Source: Xanthostigma xanthostigma
Lineage: Eukaryota; Arthropoda; Insecta; Raphidioptera; Raphidiidae
Assembly: GCA_963575645.1 (NCBI GenBank)
Contig: OY754465.1
Coordinates: 34,917,501 to 34,981,500, forward strand
Direction: 5' to 3'
Length of the DNA stretch: 64,000 nucleotides
Below the pieces are notes generated by a model, which searched no databases, had not been told where the DNA came from, and saw nothing but the letters and a program-made list of their open reading frames with translations. Positions 1-64,000 of the stretch are shown here, in pieces. Positions within the stretch are counted from its first letter, which is position 1. Each line of letters begins with the position of its first letter. Both the position numbers and the translations under genes were made by a program.

Positions 1-1289
1 GTTCAATGGCTCTAGAGTTTTGAGGTAGTATTCTGTCCGTAGACATAATTGATAAATAAAAAACTGGTCAACTGCGAGTTTGACTCATTTTTTTGCATGA
101 ATTCTCAATTTTCGTTATAATTAAAAAAAATTGAAAACTCAATTTTTTAATAAATACAATAATCGACCAATTTTTCAGACACGACACTTATTATTTTTTC
201 ATTAATATTTCGATATTAAAAAAAAAACTTAAACCCAATTTTATAAGAAACTAATTATTAATTATCCAAATCTGGACTGAAACGTATGGCTAGTATAGTA
301 AATTTATTGAATTATAATTGATTGAAAAATTGATCGATAATTTTATTTATTGAAGAGTACTAATCAGACGTTAATCAAAGATTATAATTCTTTATTCTAA
401 GATGAATATTTTCAAGTGACTAGTGCAAAATACATATTATATATATAGATATATTATTATGCCAGATTTAAAGTTCCTACGTCGCATTATTTCTGAGAAA
501 ATTGACTGACTGACGGACTCGTTGGAACCCAAAAAATTAGTCATTCATTTTGAAACTGTTCGTTACAGATACATATTGTAAATAATAGGCGCTCGACAAA
601 ACAATAGTTCGTTAGGAAATTAATTTAGTAATCGTTCTTTAAAAACTTGTTCGTAAAAAAACAGTATCGCGGCTTTGCTTTAGTGTCCCAATTTTACTAT
701 ATTTGTTTAGTCTAATAATTAAGAATATTTTTAAATAAAAATGTTTTTGAAATTTCTATATAGTTTTATCTCTGATATTTTCCATTTGTTATGAAATAAA
801 ATATATCAACAGGCTTAAAGAACAAATAACTCTAAAACTACTGACCTCAAAGGTGAACAAAATATAAATGAAAATAATAAACAACAAACCTAATTTTGAT
901 AATTTGTTAAGATCAAGGTCATGCAAATAAAGAAAAATACTTATTTGTTGTTAGGTGAAATATTATTTCAGATTTATAAACGTCTACGAGGCGTAAAACA
1001 TTAAAATATGATTTTTTGTAATCTAAGTATATTTTTTTCGTATTTTGCTTGCCTATAATATTATGAAAAAGCATGCATTAAAATCAATCAAAGCATAAGA
1101 AAATATTTATTTATGCTTGGGAGAAATTGAATTTGTTCTTCTTTTTATCGCTAACATTTTTGTTTTTATTCACCCACTTAGATACAAATTATTATGATTA
1201 ATTCATGTTTAATATATTGTCGTTTTATCACGTCTTCTAAATGTTTATACCATTACATAATTATTGAAAATCTAGTTATAGCCTTATTT
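1..1289. other. No gene recognised
   Basis: AT-rich DNA. The segment at 300-400 shares TGAAAAATTGATCGATAATTTTATTTATTGAAGAG-type words with the outer parts of the 11910-15263 palindrome arms, so it is probably a piece of the same repeat family. Confidence 0.45.
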
Positions 1290-1990
1290 TGAAATATAAA
1301 CAAAAACTCCCGTCGCAGTACCAAACCCTGCCGACAATAAAGGATATTTGCTAAAACAGACATTGTGACTTTATTATGTGAATTTAAGTTTGTTTTTGGA
1401 TAAAATAGAAAATTTAACCCTTTAATATATTATATCTCTTAAAATAACATTTTTTATTCAATTGCAATATTTTTGCCAACCCAACTGCATCACACTAAAT
1501 AAGTACAGCCTTCAGTAAGTAATTCCATATTCTTCAGAAACTAGCGTTTTCATAAAATCTGTAAGTCCGGTCCTGTCGAGGCCGATTTTATTAAAAAATC
1601 AGTAGCACATTTTAATCGTTATTAAAGAGTCAAATTTAAATTTTCAAACGGATCTGAGATTTTTTCGGTATTTTTGGTCCAAAAACATTTTTCAGTTTCT
1701 AACAACCAGCCTTAAAATGATCCGATTGTGGCCATTTTAAATAGTTTTCGTGCGGTGATGAATTTTAACAAGTGGATCAAATTTTGTTAAAATTAATTTA
1801 CTCTTTCAAAAGTTATTTCCTGTACGCGCTCGCACACACACACACCAAAACGTTTTAAAATGGTGTCAAAATGCCCAAGAGGCTATGAAACGCCGAGAAG
1901 TTTTGGTCCGACCCCTAGGTCCCGTCATTCAACCGATGCCAATAATGTGCCATATTGCAATTAAAAATGTTACAAATTCTATCTCCGACC
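1290..1990 (+). repeat. Dispersed repeat, diverged copy of 59885-60950
   Basis: Shared islands in the same order: CCAAACCCTGCC/CCAAAACCCTGCC, AACTAG.GTTTTCATAAAAT, TTTCGTGCGGTGATG, and TCTAGGTCC..T.ATCCAACCGA-like text. No protein recognised. Both copies point the same way, near opposite ends of the window. Confidence 0.7.
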
Positions 1991-2170
1991 TCAGAAAGTC
2001 TTTCCTTGTAGTTTTAAATTTATGTTACATTTTCTAACTTAGCAGTTTTTGAAGTGAATACTTCTTTAAAAACGGGGGTTAACTCGTTTCCTATGGAAGG
2101 AAACCTATGTAACTGAATTTTTCAACCCATGGAGATGGAGTGATTTATTATTTGCAGTAAACCTGCGAAA

Positions 2171-2427
2171 AAAATTAAAAAATATGCGTTACGAGAACGC
2201 ATTACAGAAGTGAAACTTTAGTTGCAAATCATTCGATTGCATTTGGACAAGTTGAAAAAATGTGTTACGAGATAATTTCACGTTTAAATTAAGCTATACA
2301 GACGAAATATTTGAACGTGAAACTATCTCGTAAACATTTTTTTCACTTGTCCAAATGCAATCGTATGATTTGTAACTAGAAGTTTCACTTCTGTAATGCG
2401 TTCTCGTAACACATTTTTAATTTTTAA
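2171..2427. repeat. Foldback element (257 bp)
   Basis: Inverted arms ending GTTACGAGAACGCATTACAG, with centre near 2300. Confidence 0.85.
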
Positions 2428-3074
2428 ACTTAACGTTGACCTATGTAATAAAGTGCAGGGTTAGAAAAAGAAGGTTTATCAAATAGCAACGATAAAAGTT
2501 TTAAATTTCAACAAAATTGGTTGAGAAATAAGGGAGGTTTGACGAAATATAGGAGAAAGTTAGTCGGAGTTCTGTCGGACTATTTCATATTAAAAAGTTT
2601 ACTTCCAGAAAAACATTTCTAAGCAATTAGTACTGTGACTGCATAGCGATTAGCAAGATAAGAATTAAACCTGTTACATTTCTTGTTAATGACGAAAAAT
2701 AATAGTTTATCATGAATCATACTATTGAAATTTTAGTGTTTACAAATACAGTAGAAATGTCAGTAATAAACGATAGAAAAATTTCCATGAAAATTCTAAA
2801 GCCATTATGATATCAGTGGCATTGCTGCTAAACTACTGAGCGTTCAACCAAAGAACGTATGTGCGGAAGTGGAGAGAATCTGCTATAATTCTGCGAATTA
2901 TTTACTCCCTCTTCATCACGTTACTACGTAGGTACTTCTTTCACATAAGCTATAATTTCTCGCGTACTTCGTACAGTTTGTCCTCGTTCATGATTCATTT
3001 TTATATAAAATCATACAAACGCCTCAAATTCAAATGTCTGAGTGACTGGAATGTCACAACTCACATTGTAGCCT

Positions 3075-4361
3075 AGACGGCGAGGAAGTAAAAACATTAA
3101 AAAGTGCATTATTCGGGCACAGGCGAGATTATTGTTGGAATCGCTTCGTTTTAGGGTGTAGTTCAACCCCCTAAGTTTGCTTACAAATTTTCGGTGTGTT
3201 TGATTTTATAATTGACATTAATGACGAAAATAGTGCTTTTTTCTCTATTTCCTTTAATATCTCCGTTCCTCTTGACTTTTAGTATAGCATATGCATTGAG
3301 AAAGTTGTTCCTTATGAAATTTCCTAAAAAATGAGCACTGACAGAGGTCGCTAAGTGCAATTATTAACTTGCAAACAGCCCCGAAAGTTAAAACAACATG
3401 TTTTTTTCACTAATTTTTTACTGAAAAATGACCGCACATAGATGGCTGAAAATTCTCAAAAATGATGTCTATGTTGACCCAAACATGCATGAATAATTTT
3501 AGCGTCATCGGTCAATTACTTCTCGAGTAATTAACTATCACCTTTTTTTGTTTCCTTAATTGCAAATTGCGCCATTTTTTTCACAAACGGGTTTCTCTGG
3601 TCGGACCAAGCCATAAAAATCACAAATCCATTCAACTTTAGTATCCCGTTGGAATTTTTGGAAAAAATTAATTCTAACCGATTTTATAACGATTTCTTTA
3701 ACGATACCAATTTTAGACAAACGTATAAAACCATATAACTTTTCCAATATTCAATCGTTATAAAATCGGTTAGAATTAATTTTTTCCAAAAATTCCAACG
3801 GGATACTAAAGTTGAATGGATTTGTGATTTTTCTGGATTGGTCCAACCAGCAAAACCCGTTTGTGAAAAAATGGCGCAATTTGCAATTAAGGAAACAAAA
3901 AAAAGTGATCGTTAATTACTCGAGAAAAAATTGACCGATGACGCTAAAATTATTCATGCATGTTTGGGTCAACATAGACATCATTTTTGAGAATTTTCAG
4001 CCATCTATGTGCGGTCATTTTTCAGTAAAAAAATAGTGAAAAAAACGTGTTGTTTTAACTTTCGGGGCTATTTGCAAGTTAACAATTGCACTTAGCGACC
4101 TCTGTCAGTGCTCATTTTTTAGGAAATTTCATAAGGAACAACTTTCTCAATGCATATGCTATACTAAAAGTCAAGAGGAACGGAGATATTTAAGGAAATA
4201 GAGAAAAAAGCACTATTTTCGTCATTAATGTCAATTATAAAATCAAACACACCGAAAATTTGTAAGCAAACTTAGGGGGTTGAACTACACCCTAAAACGA
4301 AGCGATTCCAACAATAATCTCGCCTGTGCCCGAAAAATACACCCAAAACTCCTCGCCGTCT
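3075..4361. repeat. Foldback element, arms about 610 bp
   Basis: Arms 3075-3693 and 3754-4361 are inverted copies around a spacer of about 60 bases, with ends AGACGGCGAGGA. A lone arm occurs at 35260-35847. Open frames inside are palindrome products. Upstream of the serpin gene. Confidence 0.9.
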
Positions 4362-5461
4362 TGCCTATTGTGACATTAGCGTTTTCACAGATTACCTATA
4401 CAAATCGTTTCCTTTCATGCCGATTTCCGTAAATAAGAAACTCTATGCGTACTCTTTTCGCAGACTTTTGTTTCTCGGCAAAACAGTCCGAAACACTCAG
4501 CCGCGTTATAAGGTTATAAAATAATTTGCGTAAAAATTTCCTAAAAAAACCGGTTGAAGTTTGATTTTTTATTAAAGTTTAGATACCATTCTTGTGGGCT
4601 CACGTACTCTTTAATCATTCGAAATTATTGCAACGAATTAGTTGTGTGGTAAATTTTAAAGTTACGGATTACATAGATCCGGGTTACATGATGCATATAA
4701 GTTTTACTTCAGCAGCCCAATTTAGAACTTTTAACGCAGGGATAATTTCTTATTTTATCTTCGCGTAAAACTATTCATGCAAAATTGGGTTAGCTTTACT
4801 TTTCTGGAAGAAAAATCCAAACATTTGTTGATAGAATATATTTTATAATAAATTGATGGGTTTCACAATAGCCGAGGGTGTAGCGGTTGTTCTTCCATGG
4901 GTTACCTTGTTCTGCATCCGTGAAAACGGGAAGGCTCAAAATATTTACATGTTCGTCCGACTCACACACGCTACTATATCGCCATATTTACCCGGCGCAA
5001 CCCGGGAATAACAGTCCCCTATTAAGAGAGCGTAGCATCTAAAACCATTCCACATAATATTTTATCTCGGTATTCGTGGAAGTCATAAAAAGTCTCCGGC
5101 TAGGAGCATTTGTACACTGCACGTCGTGTGAAATACGAACTGGATTTGGAATCAAAATAAATATTTCAAAAAAAGTTTTATCAAAATTCGTCAAGTAGTT
5201 TTTTAGCTAAATCCGTTCGAACCATAGATATGTATGTCTATGGTTCGAACACATATGCAAAGAATTCTATACATTAGTATGGATAATAAATTGAAAATCG
5301 GTTTTAGATCTTTTAGATTCAAATAATTTGGCTTAATAAAATAAGAAATTAGGGGTTTGTACTTTAAAATAAACGAGCTATGAAATAGTTAAAATTATTT
5401 GCCAAGGAAGAATATTATATAATTAATTATTAATGAAAGGTATTTTTTTTTTTCATTACAG
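4362..5461 (+). other. Serpin upstream region
   Basis: The promoter and 5' UTR exon of the serpin may be here or further up. No convincing TATA box or donor could be assigned. 4880-5280 contains repeat-like text (CCCGGCGCAACCCGGG). A 36-base perfect palindrome of GTTCGAACCATAGA with its inverse lies at 5215-5250. Confidence 0.35.
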
Positions 5462-5463
5462 TC

Positions 5464-5565
5464 ATGATTTTAACAGTAATTCTGGGAGCCTGTTTAGTTG
5501 CTGCCACTTCCGCAAGCAGTTTTGCAGCTATTGGAAGCGACAATTTAGGATACAACGTATATAAG
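5464..5565 (+). CDS. Serpin exon 1: signal peptide and N-terminus
   Basis: The ATG at 5464 lies 2 bases after an acceptor (T-rich tract ending in CAG at 5461). It opens 34 codons that end at a GTAAAG donor in phase 0. Residues 1-17 (MILTVILGACLVAATSA) form a typical secretory signal peptide with a hydrophobic core and small residues at the end, so cleavage near residue 17 is likely. The remaining residues (to NLGYNVYK) begin helix A of the serpin fold and continue into exon 2 (EIAKTDVKN). The acceptor just before the ATG shows that the 5' UTR is on a separate upstream exon that I could not locate. Confidence 0.92.
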
Positions 5566-6039
5566 GTAAAGTTAAATCTTACTTTATTATTAACTTGCTT
5601 TCTTTAGTATTTTGATTAATTTCTATAAAACTTTTAACAATTAAAATGCACAAGACTTATTTATATTTGAAAAAATCAGTACTAAGTGTTCATACATTTC
5701 GAATTGGTTATTTATCACAGATAAAATCAATTATAAAAATTGAAAATATCACTTAACTAAAAAAATAAAATTTGATAAATTTTAAAATTTGTTTGGGAAC
5801 TCTTTATCTTTTTAGACCTCAAAATAATATGTGTATTAGGCCACACAATTTCTGTCGCTGGGTTAAACAAGTTTACTGCCGACAAGTATACTAATTTAAA
5901 GTATTTTACTTGTTATTATTACTGATTAACAATTTAAATATCCTTTGATCTGCATCAAAATCTAAAAACGATCATTAACAAAATTAGAAATACAGAACAA
6001 AAATGTAGTTCATTATATGTAATTGATTTTTTCTTTCAG
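5566..6039 (+). other. Serpin intron 1
   Basis: Phase-0 intron of 474 bases, starting GTAAAG and ending in a T-rich tract plus CAG. It is AT-rich and no repeat or other gene was recognised in it. Confidence 0.85.
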
Positions 6040-6825
6040 GAAATTGCGAAAACAGATGTGAAAAATATTTTGATAAGTCCCTTTTCGGCAGAAATCATCT
6101 TGGCTCTAACATCTTTGGGTGCAGCCGGACAAACCTATGGTGAATTTGTCACCACGTTGGGTCTTCATGAAAACAAATCAGCTGTAGCAGACAATTTCAA
6201 ACAATTGACAACAACATTACATGGAACAACAAATGTTACATTGAAAATTGCAAATAAGATGTTTGTAGCTGAGGGTTTAACATTGGAGCCAGATTTTAAA
6301 AAATCTGCAGTTGAATCATTCCATTCTGATATTGAAAATATCGATTTTGGAAAAAAAGAACAGGCAGCTAGTAACATTAATGGCTGGGCAAGTTCACACA
6401 CTAATGATAAAATTAAAAAAATCGTTCAAGCTGATGATTTAGACGGAGTTCTCTTATGTCTCATCAACGCGGTTTATTTCTTCGGTGAATGGCCCGAAGT
6501 TTTTACTGTCCTACCAGAACCTATCGATTTTCATACAACAAAAACAACGTCAGTAAAGAAAGAGGCTTTCCACTTTACCGGCTATTATAAATATGCCAAT
6601 ATACCCGAATTAGAAGCTTCCTTACTGGAAATTCCATACAAAGATTCTGACTACGTGCTGCTGATTATCCTTCCAAATGAAGTTGACGGATTAAGTAAAA
6701 TGGAAGCGAAATTTCCAATCGATTTAAACAAATACGAAAATCAACTATCACACACTCGTGTCCATGCCACAGTTCCAAAATTCAAAATTGAACAAACCAT
6801 TCAATTGAAGCCTATTTTAGAAAAG
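6040..6825 (+). CDS. Serpin exon 2: body of the inhibitor fold
   Basis: A single 786-base exon (262 codons, residues 35-296) carries most of the serpin core. Family landmarks in order: NILISPFSAEIILALTSLGA (helix B and the N.xxSPxS motif), GQTYGEF and the TTLGL region, NINGWASSHTNDKIKKIV (helix F region), LINAVYFFGEWPEVF (strand 3A, NAxYFxGxW) and LLEIPYKDSDYVLLIILPNE (strands 2B-3B). NAVYFFGEW has Phe where Lys is usual. An NVT N-glycosylation sequon lies in GTTNVTLK. The exon ends at AAAAG|GTAAG in phase 0. An open frame continues to 6870, but that tail is intron. The start at 6040 is fixed by CTTTCAG and by continuity with helix A. Confidence 0.96.
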
Positions 6826-6830
6826 GTAAG

Positions 6831-6954
6831 TAATTTTTTTATAGCAAATAATATTCCTTTTGTTTATTAAGATATGAAGTTCGATTTATGTAACTATAAA
6901 TCGAACTTCATATCTTAATAAACAAAAGGAATATTATTTGCTATAAAAAAATTA
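6831..6954. repeat. Perfect hairpin next to the exon 2 donor
   Basis: Two complementary arms of about 58 bases flank a loop of about 8 bases. The left arm begins 6 bases after the exon 2/intron 2 junction at 6825/6826. It has no coding sign and is probably a tiny foldback insertion. Confidence 0.9.
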
Positions 6955-7079
6955 AAATAATAATAACAACAATAACGTACAATAATAGACCAGTGAAGTT
7001 AACCTTTGACAAGGAAAAAATTAATAGCAGAAAACGAATGATGAAGAAGGGAATAAACTGCCGTCAGAAATACAGAAAC

Positions 7080-7530
7080 CAAAAATTCAAATGCGTAAAA
7101 GGCAGGGGAGCTGCGGGGGGCGCGTTTTAGGGGTCAAACGCGGTTTTTCGTTATTTTCGGCGAAAGTTGACCTCCAAAAAAAATGTTGTATGGCAATGTT
7201 GTAGGTATTAAGAGGATCTACAACTTTTATGAATATAATTTTTTCACATAACCTTAAAGATTCAGAGAAATATAAAAAAAACCGTGTTTTTCGTTTTTAA
7301 TTTTTTTCTCCTGCAAAAATGATTTTTTTTTTTCATGAAATTTTCAGGAGACTTACCTTTCTCTGTCCTAAATAAGCTGTAATTTTTTCGAATAAAAAAT
7401 TAATTTGGCAATGTAATATTAACAAAAAACCTAAAAATTACCCCTAACTTCAACCTAAAAAAGTAGGTAATGTAAAAATTTCAGATTTTCAAAAATCGTA
7501 GAATGGGGTTTTCTTCGTTGAAATGTCTAC
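7080..7530. repeat. Dispersed-repeat-like segment in intron 2
   Basis: Inside intron 2 (6826-7872). It has GC-richer words (GGGGCGCG, CAAACGCGG) and runs of homopolymer A/T unlike the flanking intron. It has the look of an interspersed repeat, but no ends were found. Confidence 0.35.
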
Positions 7531-7726
7531 TCTCAGATGGTGTATGGATTTAACACTAAGACCGGTTATGAACTTTTGTATAATATGCGCATCATTATCT
7601 TATCGCTTTTGAACATTAGACTTCATGACTTTTTCCTTGATATTTTTCCGAATTACTAAGGAAAACCAACAAGCTAGTCGGAACAGAAATAATCGTTACG
7701 TTTTAAAAGTTCCTGTCACATCTGTC

Positions 7727-7799
7727 CCCGCCGGGTTTCGAACCTAGATACTTTTTGATTGGGAGGATAGTGCTCCACCATTAAGCGCTAATCGCTCAG
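7727..7799 (-). repeat. tRNA-like (SINE-type) remnant
   Basis: On the minus strand an A-box-like block (TTAATGGTGGAGCAC) is followed 30-40 bases later by a good B box (GGTTCGAAACC). Acceptor-stem pairing is not convincing, so this is read as a tRNA-derived SINE or tRNA pseudogene within serpin intron 2. Confidence 0.5.
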
Positions 7800-7872
7800 T
7801 TATAAAATAAATTAATTAATATAATTTTACAATCAATTACAGGAAAAATAATTTTTACAATTTTAATTTCAG

Positions 7873-8014
7873 TTGGGTTTGAATTTGGCTTTCCTTAACA
7901 CAGCAGATTTCTCTGGCATCACCAAAGCAGCCCCACTGAAAATAAGCAAAGTGATACAGAAAACCTTCATAGATGTCAACGAAAAGGGCACTGAAGCTGC
8001 TGCAGTCACAGCAG
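7873..8014 (+). CDS. Serpin exon 3: strand s5A and reactive-loop hinge
   Basis: 142 bases, 47 codons plus one base (residues 297-343), after acceptor AATTTCAG and before GTAAAC. It encodes [16 protein letters not shown], the typical lead into the loop, then the hinge [11 protein letters not shown]. Counted as P17 Glu333, P15 Gly335, P14 Thr336, P12-P10 Ala-Ala-Ala, P8 Thr342 and P7 Ala343, it fits the inhibitory consensus E-E/K-G-T-E-A-A-A-x-T, small residues that allow loop insertion into sheet A. The exon ends one base into the P6 codon, so the scissile bond lies wholly in the alternative exons. The shared inhibitory hinge implies that all isoforms can act as suicide inhibitors. Confidence 0.95.
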
Positions 8015-8611
8015 GTAAACTTTACTAATTATTAAATTAAAAAAAAAAAAACAAATACTTTTTCAAAATACCTAGTGAAAAAAATATTCTTGAGACCTTC
8101 AATTATTAATAAGTGATAATTATTTTTTCAGTCAATAATTTTGCACCTTTCTCTCTATTGTATTTCTTAACTGTTTATTATTCTTTTCTATGCGTTTTAT
8201 ATACCTACATTTCTATATGCCTGAAAAACTCACTGACACTCGTTTCTGACATACTGTCCTTTTACTCGTCATAATAACATTCATGACATTCTAGTTACGT
8301 AAATTACTATCAATTTATTAAAAAAAAATGATTAACGGGTAATTAGTGCTGTTAATAATCAATCAAGAGCAATGCAGACATAAATATTTTTGATCATCAA
8401 ATTGATGTGAAAATCAATAAAGTAAGTAATATTTTTTCTGATTAAAAAAAAATAATATGAGTCACAATTTTAATTTTAAAAAAACGGGTACACGTACTTT
8501 GTACGCGTGTTTGAAGTTATACTTCTTTGGCGTGATTAAAAACTAATTTTTAATATGAATGCAAATAACTGAAGTGAGAATAGCATAAATACAGCTAGGT
8601 ATTATCTAGAC

Positions 8612-8902
8612 CAGGCCTGGGCAAATGGCGGCCCGCGGGCCGGATCCGGCCCGCAGTAGAATTTTCTCGGGCCGGGAAACATTTTATAAATAATTATTAA
8701 GAGCGAAAATAGTTTTCCAATATAATTTGGCGCATAAAAATTTTTTTAGAAAAAAAGTAAATAGCAAGGGCAACAACAGACGAAAAAATACCTTTTTGTT
8801 GCGGAAATGAAAGGACCTTTTTTTTGCTCTCTAAATTTTTGGCCCACGGTCAAATTTTCAACATCAATGTGGCTCGACAATCAGAAGATTTGCCCACCCC
8901 TG
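8612..8902. mobile_element. hAT-type MITE (291 bp)
   Basis: Starts CAGGCCTGGGCAAATG and ends with the inverted version ATTTGCCCACCCCTG. It is flanked by an exact 8-base duplication ATCTAGAC (8604-8611 and 8903-8910), diagnostic of hAT transposition. Non-autonomous, and lies in the long serpin intron. Confidence 0.9.
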
Positions 8903-9731
8903 ATCTAGACGCTACACGCATGGGAACGTGTGGTCTTTACCATACTCTATCTTCCTCATTCAGTGAACCGAAAAACAACTACAACGATATACGTCGAAGA
9001 CATATCGACTAACGTAAGTCAATGGTTCACTACTTCTATTCTGTCGGTAGCCTCTATTCTATTTTATACGAGCAACTTTCATCACGTAAATTTTGATGTT
9101 ACAGTGTACGCGCACAACGTAAAAATTCACTCTTATCATTTTTTTCATAACGCGCCAAATAAAGTATAACTTCAAAAATATCAAAATGTTTATAAAATGT
9201 TACGTAGTGTCGGTTACACTGCAAAACTGCTAAACGTCAACATGCAATCACATAAAATTGTGATTTTATTTTGCCTATAATCCTTATCATGTGACCTGTA
9301 TCTTAGCCAACTATACTATATTATGTTTTCTATCTTAGGTAAGTAAGAACAGCTGGGTTATACTAAAAACGTCGATTTTATTTTAGCAGGACGATCCCAT
9401 TTTCATCTTCTCCAAACGATTTGTTAAGCAAACTATCACTTTTTGTGCACCTACCAGTTCAGCTCTTGGTACACTATAGTATTACTAATACTTTACTAAT
9501 AATTACTGCCACATTTACTCAATCAATGTGAGTCCGGAACATGTGAATTATTTGTATCACTTTAGTCAACTACTGTTAGTTCTTTGTGTCAATCACTTTT
9601 CTTTCAGTGCTTTTTTTCTATTTTCATCTATTTTAAATTAACGATTCTATCACCAAAGGTAGGTATTATATACTAACATTTTCTGCATAATATTGTATAT
9701 AATGAAAATAGTAACTTCTATTGCTATATAT

Positions 9732-10426
9732 AGTGGCATGTGTGAGTCGGAGAACTGGTAAATATTTTGAGCCGGAATGAAACTACCTTCCCTCCCCCCC
9801 CCCCGTTTTCGAAGATGCTGAACACGATGGCGGCGTCAGAATTTCTCGTTGGGGTGGCCCAACCTCTCAAACCGGCCAAAAACCACCCACGGGAGGGGTT
9901 AAACGCAATTTACTAGGTTTCCCTACAGAAAGAAGTACTTTAGCCCCGTTTTCGAGGATGCTGAGCACGGTGATGGGGCTGGATATCGCGTCCGACCCCT
10001 AACAACCCCTCCACCGACCAATACTCGCGCCCGGAAGGGGTGAATTTTTTTTATTATCACCGGGAAACACATTTGTCCCCGTTTCCGAGGATATTGAGAA
10101 TGGGAAAAAAAATCAACCCTTTCGGGGGTGAGTATTGGCCAGTGGAGGAGTTGGTAGGGATCGGACGCGATATCCAACACCACCACCTTGTTCAGTATCC
10201 TCGAAAACGGGGGTTAAGTACTTCTTTCTGCAGGGAAACCTATAGTAAATCGTGTTTGACCTCTCTCGGGGGATGGTTTTTGGCCGGTTTGAGAGGTTGG
10301 GCCACCTCAACGGAAAGTTCTGACGCCGCCATCGTGTTCAGCATCCTCGAAAAAGGGGGGGAAGGTAGTTTCATTCCGGCTCAAAATATTTACCATTTTC
10401 GCATTTTTTACGACACTCACGCCACT
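9732..10426. repeat. Foldback element, arms about 340 bp
   Basis: The sequence from 9732 (AGTGGCATGTGTGAGTCGG) is repeated inverted up to 10426, with the centre near 10080. It is unusually GC-rich for the window (C-runs, CGATGGCGGCGTCAGA). Open frames here are mirror products of the palindrome. Serpin intron. Confidence 0.85.
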
Positions 10427-11559
10427 AATTATAGGTAATGTTAATTTGACTAGAATTATGTTTTGTTTTCTGATGAAACTACGGTAAGTTTGAAATCATT
10501 AGATGGCCGTGAATGAGTATGGCGAATGCCTGAAGAAAGATTTGATGTCTGCGATATCCTTGCAACTCTGTGCGAGTGTCGAAGCAAATTTCTCCCCAGA
10601 ACAACAAGTGATTCCCTTGCAGAGATTTTGCAGGTAACAAATTACCTCCAGGATTTTTTCATAAACAATCAAGTGCATCTGATGATTTCAAAGCATACTC
10701 TAGTTTCGCCAGGAAACTAAATGTGCTTCCAGTTCAATCGTTCCTTTTAGATTAAAAAATAGTGATGAGGCATTTCGAGTGAAAATAATGAAATTCGATT
10801 ATGAAAATATCTCGATACGTTGTTTAAAATCATTCGAATGATTTTTATACCTACGAGCTACCACTTTTGCAACACAATCTCCAGTAATAAATTATTATAC
10901 TACGCTCTTTCTTTACTCTTTGAAATACTGCATGAAGTGTCTCTCACTCAGATTCTCATCAAATGGCATATTAAATGCATGTCACAGTATTAAATATATG
11001 TTCTATTATAAGTACCGCATGCCGGTTACTCTCTCAAGTCTCAGAATTGAAAAGGTGAGCTAAATCATTCGCTTTAATATAACTAATATATAGAATGTAT
11101 AGACAGATCAAATGAATTTTGTTTTCACTCGCATGATGTTTAGTCACCGATATATTAATGAATTTCATTTACGTCTTTTATCTGAGTTTGTTCTATGAAG
11201 CACTGTATCTAAGACTGACAATCGAAACTGAGAGCAAAATTCATTCGAGAGTTGAAACAATCTTTCATTCAAATCGCCTATCATACACCATACGAAGGAA
11301 TAATTTCGAATGAATCATTCGATTATAAAATACATTCGCATGGCAACTTTTCAATTATTAAAATCATTCGATAATTCCCAAGTTTGAAAATATAACTTTG
11401 ACTGGAAGCGGATCATGCAAAATACTTCTTTCGATTTCAGACGAATTAATCAGCAAAAAAATGATCATCCTTTTTGTCGATTCAAGCCTTATTCTAATTT
11501 CTAGTTTCTTCGAACATTGCACGAAATTCATGTTCTTCGTAACTTGTGATTTGTTTCAG

Positions 11560-11687
11560 TGGTGTCTGTCGTCAGTCTATCGGCACCGATCTATCCCATC
11601 GAAGTCAAAATAGACAAACCATTCATCTTCATGTTGCGTCATAAGTCATCCGATATCAATCTGTTCATTGGACGTTACATGCAGTAA
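11560..11687 (+). CDS. Serpin alternative terminal exon A
   Basis: Acceptor TTTGTTTCAG, then 128 bases completing the P6 codon and encoding 42 residues (isoform of 385). The loop reads VVSVVSLSAPIYP before the strand motif KIDKPFIFMLR, and the protein ends INLFIGRYMQ-stop. Counting 17 residues from the hinge Glu puts P1 at Ser with P1' Leu. If P1' is the following Ser, P1 is Leu, giving chymotrypsin- or elastase-like specificity. The loop is one or two residues longer than in exons E and H. AATAAA follows at 11803. It is the most proximal terminal exon, 3.5 kb after exon 3. Confidence 0.93.
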
Positions 11688-11858
11688 CTAATAACTAATT
11701 CAGTAATTAATAGCATTATTCCTTTGTATTTACAATTACTATAGGTTCATATCAGTATCAAATATCAATGTATACGTATTATTATTCACAAACCTCATTT
11801 TTAATAAATTTTTTATAATTATTCGTTATATAATATTTTTGTTCATGTTGGTGTATGT

Positions 11859-11910
11859 GTTACGGTTAATACAAGAAAGTAGTTAATTCGCGAATTAATC
11901 GGCTAATTAC
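11859..11910. repeat. Direct copy of the palindrome's central sequence
   Basis: About 50 bases (GTTACGGTTAATACAAGAAA and on, to GGCTAATTAC) recur at 13519-13569, in the centre of the palindrome that starts here, and inverted just after the centre. No copy flanks the right end. Confidence 0.85.
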
Positions 11911-14900
11911 AAAGGAAACGCTCCTCGTTCGTTCCGTCTTTAGAACTGTTTTGCGCAAGAATCTGATGTCAAGCTCGATTAAGTTAAAAAAGTATTTTTT
12001 AAAAAAAGGTCTGTCGTCTGCATGTATGTTGTTTCTGTGTGTCGTTGCACCCAAAGTGCTAAATCACTGGATAGATTTTCTCATTTAACATGCGCATTTT
12101 GGACGCTCCCTCCTAGAGGTAAAATCTCAAAATCTGTCCATCCTAACTTTGGAAGAAGTGGCTTGCTGCAAACCTCTAGATACCGTTTAATTTAACAGCG
12201 CTGTTAATTTTAACATTGACAATAGAGAATAGCGCCAATAATTAATTGGGCTTTTAACTATTAAGATTGGTCAAATCTTTGATTAACGTCTGATTAGAAC
12301 TCTTCAATAAATAAAATTATCGACCAATTTTTCAGACAATATATTAACAAAATATATTTCTAATTAATACATTAACGTTTCGATTTGGATTTGGATCTTC
12401 TTCAGAACTGATCTAAAAAATATAAAAAATTATTAATATTTAATTTCTAATTCGCTTTTTATAAAATTTCTTCAAAATTATTACTAAATTAATATCAAAA
12501 TATTGAAAAAATATTTTTTCAATATTTTGATATTAATTAATAATTTTAAAGAAATTTTATAAAAAGCGAATTAGAAATTAAAATAATTTTTATATTTTTT
12601 ACATCAGTTTTGAAGAAGATCCAAATCCGGAACGAAACGTTAATGTATATATTATATTTTGTTAATATATTGTCTGAAAAATTGGTCGATAATTTTATTT
12701 ATTAAGATTGGTAAGTACCTACTTAAAAATCTTTTTAAATTAAACGGTTCTATAGTACAATCGATAATGATTGATGCATTAAAAGCTAGAAAATAATTGT
12801 GGATCAGCAATTTGGGACTTTAATCAGACTAAAATAAAATTGTGGGACGCATCTAGTAGAAAGCTTTCTTTTGTTGGAGATCAGAAATCATATTTGAATT
12901 ATATTTTTTCATTACTACATGCGTTCCAGGGTTTTATATCTGATTAAAGCTCCAGACTGCTGATCCACAATAATTTTCTAGCTTTTATCGATTGTACAAT
13001 AAAACCGTTTAACTTTAATGGTTTTTTTACCTATTTTGTTCTAATTATATTATATTGAATTGTCTTCAGTATATAGTAGTGTTGGTTCAATAGAATGTCA
13101 AGATGAAGGAAGGTTTGGTTGACGATCAAGAAATAAGCATTACCAATATGCTACGCTAGTGGCCAACGTTTCGAAAAATATATTTTCATCTTCAGGGCCT
13201 TAAGCTGGTCAAATGGTGGGTAAATTGTTCTAACAATAAACATGATCATTAGTATGAGTTAATACAATTCTAAACATCATATTATCATTTCAATGTGTTT
13301 TCATAATATGCTGTTTAAAATTGCATTAACTCATATTAATGATCATGTATATTGTTAGAACAATTTACCACCATTTGACCAGCTTGAGGTCCTGAAGGTG
13401 AAAATATTTTTTTCGAAACGTCGGCCACTAGCGTAAAATTGGTAATGCTTATTTCTTGGTCCTTAACCAAACCTTCCTTCATAGTGATATTGCACTGTTT
13501 AAATCTGTAGTGCATATGTTACGGTTAATACAAGAAAGTAGTTAATTCGCGAATTAATCGGCTAATTACCCGAATTAACCAATCTTTGACGTTGGTTAAT
13601 TCGGGTATTAGCCGGTTAATTCGCGAATAAACTACTTTCTTGTATTAACCGTAACATATGCACTACAGATTTAAACAGTGCAATATCACTATGAAGGAAG
13701 GTTTGGTTAAGGACCAAGAAATAAGCATTACCAATTTTACGCTAGTGGCCGACGTTTCGAAAAAAATATTTTCACCTTCAGGACCTCAAGCTGGTCAAAT
13801 GGTGGTAAATTGTTCTAACAATATACATGATCATTAATATGAGTTAATGCAATTTTAAACAGCATATTATGAAAACACATTGAAATGATAATATGATGTT
13901 TAGAATTGTATTAACTCATACTAATGATCATGTTTATTGTTAGAACAATTTACCCACCATTTGACCAGCTTAAGGCCCTGAAGATGAAAATATATTTTTC
14001 GAAACGTTGGCCACTAGCGTAGCATATTGGTAATGCTTATTTCTTGATCGTCAACCAAACCTTCCTTCATCTTGACATTCTATTGAACCAACACTACTAT
14101 ATACTGAAGACAATTCAATATAATATAATTAGAACAAAATAGGTAAAAAAACCATTAAAGTTAAACGGTTTTATTGTACAATCGATAAAAGCTAGAAAAT
14201 TATTGTGGATCAGCAGTCTGGAGCTTTAATCAGATATAAAACCCTGGAACGCATGTAGTAATGAAAAAATATAATTCAAATATGATTTCTGATCTCCAAC
14301 AAAAGAAAGCTTTCTACTAGATGCGTCCCACAATTTTATTTTAGTCTGATTAAAGTCCCAAATTGCTGATCCACAATTATTTTCTAGCTTTTAATGCATC
14401 AATCATTATCGATTGTACTATAGAACCGTTTAATTTAAAAAGATTTTTAAGTAGGTACTTACCAATCTTAATAAATAAAATTATCGACCAATTTTTCAGA
14501 CAATATATTAACAAAATATAATATATACATTAACGTTTCGTTCCGGATTTGGATCTTCTTCAAAACTGATGTAAAAAATATAAAAATTATTTTAATTTCT
14601 AATTCGCTTTTTATAAAATTTCTTTAAAATTATTAATTAATATCAAAATATTGAAAAAATATTTTTTCAATATTTTGATATTAATTTAGTAATAATTTTG
14701 AAGAAATTTTATAAAAAGCGAATTAGAAATTAAATATTAATAATTTTTTATATTTTTTAGATCAGTTCTGAAGAAGATCCAAATCCAAATCGAAACGTTA
14801 ATGTATTAATTAGAAATATATTTTGTTAATATATTGTCTGAAAAATTGGTCGATAATTTTATTTATTGAAGAGTTCTAATCAGACGTTAATCAAAGATTT

Positions 14901-15263
14901 GACCAATCTTAATAGTTAAAAGCCCAATTAATTATTGGCGCTATTCTCTATTGTCAATGTTAAAATTAACAGCGCTGTTAAATTAAACGGTATCTAGAGG
15001 TTTGCAGCAAGCCACTTCTTCCAAAGTTAGGATGGACAGATTTTGAGATTTTACCTCTAGGAGGGAGCGTCCAAAATGCGCATGTTAAATGAGAAAATCT
15101 ATCCAGTGATTTAGCACTTTGGGTGCAACGACACACAGAAACAACATACATGCAGACGACAGACCTTTTTTTAAAAAATACTTTTTTAACTTAATCGAGC
15201 TTGACATCAGATTCTTGCGCAAAACAGTTCTAAAGACGGAACGAACGAGGAGCGTTTCCTTTG
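11910..15263. repeat. Large near-perfect palindrome with nested inverted repeats
   Basis: Arms of about 1.67 kb (11910-13582 and 13592-15263) are nearly identical in inverted order around a loop of about 9 bases near 13587. Each arm contains older, visibly diverged inverted repeats (about 12330-12715, 12730-13020 and 13080-13500) with mismatches shared by both arms. Words such as CGAAACGTT recur. No coding potential was seen. It lies between serpin exons A and B. It could be a recent foldback amplification or an assembly fold-back artefact. Confidence 0.9.
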
Positions 15264-16919
15264 TTGAGCAAACATGTTTCCGAGAAACATGAGCTTCACT
15301 GGCACTAATAGAAAGAAATGGTTGTCTTCAGAAGAGCCTAATGCTCGATTTCTTCCCTAAAGGATAAGTTGTGAATAACGTTATCGGAAAGATATCTTTA
15401 AGAATTCGTTTTTGCCACTTACTTTATCCTACAGAGACAGTTATTCGCTGGTTGAGGTACCAAATATCTCAATTGCCCTTTGTGCATGACTCAAATACTG
15501 ACAACTCCTCACACGCTGTTTTTATTGTAACTTTAAAAAACTACGCACACTTGTCAAGCACGAACCTGCATGTACCTACCAGCCTGTTCGTGAAGGTAGT
15601 CATGTTATTTAACGGAGTACCGCACATCAGACCAGCAGCCAGCAACGACCATCAGTCGGTCGCTTGCAATTTCTGTCTAGCCGTGCTGAACCGATCTAGT
15701 GTGCTAGTGATGTGTTGTTTTCATTAAGTTGCAATGATAAAACTACTTGAAAACTGCAAAATTACATTACGAAAAATGCACTAAAATTTGCTGGCATGTG
15801 CTGGTTTATGCTAATATGGTGTACGACATCGTGCAGGTTGCAGATGTGTGCTGTGCTGGTTGTGCAGGTTTATGCTTGACAAGTGTGTGCAATTTTTTAA
15901 AATAAAATAAATGCGTGTATTGTACTCATATTGATGAATAGCAAATAAATAGTATTGAAATTATTTTTAAATATTTTAGGTTAGGTTTTCTTTGCACTCT
16001 TTGTTGTATTTTTACTTCTTTGTCTGCGCTGGTAACGCTGAATACGAAAATGATTAGAAATCCATAGATGCCTCACGAATAGTTGGCCTTCTATTACGTA
16101 ACTAGGGATCTCAATAAGAAATAAAAGTAATCTGCCAAATATGTATCTTTATTTAGACAGGCAGCGTGAGTTGTGAAGAAATCGGCCATAAAACGTCGTG
16201 TTTACCCGAACTTCATGTATCCGATACAGCGCATACCTATACGCATTTTCATTCGAGACGAACGAATTTGTGACCGTTCACCGTTATGACCAGCGGGTTA
16301 ACCACTGAAATGTAGTTATAATTCAGTGGGGTTAACACAAGTCTCCCCTTCCACTTTCTTATTTGACAACAATCTATTGTCATACCACAACAACAAAAAT
16401 AATGTTTGAGAATGAAATCAAGTGGTAAGAGTGGTATCATTGATTAAAATAATAATGGCGGTGAATTTTATATAACCTCAAAAATAATTCAAGATTACGT
16501 GCTGAACATAACATTGAAAAATAGTGATTGTGATAAAAGAATTTTTTTATAAACTATTATGAAAACCGATTGTGCACTAAAATAAAACAAAATAAACTTG
16601 GAAAATCTTAAGAATTCTACTGATATTTAGTTACTTTCTTATCCAACTCAATTCAGATGGTAATACCTACTGTAGACTTTGTCGAAGGGTCCTATCTAAA
16701 TGCATTGAGTATCAACCCGCTGGTTGTGACATCTTATGATAAAATCGGACTATAGTATTATGGCGTATAGACTTGCTAAAGTGCGTGTTAGGGATAAAAC
16801 ATCTCCGACTGACGACATGATTCCAGGAGATATATTACATAATATGTCTAGAACTACCCTAGTCTATTCTAGATACCAAGTATTTTATAGGAAATTGAAT
16901 TCAAACAATTTTGTTTCAG
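15264..16919 (+). other. Serpin intron sequence before exon B
   Basis: No repeat with clear ends was found. Open frames at 15371-15727 and 16249-16440 lack family similarity and splice context and look spurious. Confidence 0.5.
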
Positions 16920-17050
16920 TGTTAACCGTTGGCTATTCTCTACATATTGAACCAAAACCTGTTGAATTTAACGTAGATCGGCCATTTATCTTCATGTTGC
17001 GTCAAAAATCAGCTGCGGTTAATTTATTCGTCGGTCGTCATATTGAATAA
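16920..17050 (+). CDS. Serpin alternative terminal exon B (P1 Tyr)
   Basis: Acceptor TTTTGTTTCAG, 131 bases and 43 residues (isoform of 386). The loop VLTVGYSLHIEPKPVEF is followed by NVDRPFIFMLRQKSAAVNLF and ends GRHIE-stop. The 17-residue count places P1 at Tyr and P1' at Ser, the classic arrangement of an inhibitor of chymotrypsin-like proteases. The upstream open frame to 16736 is intronic. The likely poly(A) signal AATAAA at 17210 falls inside a small transposon (17145-17305), with a further AAATAAAAT near 17335. Confidence 0.94.
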
Positions 17051-17144
17051 CGACGGTTGTTTAAAAAATATTATATTCTAAATTATATTTTTTAGACAAA
17101 AATTGAAGATTTTATCTTTTTATAACGCTCAAATTATTGAAATA

Positions 17145-17305
17145 CAGTGTAACCTTAATTAATCGTTTACTCGATTATTCGTCACAAAGATGCAAATATA
17201 CTAAATGATAATAAAGAAAATAAAACAGGATGGACTTCTATTAACCGTCTATTTCTCCTCTTTTTCCTTAGTTACGATCACCGGCAGATAACTAAGGTTC
17301 TACTG
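17145..17305. mobile_element. pogo/Tigger-like MITE (161 bp)
   Basis: Ends CAGTGTAACCTTAATT and, inverted, AAGGTTCTACTG. It is flanked by TA on both sides (17143-17144, 17306-17307), as expected for Tc1/mariner-pogo elements. It lies 95 bases after the stop of serpin exon B and contains AATAAA at 17210. Confidence 0.8.
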
Positions 17306-18013
17306 TATTTAATATGTACGTTTTAAAAATACTAAATAAAATATCTGAAAGCAATAAATCTTCATTTTTTTACTTCAAAATTTCATAAAAAAACAAGCAA
17401 ATGTAATAGGGCAAAGGTACCATTTGTCGATAAGTTTTATATTCATAGGAGGAGGAGGCAAAGATGGAACAATTAGACAATAAGAAAAATAAAAGGACAT
17501 ATTTCATTTTAATCAGTTCAGAGCGAGAACTTATTAGCTTACAAAATGCTGCAAGAATTATTAATAATCTTCAGAAAAAATCAATTACAAAACAAAATAA
17601 AAACATGATTAGCATTTTTTCTTAAAAATACATTGTAATTAATATATTTCGCATATATAGTTTTTGAAGAGAAATTTCTTCAGACGCGGTAGGTAGCAGT
17701 AATTCCGATCGGATATGGTTAAAGCGGGATAGATGTAGTGGTGGGGATAAAGGAAAGGAATACAGTCATTATACTAGTATAAAGTATTAAGTAATTAGTC
17801 AACTCGCTAATCGATAGCAGTAAAAAGTAAAAAAAATATCTTCTATTCGAATTAATTGTCCGAAATTATATGAAAAGCTGATTCGATTTCGAAAAATCAA
17901 TAACGGAATCGTTTTTACCGATCCTGAAGAGCACCCGTAATAAAATTTCTTGAAAATTATACCGCAAATAACAATTCTCAAACTTTCTATACTATTCAGT
18001 GCGCCGTACGATA

Positions 18014-19320
18014 ATGCTGGGTTGCAGAAAAAATTGTCAAAAAAATTTGATTTGACAATGACCTTAGATTGTGATCATATAATTACAGGTTCCATACATC
18101 CGGAGCAGTCTAATGTCGTATGCAAACTCCTCTGATCGAGATTCTTGAAACATTAGATTATATTCACACAAAAACAATTGATTAACACACAGAAAAGTTT
18201 TGATCATTATGCATAGAAAAATGTTGTTACGAAGTGGAAATTATACAAAACACGATGCTAAATACATGTATAGAAAAATATCGTTTCCTTAGATCAATTA
18301 TTTTTCGAAAAGGATCGATTTGAAATTCAACAATGCTTTTCATATATGAATCACTTATTTGAGAAACCCTACAAGTCATGAAAAGTAAGTTTTGAGAAAA
18401 GTAAAAAAAACTGTATAACTTGTCTGAAAAGTAAAATAATCATATTGTATGTTTACATTTCAATAAACTCAGCAGCGCCTACAGATTTTTGCTAAATTTA
18501 CTTGTATAGAGTCGGCGAGATCGCCAGAAAATATTTTTGAAAATGTTCGACTAATAGGGTTTCTCAAATAAACAATAATTTTCATTAAAAAATGACTGAA
18601 AACGGGGATAGTATCTATTTATTTGAACACAAAACATACTCTTTTCTTATTTAAATTACAATAATAATAAAATGTATTAAATCATTAATTCTCGGTATCA
18701 TTTTCCTTCGTTGGCCATGTATAAATTTCGTCTCAGAAATTTTGAACCTCGGGATCATCTGGCATTGTTGAAATCAGGCTTTGCAAATACGCATCCTGTT
18801 CATTTTTAGTGGAAAAATCTATAAACTTTGTAAAAATTTCTAGTCTGTTAACTTCCGATATTATTGAAAAACACTTTCGCTTACATCTGAAATTAAACAA
18901 AAAAAAAAAAACTTTCCACAATCAAAAAAACAAAAAAAAAACAAACAAAAACTTCCTCTCACGAACTTATACACTGACAAACAGCTAAACAGCTGATTTA
19001 AGACGTAAAAGAACCAATACGCAAGTCCACTTGGTTTGTTTGAGAAAGCCTATTAGTCAGCGACTCGTGGGGTTTCTCCATCAAACGATATATTCTTTAT
19101 AACGTAGCAAGCATATAAATCACTATACTCATTGTGTTTCTCCGCCAAATGATGTATCGACCTATGAATAGCATTATTTTATATATAACTCAAAATGGCC
19201 GAAATCACGACTCATGGGGTTTCTCAAATAAGTGATTCATATGGAAAATAGATTGTATGCTCACAACCTAAGATCATTGCAAATTCAGATTTTCTGACAA
19301 CGCTTTCTGCAACTGAGCAT
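18014..19320. mobile_element. MITE of the ATGCTGGGTTGCA family, with nested insertion
   Basis: Left end ATGCTGGGTTGCAGAAA, right end inverted TTTCTGCAACTGAGCAT, flanked by TA on both sides. Relatives lie at 21564-21909 and 31326-31706. It is much longer than these because a second inverted-repeat element (18347-19240) sits within it. Confidence 0.75.
18347..19240. mobile_element. Nested inverted-repeat element
   Basis: Ends read ATGAATCACTTATTTGAGAA and its inverse. The motif TTTGAGAAACCC/GGGTTTCTCAAA also recurs near 18556 and 19070. No transposase was seen. It was inserted into the 18014-19320 MITE. Confidence 0.6.
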
Positions 19321-20275
19321 TAGTGTCAGTCGAATAGAATTTGGAACAAATTGCAACAGAGTTGTATTTATCAGTGATAGAAATCTTCCGGAAATCGGTT
19401 TTCTGTGTGATCGAAAAAACACTTTTTGGGCCATAAGGTAAGTACAAGAATTTTTGGCGTAGCAGATTTGGCTTCTTTTCGCATTTTTATATTTAGGATT
19501 TTTCACACCAATCTCAAATTCCCGGGACACACATTACTGATTCAAGCCTCTTAACTAACCAGGAAATCTGAAAAATGTATGGAAAACGTATTAGGCTAGT
19601 AAAATCAAGATGATTTGGCCCTAAACATTTCCACAAAATTGAAAATGAGTGCAAAGTTGAGAGAGCATTTATATATGATACACAATTTGTCAAAATTGCA
19701 CCTCCGTGCGATGACTGGAACTTGTTAAAAAAAAGTAAATATTGTAACCATAGAAAAGATTCTGTAATTTTCGAATTAGTGGAAACTGAATGCGTCATTT
19801 TACTGGCCTAATATGTGGCATATTAAATTGTTGATGCAAATGCATCTACTACCTACAATATTTCTATCTTACATAATGCGCCTATAGTTGATTAATTAAT
19901 AAATATTTTTTTTTGCCACGAAAATCAGATTCGATAAACAAAAAAAAAGAGATTTATAAAATTTATTTCGATCATATTGACGTTAATATGCTTTGATCCG
20001 CATCTTAACGAAATACCTAGATATAATTTTTTAATCGCGAGACTTCGTACCAGAAAGAAAAAAACACGTACCTACGTACTACGTACGTACACACTTACTT
20101 CTTTACAAAAAAATATATCTGCCTATTTCTTTCTCAATATATCTATCTATATTCAGCATGCTGCGCTTTTTCATTTCATCACTCATACTCTTCCTATACA
20201 AATTATTTTTTTTAATAAAAAATTTAATTCTATTTGAATGTAGGATCTCGATGATCAATACACTATTTGTTTCAG

Positions 20276-20403
20276 TTGAAATTGTACAATTCGGATTATT
20301 CGAAGAAGAAACGGTGGAGATGAATATAGATCATCCATTTGCCTTCGCATTGCGACACAAAAAATCAGAAGTTAATCTGTTAATCGGACGATACAATCAA
20401 TAG
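20276..20403 (+). CDS. Serpin alternative terminal exon C (P1 Phe)
   Basis: Acceptor TTTGTTTCAG, 128 bases and 42 residues (isoform of 385). The loop VEIVQFGLFEEETVEM is followed by NIDHPFAFALRHKKSEVNLL and ends GRYNQ-stop. By count P1 is Phe and P1' Gly, suggesting chymotrypsin-like targets. The P' side is unusually acidic (EEE at P4'-P6' with one more Glu beyond). It has LLIGRY where most isoforms have LFIGRY. No AATAAA is nearby; the first is at 20693, so its 3' UTR may be about 300 bases or use a variant signal. The upstream open frame belongs to the intron. Confidence 0.93.
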
Positions 20404-20856
20404 AGTTTAATGCAGCGATCTGCCGAGTAGTTAGAGTAACTTTTAACTTACTTTCTCCTTACAAAAAGAAACACGCTCTAACTCTTTTTCATTTTTTTGA
20501 CCACTTTTAACACATTGTTAAAATACGGATGGAGCTTATTCAGTTCTCCATGTCTATGCACTAAACTGTTTTTATAATAATTTAAGAAAATTTCGCTTCC
20601 ACGCTTCGGCTTTAAAATTTCATAACGATATTTTAAAGATGTTTTTACGATCAGTGTTGATGTAATAGTTTTGAATAATATACACATTACACAATAAACT
20701 ATCTTCTTTGATTTTGCTTTATATTTCATTGTCCTGTATTGTGCAAATTAAATTTTGTTGTCTCTAAATAAGTTGTTTAATTGTGGGATTTCGTTCGTTC
20801 TAGCGAGTTAATATCTTACTGGCTTTCTTCGCTCGTTCGCTCAAATTTATAATTAA

Positions 20857-21199
20857 CTAGGAGTGCCGCTCGGTTTCACCCGGGTGCAACAGAACAAATG
20901 GGGGGGGAGGTACATGAGTACGCACATTCATCTTGGTTTATCGAGATGAATGTTGTGTCAAAATTTCATGATGATCGGAGTTACCGTTCAAAAGTTTTTG
21001 TCGGACGGACAAATTTTGAGTTATATTTTTCATAGATGCTCCGCCCCGATTGGTCGTAGCGTGATATTATGTAGCCTATAGTCTTTCTCGATAAATGGGC
21101 TATCCAACAAAAAAAATTCAATTCGAACCAGTGGTTCCTAAAATTAGCGCGTTCAACCAACCAAACAAACTGATCAGCTTTTGTCTATTATAGTATAGA
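20857..21199 (-). mobile_element. Non-autonomous Helitron (343 bp)
   Basis: On the minus strand it begins TCTATACTATAATAG, preceded by A, and ends in a short hairpin followed by CTAG, then T. This is the Helitron rule 5'-TC...CTRR-3' between A and T. Copies at 53249-53587 and 40851-41196 share the interior (CATGATGATCGGAGTTACC). Confidence 0.85.
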
Positions 21200-21563
21200 T
21201 ATAGATTAATATAGATTAGTAGGTTTAGTTACAATCTGATTTGCACTCTGGTGAATTCGGGCCTATCGATATAAATTTTCCTCAAATAATAAGCTATCGA
21301 ATGGTAAAAATTGCAAAATGTTCAGTATGGTGAATTCATTTTAATATTCGCCTGGACAAGTCTAGTCGGGCTGGTTAGCTATTATAGATCTAAACTTGTC
21401 TCAAGAAACAAGCTATCGAGTGGTTAAAACCATACCGACTTTTTAGCGACCACGGACAACTTTCTTTAATATGAAAACTTAAAAAAAATTGAACCCCTTT
21501 CAAATAAGCCACTAAAAAGAAAAAAACAATTTAATTTTGAGATCGGCGTTGATTTAATTGCTA

Positions 21564-21909
21564 ATGTTGGGTTGCAGAAAGCATTTCACAATGACCTAAG
21601 ATTGTCACCACACGTATTTCTCGAATAACACTGTTCAATTTTAAATTGACTCTGCTTGAAAAATAATTGATTGACTGAAACGATATTTTTTTAACTGTGA
21701 AACACATTTGTTCTACGCATAATGATACAAAAACCCTTTTCTATGTAAATGAATCATTTGTTTTTGTGTTAATACAATTTAATGTACCTACTCTATGACA
21801 GGGAGTTGCATCTGCATAGGTAAAAACTAAAAACTGTATTTACGGTCACAATACAATCTGAGGTCACTGTCAAATAAAAAAAATTGACAATGTTTCTGTA
21901 ACCCAGCAT
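21564..21909. mobile_element. MITE of the ATGCTGGGTTGCA family (346 bp)
   Basis: Left end ATGTTGGGTTGCAGAAAGCA and inverted right end TTTCTGTAACCCAGCAT. The inner motif CAATGACCTAAGATTG is shared with 18014-19320 and 31326-31706. Serpin intron between exons C and D. Confidence 0.75.
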
Positions 21910-22339
21910 AAAACGTTTTACTTATAATCTGTTTTTATTAAATTGGTGCTAACCTCAAAATTCAATTATTTTCCTCTTTGTAGTGTTTTTTTTTGAGGGA
22001 GGTTCATTTTTAACCGACTTATGTATGTTCAGTCATAACTTTTCGAGGAGTTAATTAACCAATTTGAAAAATTACGACATCAGCTTATTCGGAATGTTTC
22101 CGAACTGGTACCATAATAAACTCGATTTAGTCGTTTTTAATTCAAGAAGGATATTTTTTATATATCTACATGACGTTATTTTACTTAAATCTATTCAGTA
22201 ATTTTTTGTTTTTTTAGTTTAATATTAAAATATTAAGGAAGGAGGCTATTAATAACGTGCAAATTACATATTACAAAACCATCAAACAGTAACAAATAAA
22301 AAACAAATTAAACCTTCTTCAAAAAGGTTCACTAAAAAA

Positions 22340-22920
22340 TTGGTTGTCTGTAAAGTCGGTTTACGGACGATAGTTTTACGTGATAACGTATTCCGTAATA
22401 CATAACCTAAATTTATATAATAATTCGAATCTATGATATTGCATCTTTCGCTTCAAATTTAGGTAAATTTTATTTATTAAATTACTCACCACCTATAAAA
22501 ATAATTTTTTTTATTAACTTTCTTTCTTTCGTATTTATTTAAGTCTCAAAGATTAGCTGTCATAATATTTTGAAAACAATTGTTTCATTGTATAAAATTC
22601 CAAAACCTACTTACAATATTTAAGTATTTTCATACGTCAAAAAATTGATTTTTATAATGATAAAATTTGTAAGAAAACGATTTTTTCGAGAGATGAGACC
22701 TAGCTAAAACGATTTTTTGCCCCCCAAAATCCCTTTTCAGTAAATTTCATCCAAATCGTTAGGGCCGTTTTCGAGAAAAGCACGCACAGGGTCAGGCGGA
22801 ACGTTACGACCGTTACGAACGTTAGGAACGCTACACTTGTTCGTGCATGCAGCCGGTGTTTTATCAATTTATAAGATTGGTGATTCATCAATAATTATAA
22901 GACGTTATTACGTCAAAAAC
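22340..22920 (-). repeat. Interspersed repeat, inverted copy of 58868-59515
   Basis: Nearly the same sequence appears on the opposite strand at 58868-59515 and in part at 58288-58435 (ACCGGCTGCATGCACG, GTGATAACGTCTTATAAATTG). Short open frames are shared by the copies but do not resemble a known protein. Serpin intron between C and D. Confidence 0.8.
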
Positions 22921-23222
22921 GTAAAATAGCAAAAGGCGCAGATCTAAAGACTATGTTGTTTTACTGTTTTTATAAGTTTTTTTTTTTTATATTTATGTTC
23001 ACTATATAATAAGTTCCGGAGAAATTCCCTCCGATGTTGCTAACCAGATAATTAATTATATTTGTAAAGATTGCGTGAGAAAAGCGTTTTAACGGAATTA
23101 GAACTAGGCTATTCGCTATGTGCGAAGTACGTGGTGGGGATAGTCAATATGATCGTAGTGCCCGTGGTGACAGAAATGTGAAATACATTACACTTTAACA
23201 ATATTATATTCATTTGTTTCAG

Positions 23223-23353
23223 GTGTTTTTGCTCCAATATCAATCCAAATCGTGGAAGAACCAACGCATATTAAATTAGATCATCCGTTTGTTTTCGTAT
23301 TGCGGCACAAAACATCCGAAATAAATCTTTTTATCGGCCGTTATGTACAATAA
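23223..23353 (+). CDS. Serpin alternative terminal exon D (P1 Ile)
   Basis: Acceptor CATTTGTTTCAG, 131 bases and 43 residues (isoform of 386). The loop GVFAPISIQIVEEPTH leads to IKLDHPFVFVLRHKTSEINL and ends FIGRYVQ-stop. The count gives P1 Ile and P1' Ser, which would suit elastase-like or related proteases with small or aliphatic S1 pockets. AATAAA is at 23470. The 3' UTR and part of the upstream intron resemble those of exon E, so D and E are duplicates that have since changed mainly at the loop. Confidence 0.94.
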
Positions 23354-24456
23354 AGTACAAAAATGACTGCATTTTTAAAGATCAGATTATAATTACACGT
23401 AAATATATTGACACTCCTTACGTTTAACAATGAAATTAAATTATAGCCGGTATATAATCATTAATTAAAAATAAACAAATATATTACCAGAATCGATTCC
23501 CGTTATTTTAACTTAACCATACCTACTGTCGGTCATACTATCGTTATACAGTAGTGTTTGTTGATAAACCAATATCAAAAAGGATATTCTTAGAGTTTTG
23601 ACTATTTTAGAATCGCGAGCGTATACAGATAATAGCTGAAGCATTTTACTTACGTTGCTAAATAATAAAATTAAAAAAAAAATCCAGCCAATTGGGCGAC
23701 AGGACCATTCCAACTTTAAAATGTTGGCATTTGAAATAGTATAATAAAAAGAAAATAAAATTTCTGATATCGCGTGAGTTGACTCGGGTTATGGCTAGTA
23801 TTCAATATTATATTTGCTATTCGTTGGCATGGTTACCTACATAATATGTTCCACGCCATGCAAAAATTAATCGAAGCATGCTTAATTAACTAGTTTATTT
23901 CAGACAGATCTATAAAACAAAAGAACAGCTGATTGTTTTTTATTTTTTTATTTTCAAAACTATAAAGTTTAGACAAAAAATTTTAACGTAACGTTCTTGA
24001 AATAATAAATAGAATAATAAGCCGTTATGAAAAGTATACCGTTATTATATAAAAAAAATTGTAAGAAAAGCATCTCAGAAACTTGAATATTAAGAAGAGA
24101 CATACAACTCTATTGGGACTTGACATAAAACGATACATTTGGCGATAGAAATTTAAACTATAGTCACAGAAAAATGACGAAATTGACATCACATTCGGCC
24201 TAAACGTCGGTCATAGGTCACATCCCAATAGATAAAATACAGTAGATTATAGAATTTTAAAAAGTTTTGGAAAAATTTCGTCCGATATTGCTGGATAGAT
24301 ATTTAACATTGCGCATAAGTAATAGCATAGACCAAGTAATATATTATTATAACTAAATGGTAATAGCGACAAGTATGGAATAATTCTGTATACAAACGAA
24401 ATTGCTGATTTTTTTCGTCTGGTGTTACATTTTAAAATCATATTCATCTGTTTCAG

Positions 24457-24578
24457 TTTTCATTGTTGAATCAATTGAGCGAGAACCAATGAATATTAAA
24501 ATAAATCATCCGTTTGTTTTCGCATTGCGACACAAAACATCCGGAATTAATTTATTTATCGGCCGTTACATACAGTAG
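24457..24578 (+). CDS. Serpin alternative terminal exon E (P1 Glu)
   Basis: Acceptor ATCTGTTTCAG, 122 bases and 40 residues (isoform of 383, joint shortest). The loop VFIVESIEREPMN leads to IKINHPFVFALRHKTSGINL and ends FIGRYIQ-stop. The loop is three residues shorter than D. With P1' at Ser, P1 is Glu, an unusual choice; a straight 17-residue count gives Ser-Ile instead. AATAAA at 24692. The strand and C-terminal part is nearly that of exon D, and the 3' UTR shares CTTTACGTTTAACAATGAAA-type sequence with D. Confidence 0.94.
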
Positions 24579-25008
24579 AGCACAAAGTTGCTACATTAGA
24601 TTATAATGACACGCAAAGCTGATGACAAAACAACTCTTTACGTTTAACAATGAAATTAAACTATACTAACTTGTACTAACCATTAATCCAAAATAAATAA
24701 ATATTTCATTTGAATCGATTGCCATTATTTTTTAACCTTCTCTATATAACATATTTTTCTAGTCTTGCACTAAGTAAGTATTTAGTTTCTCATCGTGCAC
24801 CATAGGTTGAGTATCGCCGATTTCAAATATTTACTGAGCGACTTTAGATGAAACTACCAGTGTTCCAAGAGTAATGGTAAAAATAAGAGATAATACTGTT
24901 CATGGTGGCTGCGTTATGTTCTATTTAACGTTTACGATAGACGCACTTCATTGCTTCACAAAAGACAATCGATCTGCAATTCTTATTTGGAATGCACAGG
25001 ATCGATAT

Positions 25009-25980
25009 CACGGTGTCCCAACAAAAACTTGTACCCCCATAAAACTCGGCAAAATAAACGTTTTGACAAAAATCCAAAAATGCGTCGATTTTTATATTAA
25101 AGAGGACCAATTTTTAAGCAGAAATCATTCCTGAAACTCTTTTTTAATGGGACGGGGGGTCAACTGAGCCCTAGTTTGGAAGTGTTTTTTAACTTACACA
25201 ACTGTATTTGTTTTGTTTTTTTCAATTCGATTGATTTGCTACCGAGAAATTGCTTTTAGAATTTTCGAAGTTAAAAAACTAATTTTCATTGATGGCAATC
25301 TGAATGGAGCAAATTATTAGAAAAAAATAACATTAACCCAATGATAACAGAAATTTTAGAAAACGACAATAACCTTTTAGAGAATCAGATAACTTTTCAG
25401 CAAGATGGTGCACCCCCACATTAGGTTCAAGAGTTTTTTAATGAGCGTTTTCTCGAACAATGAATTGGTCAGCGAGATGTACAATAGAATGGCTAGCTAG
25501 ATCCCCAGATTTCAACCCACTAAATTTCTTTCTTTGGTGTCATCTGAAATCAACCGTTTACGTCGCTCAACCCGAAAATACACAAGAACTCCAAAATGTA
25601 TTATTGTATGGCAATTGGTGGCGGTCATTTACGCATATAGCCACGCTGCTTACGCGTTTACAAATAAAAAAAAAACATTTTTGTGCTTTTATTAGTTTCC
25701 TCAAGAAGCGATTTTTCGGTAACAAACCGATCGAATTGAAAAAGACAAATACGGTTGTGTAAGTAATGATTAATCCTTCCAAATAGGGATTATTTGACCC
25801 CCGTCTCATTAAAAAATGTGTGGGGGTTGCTACCCCCCGCACAGGACCAGAGTTGCAGGAATGATTTCTGCATAAAAATTGGCCATCTTTTATATAAAAA
25901 TCGACGTGTTTTTGGATTTTTGTCAAAACGTTTATCTTGCCGAGTTTCGTGGGGGTACGAATTTTCGTTGGGACACCGTG
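25009..25980. mobile_element. Mariner-type element with long terminal inverted repeats
   Basis: Both ends start CACGGTGTCCCAAC, and inverted similarity continues for roughly 260 bases (25009-25270 against 25690-25980). The middle keeps degraded mariner transposase sequence. Serpin intron between exons E and F. Confidence 0.85.
25286..25640 (+). pseudogene. Broken mariner transposase fragment
   Basis: Translating across several stops and shifts gives pieces typical of mariner-family transposase: a FQQDGAPPH motif carrying the second catalytic Asp, and ARSPDFNPLNFFLWCHLKS carrying the third. Stops fall at CACATTAGG and in the following EQ/IGQ segment. Only the C-terminal half remains and it cannot be active. 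Confidence 0.85.
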
Positions 25981-26307
25981 CATAATAAAAATATTAATTC
26001 TTTGAATATTTTAGAACGTAAATTTTCATTATAACAAAAAAATGTTCATTCAAATACCCAATTGTTTCTAACACTTCTAGCATGGAATTGGTGAATTTTC
26101 GGTTCGAGAAGGCCTTGAGATAATTTAAACAACTGATTACTAAGACTTTAAAATAGGTAATATTAATTAAAACTGCTCCAATTTCCTCGGACACCCCTTT
26201 TTCAGATTGTCAAAATAAATATTTTTATAAACTCAAATGGGAATTGAACTTTTGAGATAATTAAGAAAATAAAATAAACCAGTTTAAAATATTTCTATCT
26301 ATTTCAG

Positions 26308-26432
26308 GTATTGCTGTGCTAGCCTCTTTACCTCGACCACCACAAAATGTTATGATGGACCATCCATTTATTTTTGCTTTACGCCACAAATCATCCGGCG
26401 TCAATTTATTCATTGGACGCCACGTAGAATAA
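26308..26432 (+). CDS. Serpin alternative terminal exon F (P1 Ala)
   Basis: Acceptor CTATTTCAG, 125 bases and 41 residues (isoform of 384). The loop GIAVLASLPRPPQNV is followed by MMDHPFIFALRHKSSGVNLF and ends IGRHVE-stop. P1 by count is Ala with P1' Ser, as in elastase inhibitors. The P' side (SLPRPPQN) nearly matches exon G (SLPPPPQN), and the two lie 238 bases apart with a decayed third copy between them, so this is a local tandem duplication. AATAAA at 26500. Confidence 0.94.
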
Positions 26433-26530
26433 AATAATGCTCAAATTGAATTGATCTCTCTTAGCTTTTGAGAGGTTATCAAAAAGTACGGCAGTTTAAA
26501 ATAAACATAATTTAGTTTTGATCAGCTTAA

Positions 26531-26608
26531 AATATAAAACTAGATCGTCCATTTATCTTGTGCCAAAAAAAGTGTCAATTTATTCATTGGGCTCTACATA
26601 GAAAATAG
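26531..26608 (+). pseudogene. Decayed serpin terminal-exon relic
   Basis: AATATAAAACTAGATCGTCC and GTCAATTTATTCATTGG match the 3' part of exons F and G (KLDHPF... and VNLFIG...). The stretch between has lost about 20 bases, the frame is shifted, and there is no acceptor or loop sequence before it. It ends CTACATAGAAAATAG. It is read as a dead copy from the same tandem duplication. Confidence 0.85.
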
Positions 26609-26669
26609 TTTTCAAAATATAGTGACATCTGTTTGTTTTAGAGAGAAAGTAAGTTTGATTTTTTTTCAG

Positions 26670-26794
26670 GTATGATTATCGCCCCTTCTTTGCCTCCACC
26701 ACCACAAAATATCAAACTGGACCATCCATTCATTTTCGCCTTGCGTCAAAAATCAGCTGGGGTCAATTTATTTATTGGACGCCATATAGAATAA
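26670..26794 (+). CDS. Serpin alternative terminal exon G
   Basis: Acceptor ATTTTTTTTCAG, 125 bases and 41 residues (isoform of 384). The loop GMIIAPSLPPPPQN is followed by IKLDHPFIFALRQKSAGVNL and ends FIGRHIE-stop. By count P1 is Pro with P1' Ser, an odd P1. If the cleaved bond is one residue earlier, P1 is Ala. Four prolines lie on the P' side. It is closest to exon F, only 238 bases upstream. AATAAA at 26848. Confidence 0.94.
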
Positions 26795-26859
26795 ATATCT
26801 TATTCCATAAATGCTACATGTATTTCTGTTCTTCTATCTTACATTAAAATAAAATTATA

Positions 26860-27770
26860 TAGTTCGCTAACAACAAAGAGCTTATTTTTTATTGAATATT
26901 TCCACGTACTCCTAGAATATATTATGGTTCATCCAAGCAATGTCTCTATAGCTCCGCAAGAACTATTTTCTCTGTCATTCCGTACCTTTCCCTAGAACGC
27001 ACTTAGACCATATCTTGTGAAGAGTTTTATTTATTCCGAACATTTTTCAAACCTACTTAAATAACAATTATCTGAATCTACTTTAAAAATTTGAACATGT
27101 CTACAGAAAGTGATAAAGGAAAATAAGGGATTTATTGTTTATTACAATTCGAACTAAGGAAATATTTGAAAATACTATTTTGAATAATATGTTCTGTCCT
27201 TCAACGAAATGTGCCAGTGAAACAATGGACCTAGATTCTTTTGCGGACATGTGTTCTCCCCATATTCATTCCATTTTTGGAACTGTTTTACCGTTTTTAT
27301 GCAAATCTTATGTTAATTAGCATTATTGCTTGGCAAATCGTGGATGGCCTGTCGAACTGTGCCGATCGTAAATCAAGCCGAAAATAAAAGATGGAGATGT
27401 GTTGCATTTTTTTAGCACTCTTTTATTAGTTTGACCGATATGTATGTATGTTCTATGCATGTATTCTATCTAATAAAATCTTTTAAATTAATTTTCAGCT
27501 ACTTCCAGACTTTTGAATATTTTTAAATTTTACACACATATTAAGAACCTATGACAATACAATAATTTATATAAATATTTATAAATATATAAATTATTTG
27601 CCTTAAAAAATTACTGTAAGCAGCTAACACGCCGTACAGTGCCGTACGGTGTGTTGCCTGCCCTATTATTATTTGAGTGTTGGTTTTAGGGTTACAATTA
27701 AAATTAAATTATTTTCTTTTTTAACGTCCGTAATATTTGTTTTAAATAATTGTAAATAATGGGAAATCGG
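26860..27770 (+). other. Serpin intron, no feature recognised
   Basis: AT-rich intronic sequence. The open frame at 27135-27320 has no recognisable family. A short imperfect palindrome around CCGTAC lies near 27629-27656. Confidence 0.5.
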
Positions 27771-27971
27771 ACACATATAATGTTTTACTTTTTATTGCTA
27801 CGTTTCGTTATTATTGCTGACTTTTTCAAAGCTCTGTAAAAGTGGAGATTACATAATTATTTTAATTTGTCTTGTAAATAATAATTATGTAATCTCCATT
27901 TTTACAGAGCTTTGAAAACGTCAGCAATACTGACGACGCGTAGCAATAAAAAGTAAAACATTTTATGCACA
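27771..27971. repeat. Small foldback element (about 200 bp)
   Basis: Arms of about 90 bases (ending TTTACAGAGCTTTGAAAACG on the right) surround a short AT-rich loop. It shares the theme TTTATTGCTA-CGTTTCGT and CTTTTTCAAAGCTC with the foldback at 46357-46709, so both belong to one family. Confidence 0.8.
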
Positions 27972-28880
27972 GATGAAAATTTGTGAGCTGTGATAAATAA
28001 AAAAAATCAGCTAGCAGTAAGTCGAGGGAAACCTAGTCAGCTGCTTCTGCCTAATTTCTATGTAATAACTTTCAAAGTATCAGCTGACGGTTTTTCCACC
28101 GAGATACAGCCAGCTGACCTATATATTTATCCACAGTTGCATATAAGCTATCATCAGGTAAATTTTTGTTTGAGAGGAAATCACTGAAATTTTTTTTTCA
28201 TGTTCAAGACACCAACTGACGTACAATACACTATGTTATAACCAGCTGATTTTTTTTCGTTGAGATATTGGGTTAGCTACAATTTGACAAATTAGCTGAG
28301 AGGAAATGAGTGAATGTATTTTTTTTCGTGCGTGGGAGGCTACAACCGCTCATCCCCCGAACCGTACCGCAGCTGACGGTCATAAGGCTTTATGATACTA
28401 TTCTCTGATGCGTCTCACCAATTATCTCTCGAGAGGAAATAATTAACCAAATTTTCACCTGGCTCATCCGTTTCCTGCTGAATACGGCCGAGTATAGAGA
28501 TATCGTAATGCGTGTTTTCGGTTATAAATAATATTAATATCCTTCACCCGTTCTATTCTCCGTTATACCATACCTAACTTCAGTAACAGATAATTTTCAG
28601 ATTTCTTAACAATACGTTATTATTCCATTTGCGGAACAGCTACAAAATACATACCTGCTAGGTAGGTACTAGAAATGAAAATGCCCTAGTCGAAAAGTAT
28701 ATTCTAGGTACATAATATAGCATGCACGGCTTGTTGCCATATTGTGTTCTATCACTTTCTTTTCCAATCTATCTATCTCTAACATGTTGATTTTTCGATT
28801 CATCATCTCAAGCACTTCGCTATACAAGTTACACTTCAAAAATTAAGTATATTTTAAAATAATTTATTATTTTGTTTCAG

Positions 28881-29002
28881 TAATTGAGCTTGAATCTTTA
28901 CCTCCACCACCACTGGAACTTAAAATGAATCATCCGTTTGTTTTTGTCTTGCGTCAAAAATCTTCAGGGATTAATTTATTCATTGGACGTCACATAAAAT
29001 AA
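28881..29002 (+). CDS. Serpin alternative terminal exon H (P1 Glu)
   Basis: Acceptor TTTGTTTCAG, 122 bases and 40 residues (isoform of 383). The loop VIELESLPPPPLEL leads to KMNHPFVFVLRQKSSGINLF and ends IGRHIK-stop. The loop is one residue shorter than F and G. Aligning the conserved SLPPPP puts P1 at Glu with P1' Ser, as in exon E; a straight count would give Ser-Leu. The only isoform ending in Lys. AATAAA at 29167. Confidence 0.94.
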
Positions 29003-29225
29003 ACATAATAATCTACACTTGTTTCAGAATGATTTTTAAGTTGATTATTTTTTTTAACAGCGTCTAGAAATCAAATAGACGAACAAATATTTCAAGTAAC
29101 TTTTTTATAAAAACTAAAAAAATGTATACTTATATTTTACATTTTTGCTTTTGTATCCTGTTTTGTAATAAAATAAGATCTAGCAATTAACGCTTTCTCC
29201 TTGGACATATTATTTAAAATCAATC

Positions 29226-29523
29226 GAAGTAACCAAGAAGGCTTTAATCAGGAGATCCAGCTCGAATGTAGCGGTGGACCGATATCTGTCGCATGAACTA
29301 ATATGGCGTCAGCTACTGGGTAACACACACGTTCATGGCTTGCATGTGTGTGGTGTCTGTTTAAACAACTTTAGTAACTATGGCGAAAGCAGGCGGAAAG
29401 AACCGAAACTTTCCCAGGTAGTGATAGCAGCACCATCTCGCGTGCGCCAGAAAACGGTTCGTTTCGAAACACGACAAGCATAGGAAGCTAGGTCTCCTGT
29501 TTACAGTCTTCTTGGAAGTAGTA
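29226..29523. repeat. Imperfect inverted-repeat element
   Basis: Left CCAAGAAGGCTTTAATCAGG and right, inverted, CCAAGAAGACTGTAAACAGG are similar over about 35 bases. No clear target duplication or protein. The weak open frame inside is probably not a gene. Confidence 0.4.
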
Positions 29524-30604
29524 TTTAATATAATAAATATATTTGAAATGTATTCTTTTGTTTCCGTTGTAGTTCTCCCTAATTTCTTGTCTCGATTATT
29601 AGGGTCGCATTTACGCACATGCTATCTAGCCCCACCACAAAAAAACAGCTTAAAATTTTTAATTTTAATTTTAGAAATGCTGCTAGATTCCTTGCTAGAT
29701 TTACCTACTAGTTTTCTAGCGCTGGTTTACTTGATTGCTGTTATGTGCTCGCTTCACACGAGACGTTTTTCCAAGCTGGTTTTGTGAATAAATCTGGTGC
29801 GCACGCAGTGGCAGTTCAAATATAAACACAGAGCAAAACGTGTATGTTTTCTGACTCTAAGCAGAATGCCGCCATGTTGATTGTGGGCGTTTGTTCAAGT
29901 CGCCCACGTGACAAGACACTGATTCCTGATTGGTTCTTGCTCATATCATCTAACAGCGGGCCTAGCAAGGAAAATAGCCCCTGTTCTACTTTTAAAACCT
30001 ATCTTCTGAGCTAGCAGGCGAGCTCGCAGTGACGTCATTTCCAGCTTCGACCCAGCCTACCGACCAGCAGACCTCCATGCAGTGATTCTAGCATCGTTTC
30101 TAGCTTCGTGTGCAGCGGCCTTCAGCTACTTGAGAATTAAGCAGTAGATTTTTAAACTGCTAGAGAGATTTTCAAATCGGTCCAATAGCTCCTGCGTTAA
30201 TAGCGTAGATACATACTACATTCTTATTTACATAACTAGATACATATCTACGTACAAACATAAGCGTCGAGTTTATAACCACTTTACCATTTTAACTTCA
30301 CAAGTGATAAATGGTACGAGAAAATATAGACGCTAAACAGCCGAGATCATCAGCGTCTATTGATATTGATCGAAATTCTTGTAATGTTACAGGATGTAAT
30401 ATATACGAAAGTCCCACCTCGGAACATCCCCTTTTGGACAAACAACTACCCCTGTAGTTTTGTCGCCTCTTAAATTTCGCGTCCCAAGCCTAAATCCTCC
30501 TCTGGACACACTGATATAATTATTACACAAACTGTCGATTGCTTTCCTGTTAACTTATGTGTTATACCTATGTGCACTGTTCAAGAAAAGATAATTTTTT
30601 TCAG

Positions 30605-30735
30605 TACTGTTTACGAAGGGCAGCTCTCAGTCATCGCAACCACAACGTATTATAACGCTGGATCATCCATTTATGTTTGCCCTGCGTCAAAAATCATTCG
30701 GAATCAATTTATTCCTTGGACGTTACATAGAATAA
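30605..30735 (+). CDS. Serpin alternative terminal exon I
   Basis: Acceptor TTTTTTTCAG, 131 bases and 43 residues (isoform of 386). The loop VLFTKGSSQSSQPQRII is followed by TLDHPFMFALRQKSFGINLF and ends LGRYIE-stop. By count P1 is Gly with P1' Ser. The neighbouring Lys (P2 by count) would make it trypsin-like if the cleaved bond is one residue earlier. The Ser/Gln-rich P' side differs from all other isoforms. AATAAA overlaps the stop (30731) and recurs near 30739. Confidence 0.93.
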
Positions 30736-31089
30736 ACTAAATAAATATTCTTCTTCATACCTCGATCGAAAGTACATACTTTCGACATCAGTTGTAAGAC
30801 AGAAAGTCTTACATTTACGCATCGGTGGGATTACACGCACTGATGCGGGAAGCACGTACGTTTGGGCGCCAGTAAAGCAAAAATAGCCTGTCAACTGTTG
30901 TTTAGATGTCGTTTCCATAGCAACCCTATTACATTTTAGCTGATAGTCGCGAACAACTCTCATTCGTGTTTTTAGGTATAACCTCAAAGCTGCTTGCTTG
31001 GAATTTATCTGTGTTTTTGTGTAATTAATAAGTACTTAAATAATTAATGTATTTAATAAACGTACTGACGACCGAGGTATGAAGAAAAA

Positions 31090-31220
31090 TAGTATACACC
31101 ACACTGGCCAAAAGTTTGATATCCTTGCACTGCACGTCATGATGCCCTCAGGTTCAGCTCGGGCATCATGGCCCGTAGTGCAAGATATCAAACTGCCGGC
31201 CCTTGTGGTGTAATATACTA
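31090..31220. repeat. Compact hairpin, 131 bp
   Basis: AAGTTTGATATCCTTGCACT and its inverse GTGCAAGATATCAAACT pair, with a loop near 31150. It has mismatches typical of an old MITE or of a microRNA-like stem. No terminal duplication was found. Confidence 0.6.
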
Positions 31221-31325
31221 TTAATAAAAATAATATAGTTTGATGTGTACATTTGATTTATAATCTTGAATCTGTTCTCATTATTTATAATAAATACAAC
31301 GATTCGTTAACAGTTTAATAGTCTA

Positions 31326-31706
31326 ATGCTGGGTTGCACAAAGCTTTGTCAAAAAATTTGATTTGACAATGACCTTAGATTGCGATCAAATTATTACAGT
31401 TTTTATACATGCAGGAACAGTTTAATGTCGTTATGAAAGACTTTGTCATGTAGAACATTAGATTGTACTTACACAAAAACAAATGATGATCTACATTGGA
31501 AAAGATTCCTTTTCAAACCAAATTTTGATTAAAAATGGTAGAAAATTATCCAAAAAACGATGGTAAATAACGTTTCAATCGATAAACTATTTTTCAAGCA
31601 GGTCGATTATAAATTCTACAATGTTTTTCTTACGGAGAATGTATGGTCACAATCTAACGCCATTGTCAAATTAGATTTTCTGACAATACTTTCTGCATAC
31701 GAGCAT
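31326..31706. mobile_element. MITE of the ATGCTGGGTTGCA family (381 bp)
   Basis: Left end ATGCTGGGTTGCACAAAGC and inverted right end TTTCTGCATACGAGCAT. Preceded by TA. Inner words match 18014-19320 and 21564-21909 (TTTGATTTGACAATGACCTT). Confidence 0.75.
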
Positions 31707-32399
31707 ACATTTTTGAACACCGACCTTCGATTTACTTACCAAGCAAAATCATTATAGTAGTAACTCGCAAAGCTCTTTTAAGTAATTTAAGTAATTAGTA
31801 AATAATGCCTTATGAAAAAACCGGATTTTTGTTGTTCTGCTAATCGAGCTCATATTTATTACAAAATTTGATTATCTCTCTTGCCTTAATTAAAAAAAAT
31901 TCAAAAGAAAATATAACAAGAAAAGCTAACGCTTTTCACAGAAAACCCTTCGGGTTTTCCTGAGTAACTGTGTATACAGAAATTAGAAAAGATATATTGC
32001 ATTGTATATTAAATTTTATACCATTGATACATTTGCAAAACGGTCTGTCTATCAGGGTTAGTTTTTTTTTTTATTAACTGATTGTTAATAGGTCTATAGA
32101 GCCCGCAACAATAATACATCAAAGCCCACAGTGTCTGTTTTCAGTTGACTAATTACCTATTAGTTTTAAACGCTTTATTTATGAATACATCTTAAAAACA
32201 GTTTACAAACATTATTACTTATCGACAACAAAAAATAAAACCATTGTTTTATAAATAACTTTTTATTTTGTGAAACTGCGTTTTCGAAATTGAATATTAT
32301 CTATTTCGGGGACCCTTTACGTGTTTTCAAACCAGAACAAAGATTATACATGACAATTTATCACAAACCTATTGAACGTGAGACAACCAGTTACAAGTA

Positions 32400-32686
32400 G
32401 GGATCTACCGATACCGATATCATATTGGTTATCGGCCAAAAACGGCCGTTTGGCCGATTAATTATCGGTATCGGCCGATATAAATGTTGGATATCGGCTT
32501 ATCGGCCAAATAATAAAACTAAATACTAATTTCTCATTTAATGCTTAATAAAAATAGGTAAATAAAAAATTAAGGTACTTAAGTATCTACCAGTAGATAC
32601 TTAAGTACCTTAATTTTTTGATTTTTGAAACTTGTTACCTACTTTTATTAAGCATTGAATGAGAAATTAGTATTTAGTTTTATAAC
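32400..32686. repeat. TATCGGCC-rich repeat and foldback
   Basis: 32400-32515 repeats ATCGGCC/TATCGGCCGAT several times. 32516-32686 is a palindrome centred on GTATCTAC-CAGTAGATAC. Probably a MITE remnant in the last serpin intron. Confidence 0.55.
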
Positions 32687-34131
32687 TGTCTCACAAATAA
32701 ATCATTTATTCGCGCGAAGATACTATCATATTATGCTATGTAATATGAATAAAATGTCAGATTTTTTTTATTAAACAGGCATCATTCAAGTTCCCATTTC
32801 AGAGATCAGCATATAAGAATCGATTTTAACCGATTAAAAAAAGCGGTTATTAATTTGTCATATAATATAATACATATATTTATTTTTTCAATTTCTGTTT
32901 AATAGAGCATATTATCTTCAAGGTGGTCACACATAAACTTAATTTAAATCGGTTCAGCAGTTTTTTCTAATTTAGTATTAAAATATTAAGGAATATTAAT
33001 AACGTGAGATTTACATATTGCAACACACTAAAAAATAAAAAACAAATATTACCTTTTTAAAAAAGTTGACAGTCGTTTGAAATATAGAATTATCCAAAAT
33101 TATGCAATAAAGTATTTTTAACGTATTTACAACATTGAAAATTATGTTATTTACAAACAAAAAGCGATTTATAAATGTTTAGAACAAATTTCGTGACAAT
33201 TGGAAAGTTAAATACATGGCAATAATCGAAAAATTTATTTTCTGGCAAGCCAACAGATATGAATTTATTACAGTCAGACGAAGATAGATAGCAATACATT
33301 TTTAGGCCAGTCGGAAAGATAATGAACCGATGCACAAATCTCCTTTAATAGTTTTTTTTTGCAGCTTGCATGGTATAGAAGTAACGGAGGTTTGTTTGAC
33401 AAATTATGGCCAAAAAGGCACTAATTTTTTAGTTACATAAATTAAACTTAGCAAGGCTCTTCACATGATGGGAACGCATCTGTGTTCAAAATTTCGTCGA
33501 AAACAGATTTCAGTTACTCGAGAAAACGTATGACATAGGAATTCATACAGGATTATTGCGAATACAATATACATCGAGGGCTTCGATGTATAATAATATA
33601 TACTTACTGTATTTGAAAAAATTATTTACAGGGGGGCATATACATGATTAGCAAAAAAAAATATATAAAATGAAGTAGGTAATAATATTATTCGCATAGG
33701 TGAAATTCTCGCAGTTTTAAAGCGTTAGTGACATATAGAAAGATACTTTTGATTGTGTGTAGACGACTAGCAAGTAGAAGTCTTTATTCAAAAGAAAATA
33801 CGCAGTAATAATAAGGATCGAAACCGAAAACGGCACCGTAATTACTTATTTTAACTAACCGAAACCAAAACTGAAATCTTACATAAACCGTAACTGAATC
33901 CGAAACGGCAAATGTAAATGTCAAAAAACTGAAATTGGAGTTAAAACCAAAATAAAAATATTGTTACACTTCACCTAAATAAAATCATCGTAGAATTTTG
34001 TCCCCAGTAATAAATGCAAAACTGTTGAACTTGACGGTACTGCACTTCTGTAACTTATTAATGGAGTTAGATTTTCACTACACTTCGGTTCCAATTATTG
34101 TTTCACCCGAACATTCAGTTATCAATTAGAC
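32687..34131 (+). other. Serpin intron, no feature recognised
   Basis: AT-rich intronic DNA between exons I and J. No splice-competent serpin exon, repeat with ends, or coding region was found. Confidence 0.5.
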
Positions 34132-34441
34132 CAGTGATTCCCAAAGTGAGCGCTACCGCCCCCCTGATGGGCGCTGCAGCGATTCAGTGGGGCGGGGATG
34201 GCCACAGGTGCATTTGGAGGCGATGAATTCTGAGTTAAATAAATAGTTTCACAATTTCAAACTTCAATGTTTCAAATTTTCATCTTTCTTTACTATATTT
34301 TACGAAAAAAATAGAAACATTAATATATATACATATATTTCTGTTATATTTTTGTTAAAATTAAAAAAAAATTCCTGGGGCCACTGACTAATATTTTCTC
34401 TAGAAAGGAGGCGGTATGACAAATAAGTTTGGGAACCACTG
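34132..34441. mobile_element. hAT-type MITE (310 bp)
   Basis: Ends CAGTGATTCCCAAAGTGAGC and, inverted, CAGTGGTTCCCAAAC. Exact 8-base duplications AATTAGAC lie at 34124-34131 and 34442-34449. No transposase. In the last serpin intron. Confidence 0.92.
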
Positions 34442-35259
34442 AATTAGACAAACCGAAAACATTACCGAATATAATATGAATTTCGGTCTCGGTCTCGGTT
34501 GTCATTAATTATTAAGTCAAATATCAAGGCAAAATATCCAGTATTTTTTTTTACCATTCCAACCCACAAGTGGGGAATGGTACTAGTTTAGATCAAGATT
34601 CACTTTTCAAAATTTTACAATATTTTTTTCGTTTTGAGTTCCCCAAATCCAAAAAAACATATTTTTGGAAAAACTCTGTGAGTCTGTTTGTCTGTTAGTC
34701 TGTGAGCCCGAAACAGATCAAAATTTTGGGAGGATGTTTGATACGTAAATATGAAAAGCCCTATATTGTTTTTTGGGAAAAATCGGCGCATGCGCAAAAG
34801 AGATATACAGGGTGAGTCAGACCACCCGTACCGTTCGTTTTTTTTTTCGAAAATGGTTAGTCGTAGAGAGTTGTGTCAAAAATCTGCATTATAAAAACCC
34901 TAATGAAGAATCGAATGGTGATATTTTTTTTTCCAGAAAGGTCGGCTTCCCTATTAGTTTGCTCCAGAATGTTCAGAACTCCGAAATATTAAATGGCACA
35001 ATAGGTCGAAAGTGGTATTGTTGAAAAGATCTTTAAAATATAAGCATTTTTGTAGGACATTTTTTTTTATTACTGCCACCCCAGTTAAGTAATATTCGTT
35101 TGAAATTATTAAATTAACATGTCATAATAACGAACTTAATTTTAAAAGTTGGCATTGAAAATCAAGTTCCCTAATTAAACAATTAATGTCGCAATAAATT
35201 TTCAATAATCGCAATTGTTTTTTTTTTTTTTGTCGGAAAATACTTAGAGGTACTAGGCT

Positions 35260-35847
35260 AGACGGCGAGGAGGTAAAAACATTAAAAAGGGCATTATTCG
35301 GGCACAGGCGAGATTATTGTTGGAATCGCTTCGTTTTAGGGTGTAGTTCAACCCCGAAGTTTGCTTACAAATTGTTGGTGTGCTTGATTTTATAATTGAC
35401 AATTAGTGACGAAAATAGTGCCTTTTTCTCTATTTCCTTTAATATCTCCGTTCCTCTTGACTTTTAGTATAGCATATGCATTGAGAAAGTTGTTACTTAT
35501 GAAATTTCCTAAAAAATGAGCACTGACAGAGGTCGCTAAGTGCAATTGTTAACTTGCAAATAGCCCGTTTTTTCACTATTTTTTTACTAAAAAATGACCG
35601 CGCATAGATGGCTGAGACTTTTCAAAAATGATGTCTATGTTGAACCAAATATGCATGAATAATTTTAGCGTCATCGGTCAATTACTTGTCGAGTAATTAA
35701 CGATCACTTTTTTATTGTTTCCTTAATTGCAAATTGCGCCATTTTTTTCACAAACGGGTTTCGCTGGTCGGACCAAGCCAGAAAAATCACATATCCATTC
35801 AGCTTTAGTATCCCGTTGGAATTTTTGGAAAAAATTAATTCTAACCG
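35260..35847. repeat. Single arm of the 3075-4361 foldback family
   Basis: Runs from AGACGGCGAGGAGG to TTAATTCTAACCG, matching the left arm 3075-3688 closely but without its inverted partner. Confidence 0.85.
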
Positions 35848-36087
35848 AAAGTGTCACATGTGTTCACAAATAGGGTAGATACTATTTCTTACATTTTTCT
35901 CAACGGACGTCGAAAACAAAGCGTTAGTTGGGTGATGTTTTATGGTTACTTTTAATAGTCAGTGATTAAACAAATACTTATTAGTAAATTTAAAATATGA
36001 ATGAACACCGCAGTTACTGGCTTTAAATATAAGAATATTGATTCCAAAACTTTCAAGTATTTTTGATTTTCTGTTTTATTGTTTCAG

Positions 36088-36224
36088 TGGGATGTGTGAC
36101 TAGGTGCTCTCTAGTACCGGCACCTCCACCACCAATACCATTCAAAGTGGATCATCCATTTATCTTCATGTTGCGTCACAAATCCTCGGCAATTAATTTA
36201 TTTTTTGGCCGCTATATAGAATAA
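36088..36224 (+). CDS. Serpin alternative terminal exon J (P1 Arg)
   Basis: Acceptor TTATTGTTTCAG, 137 bases and 45 residues (isoform of 388, the longest). The loop VGCVTRCSLVPAPPPPIPF is followed by KVDHPFIFMLRHKSSAINLF and ends FGRYIE-stop. The 17-residue count puts P1 at Arg, suggesting a trypsin-like target such as a clip-domain protease of an immune cascade (inference). Cys at P4 and P1' flank the Arg, unlike any other isoform. A proline-rich P' side links it to F, G and H. AATAAA at 36298. It is the most distal exon, 28 kb from exon 3. Confidence 0.93.
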
Positions 36225-36297
36225 ATTCAGCGAAATGAAATATTAAAAATACAAAGTTGTCATTGTTTTATATATATATATTAATTAGTGGATCAAA

Positions 36298-36303
36298 AAT
36301 AAA
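36298..36303 (+). promoter_or_regulatory. Poly(A) signal of serpin exon J
   Basis: AATAAA 74 bases after the last stop. Comparable signals follow the other exons at 11803, 17210, 20693, 23470, 24692, 26500, 26848, 29167 and 30731. Confidence 0.7.
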
Positions 36304-36349
36304 GTTTTATTAAATGAAACAATGCATTAGGATTTAATTTATTTTTTTT

Positions 36350-36378
36350 GCACATACCGCTAAACTAGCGGTATGTGC
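36350..36378. terminator. Perfect stem-loop after the serpin gene
   Basis: GCACATACCGCTA, loop AAC, then the exact inverse: a 13-bp perfect stem preceded by eight T, 47 bases beyond the last poly(A) signal. Whether it has any role in 3' end formation is unknown; it may be a tiny foldback. Confidence 0.4.
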
Positions 36379-36878
36379 TTTATTATCGCTTTGTGCGTCA
36401 GAGCTGACTTTCGTTCATATAAGAAGTTATATTTAAGTTAATTTCACACGAAATCCATTCAAATTGAAGCTTTTTGAAAAGAAGAGATTCTGATTTATAA
36501 AACAGAACCATTTTTAAATCAATTCAAGTTCATAAATACTATTAAAATTGTAATTGAAAATTACAAACAGCAGTTGTCGGTTGGTCTGTACGTATGTACG
36601 TACGTACGTAACGACTCTACAGATCGCAATTTTGGTCGGATTGCCTTAGGTTATATTTTATTCACTTTGTTTAGTATCAGACCAGAACCCTATTTAAATT
36701 CACATAAATGTGTGCAGTAGTTTAATTTTTATAAACAGTTTTATTTTATTATTTTTGACAGCTAATAGTTAAAATAAAAAAAAAACAAAAAAATACCTAT
36801 TGCTGTTATTGTAAATGTAGTATATTACGTAGAATAACTGCTACACTTCTATACCACAATAACAACGCAAGCTGCAAT

Positions 36879-36958
36879 ATCGTTATGGCCGAGCGGTTAA
36901 AGGGTTAGTCCAGTAATAGCAAGGTTCGCCGGGTTCGATTCCCGCTGACACAAGTAAA
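36879..36958 (+). pseudogene. tRNA-Ser/Leu-like pseudogene or SINE head
   Basis: A perfect A box TGGCCGAGCGG (36886 on) and B box GGTTCGATTCCC (36932 on) are spaced as in tRNA. But the acceptor stem does not pair (ATCGTTA against TGACACA) and the anticodon arm does not fold well. T-runs follow, as after Pol III genes. Not called a functional tRNA. Confidence 0.6.
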
Positions 36959-37319
36959 TATAATTTTTTTTCTATTTTTAATTTTTTTTCTATTTTTTTT
37001 TAATGTTTTATTTAAATCTATTTTCTCAATTTTTTTTCAATATAATATGTACAGTGGAAAACTTGCGGGATGTGCACTTTTGGTTTTGCCAACTATTTTT
37101 TTTTTAAACTGCTGACTTGTTAAGTATAAATAAACTAGACCATTGATGACTTAAAAAAAAAGGATCTGATTCTACAAGAGTAACGTTCGTTCGATTATTA
37201 CCAAATAAAACTAACAATTAGCAAGCAAATACTAAAAATGAGTCACATCATGATAATAATGATAACTTTAAAATTGCTGAAAACACTATTTCGATATCTT
37301 TAAATTCAACGGAGGTATT

Positions 37320-37930
37320 CAATTTTTTGTACGTGGGGCCGCACTGCAATGATGTTAGACCGTGGTCGAATGACCTTGGTAGACACCCTGAGTAGAAATT
37401 TCTGTCAGGCAAGCCCTATCATATAGTCAGCTCCGGAACGGGCTTAAGAATGGCGTACTCTATTAGGGCAGCCATATGTGGACCTTTTCAGGCTCTAAAA
37501 GGTAAACACCTATTGAGGAATTCTGGATCAGATGTGGTTAAGGTTAGCCATGTTGCAACCCTACCATGGAAAGCCTTATGAATATTTGTCCGGCCAAGTT
37601 ATTAACAGACCTGGCCAATTCTGGTCAAGACCGAAGCCAGCTGGCCTCATTTTCACCCTAACAGAACAAACCCTATAAAAACCTATAAGGCCTAATATGA
37701 ACATTCTCATCAGGGCCGCACCAGGCTCATTAATCAGGACATGACGAGGCTGTCTCTATCAGTACCGTAAAGGGCTAACCTATTAGGGTCATATTAGGTT
37801 TTCCAGATCAGGTCTTGACATATCCACGCGTTACCAACCCTATTCGGGTCAATCCGGCCACTCACATCAGTACCGGACCTCAGCTGGAGCCAACCAGATC
37901 CGATCCGGACTTTTTCCGCTCGGGATGTCG
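37320..37930. repeat. Compositionally distinct repeat-like island
   Basis: About 600 bases with near-even base composition in an AT-rich surround. It is full of recurring words such as CCTATTAGGGTC, CTATCAG and CCGGAC. No open frame and no clear ends. Probably a dispersed repeat of unknown class. Confidence 0.5.
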
Positions 37931-38476
37931 CTAGAAGCTGGTATTTAAAAAAAAGTTGGTATACTCATACAACAGTGTGTTAATTAATGAATTTGAGTTC
38001 TGCAAAATAATTGTAAGTTAAGACTGAATTAAAAAATTTGATACCAAAAAAATGAAAAAAATATTCACTCGATTGATCAGATCAAATTTAATCTAGTCTG
38101 GAACGGGCTCAGATTAAATTGAATCTTATATTCCATCTCTGAACAGATCTTCATTCGTCTAGATTTGACCAGATAAAATCAGATCTATTCATATAGATCT
38201 ATATAAAAAAAAAATCCGGGTATGATCGATGTGAAATATTTGTATTATTGCGTACCAGCGAAATTTTTAGTTGGTACACGGTATAAGACTTTGAAAAATG
38301 GTACGTATACTGATCGACGTCTGCAGGTCGACTAACATGACGTCCCGCGGTACAATGTGTTATATTAGTAGTACTGTAACTAATAAGTAACACATAATAG
38401 GTATAGTAAGTGATGAATGTAAGGTATATAACATTTTACAACCGATTCGATACGACCGTGACTATCGACAATTTGT

Positions 38477-39385
38477 AACTTCCCGCTATAAAAAATAAAA
38501 AAAATCAAATTTTTTTTTCAAAACAATCGGGAAGTTATTGTTTTCACCTCGATTTTCGAAAATCGAGTTTTCGTCAGATCTCGACGTTTTGAGGTCCTGG
38601 GAAGCTATTCTGACTATTTTGGTGATGATGTCCGCAGGGCTGTGTGTGTGTGTATGTGTACCCTACCTAATTGTAAACCTCATAACTTTTGAACAGAGTG
38701 TCCGATTGAAACGCGGTTTGCGGCATCTGACGTGACCTTGCCTAAAAATTTTGAATGAATCGGCCCATTAAATTTTGAGAAATCTCAAAAATACAAGTTT
38801 CAAAAATTTTTAGGTTTTTTTGGAACTACTAAACCGATTAATTCCAAAATCTAATCAGCTCTTCTTAAAAAACTGCGTCAATTTCTGCAAACCGCATTAA
38901 AATTGGTTCATTTGTACTCGATATATCGTGAACGAAAAATTCGTTAAAAAGTGTTTTTTTTTTTTTTAATTATTAGTATAATTCTTATTTGATCGATTTT
39001 TTTGCAATAAATTACTTTCGTAAGTTAAAAAAACTGCGTCGATGGCCGCAAACCGTATCAAAATCGGTTCATTTGATCAAGAGATATCGTGAACGAGTAA
39101 TTCATAAAAAGTGTTTTTGTAAAATTACTCGTAAAATTTTTATCAGATCGATTTCTTTGTAATAAATTACTTTCTTAGATTAAAAAACTGCGTCGATTAG
39201 CGTAAACCAAATCAAAATCGGTTCATTTGTTCCCGAGATATCGTGAACGAAAAATTCGTAAGAAAGTGTTTTTTTTTTTTAATTAGTCTTAAAATTCTTA
39301 TCAGATCGATTTTTTTTAATAAATTACGTTCACGATATATTGTGAACAAATGAACCGATTTTGATACAGTTTATCGCAATGGGGT
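38477..39385. repeat. Partial copy of the CTTCCCGC foldback family
   Basis: Begins AACTTCCCGCTATAAAAAA and carries three or four units of the about 150-base motif with GGTTCATTTGTTC and GATATCGTGAACG, as at 48845-51041. It ends with a short inverted copy of the motif. Confidence 0.8.
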
Positions 39386-40850
39386 TTTCAACTAGTTGAC
39401 GTGACATGATTAGTTTTTCGAAACAGCCCTGCCAATAGCATTCTTTTAACATGACAGTTAACGGTTCTGTTTCGTTGGCGCTAAAATCGTTAACGTACCA
39501 CCACTAATCTACTATAGTTACCAGTGGGTTAACGCAAAGCATTTTCACGTTACGAGTTAGACGTAAAATTATCATAGCCTCTCTACAAATCAATTACAGG
39601 ATTATTTTTATAAATTGAGAAAAAACGAAAACATTTCCGTCTAATTTTTAAAAAAAATCACTTCCTTTTTGTTCCCGAGGTGTGTATCAAGAGATGATTG
39701 TATCAAAAAAATGTTACGTCGATTTTTAAGTAGTTTGGAGCGGAAGAAGTGAACAGTGAAGCATCTCTCCCGCCGCGTCGTTTCTCTCGGATTTACTTTA
39801 ATTTAATATTGGAAGAACGATCGCTATTGTTATTATTTACACGTAGGCGTACCAATTACCTATTCTCTCGATAAAATAATATTGTGTTTAAGATGCTATC
39901 TATACTAAACAGAACCGCATTTAAGTATAACTAAGGACCAACTTGCATGCTACTTTTTCTAACAAATACGCGTGAATTATCGTCTCTGTTTGACGAGACC
40001 ATATTGATGATACCTAGCTCTGCACTTGCTCCACATGTCTTGTTCGATCGCGCGATTTAGTAATAGTATGCGTTAAATGCGTGTCTTTCCCACTTGAAGA
40101 GTATTTGACAATCGCACGTTCAGCTATGTATTTTAGCAAAGAGTGTGACCTTATGTTGTTGGTCTAAAGATCTCCAAAAATATCAAAATTAGTCTCTGTT
40201 TTATTCCAGTGTATTGTGAAATAAAAACAAAAACAATTTTAATTAAAACAATCGATAGCTGCGTGCTGGTCATATTTATTTGAAAGATCTATCGCGATTA
40301 TAATTTATAATAATCAATAATTAAAAAACTTCATTTTTATTGGACAAGCACTGTAACCATAAAATAGACATTAATGCAAGCAAAGTCGGGGCTAGTTTAG
40401 AATAATTCTGCAATTTTTCATTTATTTTTTTGTGATTGCTTAATGCCCAGTTATTGTATAGTTATTTACTGTTATTGAACTATTAAACATTGTTTGTTAT
40501 TTGGTTTATTATTTTGTTCATTATTATTAAAAAATACACGTAAGTTACATACAAATACGTAAAATTATAAAATACATTTCGTTAAAGCATATAATTTACA
40601 GATGAGTTCGGAAAATACGAGATAGCGGTCGAATATATAATAGATTTACGAGTACAAAAAATATTTGAAGTTAACCTTACGCCCTCACTTGCCTTAAATC
40701 GCGTACAGTACAGGGCTGTGTAAAATATATTTTCAGTAGTACTGCTTACGTTTCAAATATGAGATTTGAATAGCTTGTGGATAATCTCTGTTGATTTAGT
40801 TGATTAGTTTTTGTTAAATACTTTATGCTAATATATTTTACAAGCGGTCC
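39386..40850. other. No feature recognised
   Basis: AT-rich sequence with no supported gene or bounded repeat. Confidence 0.4.
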
Positions 40851-41196
40851 GTCCCGGTTTCACCCGGACCCGAGTGCAAAAGAACGAACGGGGGAGGGAC
40901 TAAAGTACGTACGTTCATCTTAGTTTACCGAGATGAATGTTGTGTCCAAATTTCATGATGATCGGAGTTACCATTCAAAAGTTTTTGTCGGGCGGACAAA
41001 TTTTGAGTTTTATATTATATATTTTTTACACCGTGGGTTACAATATTGGAGTTTTCGTAGCGATCCATAATTTAACTCGATTAACAATATAGGCTATGTT
41101 ACTCAGTGATAATGTATAGTATTCTATTAGTGAAAGAATTTTAAAATCGGTCCAGTAGTTTTTGAGTTTATCCATTACAAACAAAAATATTACAGA
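40851..41196 (-). mobile_element. Degraded Helitron (about 346 bp)
   Basis: On the minus strand it starts TCTGTAATATTTTTG after A and ends CTTG before T; the last bases deviate from CTRR. It shares ATGATGATCGGAGTTACC and the GGGTGAAACCG end with the Helitrons at 20857 and 53249. Confidence 0.65.
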
Positions 41197-42324
41197 TAAT
41201 ATATTGAATATAATAAGAAGTTTATTGGTTATGAATTGTTTTTACATGAATATGGGGTTGATTTAAAGGAAGGCTAAGTACATTTTCTATGCGTATCAAC
41301 TGCAAACCCAAACTGATTTAGTACTCTTCACTAGTTCGGGATAATTTATACTTTTCGTTCTACGTTATAGATAGTAAAGACAGCATTATTCTGTGCAAAC
41401 GCGACTTTATGCAACGAGTTCTGTGGTCAGCGATGTGTGTGTGACGGAATGTCTAACTACACAACACAAAATAATAATAATAAATCACAACGGATATTCG
41501 AATGCGATCCAAAGCTATAATCATCACTTAAAGCTGAATAGAGTTTTCATTTTAAGATAATACCCTGTAATTATACTACTCTGAACGAATATAATTCCAT
41601 TTCTGATATAATCCGTACCTAAAATAATATGCCTATACACTTGTACATAAACAGGATGTAACAAAAATTGGGTAACAGTACACTAAGTACACGTTTTCAT
41701 ATTTCGTACTTTTCACTAAAGCATTAGCCCCCCCCCATCAAACGCATTTTGGGGAACTCCATCTGCCCAAACCCCTTTTCATCCACAAAAAACGTCATCG
41801 CACCAAGACAATCCTGCGAGAAACTTTCCCCCTGCAAAAAATAACAATAAATGGAAACGTACACTTAACGTACTGCCCCCTAAAAATTGTATTAAGTAAG
41901 CATTTAGAAGAAAGCGGCATGAAAACAAACGAATGATTTGTAGCTAATATGTACCTATTAATTAAATTATACAAAACGTTTCAGTCATAATGTGACATCC
42001 CAGTAACCCAGATATATTTGAATGGTAACCTATAAGATATTTCTTATGCACCATTCAGCTGTATCAATATAGGGTTTTGATTCATTACGACTTTCGGCGT
42101 ATGAGTAAATGACCAAACTTGTAGTTAACGAGATGTCAATAAATATCTATCAATATTATTTAATATTGTTTACAAGAATTATCCTTTGTCAATAATCAAT
42201 CAATCAGTAGTGTATTTGAGAACCAAATCTATTACAGGAATTCGTCACTTTACAAATTTATATAAACAAAATTTACAAAAACAAAAAGGAAAAAAGAAAC
42301 TTTGCAAAATAGCATATTTATGAC

Positions 42325-42825
42325 TTATTCAAATAGCATAAAGCTTCTGATTTTGACCATATTTACAATATAATAATAAATGTCTGAAATTTTTTGATTT
42401 GAGAGGTTTGACAAGAGCTGCTCTAGGGGAATATAATTGCGGTCCTTTACAATATATTTTGCTATCCAGGCACTTCTTATGTGATGATATATCGGACATG
42501 AAAATAAGACATGATGTAGGTTTTCTTCTTCCCGCAAGTTACATACCATGCATAAATTGTTTGAGTCCCAAGAATATCTGTAGCCCTTTATTGTGATTCC
42601 AATGAATTTAGTGCCCATCAGTCTTAACTGGCTAATAACTCTTAATTTGTTTATATTAATTGACAAGGTTAAGTAGTTTTCTATCTTTTCCGAACTTTTT
42701 AATACTTGGTAGCTACTGTTATATGTTGAATTCAGTACCCTTTCCCAATCCATTAATAACTGATTCTTATTATATTTTTGTATTATATTGTTTAATTCTT
42801 TTCTTATCCCCCCCTTCATCATCAT
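42325..42825 (-). pseudogene. Non-LTR retrotransposon fragment, C-terminal zinc knuckle
   Basis: An open frame whose end carries LCMVCNLREEENLHHVLFSC. This is the C-x2-C...H...C arrangement found after the reverse transcriptase domain in many insect non-LTR elements, followed by a short helical tail to MLFE-stop. The RT and endonuclease domains are absent, so the copy is 5'-truncated, as usual for these elements. Confidence 0.75.
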
Positions 42826-43056
42826 TTCATCTTCATCTTATGTAGTTAGTCAGCGTGAAACCTGACTTCTACTTAAGGCCCCCCCTTCCTTTGTCAATAA
42901 TCACATCACCCACTATGCGGGATCACCGTATGATTTAGCCTGCGTTCAGACATGCGGGAATCGTGCGTTTACGAATCGCGCGGTTTCAAACCGCAAAATT
43001 GTGATGCTATTCAGACACGCGCGGTTAGTATGCGATTTCGTGGTCTCAGTTTCAAA

Positions 43057-43206
43057 ATGGAGGTCGACGAAGAAGTGTGTTTACTGTGGTTGCTCCTTAA
43101 AAAAAAGAAAAGAAAAAGGCGGTATTGGGTGCATCCAATATTACGTGACCGACTAGTAGGTACATGGTCAGTTCGTAACGTTATATCCCAAATTAAGAAT
43201 GTATGA
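43057..43206 (+). pseudogene. Start of a Harbinger transposase
   Basis: The ATG opens MEVDEEVCLLWLLL, then a Lys/Arg run and RRYWVHPILRDR. The acidic-hydrophobic start followed by a basic stretch and (R/Y)WVHP is typical of the N-terminus of insect Harbinger (HARBI1-like) transposases. It stops after about 50 codons; the DDE nuclease domain is absent. Confidence 0.8.
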
Positions 43207-43221
43207 TAAAAAATTTTTTGA

Positions 43222-43290
43222 CTGAATGTCCCATATTGCAGGTCTCTTCTCCACCTCATCAATAAATAGTTCAGTGTCGAAACGATCCAT
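43222..43290 (-). pseudogene. Start of a MADF-domain protein (Harbinger partner)
   Basis: On the minus strand the ATG at 43290 opens MDRFDTELFIDEVEKRPAIW. This is the beginning of a MADF DNA-binding domain (hydrophobic LI.EVE.RP.IWD). Reading fails shortly after the junction with the transposase remnant. Harbinger elements are known to carry a second DNA-binding gene, so the pair supports the assignment. Confidence 0.78.
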
Positions 43291-43551
43291 GGCGAACTCA
43301 CGAACAGTGACGTGCTCACCGCGCGGTATCCGCAACGCAACTGAACGCGAAGTAAAGACTCCATAGTAATAGAAACGCGCGGGAGCAGCGCGATTCTATT
43401 TTCTGGCGGTTGGGTTGCGGTAACCGCGCGGCTTGATTAACCGCGCGGTTATGTCTGAACGATTACTAACTAACTCATATAAATAAGACCCGCGCGATTT
43501 CCATGCGATTCTATAATCGCGCGGTTCCCGCCGTGTCTGAACTAGCGCTTA

Positions 43552-46356
43552 GAAGAATTCTAGCTGATACACACGATTTCACTGCCCTTTCGCTGATCAA
43601 ATTAAAATTAAAGAAAAATCCTTGGTAAGATAATTTCTGTTGCACCCCTACTATGTTGCTCATCAGCACGAAAACATCTACGGTTTTATTCTACACCATC
43701 TAAAGTCTCTAAGTTTGTATTCTAGCAGCTAGATGGATGAGTGCTTCAAACCTTCAACCGCAAACTCAGTCAGTAATAATGAGAAATACGTGATCAGTCT
43801 GCACGCTTTTCGTGGGTTTAATTTCTTACTCCTGCAGCTCACAGTGGCGTGCGTACAAATACCCTTTCAACAAAATAACTGACAGTACCTATTACGTTTA
43901 CAACAATGGTTTTTAAAATTAAATCTGATTTAAGAAATTACACGATTTTATCTAAGGCAGATGTTTCACATATCTACCAATATGCTGCAATCGGGTGTGT
44001 ACCTCAGACACTTTCGATAACTCTGCAAAAGAAAGTATTACTTATCTCGGTTTTTTGCTACAGATCGCTATTTATATCTACCAATGTAAGTAATACACAC
44101 AGGTGCTATCTATTTATATTATGCGCAACGCAAGGGCTCTGTTTAATGGCAGCGTTATTCTAAACAATATCTATCGTTGTTTTATATATCTATCCTTTAT
44201 TAAAATATGGGGTAATAGTGTGCACTCAAAGAAAGTTTTAATCATGCAGAAAAAAATTACACGAATCATTAATCTATAAACAAAGTAAGCAACTGATTAG
44301 GGTATCACGTCTCAGGGGGGCACTAAGAATCACAACTCAGAAATGAAAAGCACCTCACTAGACCATGTCAACAAGTTTTTTATTTCTTTATGTCATGTTC
44401 TCAAAAATTTGCTCCACTGATATAATATCTAAATATAGAATTTAAAAATAAAAAATAATGTATTTTTGAAAATGATTTTTTTTCTATTAACTGCATAAAA
44501 ATGCCTAACCCGATTTATAGACAGTAAAATTTTCAATGAGAGCATTGATTGTACAATTTTTTTTTCTAAAATTCTTAGCTTTTTAACTTTTGTCTATTTG
44601 AAAACATTTTTCTTTGACTACTTAGCCAACAGAGATCAATACATTATCAACCTTTGCGAAATCGCCTAAATCCTAAAAAGGGTGCAGTGTTATTATTCTT
44701 CTAATATTATACTTTATCTATTATGTTTGATATTAAGTCATGAAAATAATGACTTTCTTAAATTCTTAATAAAAATGATAATATTAATTACAATCTCTTT
44801 TACTTAGGTTCACGACAATTTAATATCTACCAATCAGAAGTAGCATTTAATGTTATAAATTTCCACATTCGCATCTGCACATGTCGTTAAAACTCTTATC
44901 TGCAACATCCCTGCTATAGACGCTTATGACCTTTGGTGTCGTGCGTCTATTATTTACAATACAGTCAAACTTGGATAAGCAAGTGTTCAAGGGGCCACGA
45001 TTTCTTTTTCGCTTAAGGAGGTTTTTCACTACCCCGAATTTCTAACTTATAGAGGTACAGAAGTGGCCTTTCTCACTAATTATGAAGGTCTATAAAAATA
45101 CAACAGATATTATGTAGTGATAAACATGTATGTATTATTCGACATAGATAAATGATAATAATTCGACATAGAAGCTAAAAAAGAAAACAAAAAAACCAAT
45201 GATACAAAAACAATGTTAGTTAATTCAGCTATTTATTTAATTTTCGTGGTACTATTAATACGTTCGACTATCGCTTATAGAGGTACAGGCAAGTAGTAGT
45301 CTCAGTTATAGAGGTCCATGAGTGAAAAACGTATTTCTCTTATAGAGGTTACTGTTTCTCACTTATAGAGGTTTTAGAGGGTTATGAAGAAGGTATCTTT
45401 AAAAAATCACAATACATAGGTACAGTAAATTAGTTCATGAATATAAACTTAACTATTGCAGTGGCAATAATATCGACAAATAATGAATTTTATATGCCTT
45501 TATTATTTAAATATAAATATATCTACCTGTACCTAACAACTTCGTTTTACTCATTACTGAATAGGTTTTCCGCAATTTATAGTTCGCATTTTAAATATAA
45601 TATATGCGTCACATACGTGATGTGCTGAAAGTGGTTTAGGCAATTTTTCTGAAACGTATTTTTAATAATATTTATTCTGTATGTAATCAATTTAAATTAA
45701 AACCGTTCCTTATAATATTATACTGTAATTTTAAAACGAAAACGCAAGATGATTTTACATCAAATTTTAAACGCTCGCCACTGGTGCGTCCAGTCAAACG
45801 AACAAAGCTTCGATTTTTGTTCTCCAATTATATAAAAATTTTATCATAATTATATAGAATTTCAATATAAAAAACGATGACTTTTGACCCTATAAATAAC
45901 ATATTATGTTGTTGATTCTTACTCAATCAATTTTACGTTCTAATTTAAACAACACTTAATTAAATATTGTTGGGTAGGTATATTATATTTGGAAAGTACC
46001 GATAATCATTTTAAAAATTAAACTGAAATTGTGTAATATAATAACTAAATAACGAACAATCAAATCGGCTACATATTTTTCTTTAAAAAAATCGTCAAAA
46101 AAAGCTTAAAAAATAAAATAAATTAAAAAAATTTGAATATAAGTACCACGTTTTTAAAACGAACTAAAAAATATTAATTTTTTTTTTAACTTGTAGGATT
46201 TGAAACGTAAAGCTTTTTTTGATGATTTGATAATAATATTACGTCAATTAGAAAAAAATTTACCTCCTCAATTATCTGATAATTTTAAAGAAAATTTCAT
46301 TTTTAAAAATAACATTATTATCAATTATTATTTTCCATTTAATGTCCGTAGTATTT
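43552..46356. other. No gene recognised; tandem words CTTATAGAGG
   Basis: AT-rich, with the word CTTATAGAGGT repeated between about 45040 and 45370, perhaps part of a pogo/Tigger-type repeat beginning ACAGTCAAACTTGGATAAG at 44961. No matching right end was found. The frame 43906-44163 has no family similarity. Confidence 0.35.
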
Positions 46357-46709
46357 ATTTTCAATAATTATTAATAATGGGAATGCGGACTATAGGTATA
46401 TAATTCTTTCCTTTATTGCTAACGTTTCGTCACAAATTTTTGACTTTTTCAAAGCTCAAGAAAAAACAATTTTTTTAAATTAGAAAATAAAATTAAACAT
46501 AAAAAATTATAATTTATTTTTCACTTTTTTGACACAAAAAAGTGAAAAATAAATTATAATTTTTTATGTTTAATTTTATTTTCTAATTTAAAAAAATTGT
46601 TTTTTCTTGAGCTTTGAAAAAGTCAAAAATTTGTGACGAAACGTTAGCAATAAAGGAAAGAATTATATACCTATAGTCCGCATTCCCATTATTAATAATT
46701 ATTGAAAAT
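46357..46709. repeat. Foldback element (353 bp)
   Basis: A nearly perfect palindrome, centre near 46533 (TTTTTTGACACAAAAAAG), with arms of about 170 bases containing GCTAACGTTTCGTCAC and CTTTTTCAAAGCTC. It resembles 27771-27971. Confidence 0.88.
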
Positions 46710-47554
46710 TATTATCAATGCATGGCTAGAATACGCTGAGAATGTAAAAAAAAAAAATATTGATCACGAAAAGCATTTTCCATTGTCACAATGAACTCTT
46801 ATGTTTTTAAACGCTTTTATTCTTATTGTGCACTCGCATCCAAATTGTTCTTTTACAGAATTAGATTATCGTTTACTAGCCCAGCTTCGCCCTGGTGGAG
46901 CTAACTTTCTCTAACATAAATCGGAAAGAGAACGATGTATCGAACTGATTATAATCACAATCATTCCGATTTGCAGCGATGGGATTTATTAATTTGAATA
47001 TATCAAGCAAAGAATTTTTGAGAATGCGAAATCAGAATCTCACCTTAGCTACGAATCTGATCGTTGGAGATTTTTTGTGTGACGGACATGTTTGAGTATG
47101 GTCGATTATTTTACTGTGAGGTACTAAAGAGGGAAATTTGATAATTTAAATGCTTTTTGTGTTGTCTTGTTATTTGAAAACTGAATATTTATTTTCACAG
47201 CAGCCATGAAAAAAATGATTTTTTAATAAGAATCAGTCAAAATATTATTTCAATGAAAACTTTTTTGTAAGATCGTATTTGTAATGATGCTAGGTATTTT
47301 TAATTTATAAAAATGTGCATTTACAACACCCGTTATTCAGACATCGGTAGGTTTTTTCTTACCCATTCATCTTTATTGGTGCAAAGATAATTATATACTA
47401 AAATTTTAAACGCCAAGTCATTGTCATTTTTGACAGTTCGAATTTTTAAAATCATTAAAGTTTAAACAACGTACATAAATGTCAAAGTAAAGCTGATTTT
47501 CAAAAAATCCTCAATTACAAAACAAAACAGTTTATATCCATCTACAACACTTAC

Positions 47555-48559
47555 CTTAGTCAAAAAGGCATCAACGTCTTCAATGTCATAGCCGAATCTG
47601 GAAATCCTATTTCGGTCGACTCTACTTCTTGGACGACGCTTCTGCCTAACCTTCTCTCTACTGGTACGGTCGTTAGATGGCGCTAGCATCGGTTCTGAAG
47701 TTGTCCTTTTTTCCGAAAACCCCGCACTACTACAACTATTTCCCGTATGATATGATTCGTTCAATGAATTCTGGAACTTGATTTCATCCGTGTTTGATAA
47801 TTTTAAATTTTGATAATTTTCTGCGAACACGTCATTGTCAAAACTTTTAGTGACTTTTTTATTATTTTCAATGTTTTTACTAGTTAACTTTGGCTTTATT
47901 ATTCTATTGAAATAGTCTTTACTTTTAGTATTTCTATTAATCGATTTCACGTCACTGATCAGTTTTAAATTGCCAACTTTTTTTTGATAAAAATCAGATT
48001 GAGTTTCATAAAATTCTGTGTTTTTTAATTGGTAACATTTATCGTTATTGGAATAAATCAATTTTTTTAATGAGTCCATATTTTTATTATTATTATTACT
48101 ATTTACCTCAAATTGACTTAATAAATTACGTTTTCGATAATTTTCCTCGCATTTAATTTCATTACTTTTATTAATGTTCTCTACACTCTTTCTGATACTT
48201 TTTCTGGAACACTTTTTGTCACATTTTTTACTACTACACTTATCACCGTTTTCACTGCCATCTTTACATTTGTCACATTTTCTACAGTCCGGTTTTTTCT
48301 CTTGGTCAGTTTTTTTCACTAAACCTTTCCGTCTAGTTTTACTATACTGGAATCTGATTGGTGGTTCTGGTGCCGGCACCATGTGTTTCGGTTCCGAGCT
48401 ACCGCGCAAGACCCAAGTGAGTGATAATTTCGGTCTTGCAGTCTGTAGGGACGTCCCCTGCCCCATTTCAGCTTGTTCCTGTTTCGAGTTCGATGGTACA
48501 CTTTCTAACGTCAATCCGTTACAGGATGCGAGCAGATCAAATTCAATGTACGTCCCATC
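47555..48559 (-). CDS. Unrecognised gene, large internal exon
   Basis: 1005 bases, 335 codons, read from 48559 after acceptor ATTTTCCAG to donor AAG|GTAAGT, phase 0 at both ends. It begins DGTYIEFDLLASCNG and includes LSLTWVLRG, a Cys/Lys cluster spaced C-x2-C-x2-C-x9-C-x4-C-x3-C, a long Asn/Lys/Ser-rich low-complexity middle, and a basic end RQKRRPRSRVDRNRISRFGY continuing EDVDAFLTK at the donor. The start and end segments look ordered and conserved; the middle looks disordered. The open frame past the donor is intron. The family is not recognised. A cytoskeletal or signalling scaffold is possible, but that is a guess. The next exon should lie below 47555. Confidence 0.8.
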
Positions 48560-48844
48560 CTGGAAAATTAATCAATAAAACATGTCTAAAAAGCTTAAAA
48601 ATATTCAGTTTTTCTTTCACTATATTCAAGAAATTCGAACAAAAAATTAATCATTTATAAAAACGTGTAAGTAAGTACGATATAATCTATTCTAATATCG
48701 CCATATTTTATTTGAAAGTAGAGATATTGCCAGTAACTGAGCATTTCACAGAGGTACCGATTTCATAATTTCTGGACAAAATTATGTAGCTTTCGAAATG
48801 AACCGATAATAGAATCCCAATGAATTGAATAAGATTTACTAAAA

Positions 48845-49011
48845 TTTTTAACTTCCCGCTATAAAAAAAAAAAAAAAAAAAAAAATTTCAAAAATCGGGA
48901 AGTTATTGGTTTCACCCCGATTTTTGAAAATCGAGTTTTCGCCAGATCTCGACGTTTTGAGGTCCTAGGAAGCTATTGAAACTACTTTGGCGATGATGTC
49001 CGTAGGGCTGT

Positions 49012-49048
<37 letters not shown>

Positions 49049-50843
49049 AACCTTTTATATCTTTTGAACGAAGTGTCCGACTGAAACGCGGTTTGCGGCA
49101 TCTGACGTGATCTTGGTGAACTTAGACTTCCTGAAAATTTGAAATGATTCGACTCAAAAAATTTTGAGAAATCTTAAAAAAACAAGTTTCAAAAATTTTT
49201 TAAAATTTGTTTTTGTAAAATATTTTCTAAACTACTAAACCGATTAATTCCAAAATCTAATCAGCTCTTCTCCTTAACAAACTGCTTCGATTTCCGCAAA
49301 CCGCATGAAAATCGGTTCATTTGTTCACGAGATACCGTGAACGAAAAAATCGTAAAAAAGTGTTTTTTTTAAATGACTCTTAAAATTGTTATCAGATCGA
49401 TTTTTTGGTAATAAATTACTTTCTTAGGCTAAAAAAACTGCGTCGATCGCCGCAAACCAGATCAAAATTGGTTCATTTGTTCATGAGATAACGTGAACGA
49501 AAAATTAGGAAAAAAGTGGTTTTTTAAAATTACTCGTAAAATTCTTATCGAATCGATTTTTTTGTAATAATTTACTTTCTTAGGTTAAAAAACTGCGTCC
49601 ATCGCCGCAAGCCGCATCAAAATCGGCTCATTTGTTCACGAGATATCGTGAACGAAAAATTTGTAACAAAGTGTTTTTTTTTAAATTACTCGTAAAATTC
49701 CGATGAGGTCGATTTTTCTGTAATAAATTACTTTTTTAGGTTCTACAATTGCGTCGACTGCCGCAAATCGCATCAAAATGGTTCATTTGTTCATGAGATA
49801 CCGTGAACGAAAATTTCGTAACAAAGTGTTTTTTTTTTGAGCTCGAAGAGCTAAAAAATAAACTTCTTGCTATATTTTATATATTTTTGAGCGTTTTGAA
49901 CTCGAAAATAGCGGGAAGTTACAGGGATGGCCTGCAGGGTCAGACTTCTTTTCAAACATTTTTTATAACATTTTACGGTTTCAGACGGTGCAAAGAAACC
50001 GTTTTCGTGATTTCTGGTCAAAATACTATAACTTTCGGAATCAACCGATAATGAAGTCCAAATTATTATAAAAACACTAAAAAAAATTTGAAAAAAAGTT
50101 TGACCCTGCAGGCCATCCCTGTAACTTCCCGCTATTTTCGAGTTCAAAACGCTCAAAAATATATAAAATAGAGCAAGAAGTTTATTTTTTAGCTCTTCGA
50201 GCTCAAAAAAAAAACACTTTGTTACGAAATTTTCGTTCACGATATCTCATGAACAAATGAACCGATTTTGATGCGATTTGCGACAGTCGACGCAATTTTT
50301 TAACCTAAAAAAGTAATTTATTACAGAAAAATCGATCTCATAGGAATTTTACGAGCAATTTAAAAAAACATTTTTTTACAAATTTTTCGTTCACGATATC
50401 TCATGAACAAATGAACCAATTTTGATCTAGTTTGCGGCGATCGACGCAGTTTTTTTAGCCTAAGAAAGTAATTTATTACAAAAAAATCGATCTGATAACA
50501 ATTTTAAGAGTCATTTTAAAATAACACTTTTTTACGATTTTTTCGTACACGGTATCTCGTGAACAAATGAACCGATTTTGATGCGGTTTGCGGAAATCGA
50601 CGCAGTTTGTTAAGGAGAAGAGCTGATTAGATTTTGGAATTAATCAGTTTAGTAGTTTAGAAAATATTTTACAAAAACAAATTTTTAGAAATTTTTGAAA
50701 CTTGTTTTTTTAATATTTTTCAAAATTTTTTGAGCCGAATCGTTTCAAATTTTCAGGAAGTCTAAGTTCACCAAGATCACGTCAGATGCCGCAAACCGCG
50801 TTTCAGTCGGACACTCCGTTCAAAAGATATAAAAGGTTTACAA

Positions 50844-50882
<39 letters not shown>

Positions 50883-51041
50883 GCCCTACGGACATCATAG
50901 CCAAAATAGTTTCAATAGCTTTCTAGGACCTCAAAACGTCGAGATCTGGCGAAAACTCGATTTTCGAAAATCGGGGTGAAACCAATAACTTCCCGATTTT
51001 TGAAAAAAAAATTTTTTTTTTTTAAAGCGGGAAGTTAAAAA
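48845..51041. repeat. CTTCCCGC foldback with tandem units (2.2 kb)
   Basis: Arms 48845-49944 and 50099-51041 are inverted copies. Each carries a (TG)n or (CA)n microsatellite and about 150-base units containing GGTTCATTTGTTC and the palindromic GATATCGTGAAC. The left arm has four units and the right three, which accounts for the unequal length. The identical open frames on both strands are palindrome artefacts. It lies in an intron of the minus-strand gene. Confidence 0.9.
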
Positions 51042-52049
51042 TTCAAAAACATTTGGAAGTTTTAGAAGGAGCAGATGTAGTCAGTTAAATCTAATAAATT
51101 CAATTAAAAAGTCCTTAAAATGGTTAAGATTAAAAATAATGACTGTATTTATCATAGTGCAAGGAGTGCGCCGGCCGTGCTCTCGTAAAGCACTGTGCTA
51201 TATTTAGAAGAACCATTTTGAGGCCTTTTCGACCCCCTTCTATCACCGAGTCTAGTTACGTTACAGGACTTAATTTTTTTCAAGTGGGTTAAGGTTATCA
51301 TAAAGAAGCTGTATTCCAAATTTCATACGTTTAAGTGGAATTTTTAAAGAAAGACTATTAAAAAATCACGATTTTTGGTATTCGATTGACTGACTGATTG
51401 ACATAATATATACATAAAGGCGTCGGCAAACTATAACCCATGGGTCACCGAGTAACTCATTTGATACTTTCCGCAAATGAAGTATAGGTAATTATATAAT
51501 ATATAAAAAAAACATAAAACAAAACCATGTAATAAATGCTAATTCCACCAAAAACATAAATTTGAAAAAGGGTTAAGTTCAATACAAAGAATGAGTGGAT
51601 TGCAATGCGCAGTTTTTGAAAATGTTTTGAATCAATTATTTTCATATTAAAAGTTATCAAACACATGAAATCATTCATTAAAGCATTTTTATTGAATTAA
51701 AAAACAAATATTCTTTTTGGCTTTGATTATATACAAACCATGAAACAAAAGCACCATTTTTTCGCGGGATTTTAAAGAGACAATTATTATTTTATGTTTA
51801 CATAGACTTTGACGTCACATTGCGGTCTATCCAATAGCATTTCGTTTCAATATTTTTTATATCGCGCGTATTAATTGCTTTTTTGTTTAATTAATATTTA
51901 TTATTTAGCAAAAATTTAAAATGAAAAAAACTATTTAAAGTTTAATCAAACGCAATAAATATTTCAAAAAATAATATTTGAATTAAATATAAGTTACATA
52001 CCGTATTACTAAGTTATTTTAAATCAATTTTGTTTTAATAAGTGCTCAC
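51042..52049 (-). other. Intron of the minus-strand gene, no feature recognised
   Basis: AT-rich DNA without supported coding sequence. The frame 51457-51678 is a chance AT-rich open frame. Confidence 0.5.
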
Positions 52050-52174
52050 CTTATCAGAAGAGGAATCGTTATCGGAAAATTGATCATCATCGTAATTTTC
52101 TTCTCTGTCAGAAAATTCATCCGGTAGATAATAGTCCACTTCGCTGCTCCACGAATGTCTCCTTTTTGGTTCAG
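52050..52174 (-). CDS. Unrecognised gene, acidic internal exon
   Basis: 125 bases between acceptor TTTATTTTCAG and donor GATAAG|GTGAGC on the minus strand. It completes a codon with the last base of the 56064 exon (G+CT, Ala) and ends in phase 0, matching the 48559 exon. It encodes EPKRRHSWSSEVDYYLPDEF followed by an Asp/Ser/Glu-rich run ending SDNDSSSDK. The RRHSWSS and acidic serine stretches look like kinase target sites (inference). Phase agreement on both sides is the main support. Confidence 0.8.
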
Positions 52175-53148
52175 CTGAAAATAAAATCCAGATTGTAAAA
52201 TCCTGCATTAAATTATTAAGTTACACTTTGATGTGAATACGTTTTTAAAATCGAAACACTACTGAGATACATACACGAAAAATCGAACGTAACGAAAATT
52301 GTGACGAAAATAATGTAAAAACTTAAAAACTACAAAAGCAACGGTGTCCGCCGTAAACGAAACATTGGTAAAACTTCTTTTATGTAAGTTTTTCGTCAAC
52401 CAAACTTTCAATCAACGACTAATAGCAACATTCAAAAATATGATAAACATAGTATCGGTCAAAGATGTCGGCATTTGAGGTGGCCTCCGAATCGGTGGCT
52501 TTGGATGGTGTCGAGTCTCGAGTGAGGAATATTATACAATTTAATGAAGGATGCTACAATTAGTTTTTACTTCATTATTTCCAGATTCCAATATCGGGGC
52601 CGATAAAACCGATTAAACATTGAAAAGCTTTTTTATCATAACTGCTTTGGGGCGCTACACCAGTTCAACCGGAATTTTTATAAACTATATTTATGCTACC
52701 ATTAGAAATATATGAAAAACAAAAGTAGATGCGAATATTTATTTTCATAAATTATCTAATAGAAGTGAAGTTTGTTTTACAATCGAACTGTCAGAATTAG
52801 TATACTATTTTGAAAATGAAGTGAAAAACAGCTATTCTATAGGAGGTAAAAAAAATACCATATAGGTATTTCATGTGCAATTATATTTTGATTTGTTTGA
52901 CTGTTAAACGCTATTCTCGTTTTCACATAACGTCACAACTCGTAAGTAATAAACTTCATTACGCAACTATAAATATTTTTCAAATCTGTTCAATCGTTCT
53001 CAATTTTTGAGATAACATAGATACAAGTTTCTTTTCTCCATAAATCCAAATTTCAGAAAATGTTTGTTATCAAAAACAATTTAGACTGTGTATTTTACAA
53101 TAGACACTACTGAAGTAAAACGTACAATTGTAAAACACCTAAACAAAT

Positions 53149-53222
53149 AATGGCACCGACCGTCGAAATCGAATCTTCGACCTTTAGGTTACGAGGCAAC
53201 AGTTCTACCTTGCCGCCACCTT
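53149..53222 (-). repeat. tRNA-like (SINE-type) remnant
   Basis: Minus strand: A-box-like TGGCGGCAAGGTAGAAC, then CTCGTAACCTAAAGGTCG and a decayed B box AGATTCGATTTC. No acceptor-stem pairing. Just before the Helitron at 53249. Confidence 0.5.
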
Positions 53223-53248
53223 AGTCAATGTTCCACAGCCGGTTTTTA

Positions 53249-53587
53249 TCTATGTATACTAATATATAAATCTAAAGAGTTTGTTTGTTTGGTTGAACGC
53301 GCTCTTCTCAAGAACTACTAGTTCGAAATGAAAATTGGATAGCTCATTTATCGAGGAAGGCTATAGACTATATAATATCACGCTACGACCTATAGGAGTG
53401 GAGCATCAATGAAAAATGTTGCAAAATATAACTCAAAATTTGTCCGTCGGACAAAAACGTTTGAACGGTAACTCCGATCATCATGAAATTTTGACACAAC
53501 ATTCATCTCGGTAAACTAAGATGAACGTGCGTACTGATGTCCCCATTCGTTCTTCTGCACCCGGGTGAAACCAGGCGGAACCGCTAG
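53249..53587 (+). mobile_element. Complete non-autonomous Helitron (339 bp)
   Basis: Begins TCTATGTATACTAATATATA after A and ends with hairpin GCGGAACCGC followed directly by CTAG, then T. It has the 5' TC, 3' hairpin, CTRR and A/T insertion site expected of Helitrons. The interior GAGTTTGTTTGTTTGG and GAACGCGCT resembles Helitron families known from insects. Confidence 0.9.
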
Positions 53588-53811
53588 TAATACATATATT
53601 ATGGTGTATGTACATTCCGACATGTTCGTTACATTTTCAATCTAATGAATCAATTTTAGTCTCCTGAGATAAAAAAAGTTTTACTTAAAAAATTATTATT
53701 GTATTTCTTTCTACTTGCAAACTAATCTGTAAAAGGTGATTGTAAATTGTAATTCTGAGTTCTGACACTATTTTCATTCTACACGAGTTTTTAATAAGTA
53801 AAGCATTTTTA

Positions 53812-54172
53812 TTATATATTCGGTTTCGCCCGGATTTGTAAACTTTCTTATAGAATAACAGCCGAATTTGCAGGACGTTGTCATATATTTTATTAATGAT
53901 AACCGAATTAATAATAAACGAAACACGGCAGCGACAACGGTAGTGGAGCCATCGGCTCCTCCGTATTACTAACTTGCCCAACTGGGCTGCGCCTCGCTCT
54001 ACACCGTAACACCGACAACAGCAGTAGAGTCTGCGGCTCCAGCGTATTCCAGGTAGCTATTCCAATTTTAATTTCTCTAAAAACCTTATTCGGACTATCA
54101 CGAACATTTAAAAAAAATTAGCCAAATCGGTCCAGCTGTTAATTTTTATTATATTATAGATTGCTATAGAAT
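53812..54172 (-). repeat. Further Helitron-like or dispersed repeat
   Basis: Minus strand begins near AATCTATAATATAATAAAAA and ends CCGGGCGAAACCG, like the 3' region of the Helitrons nearby. It contains two imperfect copies of a GC-rich unit around GGAGCCG and GTTGTCG. Ends uncertain. Confidence 0.45.
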
Positions 54173-55284
54173 AAGATCATATTGTACACGCTTTGATAAT
54201 TACAATAATTTAAAAGCAATTAAATAATTCATTAAAAAAAGCAATTAATTATCTACAAACAGCTTCGTAATTTAAGCAACTACTTTTAATATTTCTATTT
54301 ATTTTTATTGCTCTATTATATTGTCAAGCCTGAGATAGCAATAATAATGATTAAAACGATGGCATTATAATAATTACTCCGCAATTATCGTGAAAGTTAT
54401 TTGAGAAATTTGCAACAATTACAAACAAACAAGACCTTAATCTAATTAATCTTTAACAGCGACACATTTAATTAACAGGTTAACAGTCTTGTACTGACAA
54501 ACGCTATTGTTTATCGTTATTTAAAACGCGGAAGGTATTGTTTATTTTCATACAATAGATATTTCACATTAACACTAAAGTTTGAGAAAACATAAATTAC
54601 TGTAAAGAAGATTATTATCAGAAGAATGTATTTTGCGTGTGGTGATTAAATAAAAAAAAATTTGACGCAAACATTTTTCAAACTAAGATGCAAAGTGACT
54701 ATTTTTTCATTGAAAACAATATGAATTTTAATGATCGCATGTGACATTATCTTCAAGTCTCCTCAAATGTTTCTTATTAGTTGGACTGTATCTTTTCATC
54801 CCTTTCATCCAAAAACGTGTTTTTCTTTTCTCTTTTTAATTTACATCAAACCTACTATAAATAACATACGCCCTTTCCATTTTCATCAGTAATATTGATA
54901 TTAACATGCATACATTAAAGCTTAACTTGTATGTTAGTATTTTATATATTGCATGTTGTTTGTAAAAACATCTCTCAGCTCTATTTTCATCCTCTTCCAA
55001 ATGTCCAATTGATGTGAAACTTTGCAATCGTAGGTAGTTTTGACGACAATACAATATTGATTAACAAGTTAAAAACGGAAATAAAAAAAGAAAGTGGTGG
55101 AAGTGACGGTGTAAATGGCGGAAAAACGTGACTCCAGTCGTTTAAAATTTAAAATAATATAATCGACAGTGCGTTGGATTTCAATCCAACGCGTTGTGTA
55201 ATGGACTAAACATTAGAAAATAAAATTAATTTCAAAAAAATCTAAAAAACAGGCTTATCAACGGACAAAAATAGAAAATACATT

Positions 55285-55315
<31 letters not shown>

Positions 55316-55351
55316 TTTCGTTTAGAAGCGTTGGGCACTCGATGGAAAATT
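54173..55351 (-). other. Intron of the minus-strand gene, with (CT)n tract
   Basis: AT-rich, no coding support. A (CT)n microsatellite of about 14 units lies near 55284-55312. Confidence 0.45.
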
Positions 55352-55408
55352 AAACATAGGTAAAATTAGTGCCCCACACAGCGTGGGGGACTAATTTTAC
55401 CTATGTTT
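55352..55408. repeat. Short strong hairpin (57 bp)
   Basis: AAACATAGGTAAAATTAGT and GCCCCAC pair with the inverse across loop ACAGC, with few mismatches. Intron of the minus-strand gene. Confidence 0.75.
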
Positions 55409-56063
55409 CATTTTTCATCTTCTAAATATTACAGAAGACAAAGAAATTTATTTTTTACTTTTTAGTGCATTAATATAAGCATATTATGTTTTTAAGATTT
55501 TTTTAAAATTATATTATTTTCTTATATGAAAGTATTGTTTTACAATGATCAGTAAGTTATAGGTGACCTTTGTTGAAAAAGGCCACTAATTTATTCTGCA
55601 GTAATTTTCGATTAAATGTTAATTTTACTTGAATATAACATAATATTCATCCGCCTTCTCTTACAATTAACAATAATTTATAAGTAGACAGGTAGTGAGT
55701 TTGCCCACTGTTCTTCCACATAATAGACTATTAATAAAAACAAAACTTAATAGAAATACAAGGCGGCACATAAATTAAATGTTCACTCCTACACAAGTAC
55801 TTTTCCTTTATACGGAATATTATTGTATCCACTCTAAGAATTATTAGTTAGGTACCTATCGAGATCTAAAAAGTAACACAATGGAGCTAAAATCACATTT
55901 AAAAACAAGAATTTACACCACATTAATTATATTGCTATTTTCTGGTGGAATAAGTGTCTGAATAGTGCCGCAGCGGAGAGTTATATACGCAATAAATTAG
56001 TAGGATAGTGGGAACTTGGACTAAATAAAACAAATGTCAAAATAAATTTGCAACGTTTCTTAC

Positions 56064-56155
56064 CCTGTTTATCTGCTTCATCAAGCAAAGTTAGTATCTT
56101 TCTTGACATTTCATTAAGTTCATCCTTTCTCTCGTCATAATAACAAATTAGCAAT
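56064..56155 (-). CDS. Unrecognised gene, upstream coiled-coil-like exon
   Basis: The donor AAACAGG|GTAAGA is strong; the acceptor is proposed at ACTGAG just above 56155 and is weak, so the 5' edge is uncertain. It encodes LLICYYDERKDELNEMSRKI continuing LTLLDEADKQ, a heptad-like helix with regular Leu/Ile. The exon leaves one base, which joins the CT of the 52174 exon to make Ala. This phase match, plus good donors on all three exons, suggests one gene. Exons further upstream, including the start codon, were not found in 56-64 kb. Confidence 0.6.
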
Positions 56156-57159
56156 CTCAGTGTCAAATATGAAGTTAGCAAATTATAATTGATGTTTAAA
56201 TAATTTTTTTCGTTTTTTCGTACCTCGAGTTCAAAAATAAAATTTTTGGAAAAATTTGATCGTCTGTTTGTTAGGCTGTGAACACGGTACAGGTCAAACG
56301 GTGTATCACAAGATGTTTGACATGTAAATATGATTACCTATATTTTTGAGGAAAATCGGTGCATTAACATAAGAGACAAGCGTTACAACGTTGTTTAACT
56401 ACTTACATTTTTGCAAATTTGTATAAAAAAATGCAATCAGTTTTACTTCTGTAGTGTGTAGTGTAAAATACAGTCTCTTTTATCAATTAAATGTGATAAA
56501 TAGTTCCCTTAATATTTTAACTTTATCAACAGCTATACATTTTAATGCTGATTGTTATTTGTTACATTGTTAAACATTTTGAATTGTGAATCAGATATCC
56601 AACACAATAGATACTTCATTGTTTATTTCAAGTAAATATCCACAACAAATCTTAATTTCTGCAACAAAATACAAAGTAATAGTTAAAACAGCGCAAGGTG
56701 TAAACATAAATTATTTATAGTGTTAGAGTCGCCATGCAACGTTAAACACCGGGCAAACGATGTGTTAGTATTTTACTTGCAAATTAATGTTTTATTTTCT
56801 CTTCGCGCCGATAAAGAATCAAAATACGTAACTAGTGGATGAGTAATCGAAAACCGAAAGCATTATCCTACATTGTGTAAATGTTTTGTAATAATAATAA
56901 TTATTAATAATAATAATTATTCATTGATCCCTACAATCTTTACATCATTCATCCTAATCACAAGACGTATTTATGAATGAAATTGTACAACACCGAAAAC
57001 TTAACACATGGTGATACAAACACAAACTTATGAATAATAAACAGCTTCCCGGAATTTAGGTGTGAAAATGGTATGAGCTAACGCACTTATGACGGCTGAA
57101 GTGACAGCTCCATGCGTGTGACAAGAATCTCTTAATCCGTCCTGTTCATTTTACGTCCT

Positions 57160-58250
57160 TTCCTTTTACGTCTGAGTCCAGGGCTTGATTTTCTTACTAT
57201 AACTAACAATGCTCGATTGCGGAAAACATTGTCAGAAATCTCCATAAATCTCGGTTATTTCCATTCCCTTTCTTCCAGTTTCCTCTCCCGCATCGCTTCT
57301 TGAATGCCATCTCCAGTGGCGGATTTGCCCTAAGGCTCAGTAGGCCCGGGCCTAGAGCGGCCAATCGTGACAAAACACATTATGGCGTATGGCGGGCCGC
57401 ACTGCACGGTGCAGTGCGCACCGCATAACAATAATCTCCCTAAAAAGTGATCGGAATATCGAATTTAAATCAATATTTTGGAAATTTAAGTTTTTTTTTT
57501 AATTCATTTAAAACAGACAACTTATTAAAAGTAACAATGTTGAGCTTATGTCGAGGATTTTTTTGTATGAACTTAGGTCACATAACGCTCTTTTAAGATG
57601 ATTTTACATCAGCTTTGTTGATACCGCGCAACGTACGTCTAAGTTCAAAAATGAGTTCGTGGGAATGTATAATATAATATAAGTATATCTAATATTTATA
57701 ATATAGTGTATGTAATAGCATATTGTATATAGGTAGTGTATATTAAATGTTTTATTTAAATGTGCAATTATCCCTGAAACCTCGGAAAATATTACAAACC
57801 AGCAGCTATTATAATTAACTAAATTTCTGAATCGATTTCGATACAAGTTGGCAACAAAGTAAATTATTATGTAGTCTATATGATGAATGCTGAGAAAGAG
57901 GCGGCTGGTACTTACTACGTGGTCTGGGTCCTAGGGCGGCTAAGACTGCAAATCCGCCACTGGCCCTTTCTCTAACTTCTGCATGACCTTCCCCTTTTTC
58001 CTTCTTTTTCTAGAGTCCTCTCTACTATCTCCTTAGGTCATCTTTCTTCCGTCATTCTCCTTACATGTCTGTACCAAATTTGATGCTTATTTCGTACGCA
58101 AACAACGGTAGTCGTACTGATCTTGCCTGAGGTCATAATTTCTAATATGGTCAGCCTGAATCTTCCGCAACTGCTCCTCCGGAAGTCCATTTCTACCGCC
58201 AGTAGAGAACGTTTCATACTTTCCGATAACTTCCATATCTGTGTGTAAAT
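57160..58250 (-). pseudogene. Non-LTR retrotransposon C-terminal fragment, split by a hAT element
   Basis: Minus strand: LLAVEMDFRRSSCGRFRLTI, then HQIWYRHVRRMTEER, characteristic of the region after the reverse transcriptase in insect non-LTR elements (AVEMD.LRRS and I.W.GHV.RM..ER). Frame breaks follow. Past the inserted hAT element (57314-57962) the text resumes with QEAMRERKLEEREW-like sequence. Inactive relic. Confidence 0.7.
57314..57962. mobile_element. hAT-type element (649 bp)
   Basis: Ends CAGTGGCGGATTTGC and, inverted, the same CAGTGGCGGATTTGC. Flanking 8-mers GCCATCTC and GCCCTTTC match at 6 of 8 positions and are taken as an aged target duplication. No transposase. It splits a retrotransposon relic. 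Confidence 0.78.
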
Positions 58251-58287
58251 ACCTACACTTTGCAATAAGCTACTTACTTTTGCTTTT

Positions 58288-58435
58288 TGACGTGATAACG
58301 TCTTATAAATTGATGAATCACCAATCTTATAAATTGATAAAACACCGGCTGCATGCACGAAAAAGTGTCACGTTCCTAAATCCTAACGTTCCTAACGTTC
58401 GTAACGTTCCGCCTGACCCTGTGCGTGCTTTTTGC
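58288..58435 (+). repeat. Partial copy of the 58868-59515 repeat
   Basis: Shares GACGTGATAACGTCTTATAA and ACACCGGCTGCATGCACG up to CCTGACCCTGTGCGTGCTTT, then stops. Confidence 0.8.
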
Positions 58436-58867
58436 TAATTTCTCGCTCAATTTAAATCAGATCGGTTTGAAACCAGTCTTAAACGAAAGAGGAGAACATT
58501 TTACATAGATTTCGTATAACAGAATTTGCCTAAACAGTTTTTTTATACAAATTTATATAGAAAAATAGCTGTATAAATGCAATGTTGTCTAATGCATGGC
58601 GCGACGCGGTCGGTCGTCTTTGTTTGCCGTACATGGAAATTAGAAGATAACGTATGTCTTGTCTTAACATGATAACGGCTGCATTTCTAATGTTTAATTC
58701 AATTTTTTGACATTAGTATTTTGTGAAATGCAACGCCTTCTAAGTTAAGTATTGGAATAACTAATTATTATTAGAACATAATACTTTGACAGTTGCAAAC
58801 GTCACTTTTGACATTTCTTATCATTCCGACACCAAGGATAAGCGGATTGAAACCAAATTTTGGGAGG

Positions 58868-59515
58868 TTTAGGTTATGTATTACGGAATACGTTATCACG
58901 TAAAACTATCGTCCGTAAACCGACTTTACAGACAACCAATTTTTTGACGTGATAACGTCTTATAAATTGATGAATCACCAATCTTATAAATTGATAAAAC
59001 ACCGGCTGCATGCACGAAAAAGTGTAACGTTCCTAACGTTCCGCCTGACCCTGTGCGTGCTTTTCTCGAAAACGGCCCTAACGATTTGGATGAAATTTAC
59101 TGAAAAGGGATTTTGGGGGGCAAAAAATCGTTTTAGCTAGGTCTCATCTCTCGAAAAAATCGTTTTCTTACAAATTTTATCATTATAAAAATCAATTTTT
59201 TGACGTATGAAAATACTTAAATATTGTAAGTAGGTTTTGGAATTTTATATAAACAGTGAAACAATTGTTTTATAAATATTATGACAGCTAATCTTTGAGA
59301 CTTAAAATAAATACGAAAGAAAGAAAGTTAAAAAAAACAATTATATTATATGGTGAGTAATTTAAATAAATAAAATTAACCTAATTTTGAAGCGAAAAAT
59401 GCAATATCATAGATTCGAATTATTATAATTATTATATAAATTTAGGTTATGTATTACGGAATACGTTATCACGTAAAACTATCGTCCGTAAACCGACTTT
59501 ACAGACAACCAATTT
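58868..59515 (+). repeat. Interspersed repeat with about 80-base terminal direct repeats
   Basis: 58868-58946 (GTTATGTATTACGGAATACG to AGACAACCAATTTT) recurs at 59446-59515. Between them lies the sequence inverted at 22340-22920. Class unknown. Confidence 0.7.
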
Positions 59516-59884
59516 TTTTTAAATGTCTGTACAAAATGGAGTTAAGTGCCCGCACTTTGCTTCTAAATAACATAAATAAATAAAATAATAAAGTGAAAAT
59601 ATGAACCGGTGCTAAGCCCAAATAAGTTCAGCTTTTGGTGGCCTAAAAAAAAAGATGAGCTAAGAAATCTATGCTACATGAAAACACCATAAAACTAACG
59701 GTCCCAAATACGTGCCGAGTTTTAATTATCACCCTCACAGCAAGACAGGAAATCATTCGTCACATCACAGAAGACATATTCGCATATAACAATCAACGAA
59801 CGTCGCTTTACGTCGCTTGTGTGTGACGTAGACTCATAATACTAATGTTCTGTCGCCGTCGGCAACAACTCACTATCGCATATA

Positions 59885-60950
59885 AACAAAAAACTCGAAT
59901 CACAGTGCCAAAACCCTGCCAACAATAATATAGTGTATTTGCTAATGCAGGTATTGTGGCTTATGTTTAATTTTTGTTTTTCGTCTATAAAAGAAATTAC
60001 CCTTTAATACACCCCTAAATCATTTTTTTCTTAATTGCAATATTATTATCAATCAGCACCAAATTAAATACACCCTTCAATAAGTAAAGCGATATCCGCA
60101 AACTAGTGTTTTCATAAAATTTGTAAGTTCGGTTCTGTCGGGGCAATTTTATTAAAATTTTAGCAGTATTTTATTATCTTTGGTAAAGGGATATATTTCA
60201 ATTTTGAAACGATTCTGACAATCTTTTAGGCATTATTTGACCCAAAAAGATTTTTCAACTCCTAAAAACCACCCTTAAGTAGGCCCGATCGGGCCTATCT
60301 TTCGTGCGGTGATGGAATCCAATATGTGAACCGAATTTCGTTTAAATCGATTAAGTCTTTCGAGAGTTATCGTGCTAACACTTATATTCTATTTCCAAAA
60401 ATAGTGCGAATTGTTCAGAAGGCTTACGAAAAGTCAAGAAATTTTGACCCTGTAGCGTTATTGAAAAGTTCTCGAATATAGATTTATAGATAACTACAAT
60501 GTAGTACATAATTAAAAAGCAAAGTTGGGCCTATTCCTGCTATTTTCGCTCATACCTATCCAACCGTAGATGCAATCAAACAGATAGAAAAACATGTTTT
60601 TGTACGAAAATACAAAAATATATATTGGGTTAAAATGACACGAAGCAGAACAATTCAATAAAATACTAATATAAGCGAAAAATACAATAGAATTACAGAA
60701 TATATTATCAGGACTATTTAGTACCTACATTATAAGAAATTCTTTGTACAAAAAAAAGTTACACCAGAGTAGAGAGTGCGAGATTCTAACTGAGGAATTT
60801 TTTAATAATAATTCGACAAAATTACCGGCATATTATATAATTTCGAAATAAAAACTACGCATATAATTTTTACATCGCAGTCCGATCTCTAGGTCCTGTT
60901 ATCCAACCGACGTCAATAGTGCCATAAGGCGAATACACTAGTGAAATTTC
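59885..60950 (+). repeat. Dispersed repeat, diverged copy of 1290-1990
   Basis: Carries the same ordered islands as the copy at the window start, with extra sequence between TTTTGACCCTGTAG and TCTAGGTCCTGTTATCCAAC. Function unknown. Confidence 0.65.
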
Positions 60951-61289
60951 CAGAGGATCAATTTATGATAATATCGTCTTTTCACAAAGATTCAGTCCTG
61001 AACCAATTAAAGTGTTCATAGAAATTCAGACTCGGACCAATAACAAGATATTAATATTCTGACCAATTGCAACCGAGATCAACATCGTTCATAGATATTT
61101 ATTTTATCTCACCCATACAGTAGTGTGTATTTTCGGTTTCTGAGATAGGCAATATGCGTAGTCTATTCTTTATGTCCGTGCATATTATTGTATTACTTCA
61201 CACGTACACCTGTTGTGTGATGCCTCCACATACTGATCTGTAATTAATGGATAGCAGATAAACGGCTAATTCCTACTTTACCAATTTTG

Positions 61290-61400
61290 GTAAAGCTTAT
61301 TTATGATCCTCAACCAAAAACCTTCCTTCATCGTAACATGCTATTGGATCAACCCTACTTTATACTGAAGACATTATTTTGTATTATCAATATAGTTAGT
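61290..61400. repeat. Fragment of the palindrome-arm repeat family
   Basis: CTCAACCAAAAACCTTCCTT and TATACTGAAGACATTATTTT match the 14040-14115 stretch of the large palindrome, showing that its nested repeats are dispersed. Confidence 0.65.
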
Positions 61401-61809
61401 AGGTACACGATGGTGTTGTAGATATATTTACTATAACAGCTGGCATAAGAAGTATTCACTTCAATAATATAGCCTATATTATTCGGAAAATAGTAAGCTT
61501 TTAAGCAATGTAAGAATTTTCAAATCGGTTCAATAATTCCTGAAATTACTCCCACAAAAAACATGCAAATTTTTCTTTTTTATAATGTTCGTATAGATAA
61601 GTATTCTTAGAAGAGAGCGGTTTGTACACTGTACAACAGCTCGCCAAAAAAGTTATCAATCATTGATATGGCACTATTACAATACGGTCGTATTGACAGT
61701 TGACACATTTACACTCTATAATATGGTTGGCATTGGTGGAGACAGGTTGCTGAGAAATCTGTTCATGTCGTAGAGAGCTTTAGTAAGACAAGGAAAGCAT
61801 AGGGATGCA

Positions 61810-62954
61810 ACTAGGGTTGTAACTAGCTTTTTTGGGGCCCTAGGCAAGACCTCATCACTGGGACTCCCTATACCAAATTTTAAGAATCAAATAAAGCTAC
61901 TTATTTCTCAAAAATAATAGTTTTTCCAGTAGTATAACCAGAAAAATAAATTTTGGAGGGAACTAACAAATTTTTAGCTAAATATGTTTCTACTGATTTC
62001 TACGAACAATTTTAAAATTTACGTGCATTTTTCTTGTTTTTTTTTTTGAGGCGGGGAAGGGCGTACCCCCACCCCTGCTCTATTAGTGTGGACCACTGGT
62101 TTCAACTTATTTGAAAAGAAATACATTTATGTTTAATATAATAATATTAGAACAATTAAAAACAATTGGAATAATAAATATAAAGACAATTTATTAATGT
62201 AATTGTTTTTAATTGTTCTAATAATTTAAAATATTTAATTGTTCTTAAACTTATAATTTATCTGATTGTACTTTTCTTGCCTTCATTTCCCAAAAAGTTA
62301 CTAAAAGACGTAGTTTTTTTTAAATATAAAGGTGGCACTTCACATGGCTATTTGTGTTCGCTATTGGGTGTTTGTTGTATTTGGCAAAATATATGACGTT
62401 CAAGACAAACATGCAAATAGAGGCAAATACGACCATCCACACATGGCAGTCAAATAGCAAACACACAAACATTTGGCAGCAGAACGCAAGGTTCAAAATT
62501 CCAGGAATTTTAGCACTGTTTCATTGTCCCAATTCATTTTCAATAGTAATTGTTCCAGTTCTCGCTCACAGCACAGACACAAAAATACTCCACGTCCGTA
62601 CAGGTTCACGGCGCGTGCGCTTCTGAATATGGCCATTGTGTGGACGGTTTATTTGCGTATTTGCCTATTTGACTCCTTTGATGTGCCTCGAAAAACCGAT
62701 AAGCGCACGGTAACGCGTATTTGGTATTGGCCTTATTTGTCAAATAGGCAAATAAGACCAACACTTTGTCAAATAGACCCTCTACACTTGGTAATTGTTT
62801 GCCAAATATGCCAAATACACAAATACAAATAGCCATGTGAAGTGCCGGCATAAAGCGAATGTTTTCGAACTATCTATGGGGTCTTTCTGGGGCCTCATTT
62901 CGTCTAAGGCCCGGGCACTTGCCCCTGTTGATCCTGTCTAGCTACGGCTCTGGT
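61810..62954. mobile_element. hAT-like element carrying a nested element
   Basis: Left TAGGGTTGTAACTAGC and right, inverted, CAGAGCCGTAGCTAG, with flanks GATGCAAC and GTTGCAAT (6 of 8 matching). GGGGCCC-type text lies inside both ends. A second inverted-repeat element sits inside. Confidence 0.5.
62334..62851. mobile_element. Nested MITE, ends GGCACTTCACATGGCTATTT
   Basis: Both ends read GGCACTTCACATGGCTATTTGT inward, with further inverted similarity (TTTGCCAAATA). No transposase. The open frames inside overlap on both strands and look non-coding. Confidence 0.7.
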
Positions 62955-64000
62955 TGCAATACAAAACTGACTTTAGTCTAGAGCAGTGTCGGGACCATAC
63001 GACTGTGGTTTCTCATAATGACCGTCATCCGCTATCCATTTATATGAAATCAGTTCTTCCGCACCTGAACTCTCTCTCTCCCTCTCTCTTTCTTTCTCAC
63101 TCCGGGGGCTCCGGCGAATACAAGACACTGCGGACGCGTGTTTGAAATTTGTCACGTGCGCCTCCTTGTACACATATTACATACGATAGTAACACTGTGT
63201 CCGCCCTGCAGGCACAGTCACGACGTGTTCTCTACATGAGAAACGACCACACTACGGATTTATTGTCATTGAATTTGAATTTACCAGATCTTACGGAAAC
63301 GTTTACTATTTTTATAATGAACTCGCACTTAATATTTTCTAATAGACTTTACGCAGCCATACTGGGTTTTAGAAATCATCGTCAGAAAATCTGATTTGAC
63401 AACGATGTTAAATGTGACCACTGACCACACCATAAAATGTGCAGAGTTTAAAATCGATCACGCTCGAAAAATGATAATTGTTCGATTGATGCCCATATTC
63501 ACCGAACACAATTAAAGATAGAAGTTACTAACCTGGGAACAAATTTATTCCTTCGAATAAAATTTACTTTCAATTCACCAAGCAAAATATCAGGTAGAAA
63601 AATTAGTTAAAGAATAAATATACACTGTACTATATAACCCAAGAGCCCGTAACACTAAAACCCTATGGGTCTCCGAATAGGCCAGTTCCCGGATATTTGG
63701 GAAATTTAAACCCTGCTTAAAAGAAAAATACAATGGTTGGCAGGCTGTAGTGGGCCGGACCGTCAAAAAGGGGTAACACAATAAACAAACTTTCAGAAAT
63801 ATCGATAAAATTGTGAAATCTCGAAATAAATATTCGTTGACAACACCCAGCTAAAACTTCAGCAAGAAAATGTAATTTGTATTATCTTCGATGGCGTAAT
63901 TCTTTTAATGTTTGAAAACCTTGAAGGGTAGCATAGGCTACAATATGAAGGAAAAAAACAACGATATTCAGGTGAAGCCACACCGGACAATTAATAAAAT
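62955..64000. other. No gene recognised; (CT)n tract
   Basis: A CT/TC-rich tract lies at about 63070-63100. An end of the ATGCTGGGTTGCA MITE family appears near 63360 (CGTCAGAAAATCTGATTTGA). No supported coding region. Confidence 0.4.

Follow-up and report, generated by a model that had tools for sequence, protein, structure and literature searches.

The window analyzed here, the whole 64-kb stretch (64,000 nucleotides) of Xanthostigma xanthostigma DNA, contains a serpin core of three exons, open on translation and each followed by a GT donor, at 5566, 6826 and 8015 respectively (Table 1). COX1 agrees with the species assignment, and core and bait-loop exons together span chromosome 2:34,922,964-34,953,724 of GCA_963575645.1. 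The core matched the Pfam Serpin profile with an E-value of 9.4e-84 and two Manduca serpin structures with 191 and 187 bits. Its hinge fits the inhibitory-type pattern at every position tested and is followed by G, the first base of a split codon that we take to be P6, counting from P17 Glu. Open translation and hinge together bear out an earlier note on this DNA, which had described three shared exons ending one base into the P6 codon.

Core exon 1 shares 97% protein identity with exon 1 of the paralogue C2a. An acceptor-like TTACAG ends at 5461, two bases 5' of the ATG, indicating that a non-coding exon probably precedes it and that core exon 1 is probably not the first transcribed exon. No alternative intracellular first coding exon with a strict donor was found in the 5.5 kb upstream, and a search with a loose donor gave one poor, unconvincing candidate ending at 993. 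NF-kappaB-like sites, which are reported to be enriched in C-terminally spliced insect serpin genes (PMC10513286), numbered 0 in 3464-8013, where 0.39 were expected, so the count is uninformative. Scanning the window for Rfam families and tRNAs found nothing.

Table 1. Core exons, bait-loop exons and exon relics in the window
Feature	Position	Strand	Description
Core exon 1	5464..5565	+	102 nt; hydrophobic signal-like start (by eye), serpin start; ends in phase 0
Core exon 2	6040..6825	+	786 nt; carries most of the serpin body; donor GTAAGT at 6826
Core exon 3	7873..8014	+	142 nt; hinge GTEAAAVTA at its end, then the first base of the split codon; donor GTAAAC at 8015
E1	11560..11687	+	VVSVVSLSAPIYPIEVKIDKPF..GRYMQ, stop included; motif KPF
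E2	16920..17050	+	VLTVGYSLHIEPKPVEFNVDRPF..GRHIE; motif RPF
E3	20276..20403	+	VEIVQFGLFEEETVEMNIDHPF..GRYNQ; most divergent
E4	23223..23353	+	GVFAPISIQIVEEPTHIKLDHPF..GRYVQ; corresponds to the lone exon in paralogues C2a and C2b
E5	24457..24578	+	VFIVESIEREPMNIKINHPF..GRYIQ; duplicate of E4 region, 340 nt at 73%
E6	26308..26432	+	GIAVLASLPRPPQNVMMDHPF..GRHVE
E7	26670..26794	+	GMIIAPSLPPPPQNIKLDHPF..GRHIE
E8	28881..29002	+	VIELESLPPPPLELKMNHPF..GRHIK
E9	30605..30735	+	VLFTKGSSQSSQPQRIITLDHPF..GRYIE
E10	36088..36224	+	VGCVTRCSLVPAPPPPIPFKVDHPF..GRYIE; longest loop
Decayed eleventh bait-loop exon	26531..26605	+	frame broken; tail part alone recognised
Possible inverted bait-loop relic	17378..17503	-	SLPPPPMNIKL; weak, perhaps chance

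Downstream of the core lie ten bait-loop exons (E1 to E10), all of which end in a conserved 25-residue block, with the xPF...GR serpin C-terminus, and a stop codon. The C-terminal motif claimed earlier is thus present in every exon, but its wording as HPF does not hold for E1, which has KPF, or for E2, which has RPF. The 140 nt tested for acceptors, from 60 to 200 nt upstream of the last sense base of each exon, contained exactly one TTTCAG in 10 of 10 cases with no phase filter applied, compared with 0.12 expected by chance per stretch. This single acceptor completes the split codon in all ten exons, in the same phase throughout, in agreement with the earlier description of ten downstream exons with a CAG acceptor, a common phase and a stop.

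A bait-loop profile seeded with eight of the ten exons matched the ten with E-values of 7e-27 to 4e-18. Leave-one-out profiles recognised each exon (E 9.7e-15 to 1.2e-23); the best matches in ten shuffled windows lay between 0.019 and 1.6. All ten were also recovered in a genome-wide search using the hinge and E7, E3 at an E-value of 0.007 only and ranked under some other serpins. When core and exon products were compared with the Pfam serpin profile, all ten reached position 368 of 370, four running full length and six as C-terminal pieces of 155-158 residues; the domain extends over the full profile, as expected in the serpin superfamily. A protein search querying the hinge plus the E10 loop returned mostly unnamed serpins; among the best 120 of 215 matches the named ones included bacterial serpins and one from a bird, and no named insect relative. 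P1 residues of the loops are guesses from position.

The locus is very probably one inhibitory, and probably secreted, serpin gene with ten alternative last exons and one bait loop per mRNA. Core exon 3 would be spliced to one of the ten, each with a separate stop and, probably, a separate poly(A) site, and for this reason each mRNA should encode a single bait loop. Since the core stops within the loop, after the first base of the presumed P6 codon, the scissile bond and the final beta strands would come from the alternative exon, and every isoform would trap a different protease. The exons would have arisen by local duplication. This proposal agrees with the earlier reading as one alternatively spliced serpin, which the single core, the ten in-phase terminal exons and the extent of their products support.

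The tails of the ten exons are under purifying selection: pN was lower than pS in 45 of 45 tail pairs, with a mean pN of 0.173 and a mean pS of 0.669. In the loop part of four close exon pairs pN was about equal to pS, with few sites available. Two relics were also detected. The decayed copy near 26531-26605 gave two weak, frame-split profile matches and is 70% identical to the E7 tail over 86 nt (E 1e-5). The inverted relic gave profile E-values of 0.034 and 0.36, within a range in which shuffled windows reach 0.019.

It is conceivable, though we consider it rather unlikely, that just part of the set of ten is in use and the rest are silent relics heading to decay like the copy near E7. That copy points to exon turnover, each of the two neighbouring paralogues has one bait-loop exon, and E3, the most divergent, scored lowest in the leave-one-out test, gave the weakest match among the ten in the genome search and was matched just twice by 120 serpin queries. 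On the other hand, all ten exons keep an open frame and have intact acceptors and stops, and the excess of pS over pN in every tail pair argues for the use of the whole set.

Two related cores lie upstream of the window, one an inverted copy and the other a broken same-strand copy with two stops and its donor lost. The paralogues C2a and C2b have one bait-loop exon each, of the E4 type and adjoining their own cores, and the cores of these single-exon copies and of the array gene are within 30 kb of each other. The 3' flank of the C2a exon, including AATAAA, matches that of E4. Core exon 2 of the window gene differs from that of C2a by a pS of 0.228, and E4 from the exons of the paralogues by 0.23, whereas E4 differs from eight of the nine other exons by 0.49-0.89, two to four times the value for core exon 2. 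The remaining comparison, E4 with E5 (pS 0.26), is compatible with either order of events. An unrooted nucleotide tree of the tails gave a split uniting E4, C2a and C2b at 97.6/98, the one grouping of exon tails relied on here; support was lower in a five-row tree of exons plus flanks (94.8/66 and 89.7/63), and a protein tree of 47 exon tails was poorly resolved.

The larger synonymous divergence between E4 and the other exons than between the cores suggests that the array probably predates the local gene duplication whose copies hold the E4-type exon only. We consider it unlikely that the array post-dates this duplication and grew from a single E4-like exon, the paralogues representing the ancestral state. 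Such an order would agree with the one exon in each paralogue and is permitted by the unrooted exon tree taken alone, but the pS values between E4 and most other exons exceed those of both core exon 2 and the E4-paralogue comparison. We lean slightly towards the array as a source of single-purpose genes: an old serpin gene carrying ten bait-loop exons may have been duplicated locally and its copies may have lost all loops but the E4 type, fixing one isoform from the splicing repertoire, while a second, 11-exon array was kept.

This second gene of the same type, with 11 bait-loop exons, lies on chromosome 7. One of the 11 exons carries RLRRS and HDEL, the latter an ER signal and RxRR a furin-type motif. 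In the weak exon-tail tree none of the chromosome 7 exons paired with a window exon at a supported fork.

AATAAA was present 4-289 nt past the stop in 10 of 10 window exons, and within 175 nt in nine (background 0.352, P 6e-4). With a looser set of signals (AATAAA or ATTAAA) over 175 nt the enrichment was weak (P 0.012) because the DNA is AT-rich. The presence of AATAAA after each exon indicates that alternative last exons are the likely mechanism. Donor-like sites past the stops were roughly at background, the best within 250 nt scoring 5-8 of 9; the score of 8, after E6, was reached or exceeded in 33 of 500 random stretches. The variable exons might instead be internal and mutually exclusive, joined to a common 3' UTR exon, as in Manduca serpin-1, where a shared exon 10 follows the alternative exon 9. 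The donor-like sites 3' of some stops and the lack of a poly(A) signal within about 600 nt of 3 of the 11 chromosome 7 exons would fit such a structure. We judge it distinctly unlikely given the AATAAA after every window exon and the case of C2a, which has an E4-type exon alone and still retains a 3' flank with AATAAA matching that of E4.

That the exons are parts of several distinct serpin genes with cores elsewhere or lost, as the related cores nearby upstream might suggest, is extremely improbable and was rejected: 120 serpins from the protein search used as queries revealed no second core in the window, whether between or after the ten exons, none was found downstream on the chromosome before 63.9 Mb among the 86 scored candidates listed, the same-strand neighbour is broken and each neighbour core has its own exon adjoining.

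Switching between bait-loop exons is a familiar strategy in insects, and the window gene is therefore a new member of a known group: homologous terminal exons in one phase and a single core, the marks of the C-terminal-splicing class, were found for all ten exons. It adds a snakefly member that is above average in number and not extreme. The earlier note placed the exon number at the high end, which was overstated: the mean number of C-terminal forms is 7.32 in 192 insect genes of the class, Pteromalus puparum PpSerpin-1 has 21 (PMC10513286), 14 and 4 alternative copies are cited for Manduca sexta and Bombyx serpin-1 in PMC5691223, and the chromosome 7 gene has 11. The splice site lies 4 nt past the hinge (+4 in the numbering of PMC10513286), at one of the two main positions given there for insects (161 of the 192 genes at +1 and 19 at +4), and the TTTCAG acceptors fit the TTNCAG of insect genes in this class (PMC10513286). 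PpSerpin-1 differs in having seven constitutive exons (PMC5691223), compared with three core coding exons and a splice at +4 here, and an intracellular N-terminal form (PMC10513286), of which the 5.5 kb upstream of the window gene held no convincing counterpart.

As in Manduca and Bombyx serpin-1, the loop is carried on an alternative exon, but theirs is the ninth, after a many-exon core. The few-exon core thus differs from the moth gene as stated earlier, but it is not new, since Drosophila Spn42Da (Spn4) has two invariable core exons followed by four loops (PMC4006314) and the related genes inspected in this genome have one long core exon in common. The window gene resembles Spn42Da in having few core exons before its alternative exons, whereas a furin-type basic loop and a C-terminal HDEL, expected of an orthologue, occur in none of its ten exons and in 1 of the 11 chromosome 7 exons; the chromosome 7 gene looks like the better Spn42Da counterpart. 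The best protein-search match of the core was an antichymotrypsin-2-like serpin of Chrysoperla carnea (P0001; 45% identity, 3.4e-90, cluster of 14 sequences). Identity to P0001 was 47-48% for the four C3 copies in this genome and 46% for the window core, and core trees paired P0001 with the window gene at 91/77 in one case and were unresolved in another. The green lacewing, which belongs to the same superorder as the snakefly, has one alternatively spliced gene that yields many venom serpin isoforms (PMC12758981).

The literature searched contained no snakefly paper that also mentions serpins. These results extend bait-loop exon switching to snakeflies, with two separate arrays in one genome, one of 10 exons and one of 11; the 11-exon gene on another chromosome and the single E4-type exon in the local duplicates are new details. 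Across insects, alternative splicing and gene duplication are negatively correlated (PMC10513286), and the single-exon neighbour copies allow a direct test of exchange between splicing repertoires and gene families. If the array was indeed the donor of the single-exon genes, the locus would directly exemplify the conversion of alternative splicing to gene duplication.

The core of the window gene encodes 343 serpin residues in three coding exons and gave a Pfam Serpin match of 9.4e-84; its N-terminus, judged by eye, is hydrophobic and signal-like. The closest solved structure was 'Serine protease inhibitor 4, isoform B' (1.2e-56), which we take to be Drosophila Spn42Da, followed by alaserpin (2.9e-55) and serpin K (3.9e-54), both presumably Manduca proteins. 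Core exon 3 ends in a stretch of 12 residues plus one base of a split codon. Taking the hinge glutamate as P17, by convention, puts the split codon at P6, in agreement with the earlier note. A perfect inverted repeat (6831-6954; 59-nt arms, 6-nt loop) begins at base six of the intron that follows core exon 2.

Coordinates of the core, the bait-loop exons and the local paralogues (window positions unless marked C2, chromosome 2)
Feature	Position	Strand	Remarks
Core exon 1	5464-5565	+	translation
Core exon 2	6040-6825	+	translation
Core exon 3	7873-8014	+	translation; donor at 8015
E1	start 11560	+	TTTCAG acceptor in phase
E2	start 16920	+	TTTCAG acceptor in phase
E3	start 20276	+	TTTCAG acceptor in phase; leave-one-out profile E 9.7e-15
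E4	start 23223	+	TTTCAG acceptor in phase
E5	start 24457	+	TTTCAG acceptor in phase; leave-one-out profile E 1.2e-23
E6	start 26308	+	TTTCAG acceptor in phase
Decayed exon copy, between E6 and E7	near 26531-26605		frame broken
E7	start 26670	+	TTTCAG acceptor in phase
E8	start 28881	+	TTTCAG acceptor in phase
E9	start 30605	+	TTTCAG acceptor in phase
E10	start 36088	+	TTTCAG acceptor in phase
C2a core (inverted copy)	C2:34,894,698 down to 34,891,406	- relative to window gene	serpin search
C2a bait-loop exon	ends C2:34,888,265		E4 type
C2b core (broken copy)	C2:34,904,884 on	+	serpin search
C2b bait-loop exon	ends C2:34,908,563		E4 type

The 140-nt stretch upstream of the conserved C-terminal tail contains exactly one TTTCAG in all ten bait-loop exons (expected 0.12 per stretch), and in each this site completes the split codon, confirming the shared acceptor phase claimed from the sequence. 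The claimed serpin C-terminal motif was likewise found in 10/10, as a 25-residue block with xPF and GR followed by a stop. Leave-one-out profiles recovered every exon, from E3 (weakest, 9.7e-15) to E5 (strongest, 1.2e-23), the best E in ten shuffled windows being 0.019 to 1.6. A genome-wide search with the hinge plus E7 gave 22 matches: the ten window exons, one exon each in the upstream paralogues C2a and C2b, and ten weaker ones belonging to other serpins (best E 0.0017), some of which ranked ahead of E3 (E 0.007).

C2a and C2b (C2:34888265-34908563) are two duplicates of the window gene in which the sole bait-loop exon is of the E4 type. E4 groups with the exons of both (support 97.6/98), pieces of its flanks are kept in order in both, and C2a is identical to E4 at 265/314 aligned bases of exon plus 3' flank, AATAAA included. 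No stops were seen in the C2a exons, and C2b has two stops in exon 2 and has lost its donor. Synonymous divergence (pS) from the window core was 0.157 (exon 1), 0.228 (exon 2) and 0.211 (exon 3) for C2a and 0.219 for the C2b exon 2 piece. On tails of only 29 codons, pS of E4 was 0.232 against C2a, 0.227 against C2b, 0.26 against E5 and 0.49-0.89 against the other eight window exons. Because E4 differs more from those exons than core or E4 differs from the paralogues, this synonymous clock suggests that the array, E5 perhaps excepted, predates the gene duplication and that C2a and C2b lost every bait-loop exon but E4. The reverse order, duplication before array, is allowed by the exon tree taken alone, which is unrooted and fits either; we consider it unlikely, since the divergence of E4 from the eight exons exceeds that of the core from C2a.

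AATAAA lies 4-289 nt 3' of the stop in 10/10 exons, and within 175 nt in 9/10, where random positions inside the array give a background of 0.352 (P 6e-4); when ATTAAA was also allowed the excess was weak (P 0.012). In the 250 nt that follow the stops, donor-like sites scored between 5 and 8 out of 9, scores that 500 random stretches also produced. The ten exons are probably alternative last exons that each have a putative poly(A) site, so that each mRNA would carry a single loop with no extra device needed. Joining of the variable exons to a shared 3' UTR exon is improbable: the second array gene, on chromosome 7, has neither AATAAA nor ATTAAA within about 600 nt in 3/11 exons, but in the window gene AATAAA is near the stop of all ten, and the E4 3' flank with its AATAAA is matched in C2a. 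That the ten exons belong to separate serpin genes, which the earlier note had raised against its own reading, is disfavoured: the core as query found only the three core exons in the 64-kb window and no second core (further matches E >= 0.24), and among the matches listed from a genome-wide serpin search (at least 58, from 86 scored candidates) the other nearby cores, C2a and C2b, are all upstream, with none downstream on chromosome 2 before 63.9 Mb.

In pairwise comparisons of the 25-codon exon tails, pN was lower than pS every time (45/45; means 0.173 and 0.669). For the pairs E6/E7, E7/E8, E6/E8 and E5/E8, tail pN/pS was about 0.13-0.20 and loop pN/pS, in a right-anchored but uncertain alignment with only 4-5 synonymous differences, about 0.8-1.2, which is the pattern expected of a conserved frame whose bait is free to change. 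Judged by position, P1 would roughly be S/L in E1, Y in E2, F in E3, I in E4, E/S in E5, A in E6, P in E7, E/S in E8, K/G in E9 and R in E10.

Several repeats and fragments were also observed. The intron between E1 and E2 carries an inverted repeat (11909-15264; 1658-nt arms, 100% complementary, 40 nt apart) containing no bait-loop exon. About 430 of the 701 nt tested from one arm are a fold-back repeat found genome-wide, and among 80 matches listed, for which 40 of 2764 candidates had been scored, the first 260-odd nt matched only the two arms; the structure is either a palindrome of very recent origin or a fold-back artefact of the assembly. Other fold-backs lie at 3104-4342 (477-nt arms, 98%) and 46352-46714 (180-nt arms, 99%, 3-nt loop), and a 61-nt segment (3621-3681) has a 97% match in the DNA lying 240-300 nt upstream of E10. 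A unit of 154-156 nt is tandemly repeated at 38867-39331, 49274-49836 and 50208-50608, the last two arrays being in opposite orientation and so forming long inverted repeats. The minus strand has a 368-residue open frame without Pfam match (47466-48571) and a weak reverse-transcriptase zinc-binding match below cut-off (42329-42837; 22.6 vs 27.5 bits). Elsewhere in the nuclear genome, COX1-like pieces with stops (C6:1195571-1196020, C2:16906869-16907126) are probably mitochondrial insertions. The COX1 gene of a mitochondrial contig itself shares 97% identity with that of Mongoloraphidia harmandi, a raphidiid snakefly, and 95% with that of Agulla arizonica, another raphidiid.

The chromosome 7 gene (C7:4002119-4015684, minus strand) has a long core exon and 11 bait-loop exons, all with in-phase acceptors (6 CAG, 5 TAG; in-phase candidates only were tallied). 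It is spliced at +1 of the hinge, whereas the window gene is spliced at +4, and in a weak tail tree no supported fork joined a window exon with a chromosome 7 exon. On chromosome 3 (C3:39984148-40005597, minus strand) four tandem serpins of similar build have one C-terminal bait-loop exon per copy, within the reach of the window profile. An intron-poor core is thus common to the relatives examined in this genome. One chromosome 7 exon has an RLRR-S loop and ends in HDEL, an ER signal. It resembles the furin-type isoform of Spn42Da, whose furin loop is given as R-R-K-R (PMC4006314).

The three-exon core held up, but its fewness of exons, which the earlier note had set apart from moth serpin-1, is not new, as Spn42Da is described with two core exons and 4 loops (PMC4006314). 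PMC10513286 counts 192 insect genes with bait-loop exon switching and 1406 products (mean 7.32), with 21 forms for PpSerpin-1; 14 alternative exon copies in Manduca and 4 in Bombyx are cited in PMC5691223, and one alternatively spliced serpin is noted in green lacewing venom (PMC12758981). No paper treating Raphidioptera and serpins together was found among the open-access papers searched. Bait-loop exon switching is already established in insects and the window gene is a further case; the more interesting part of the find is not the array itself but its single-loop neighbours, C2a and C2b.
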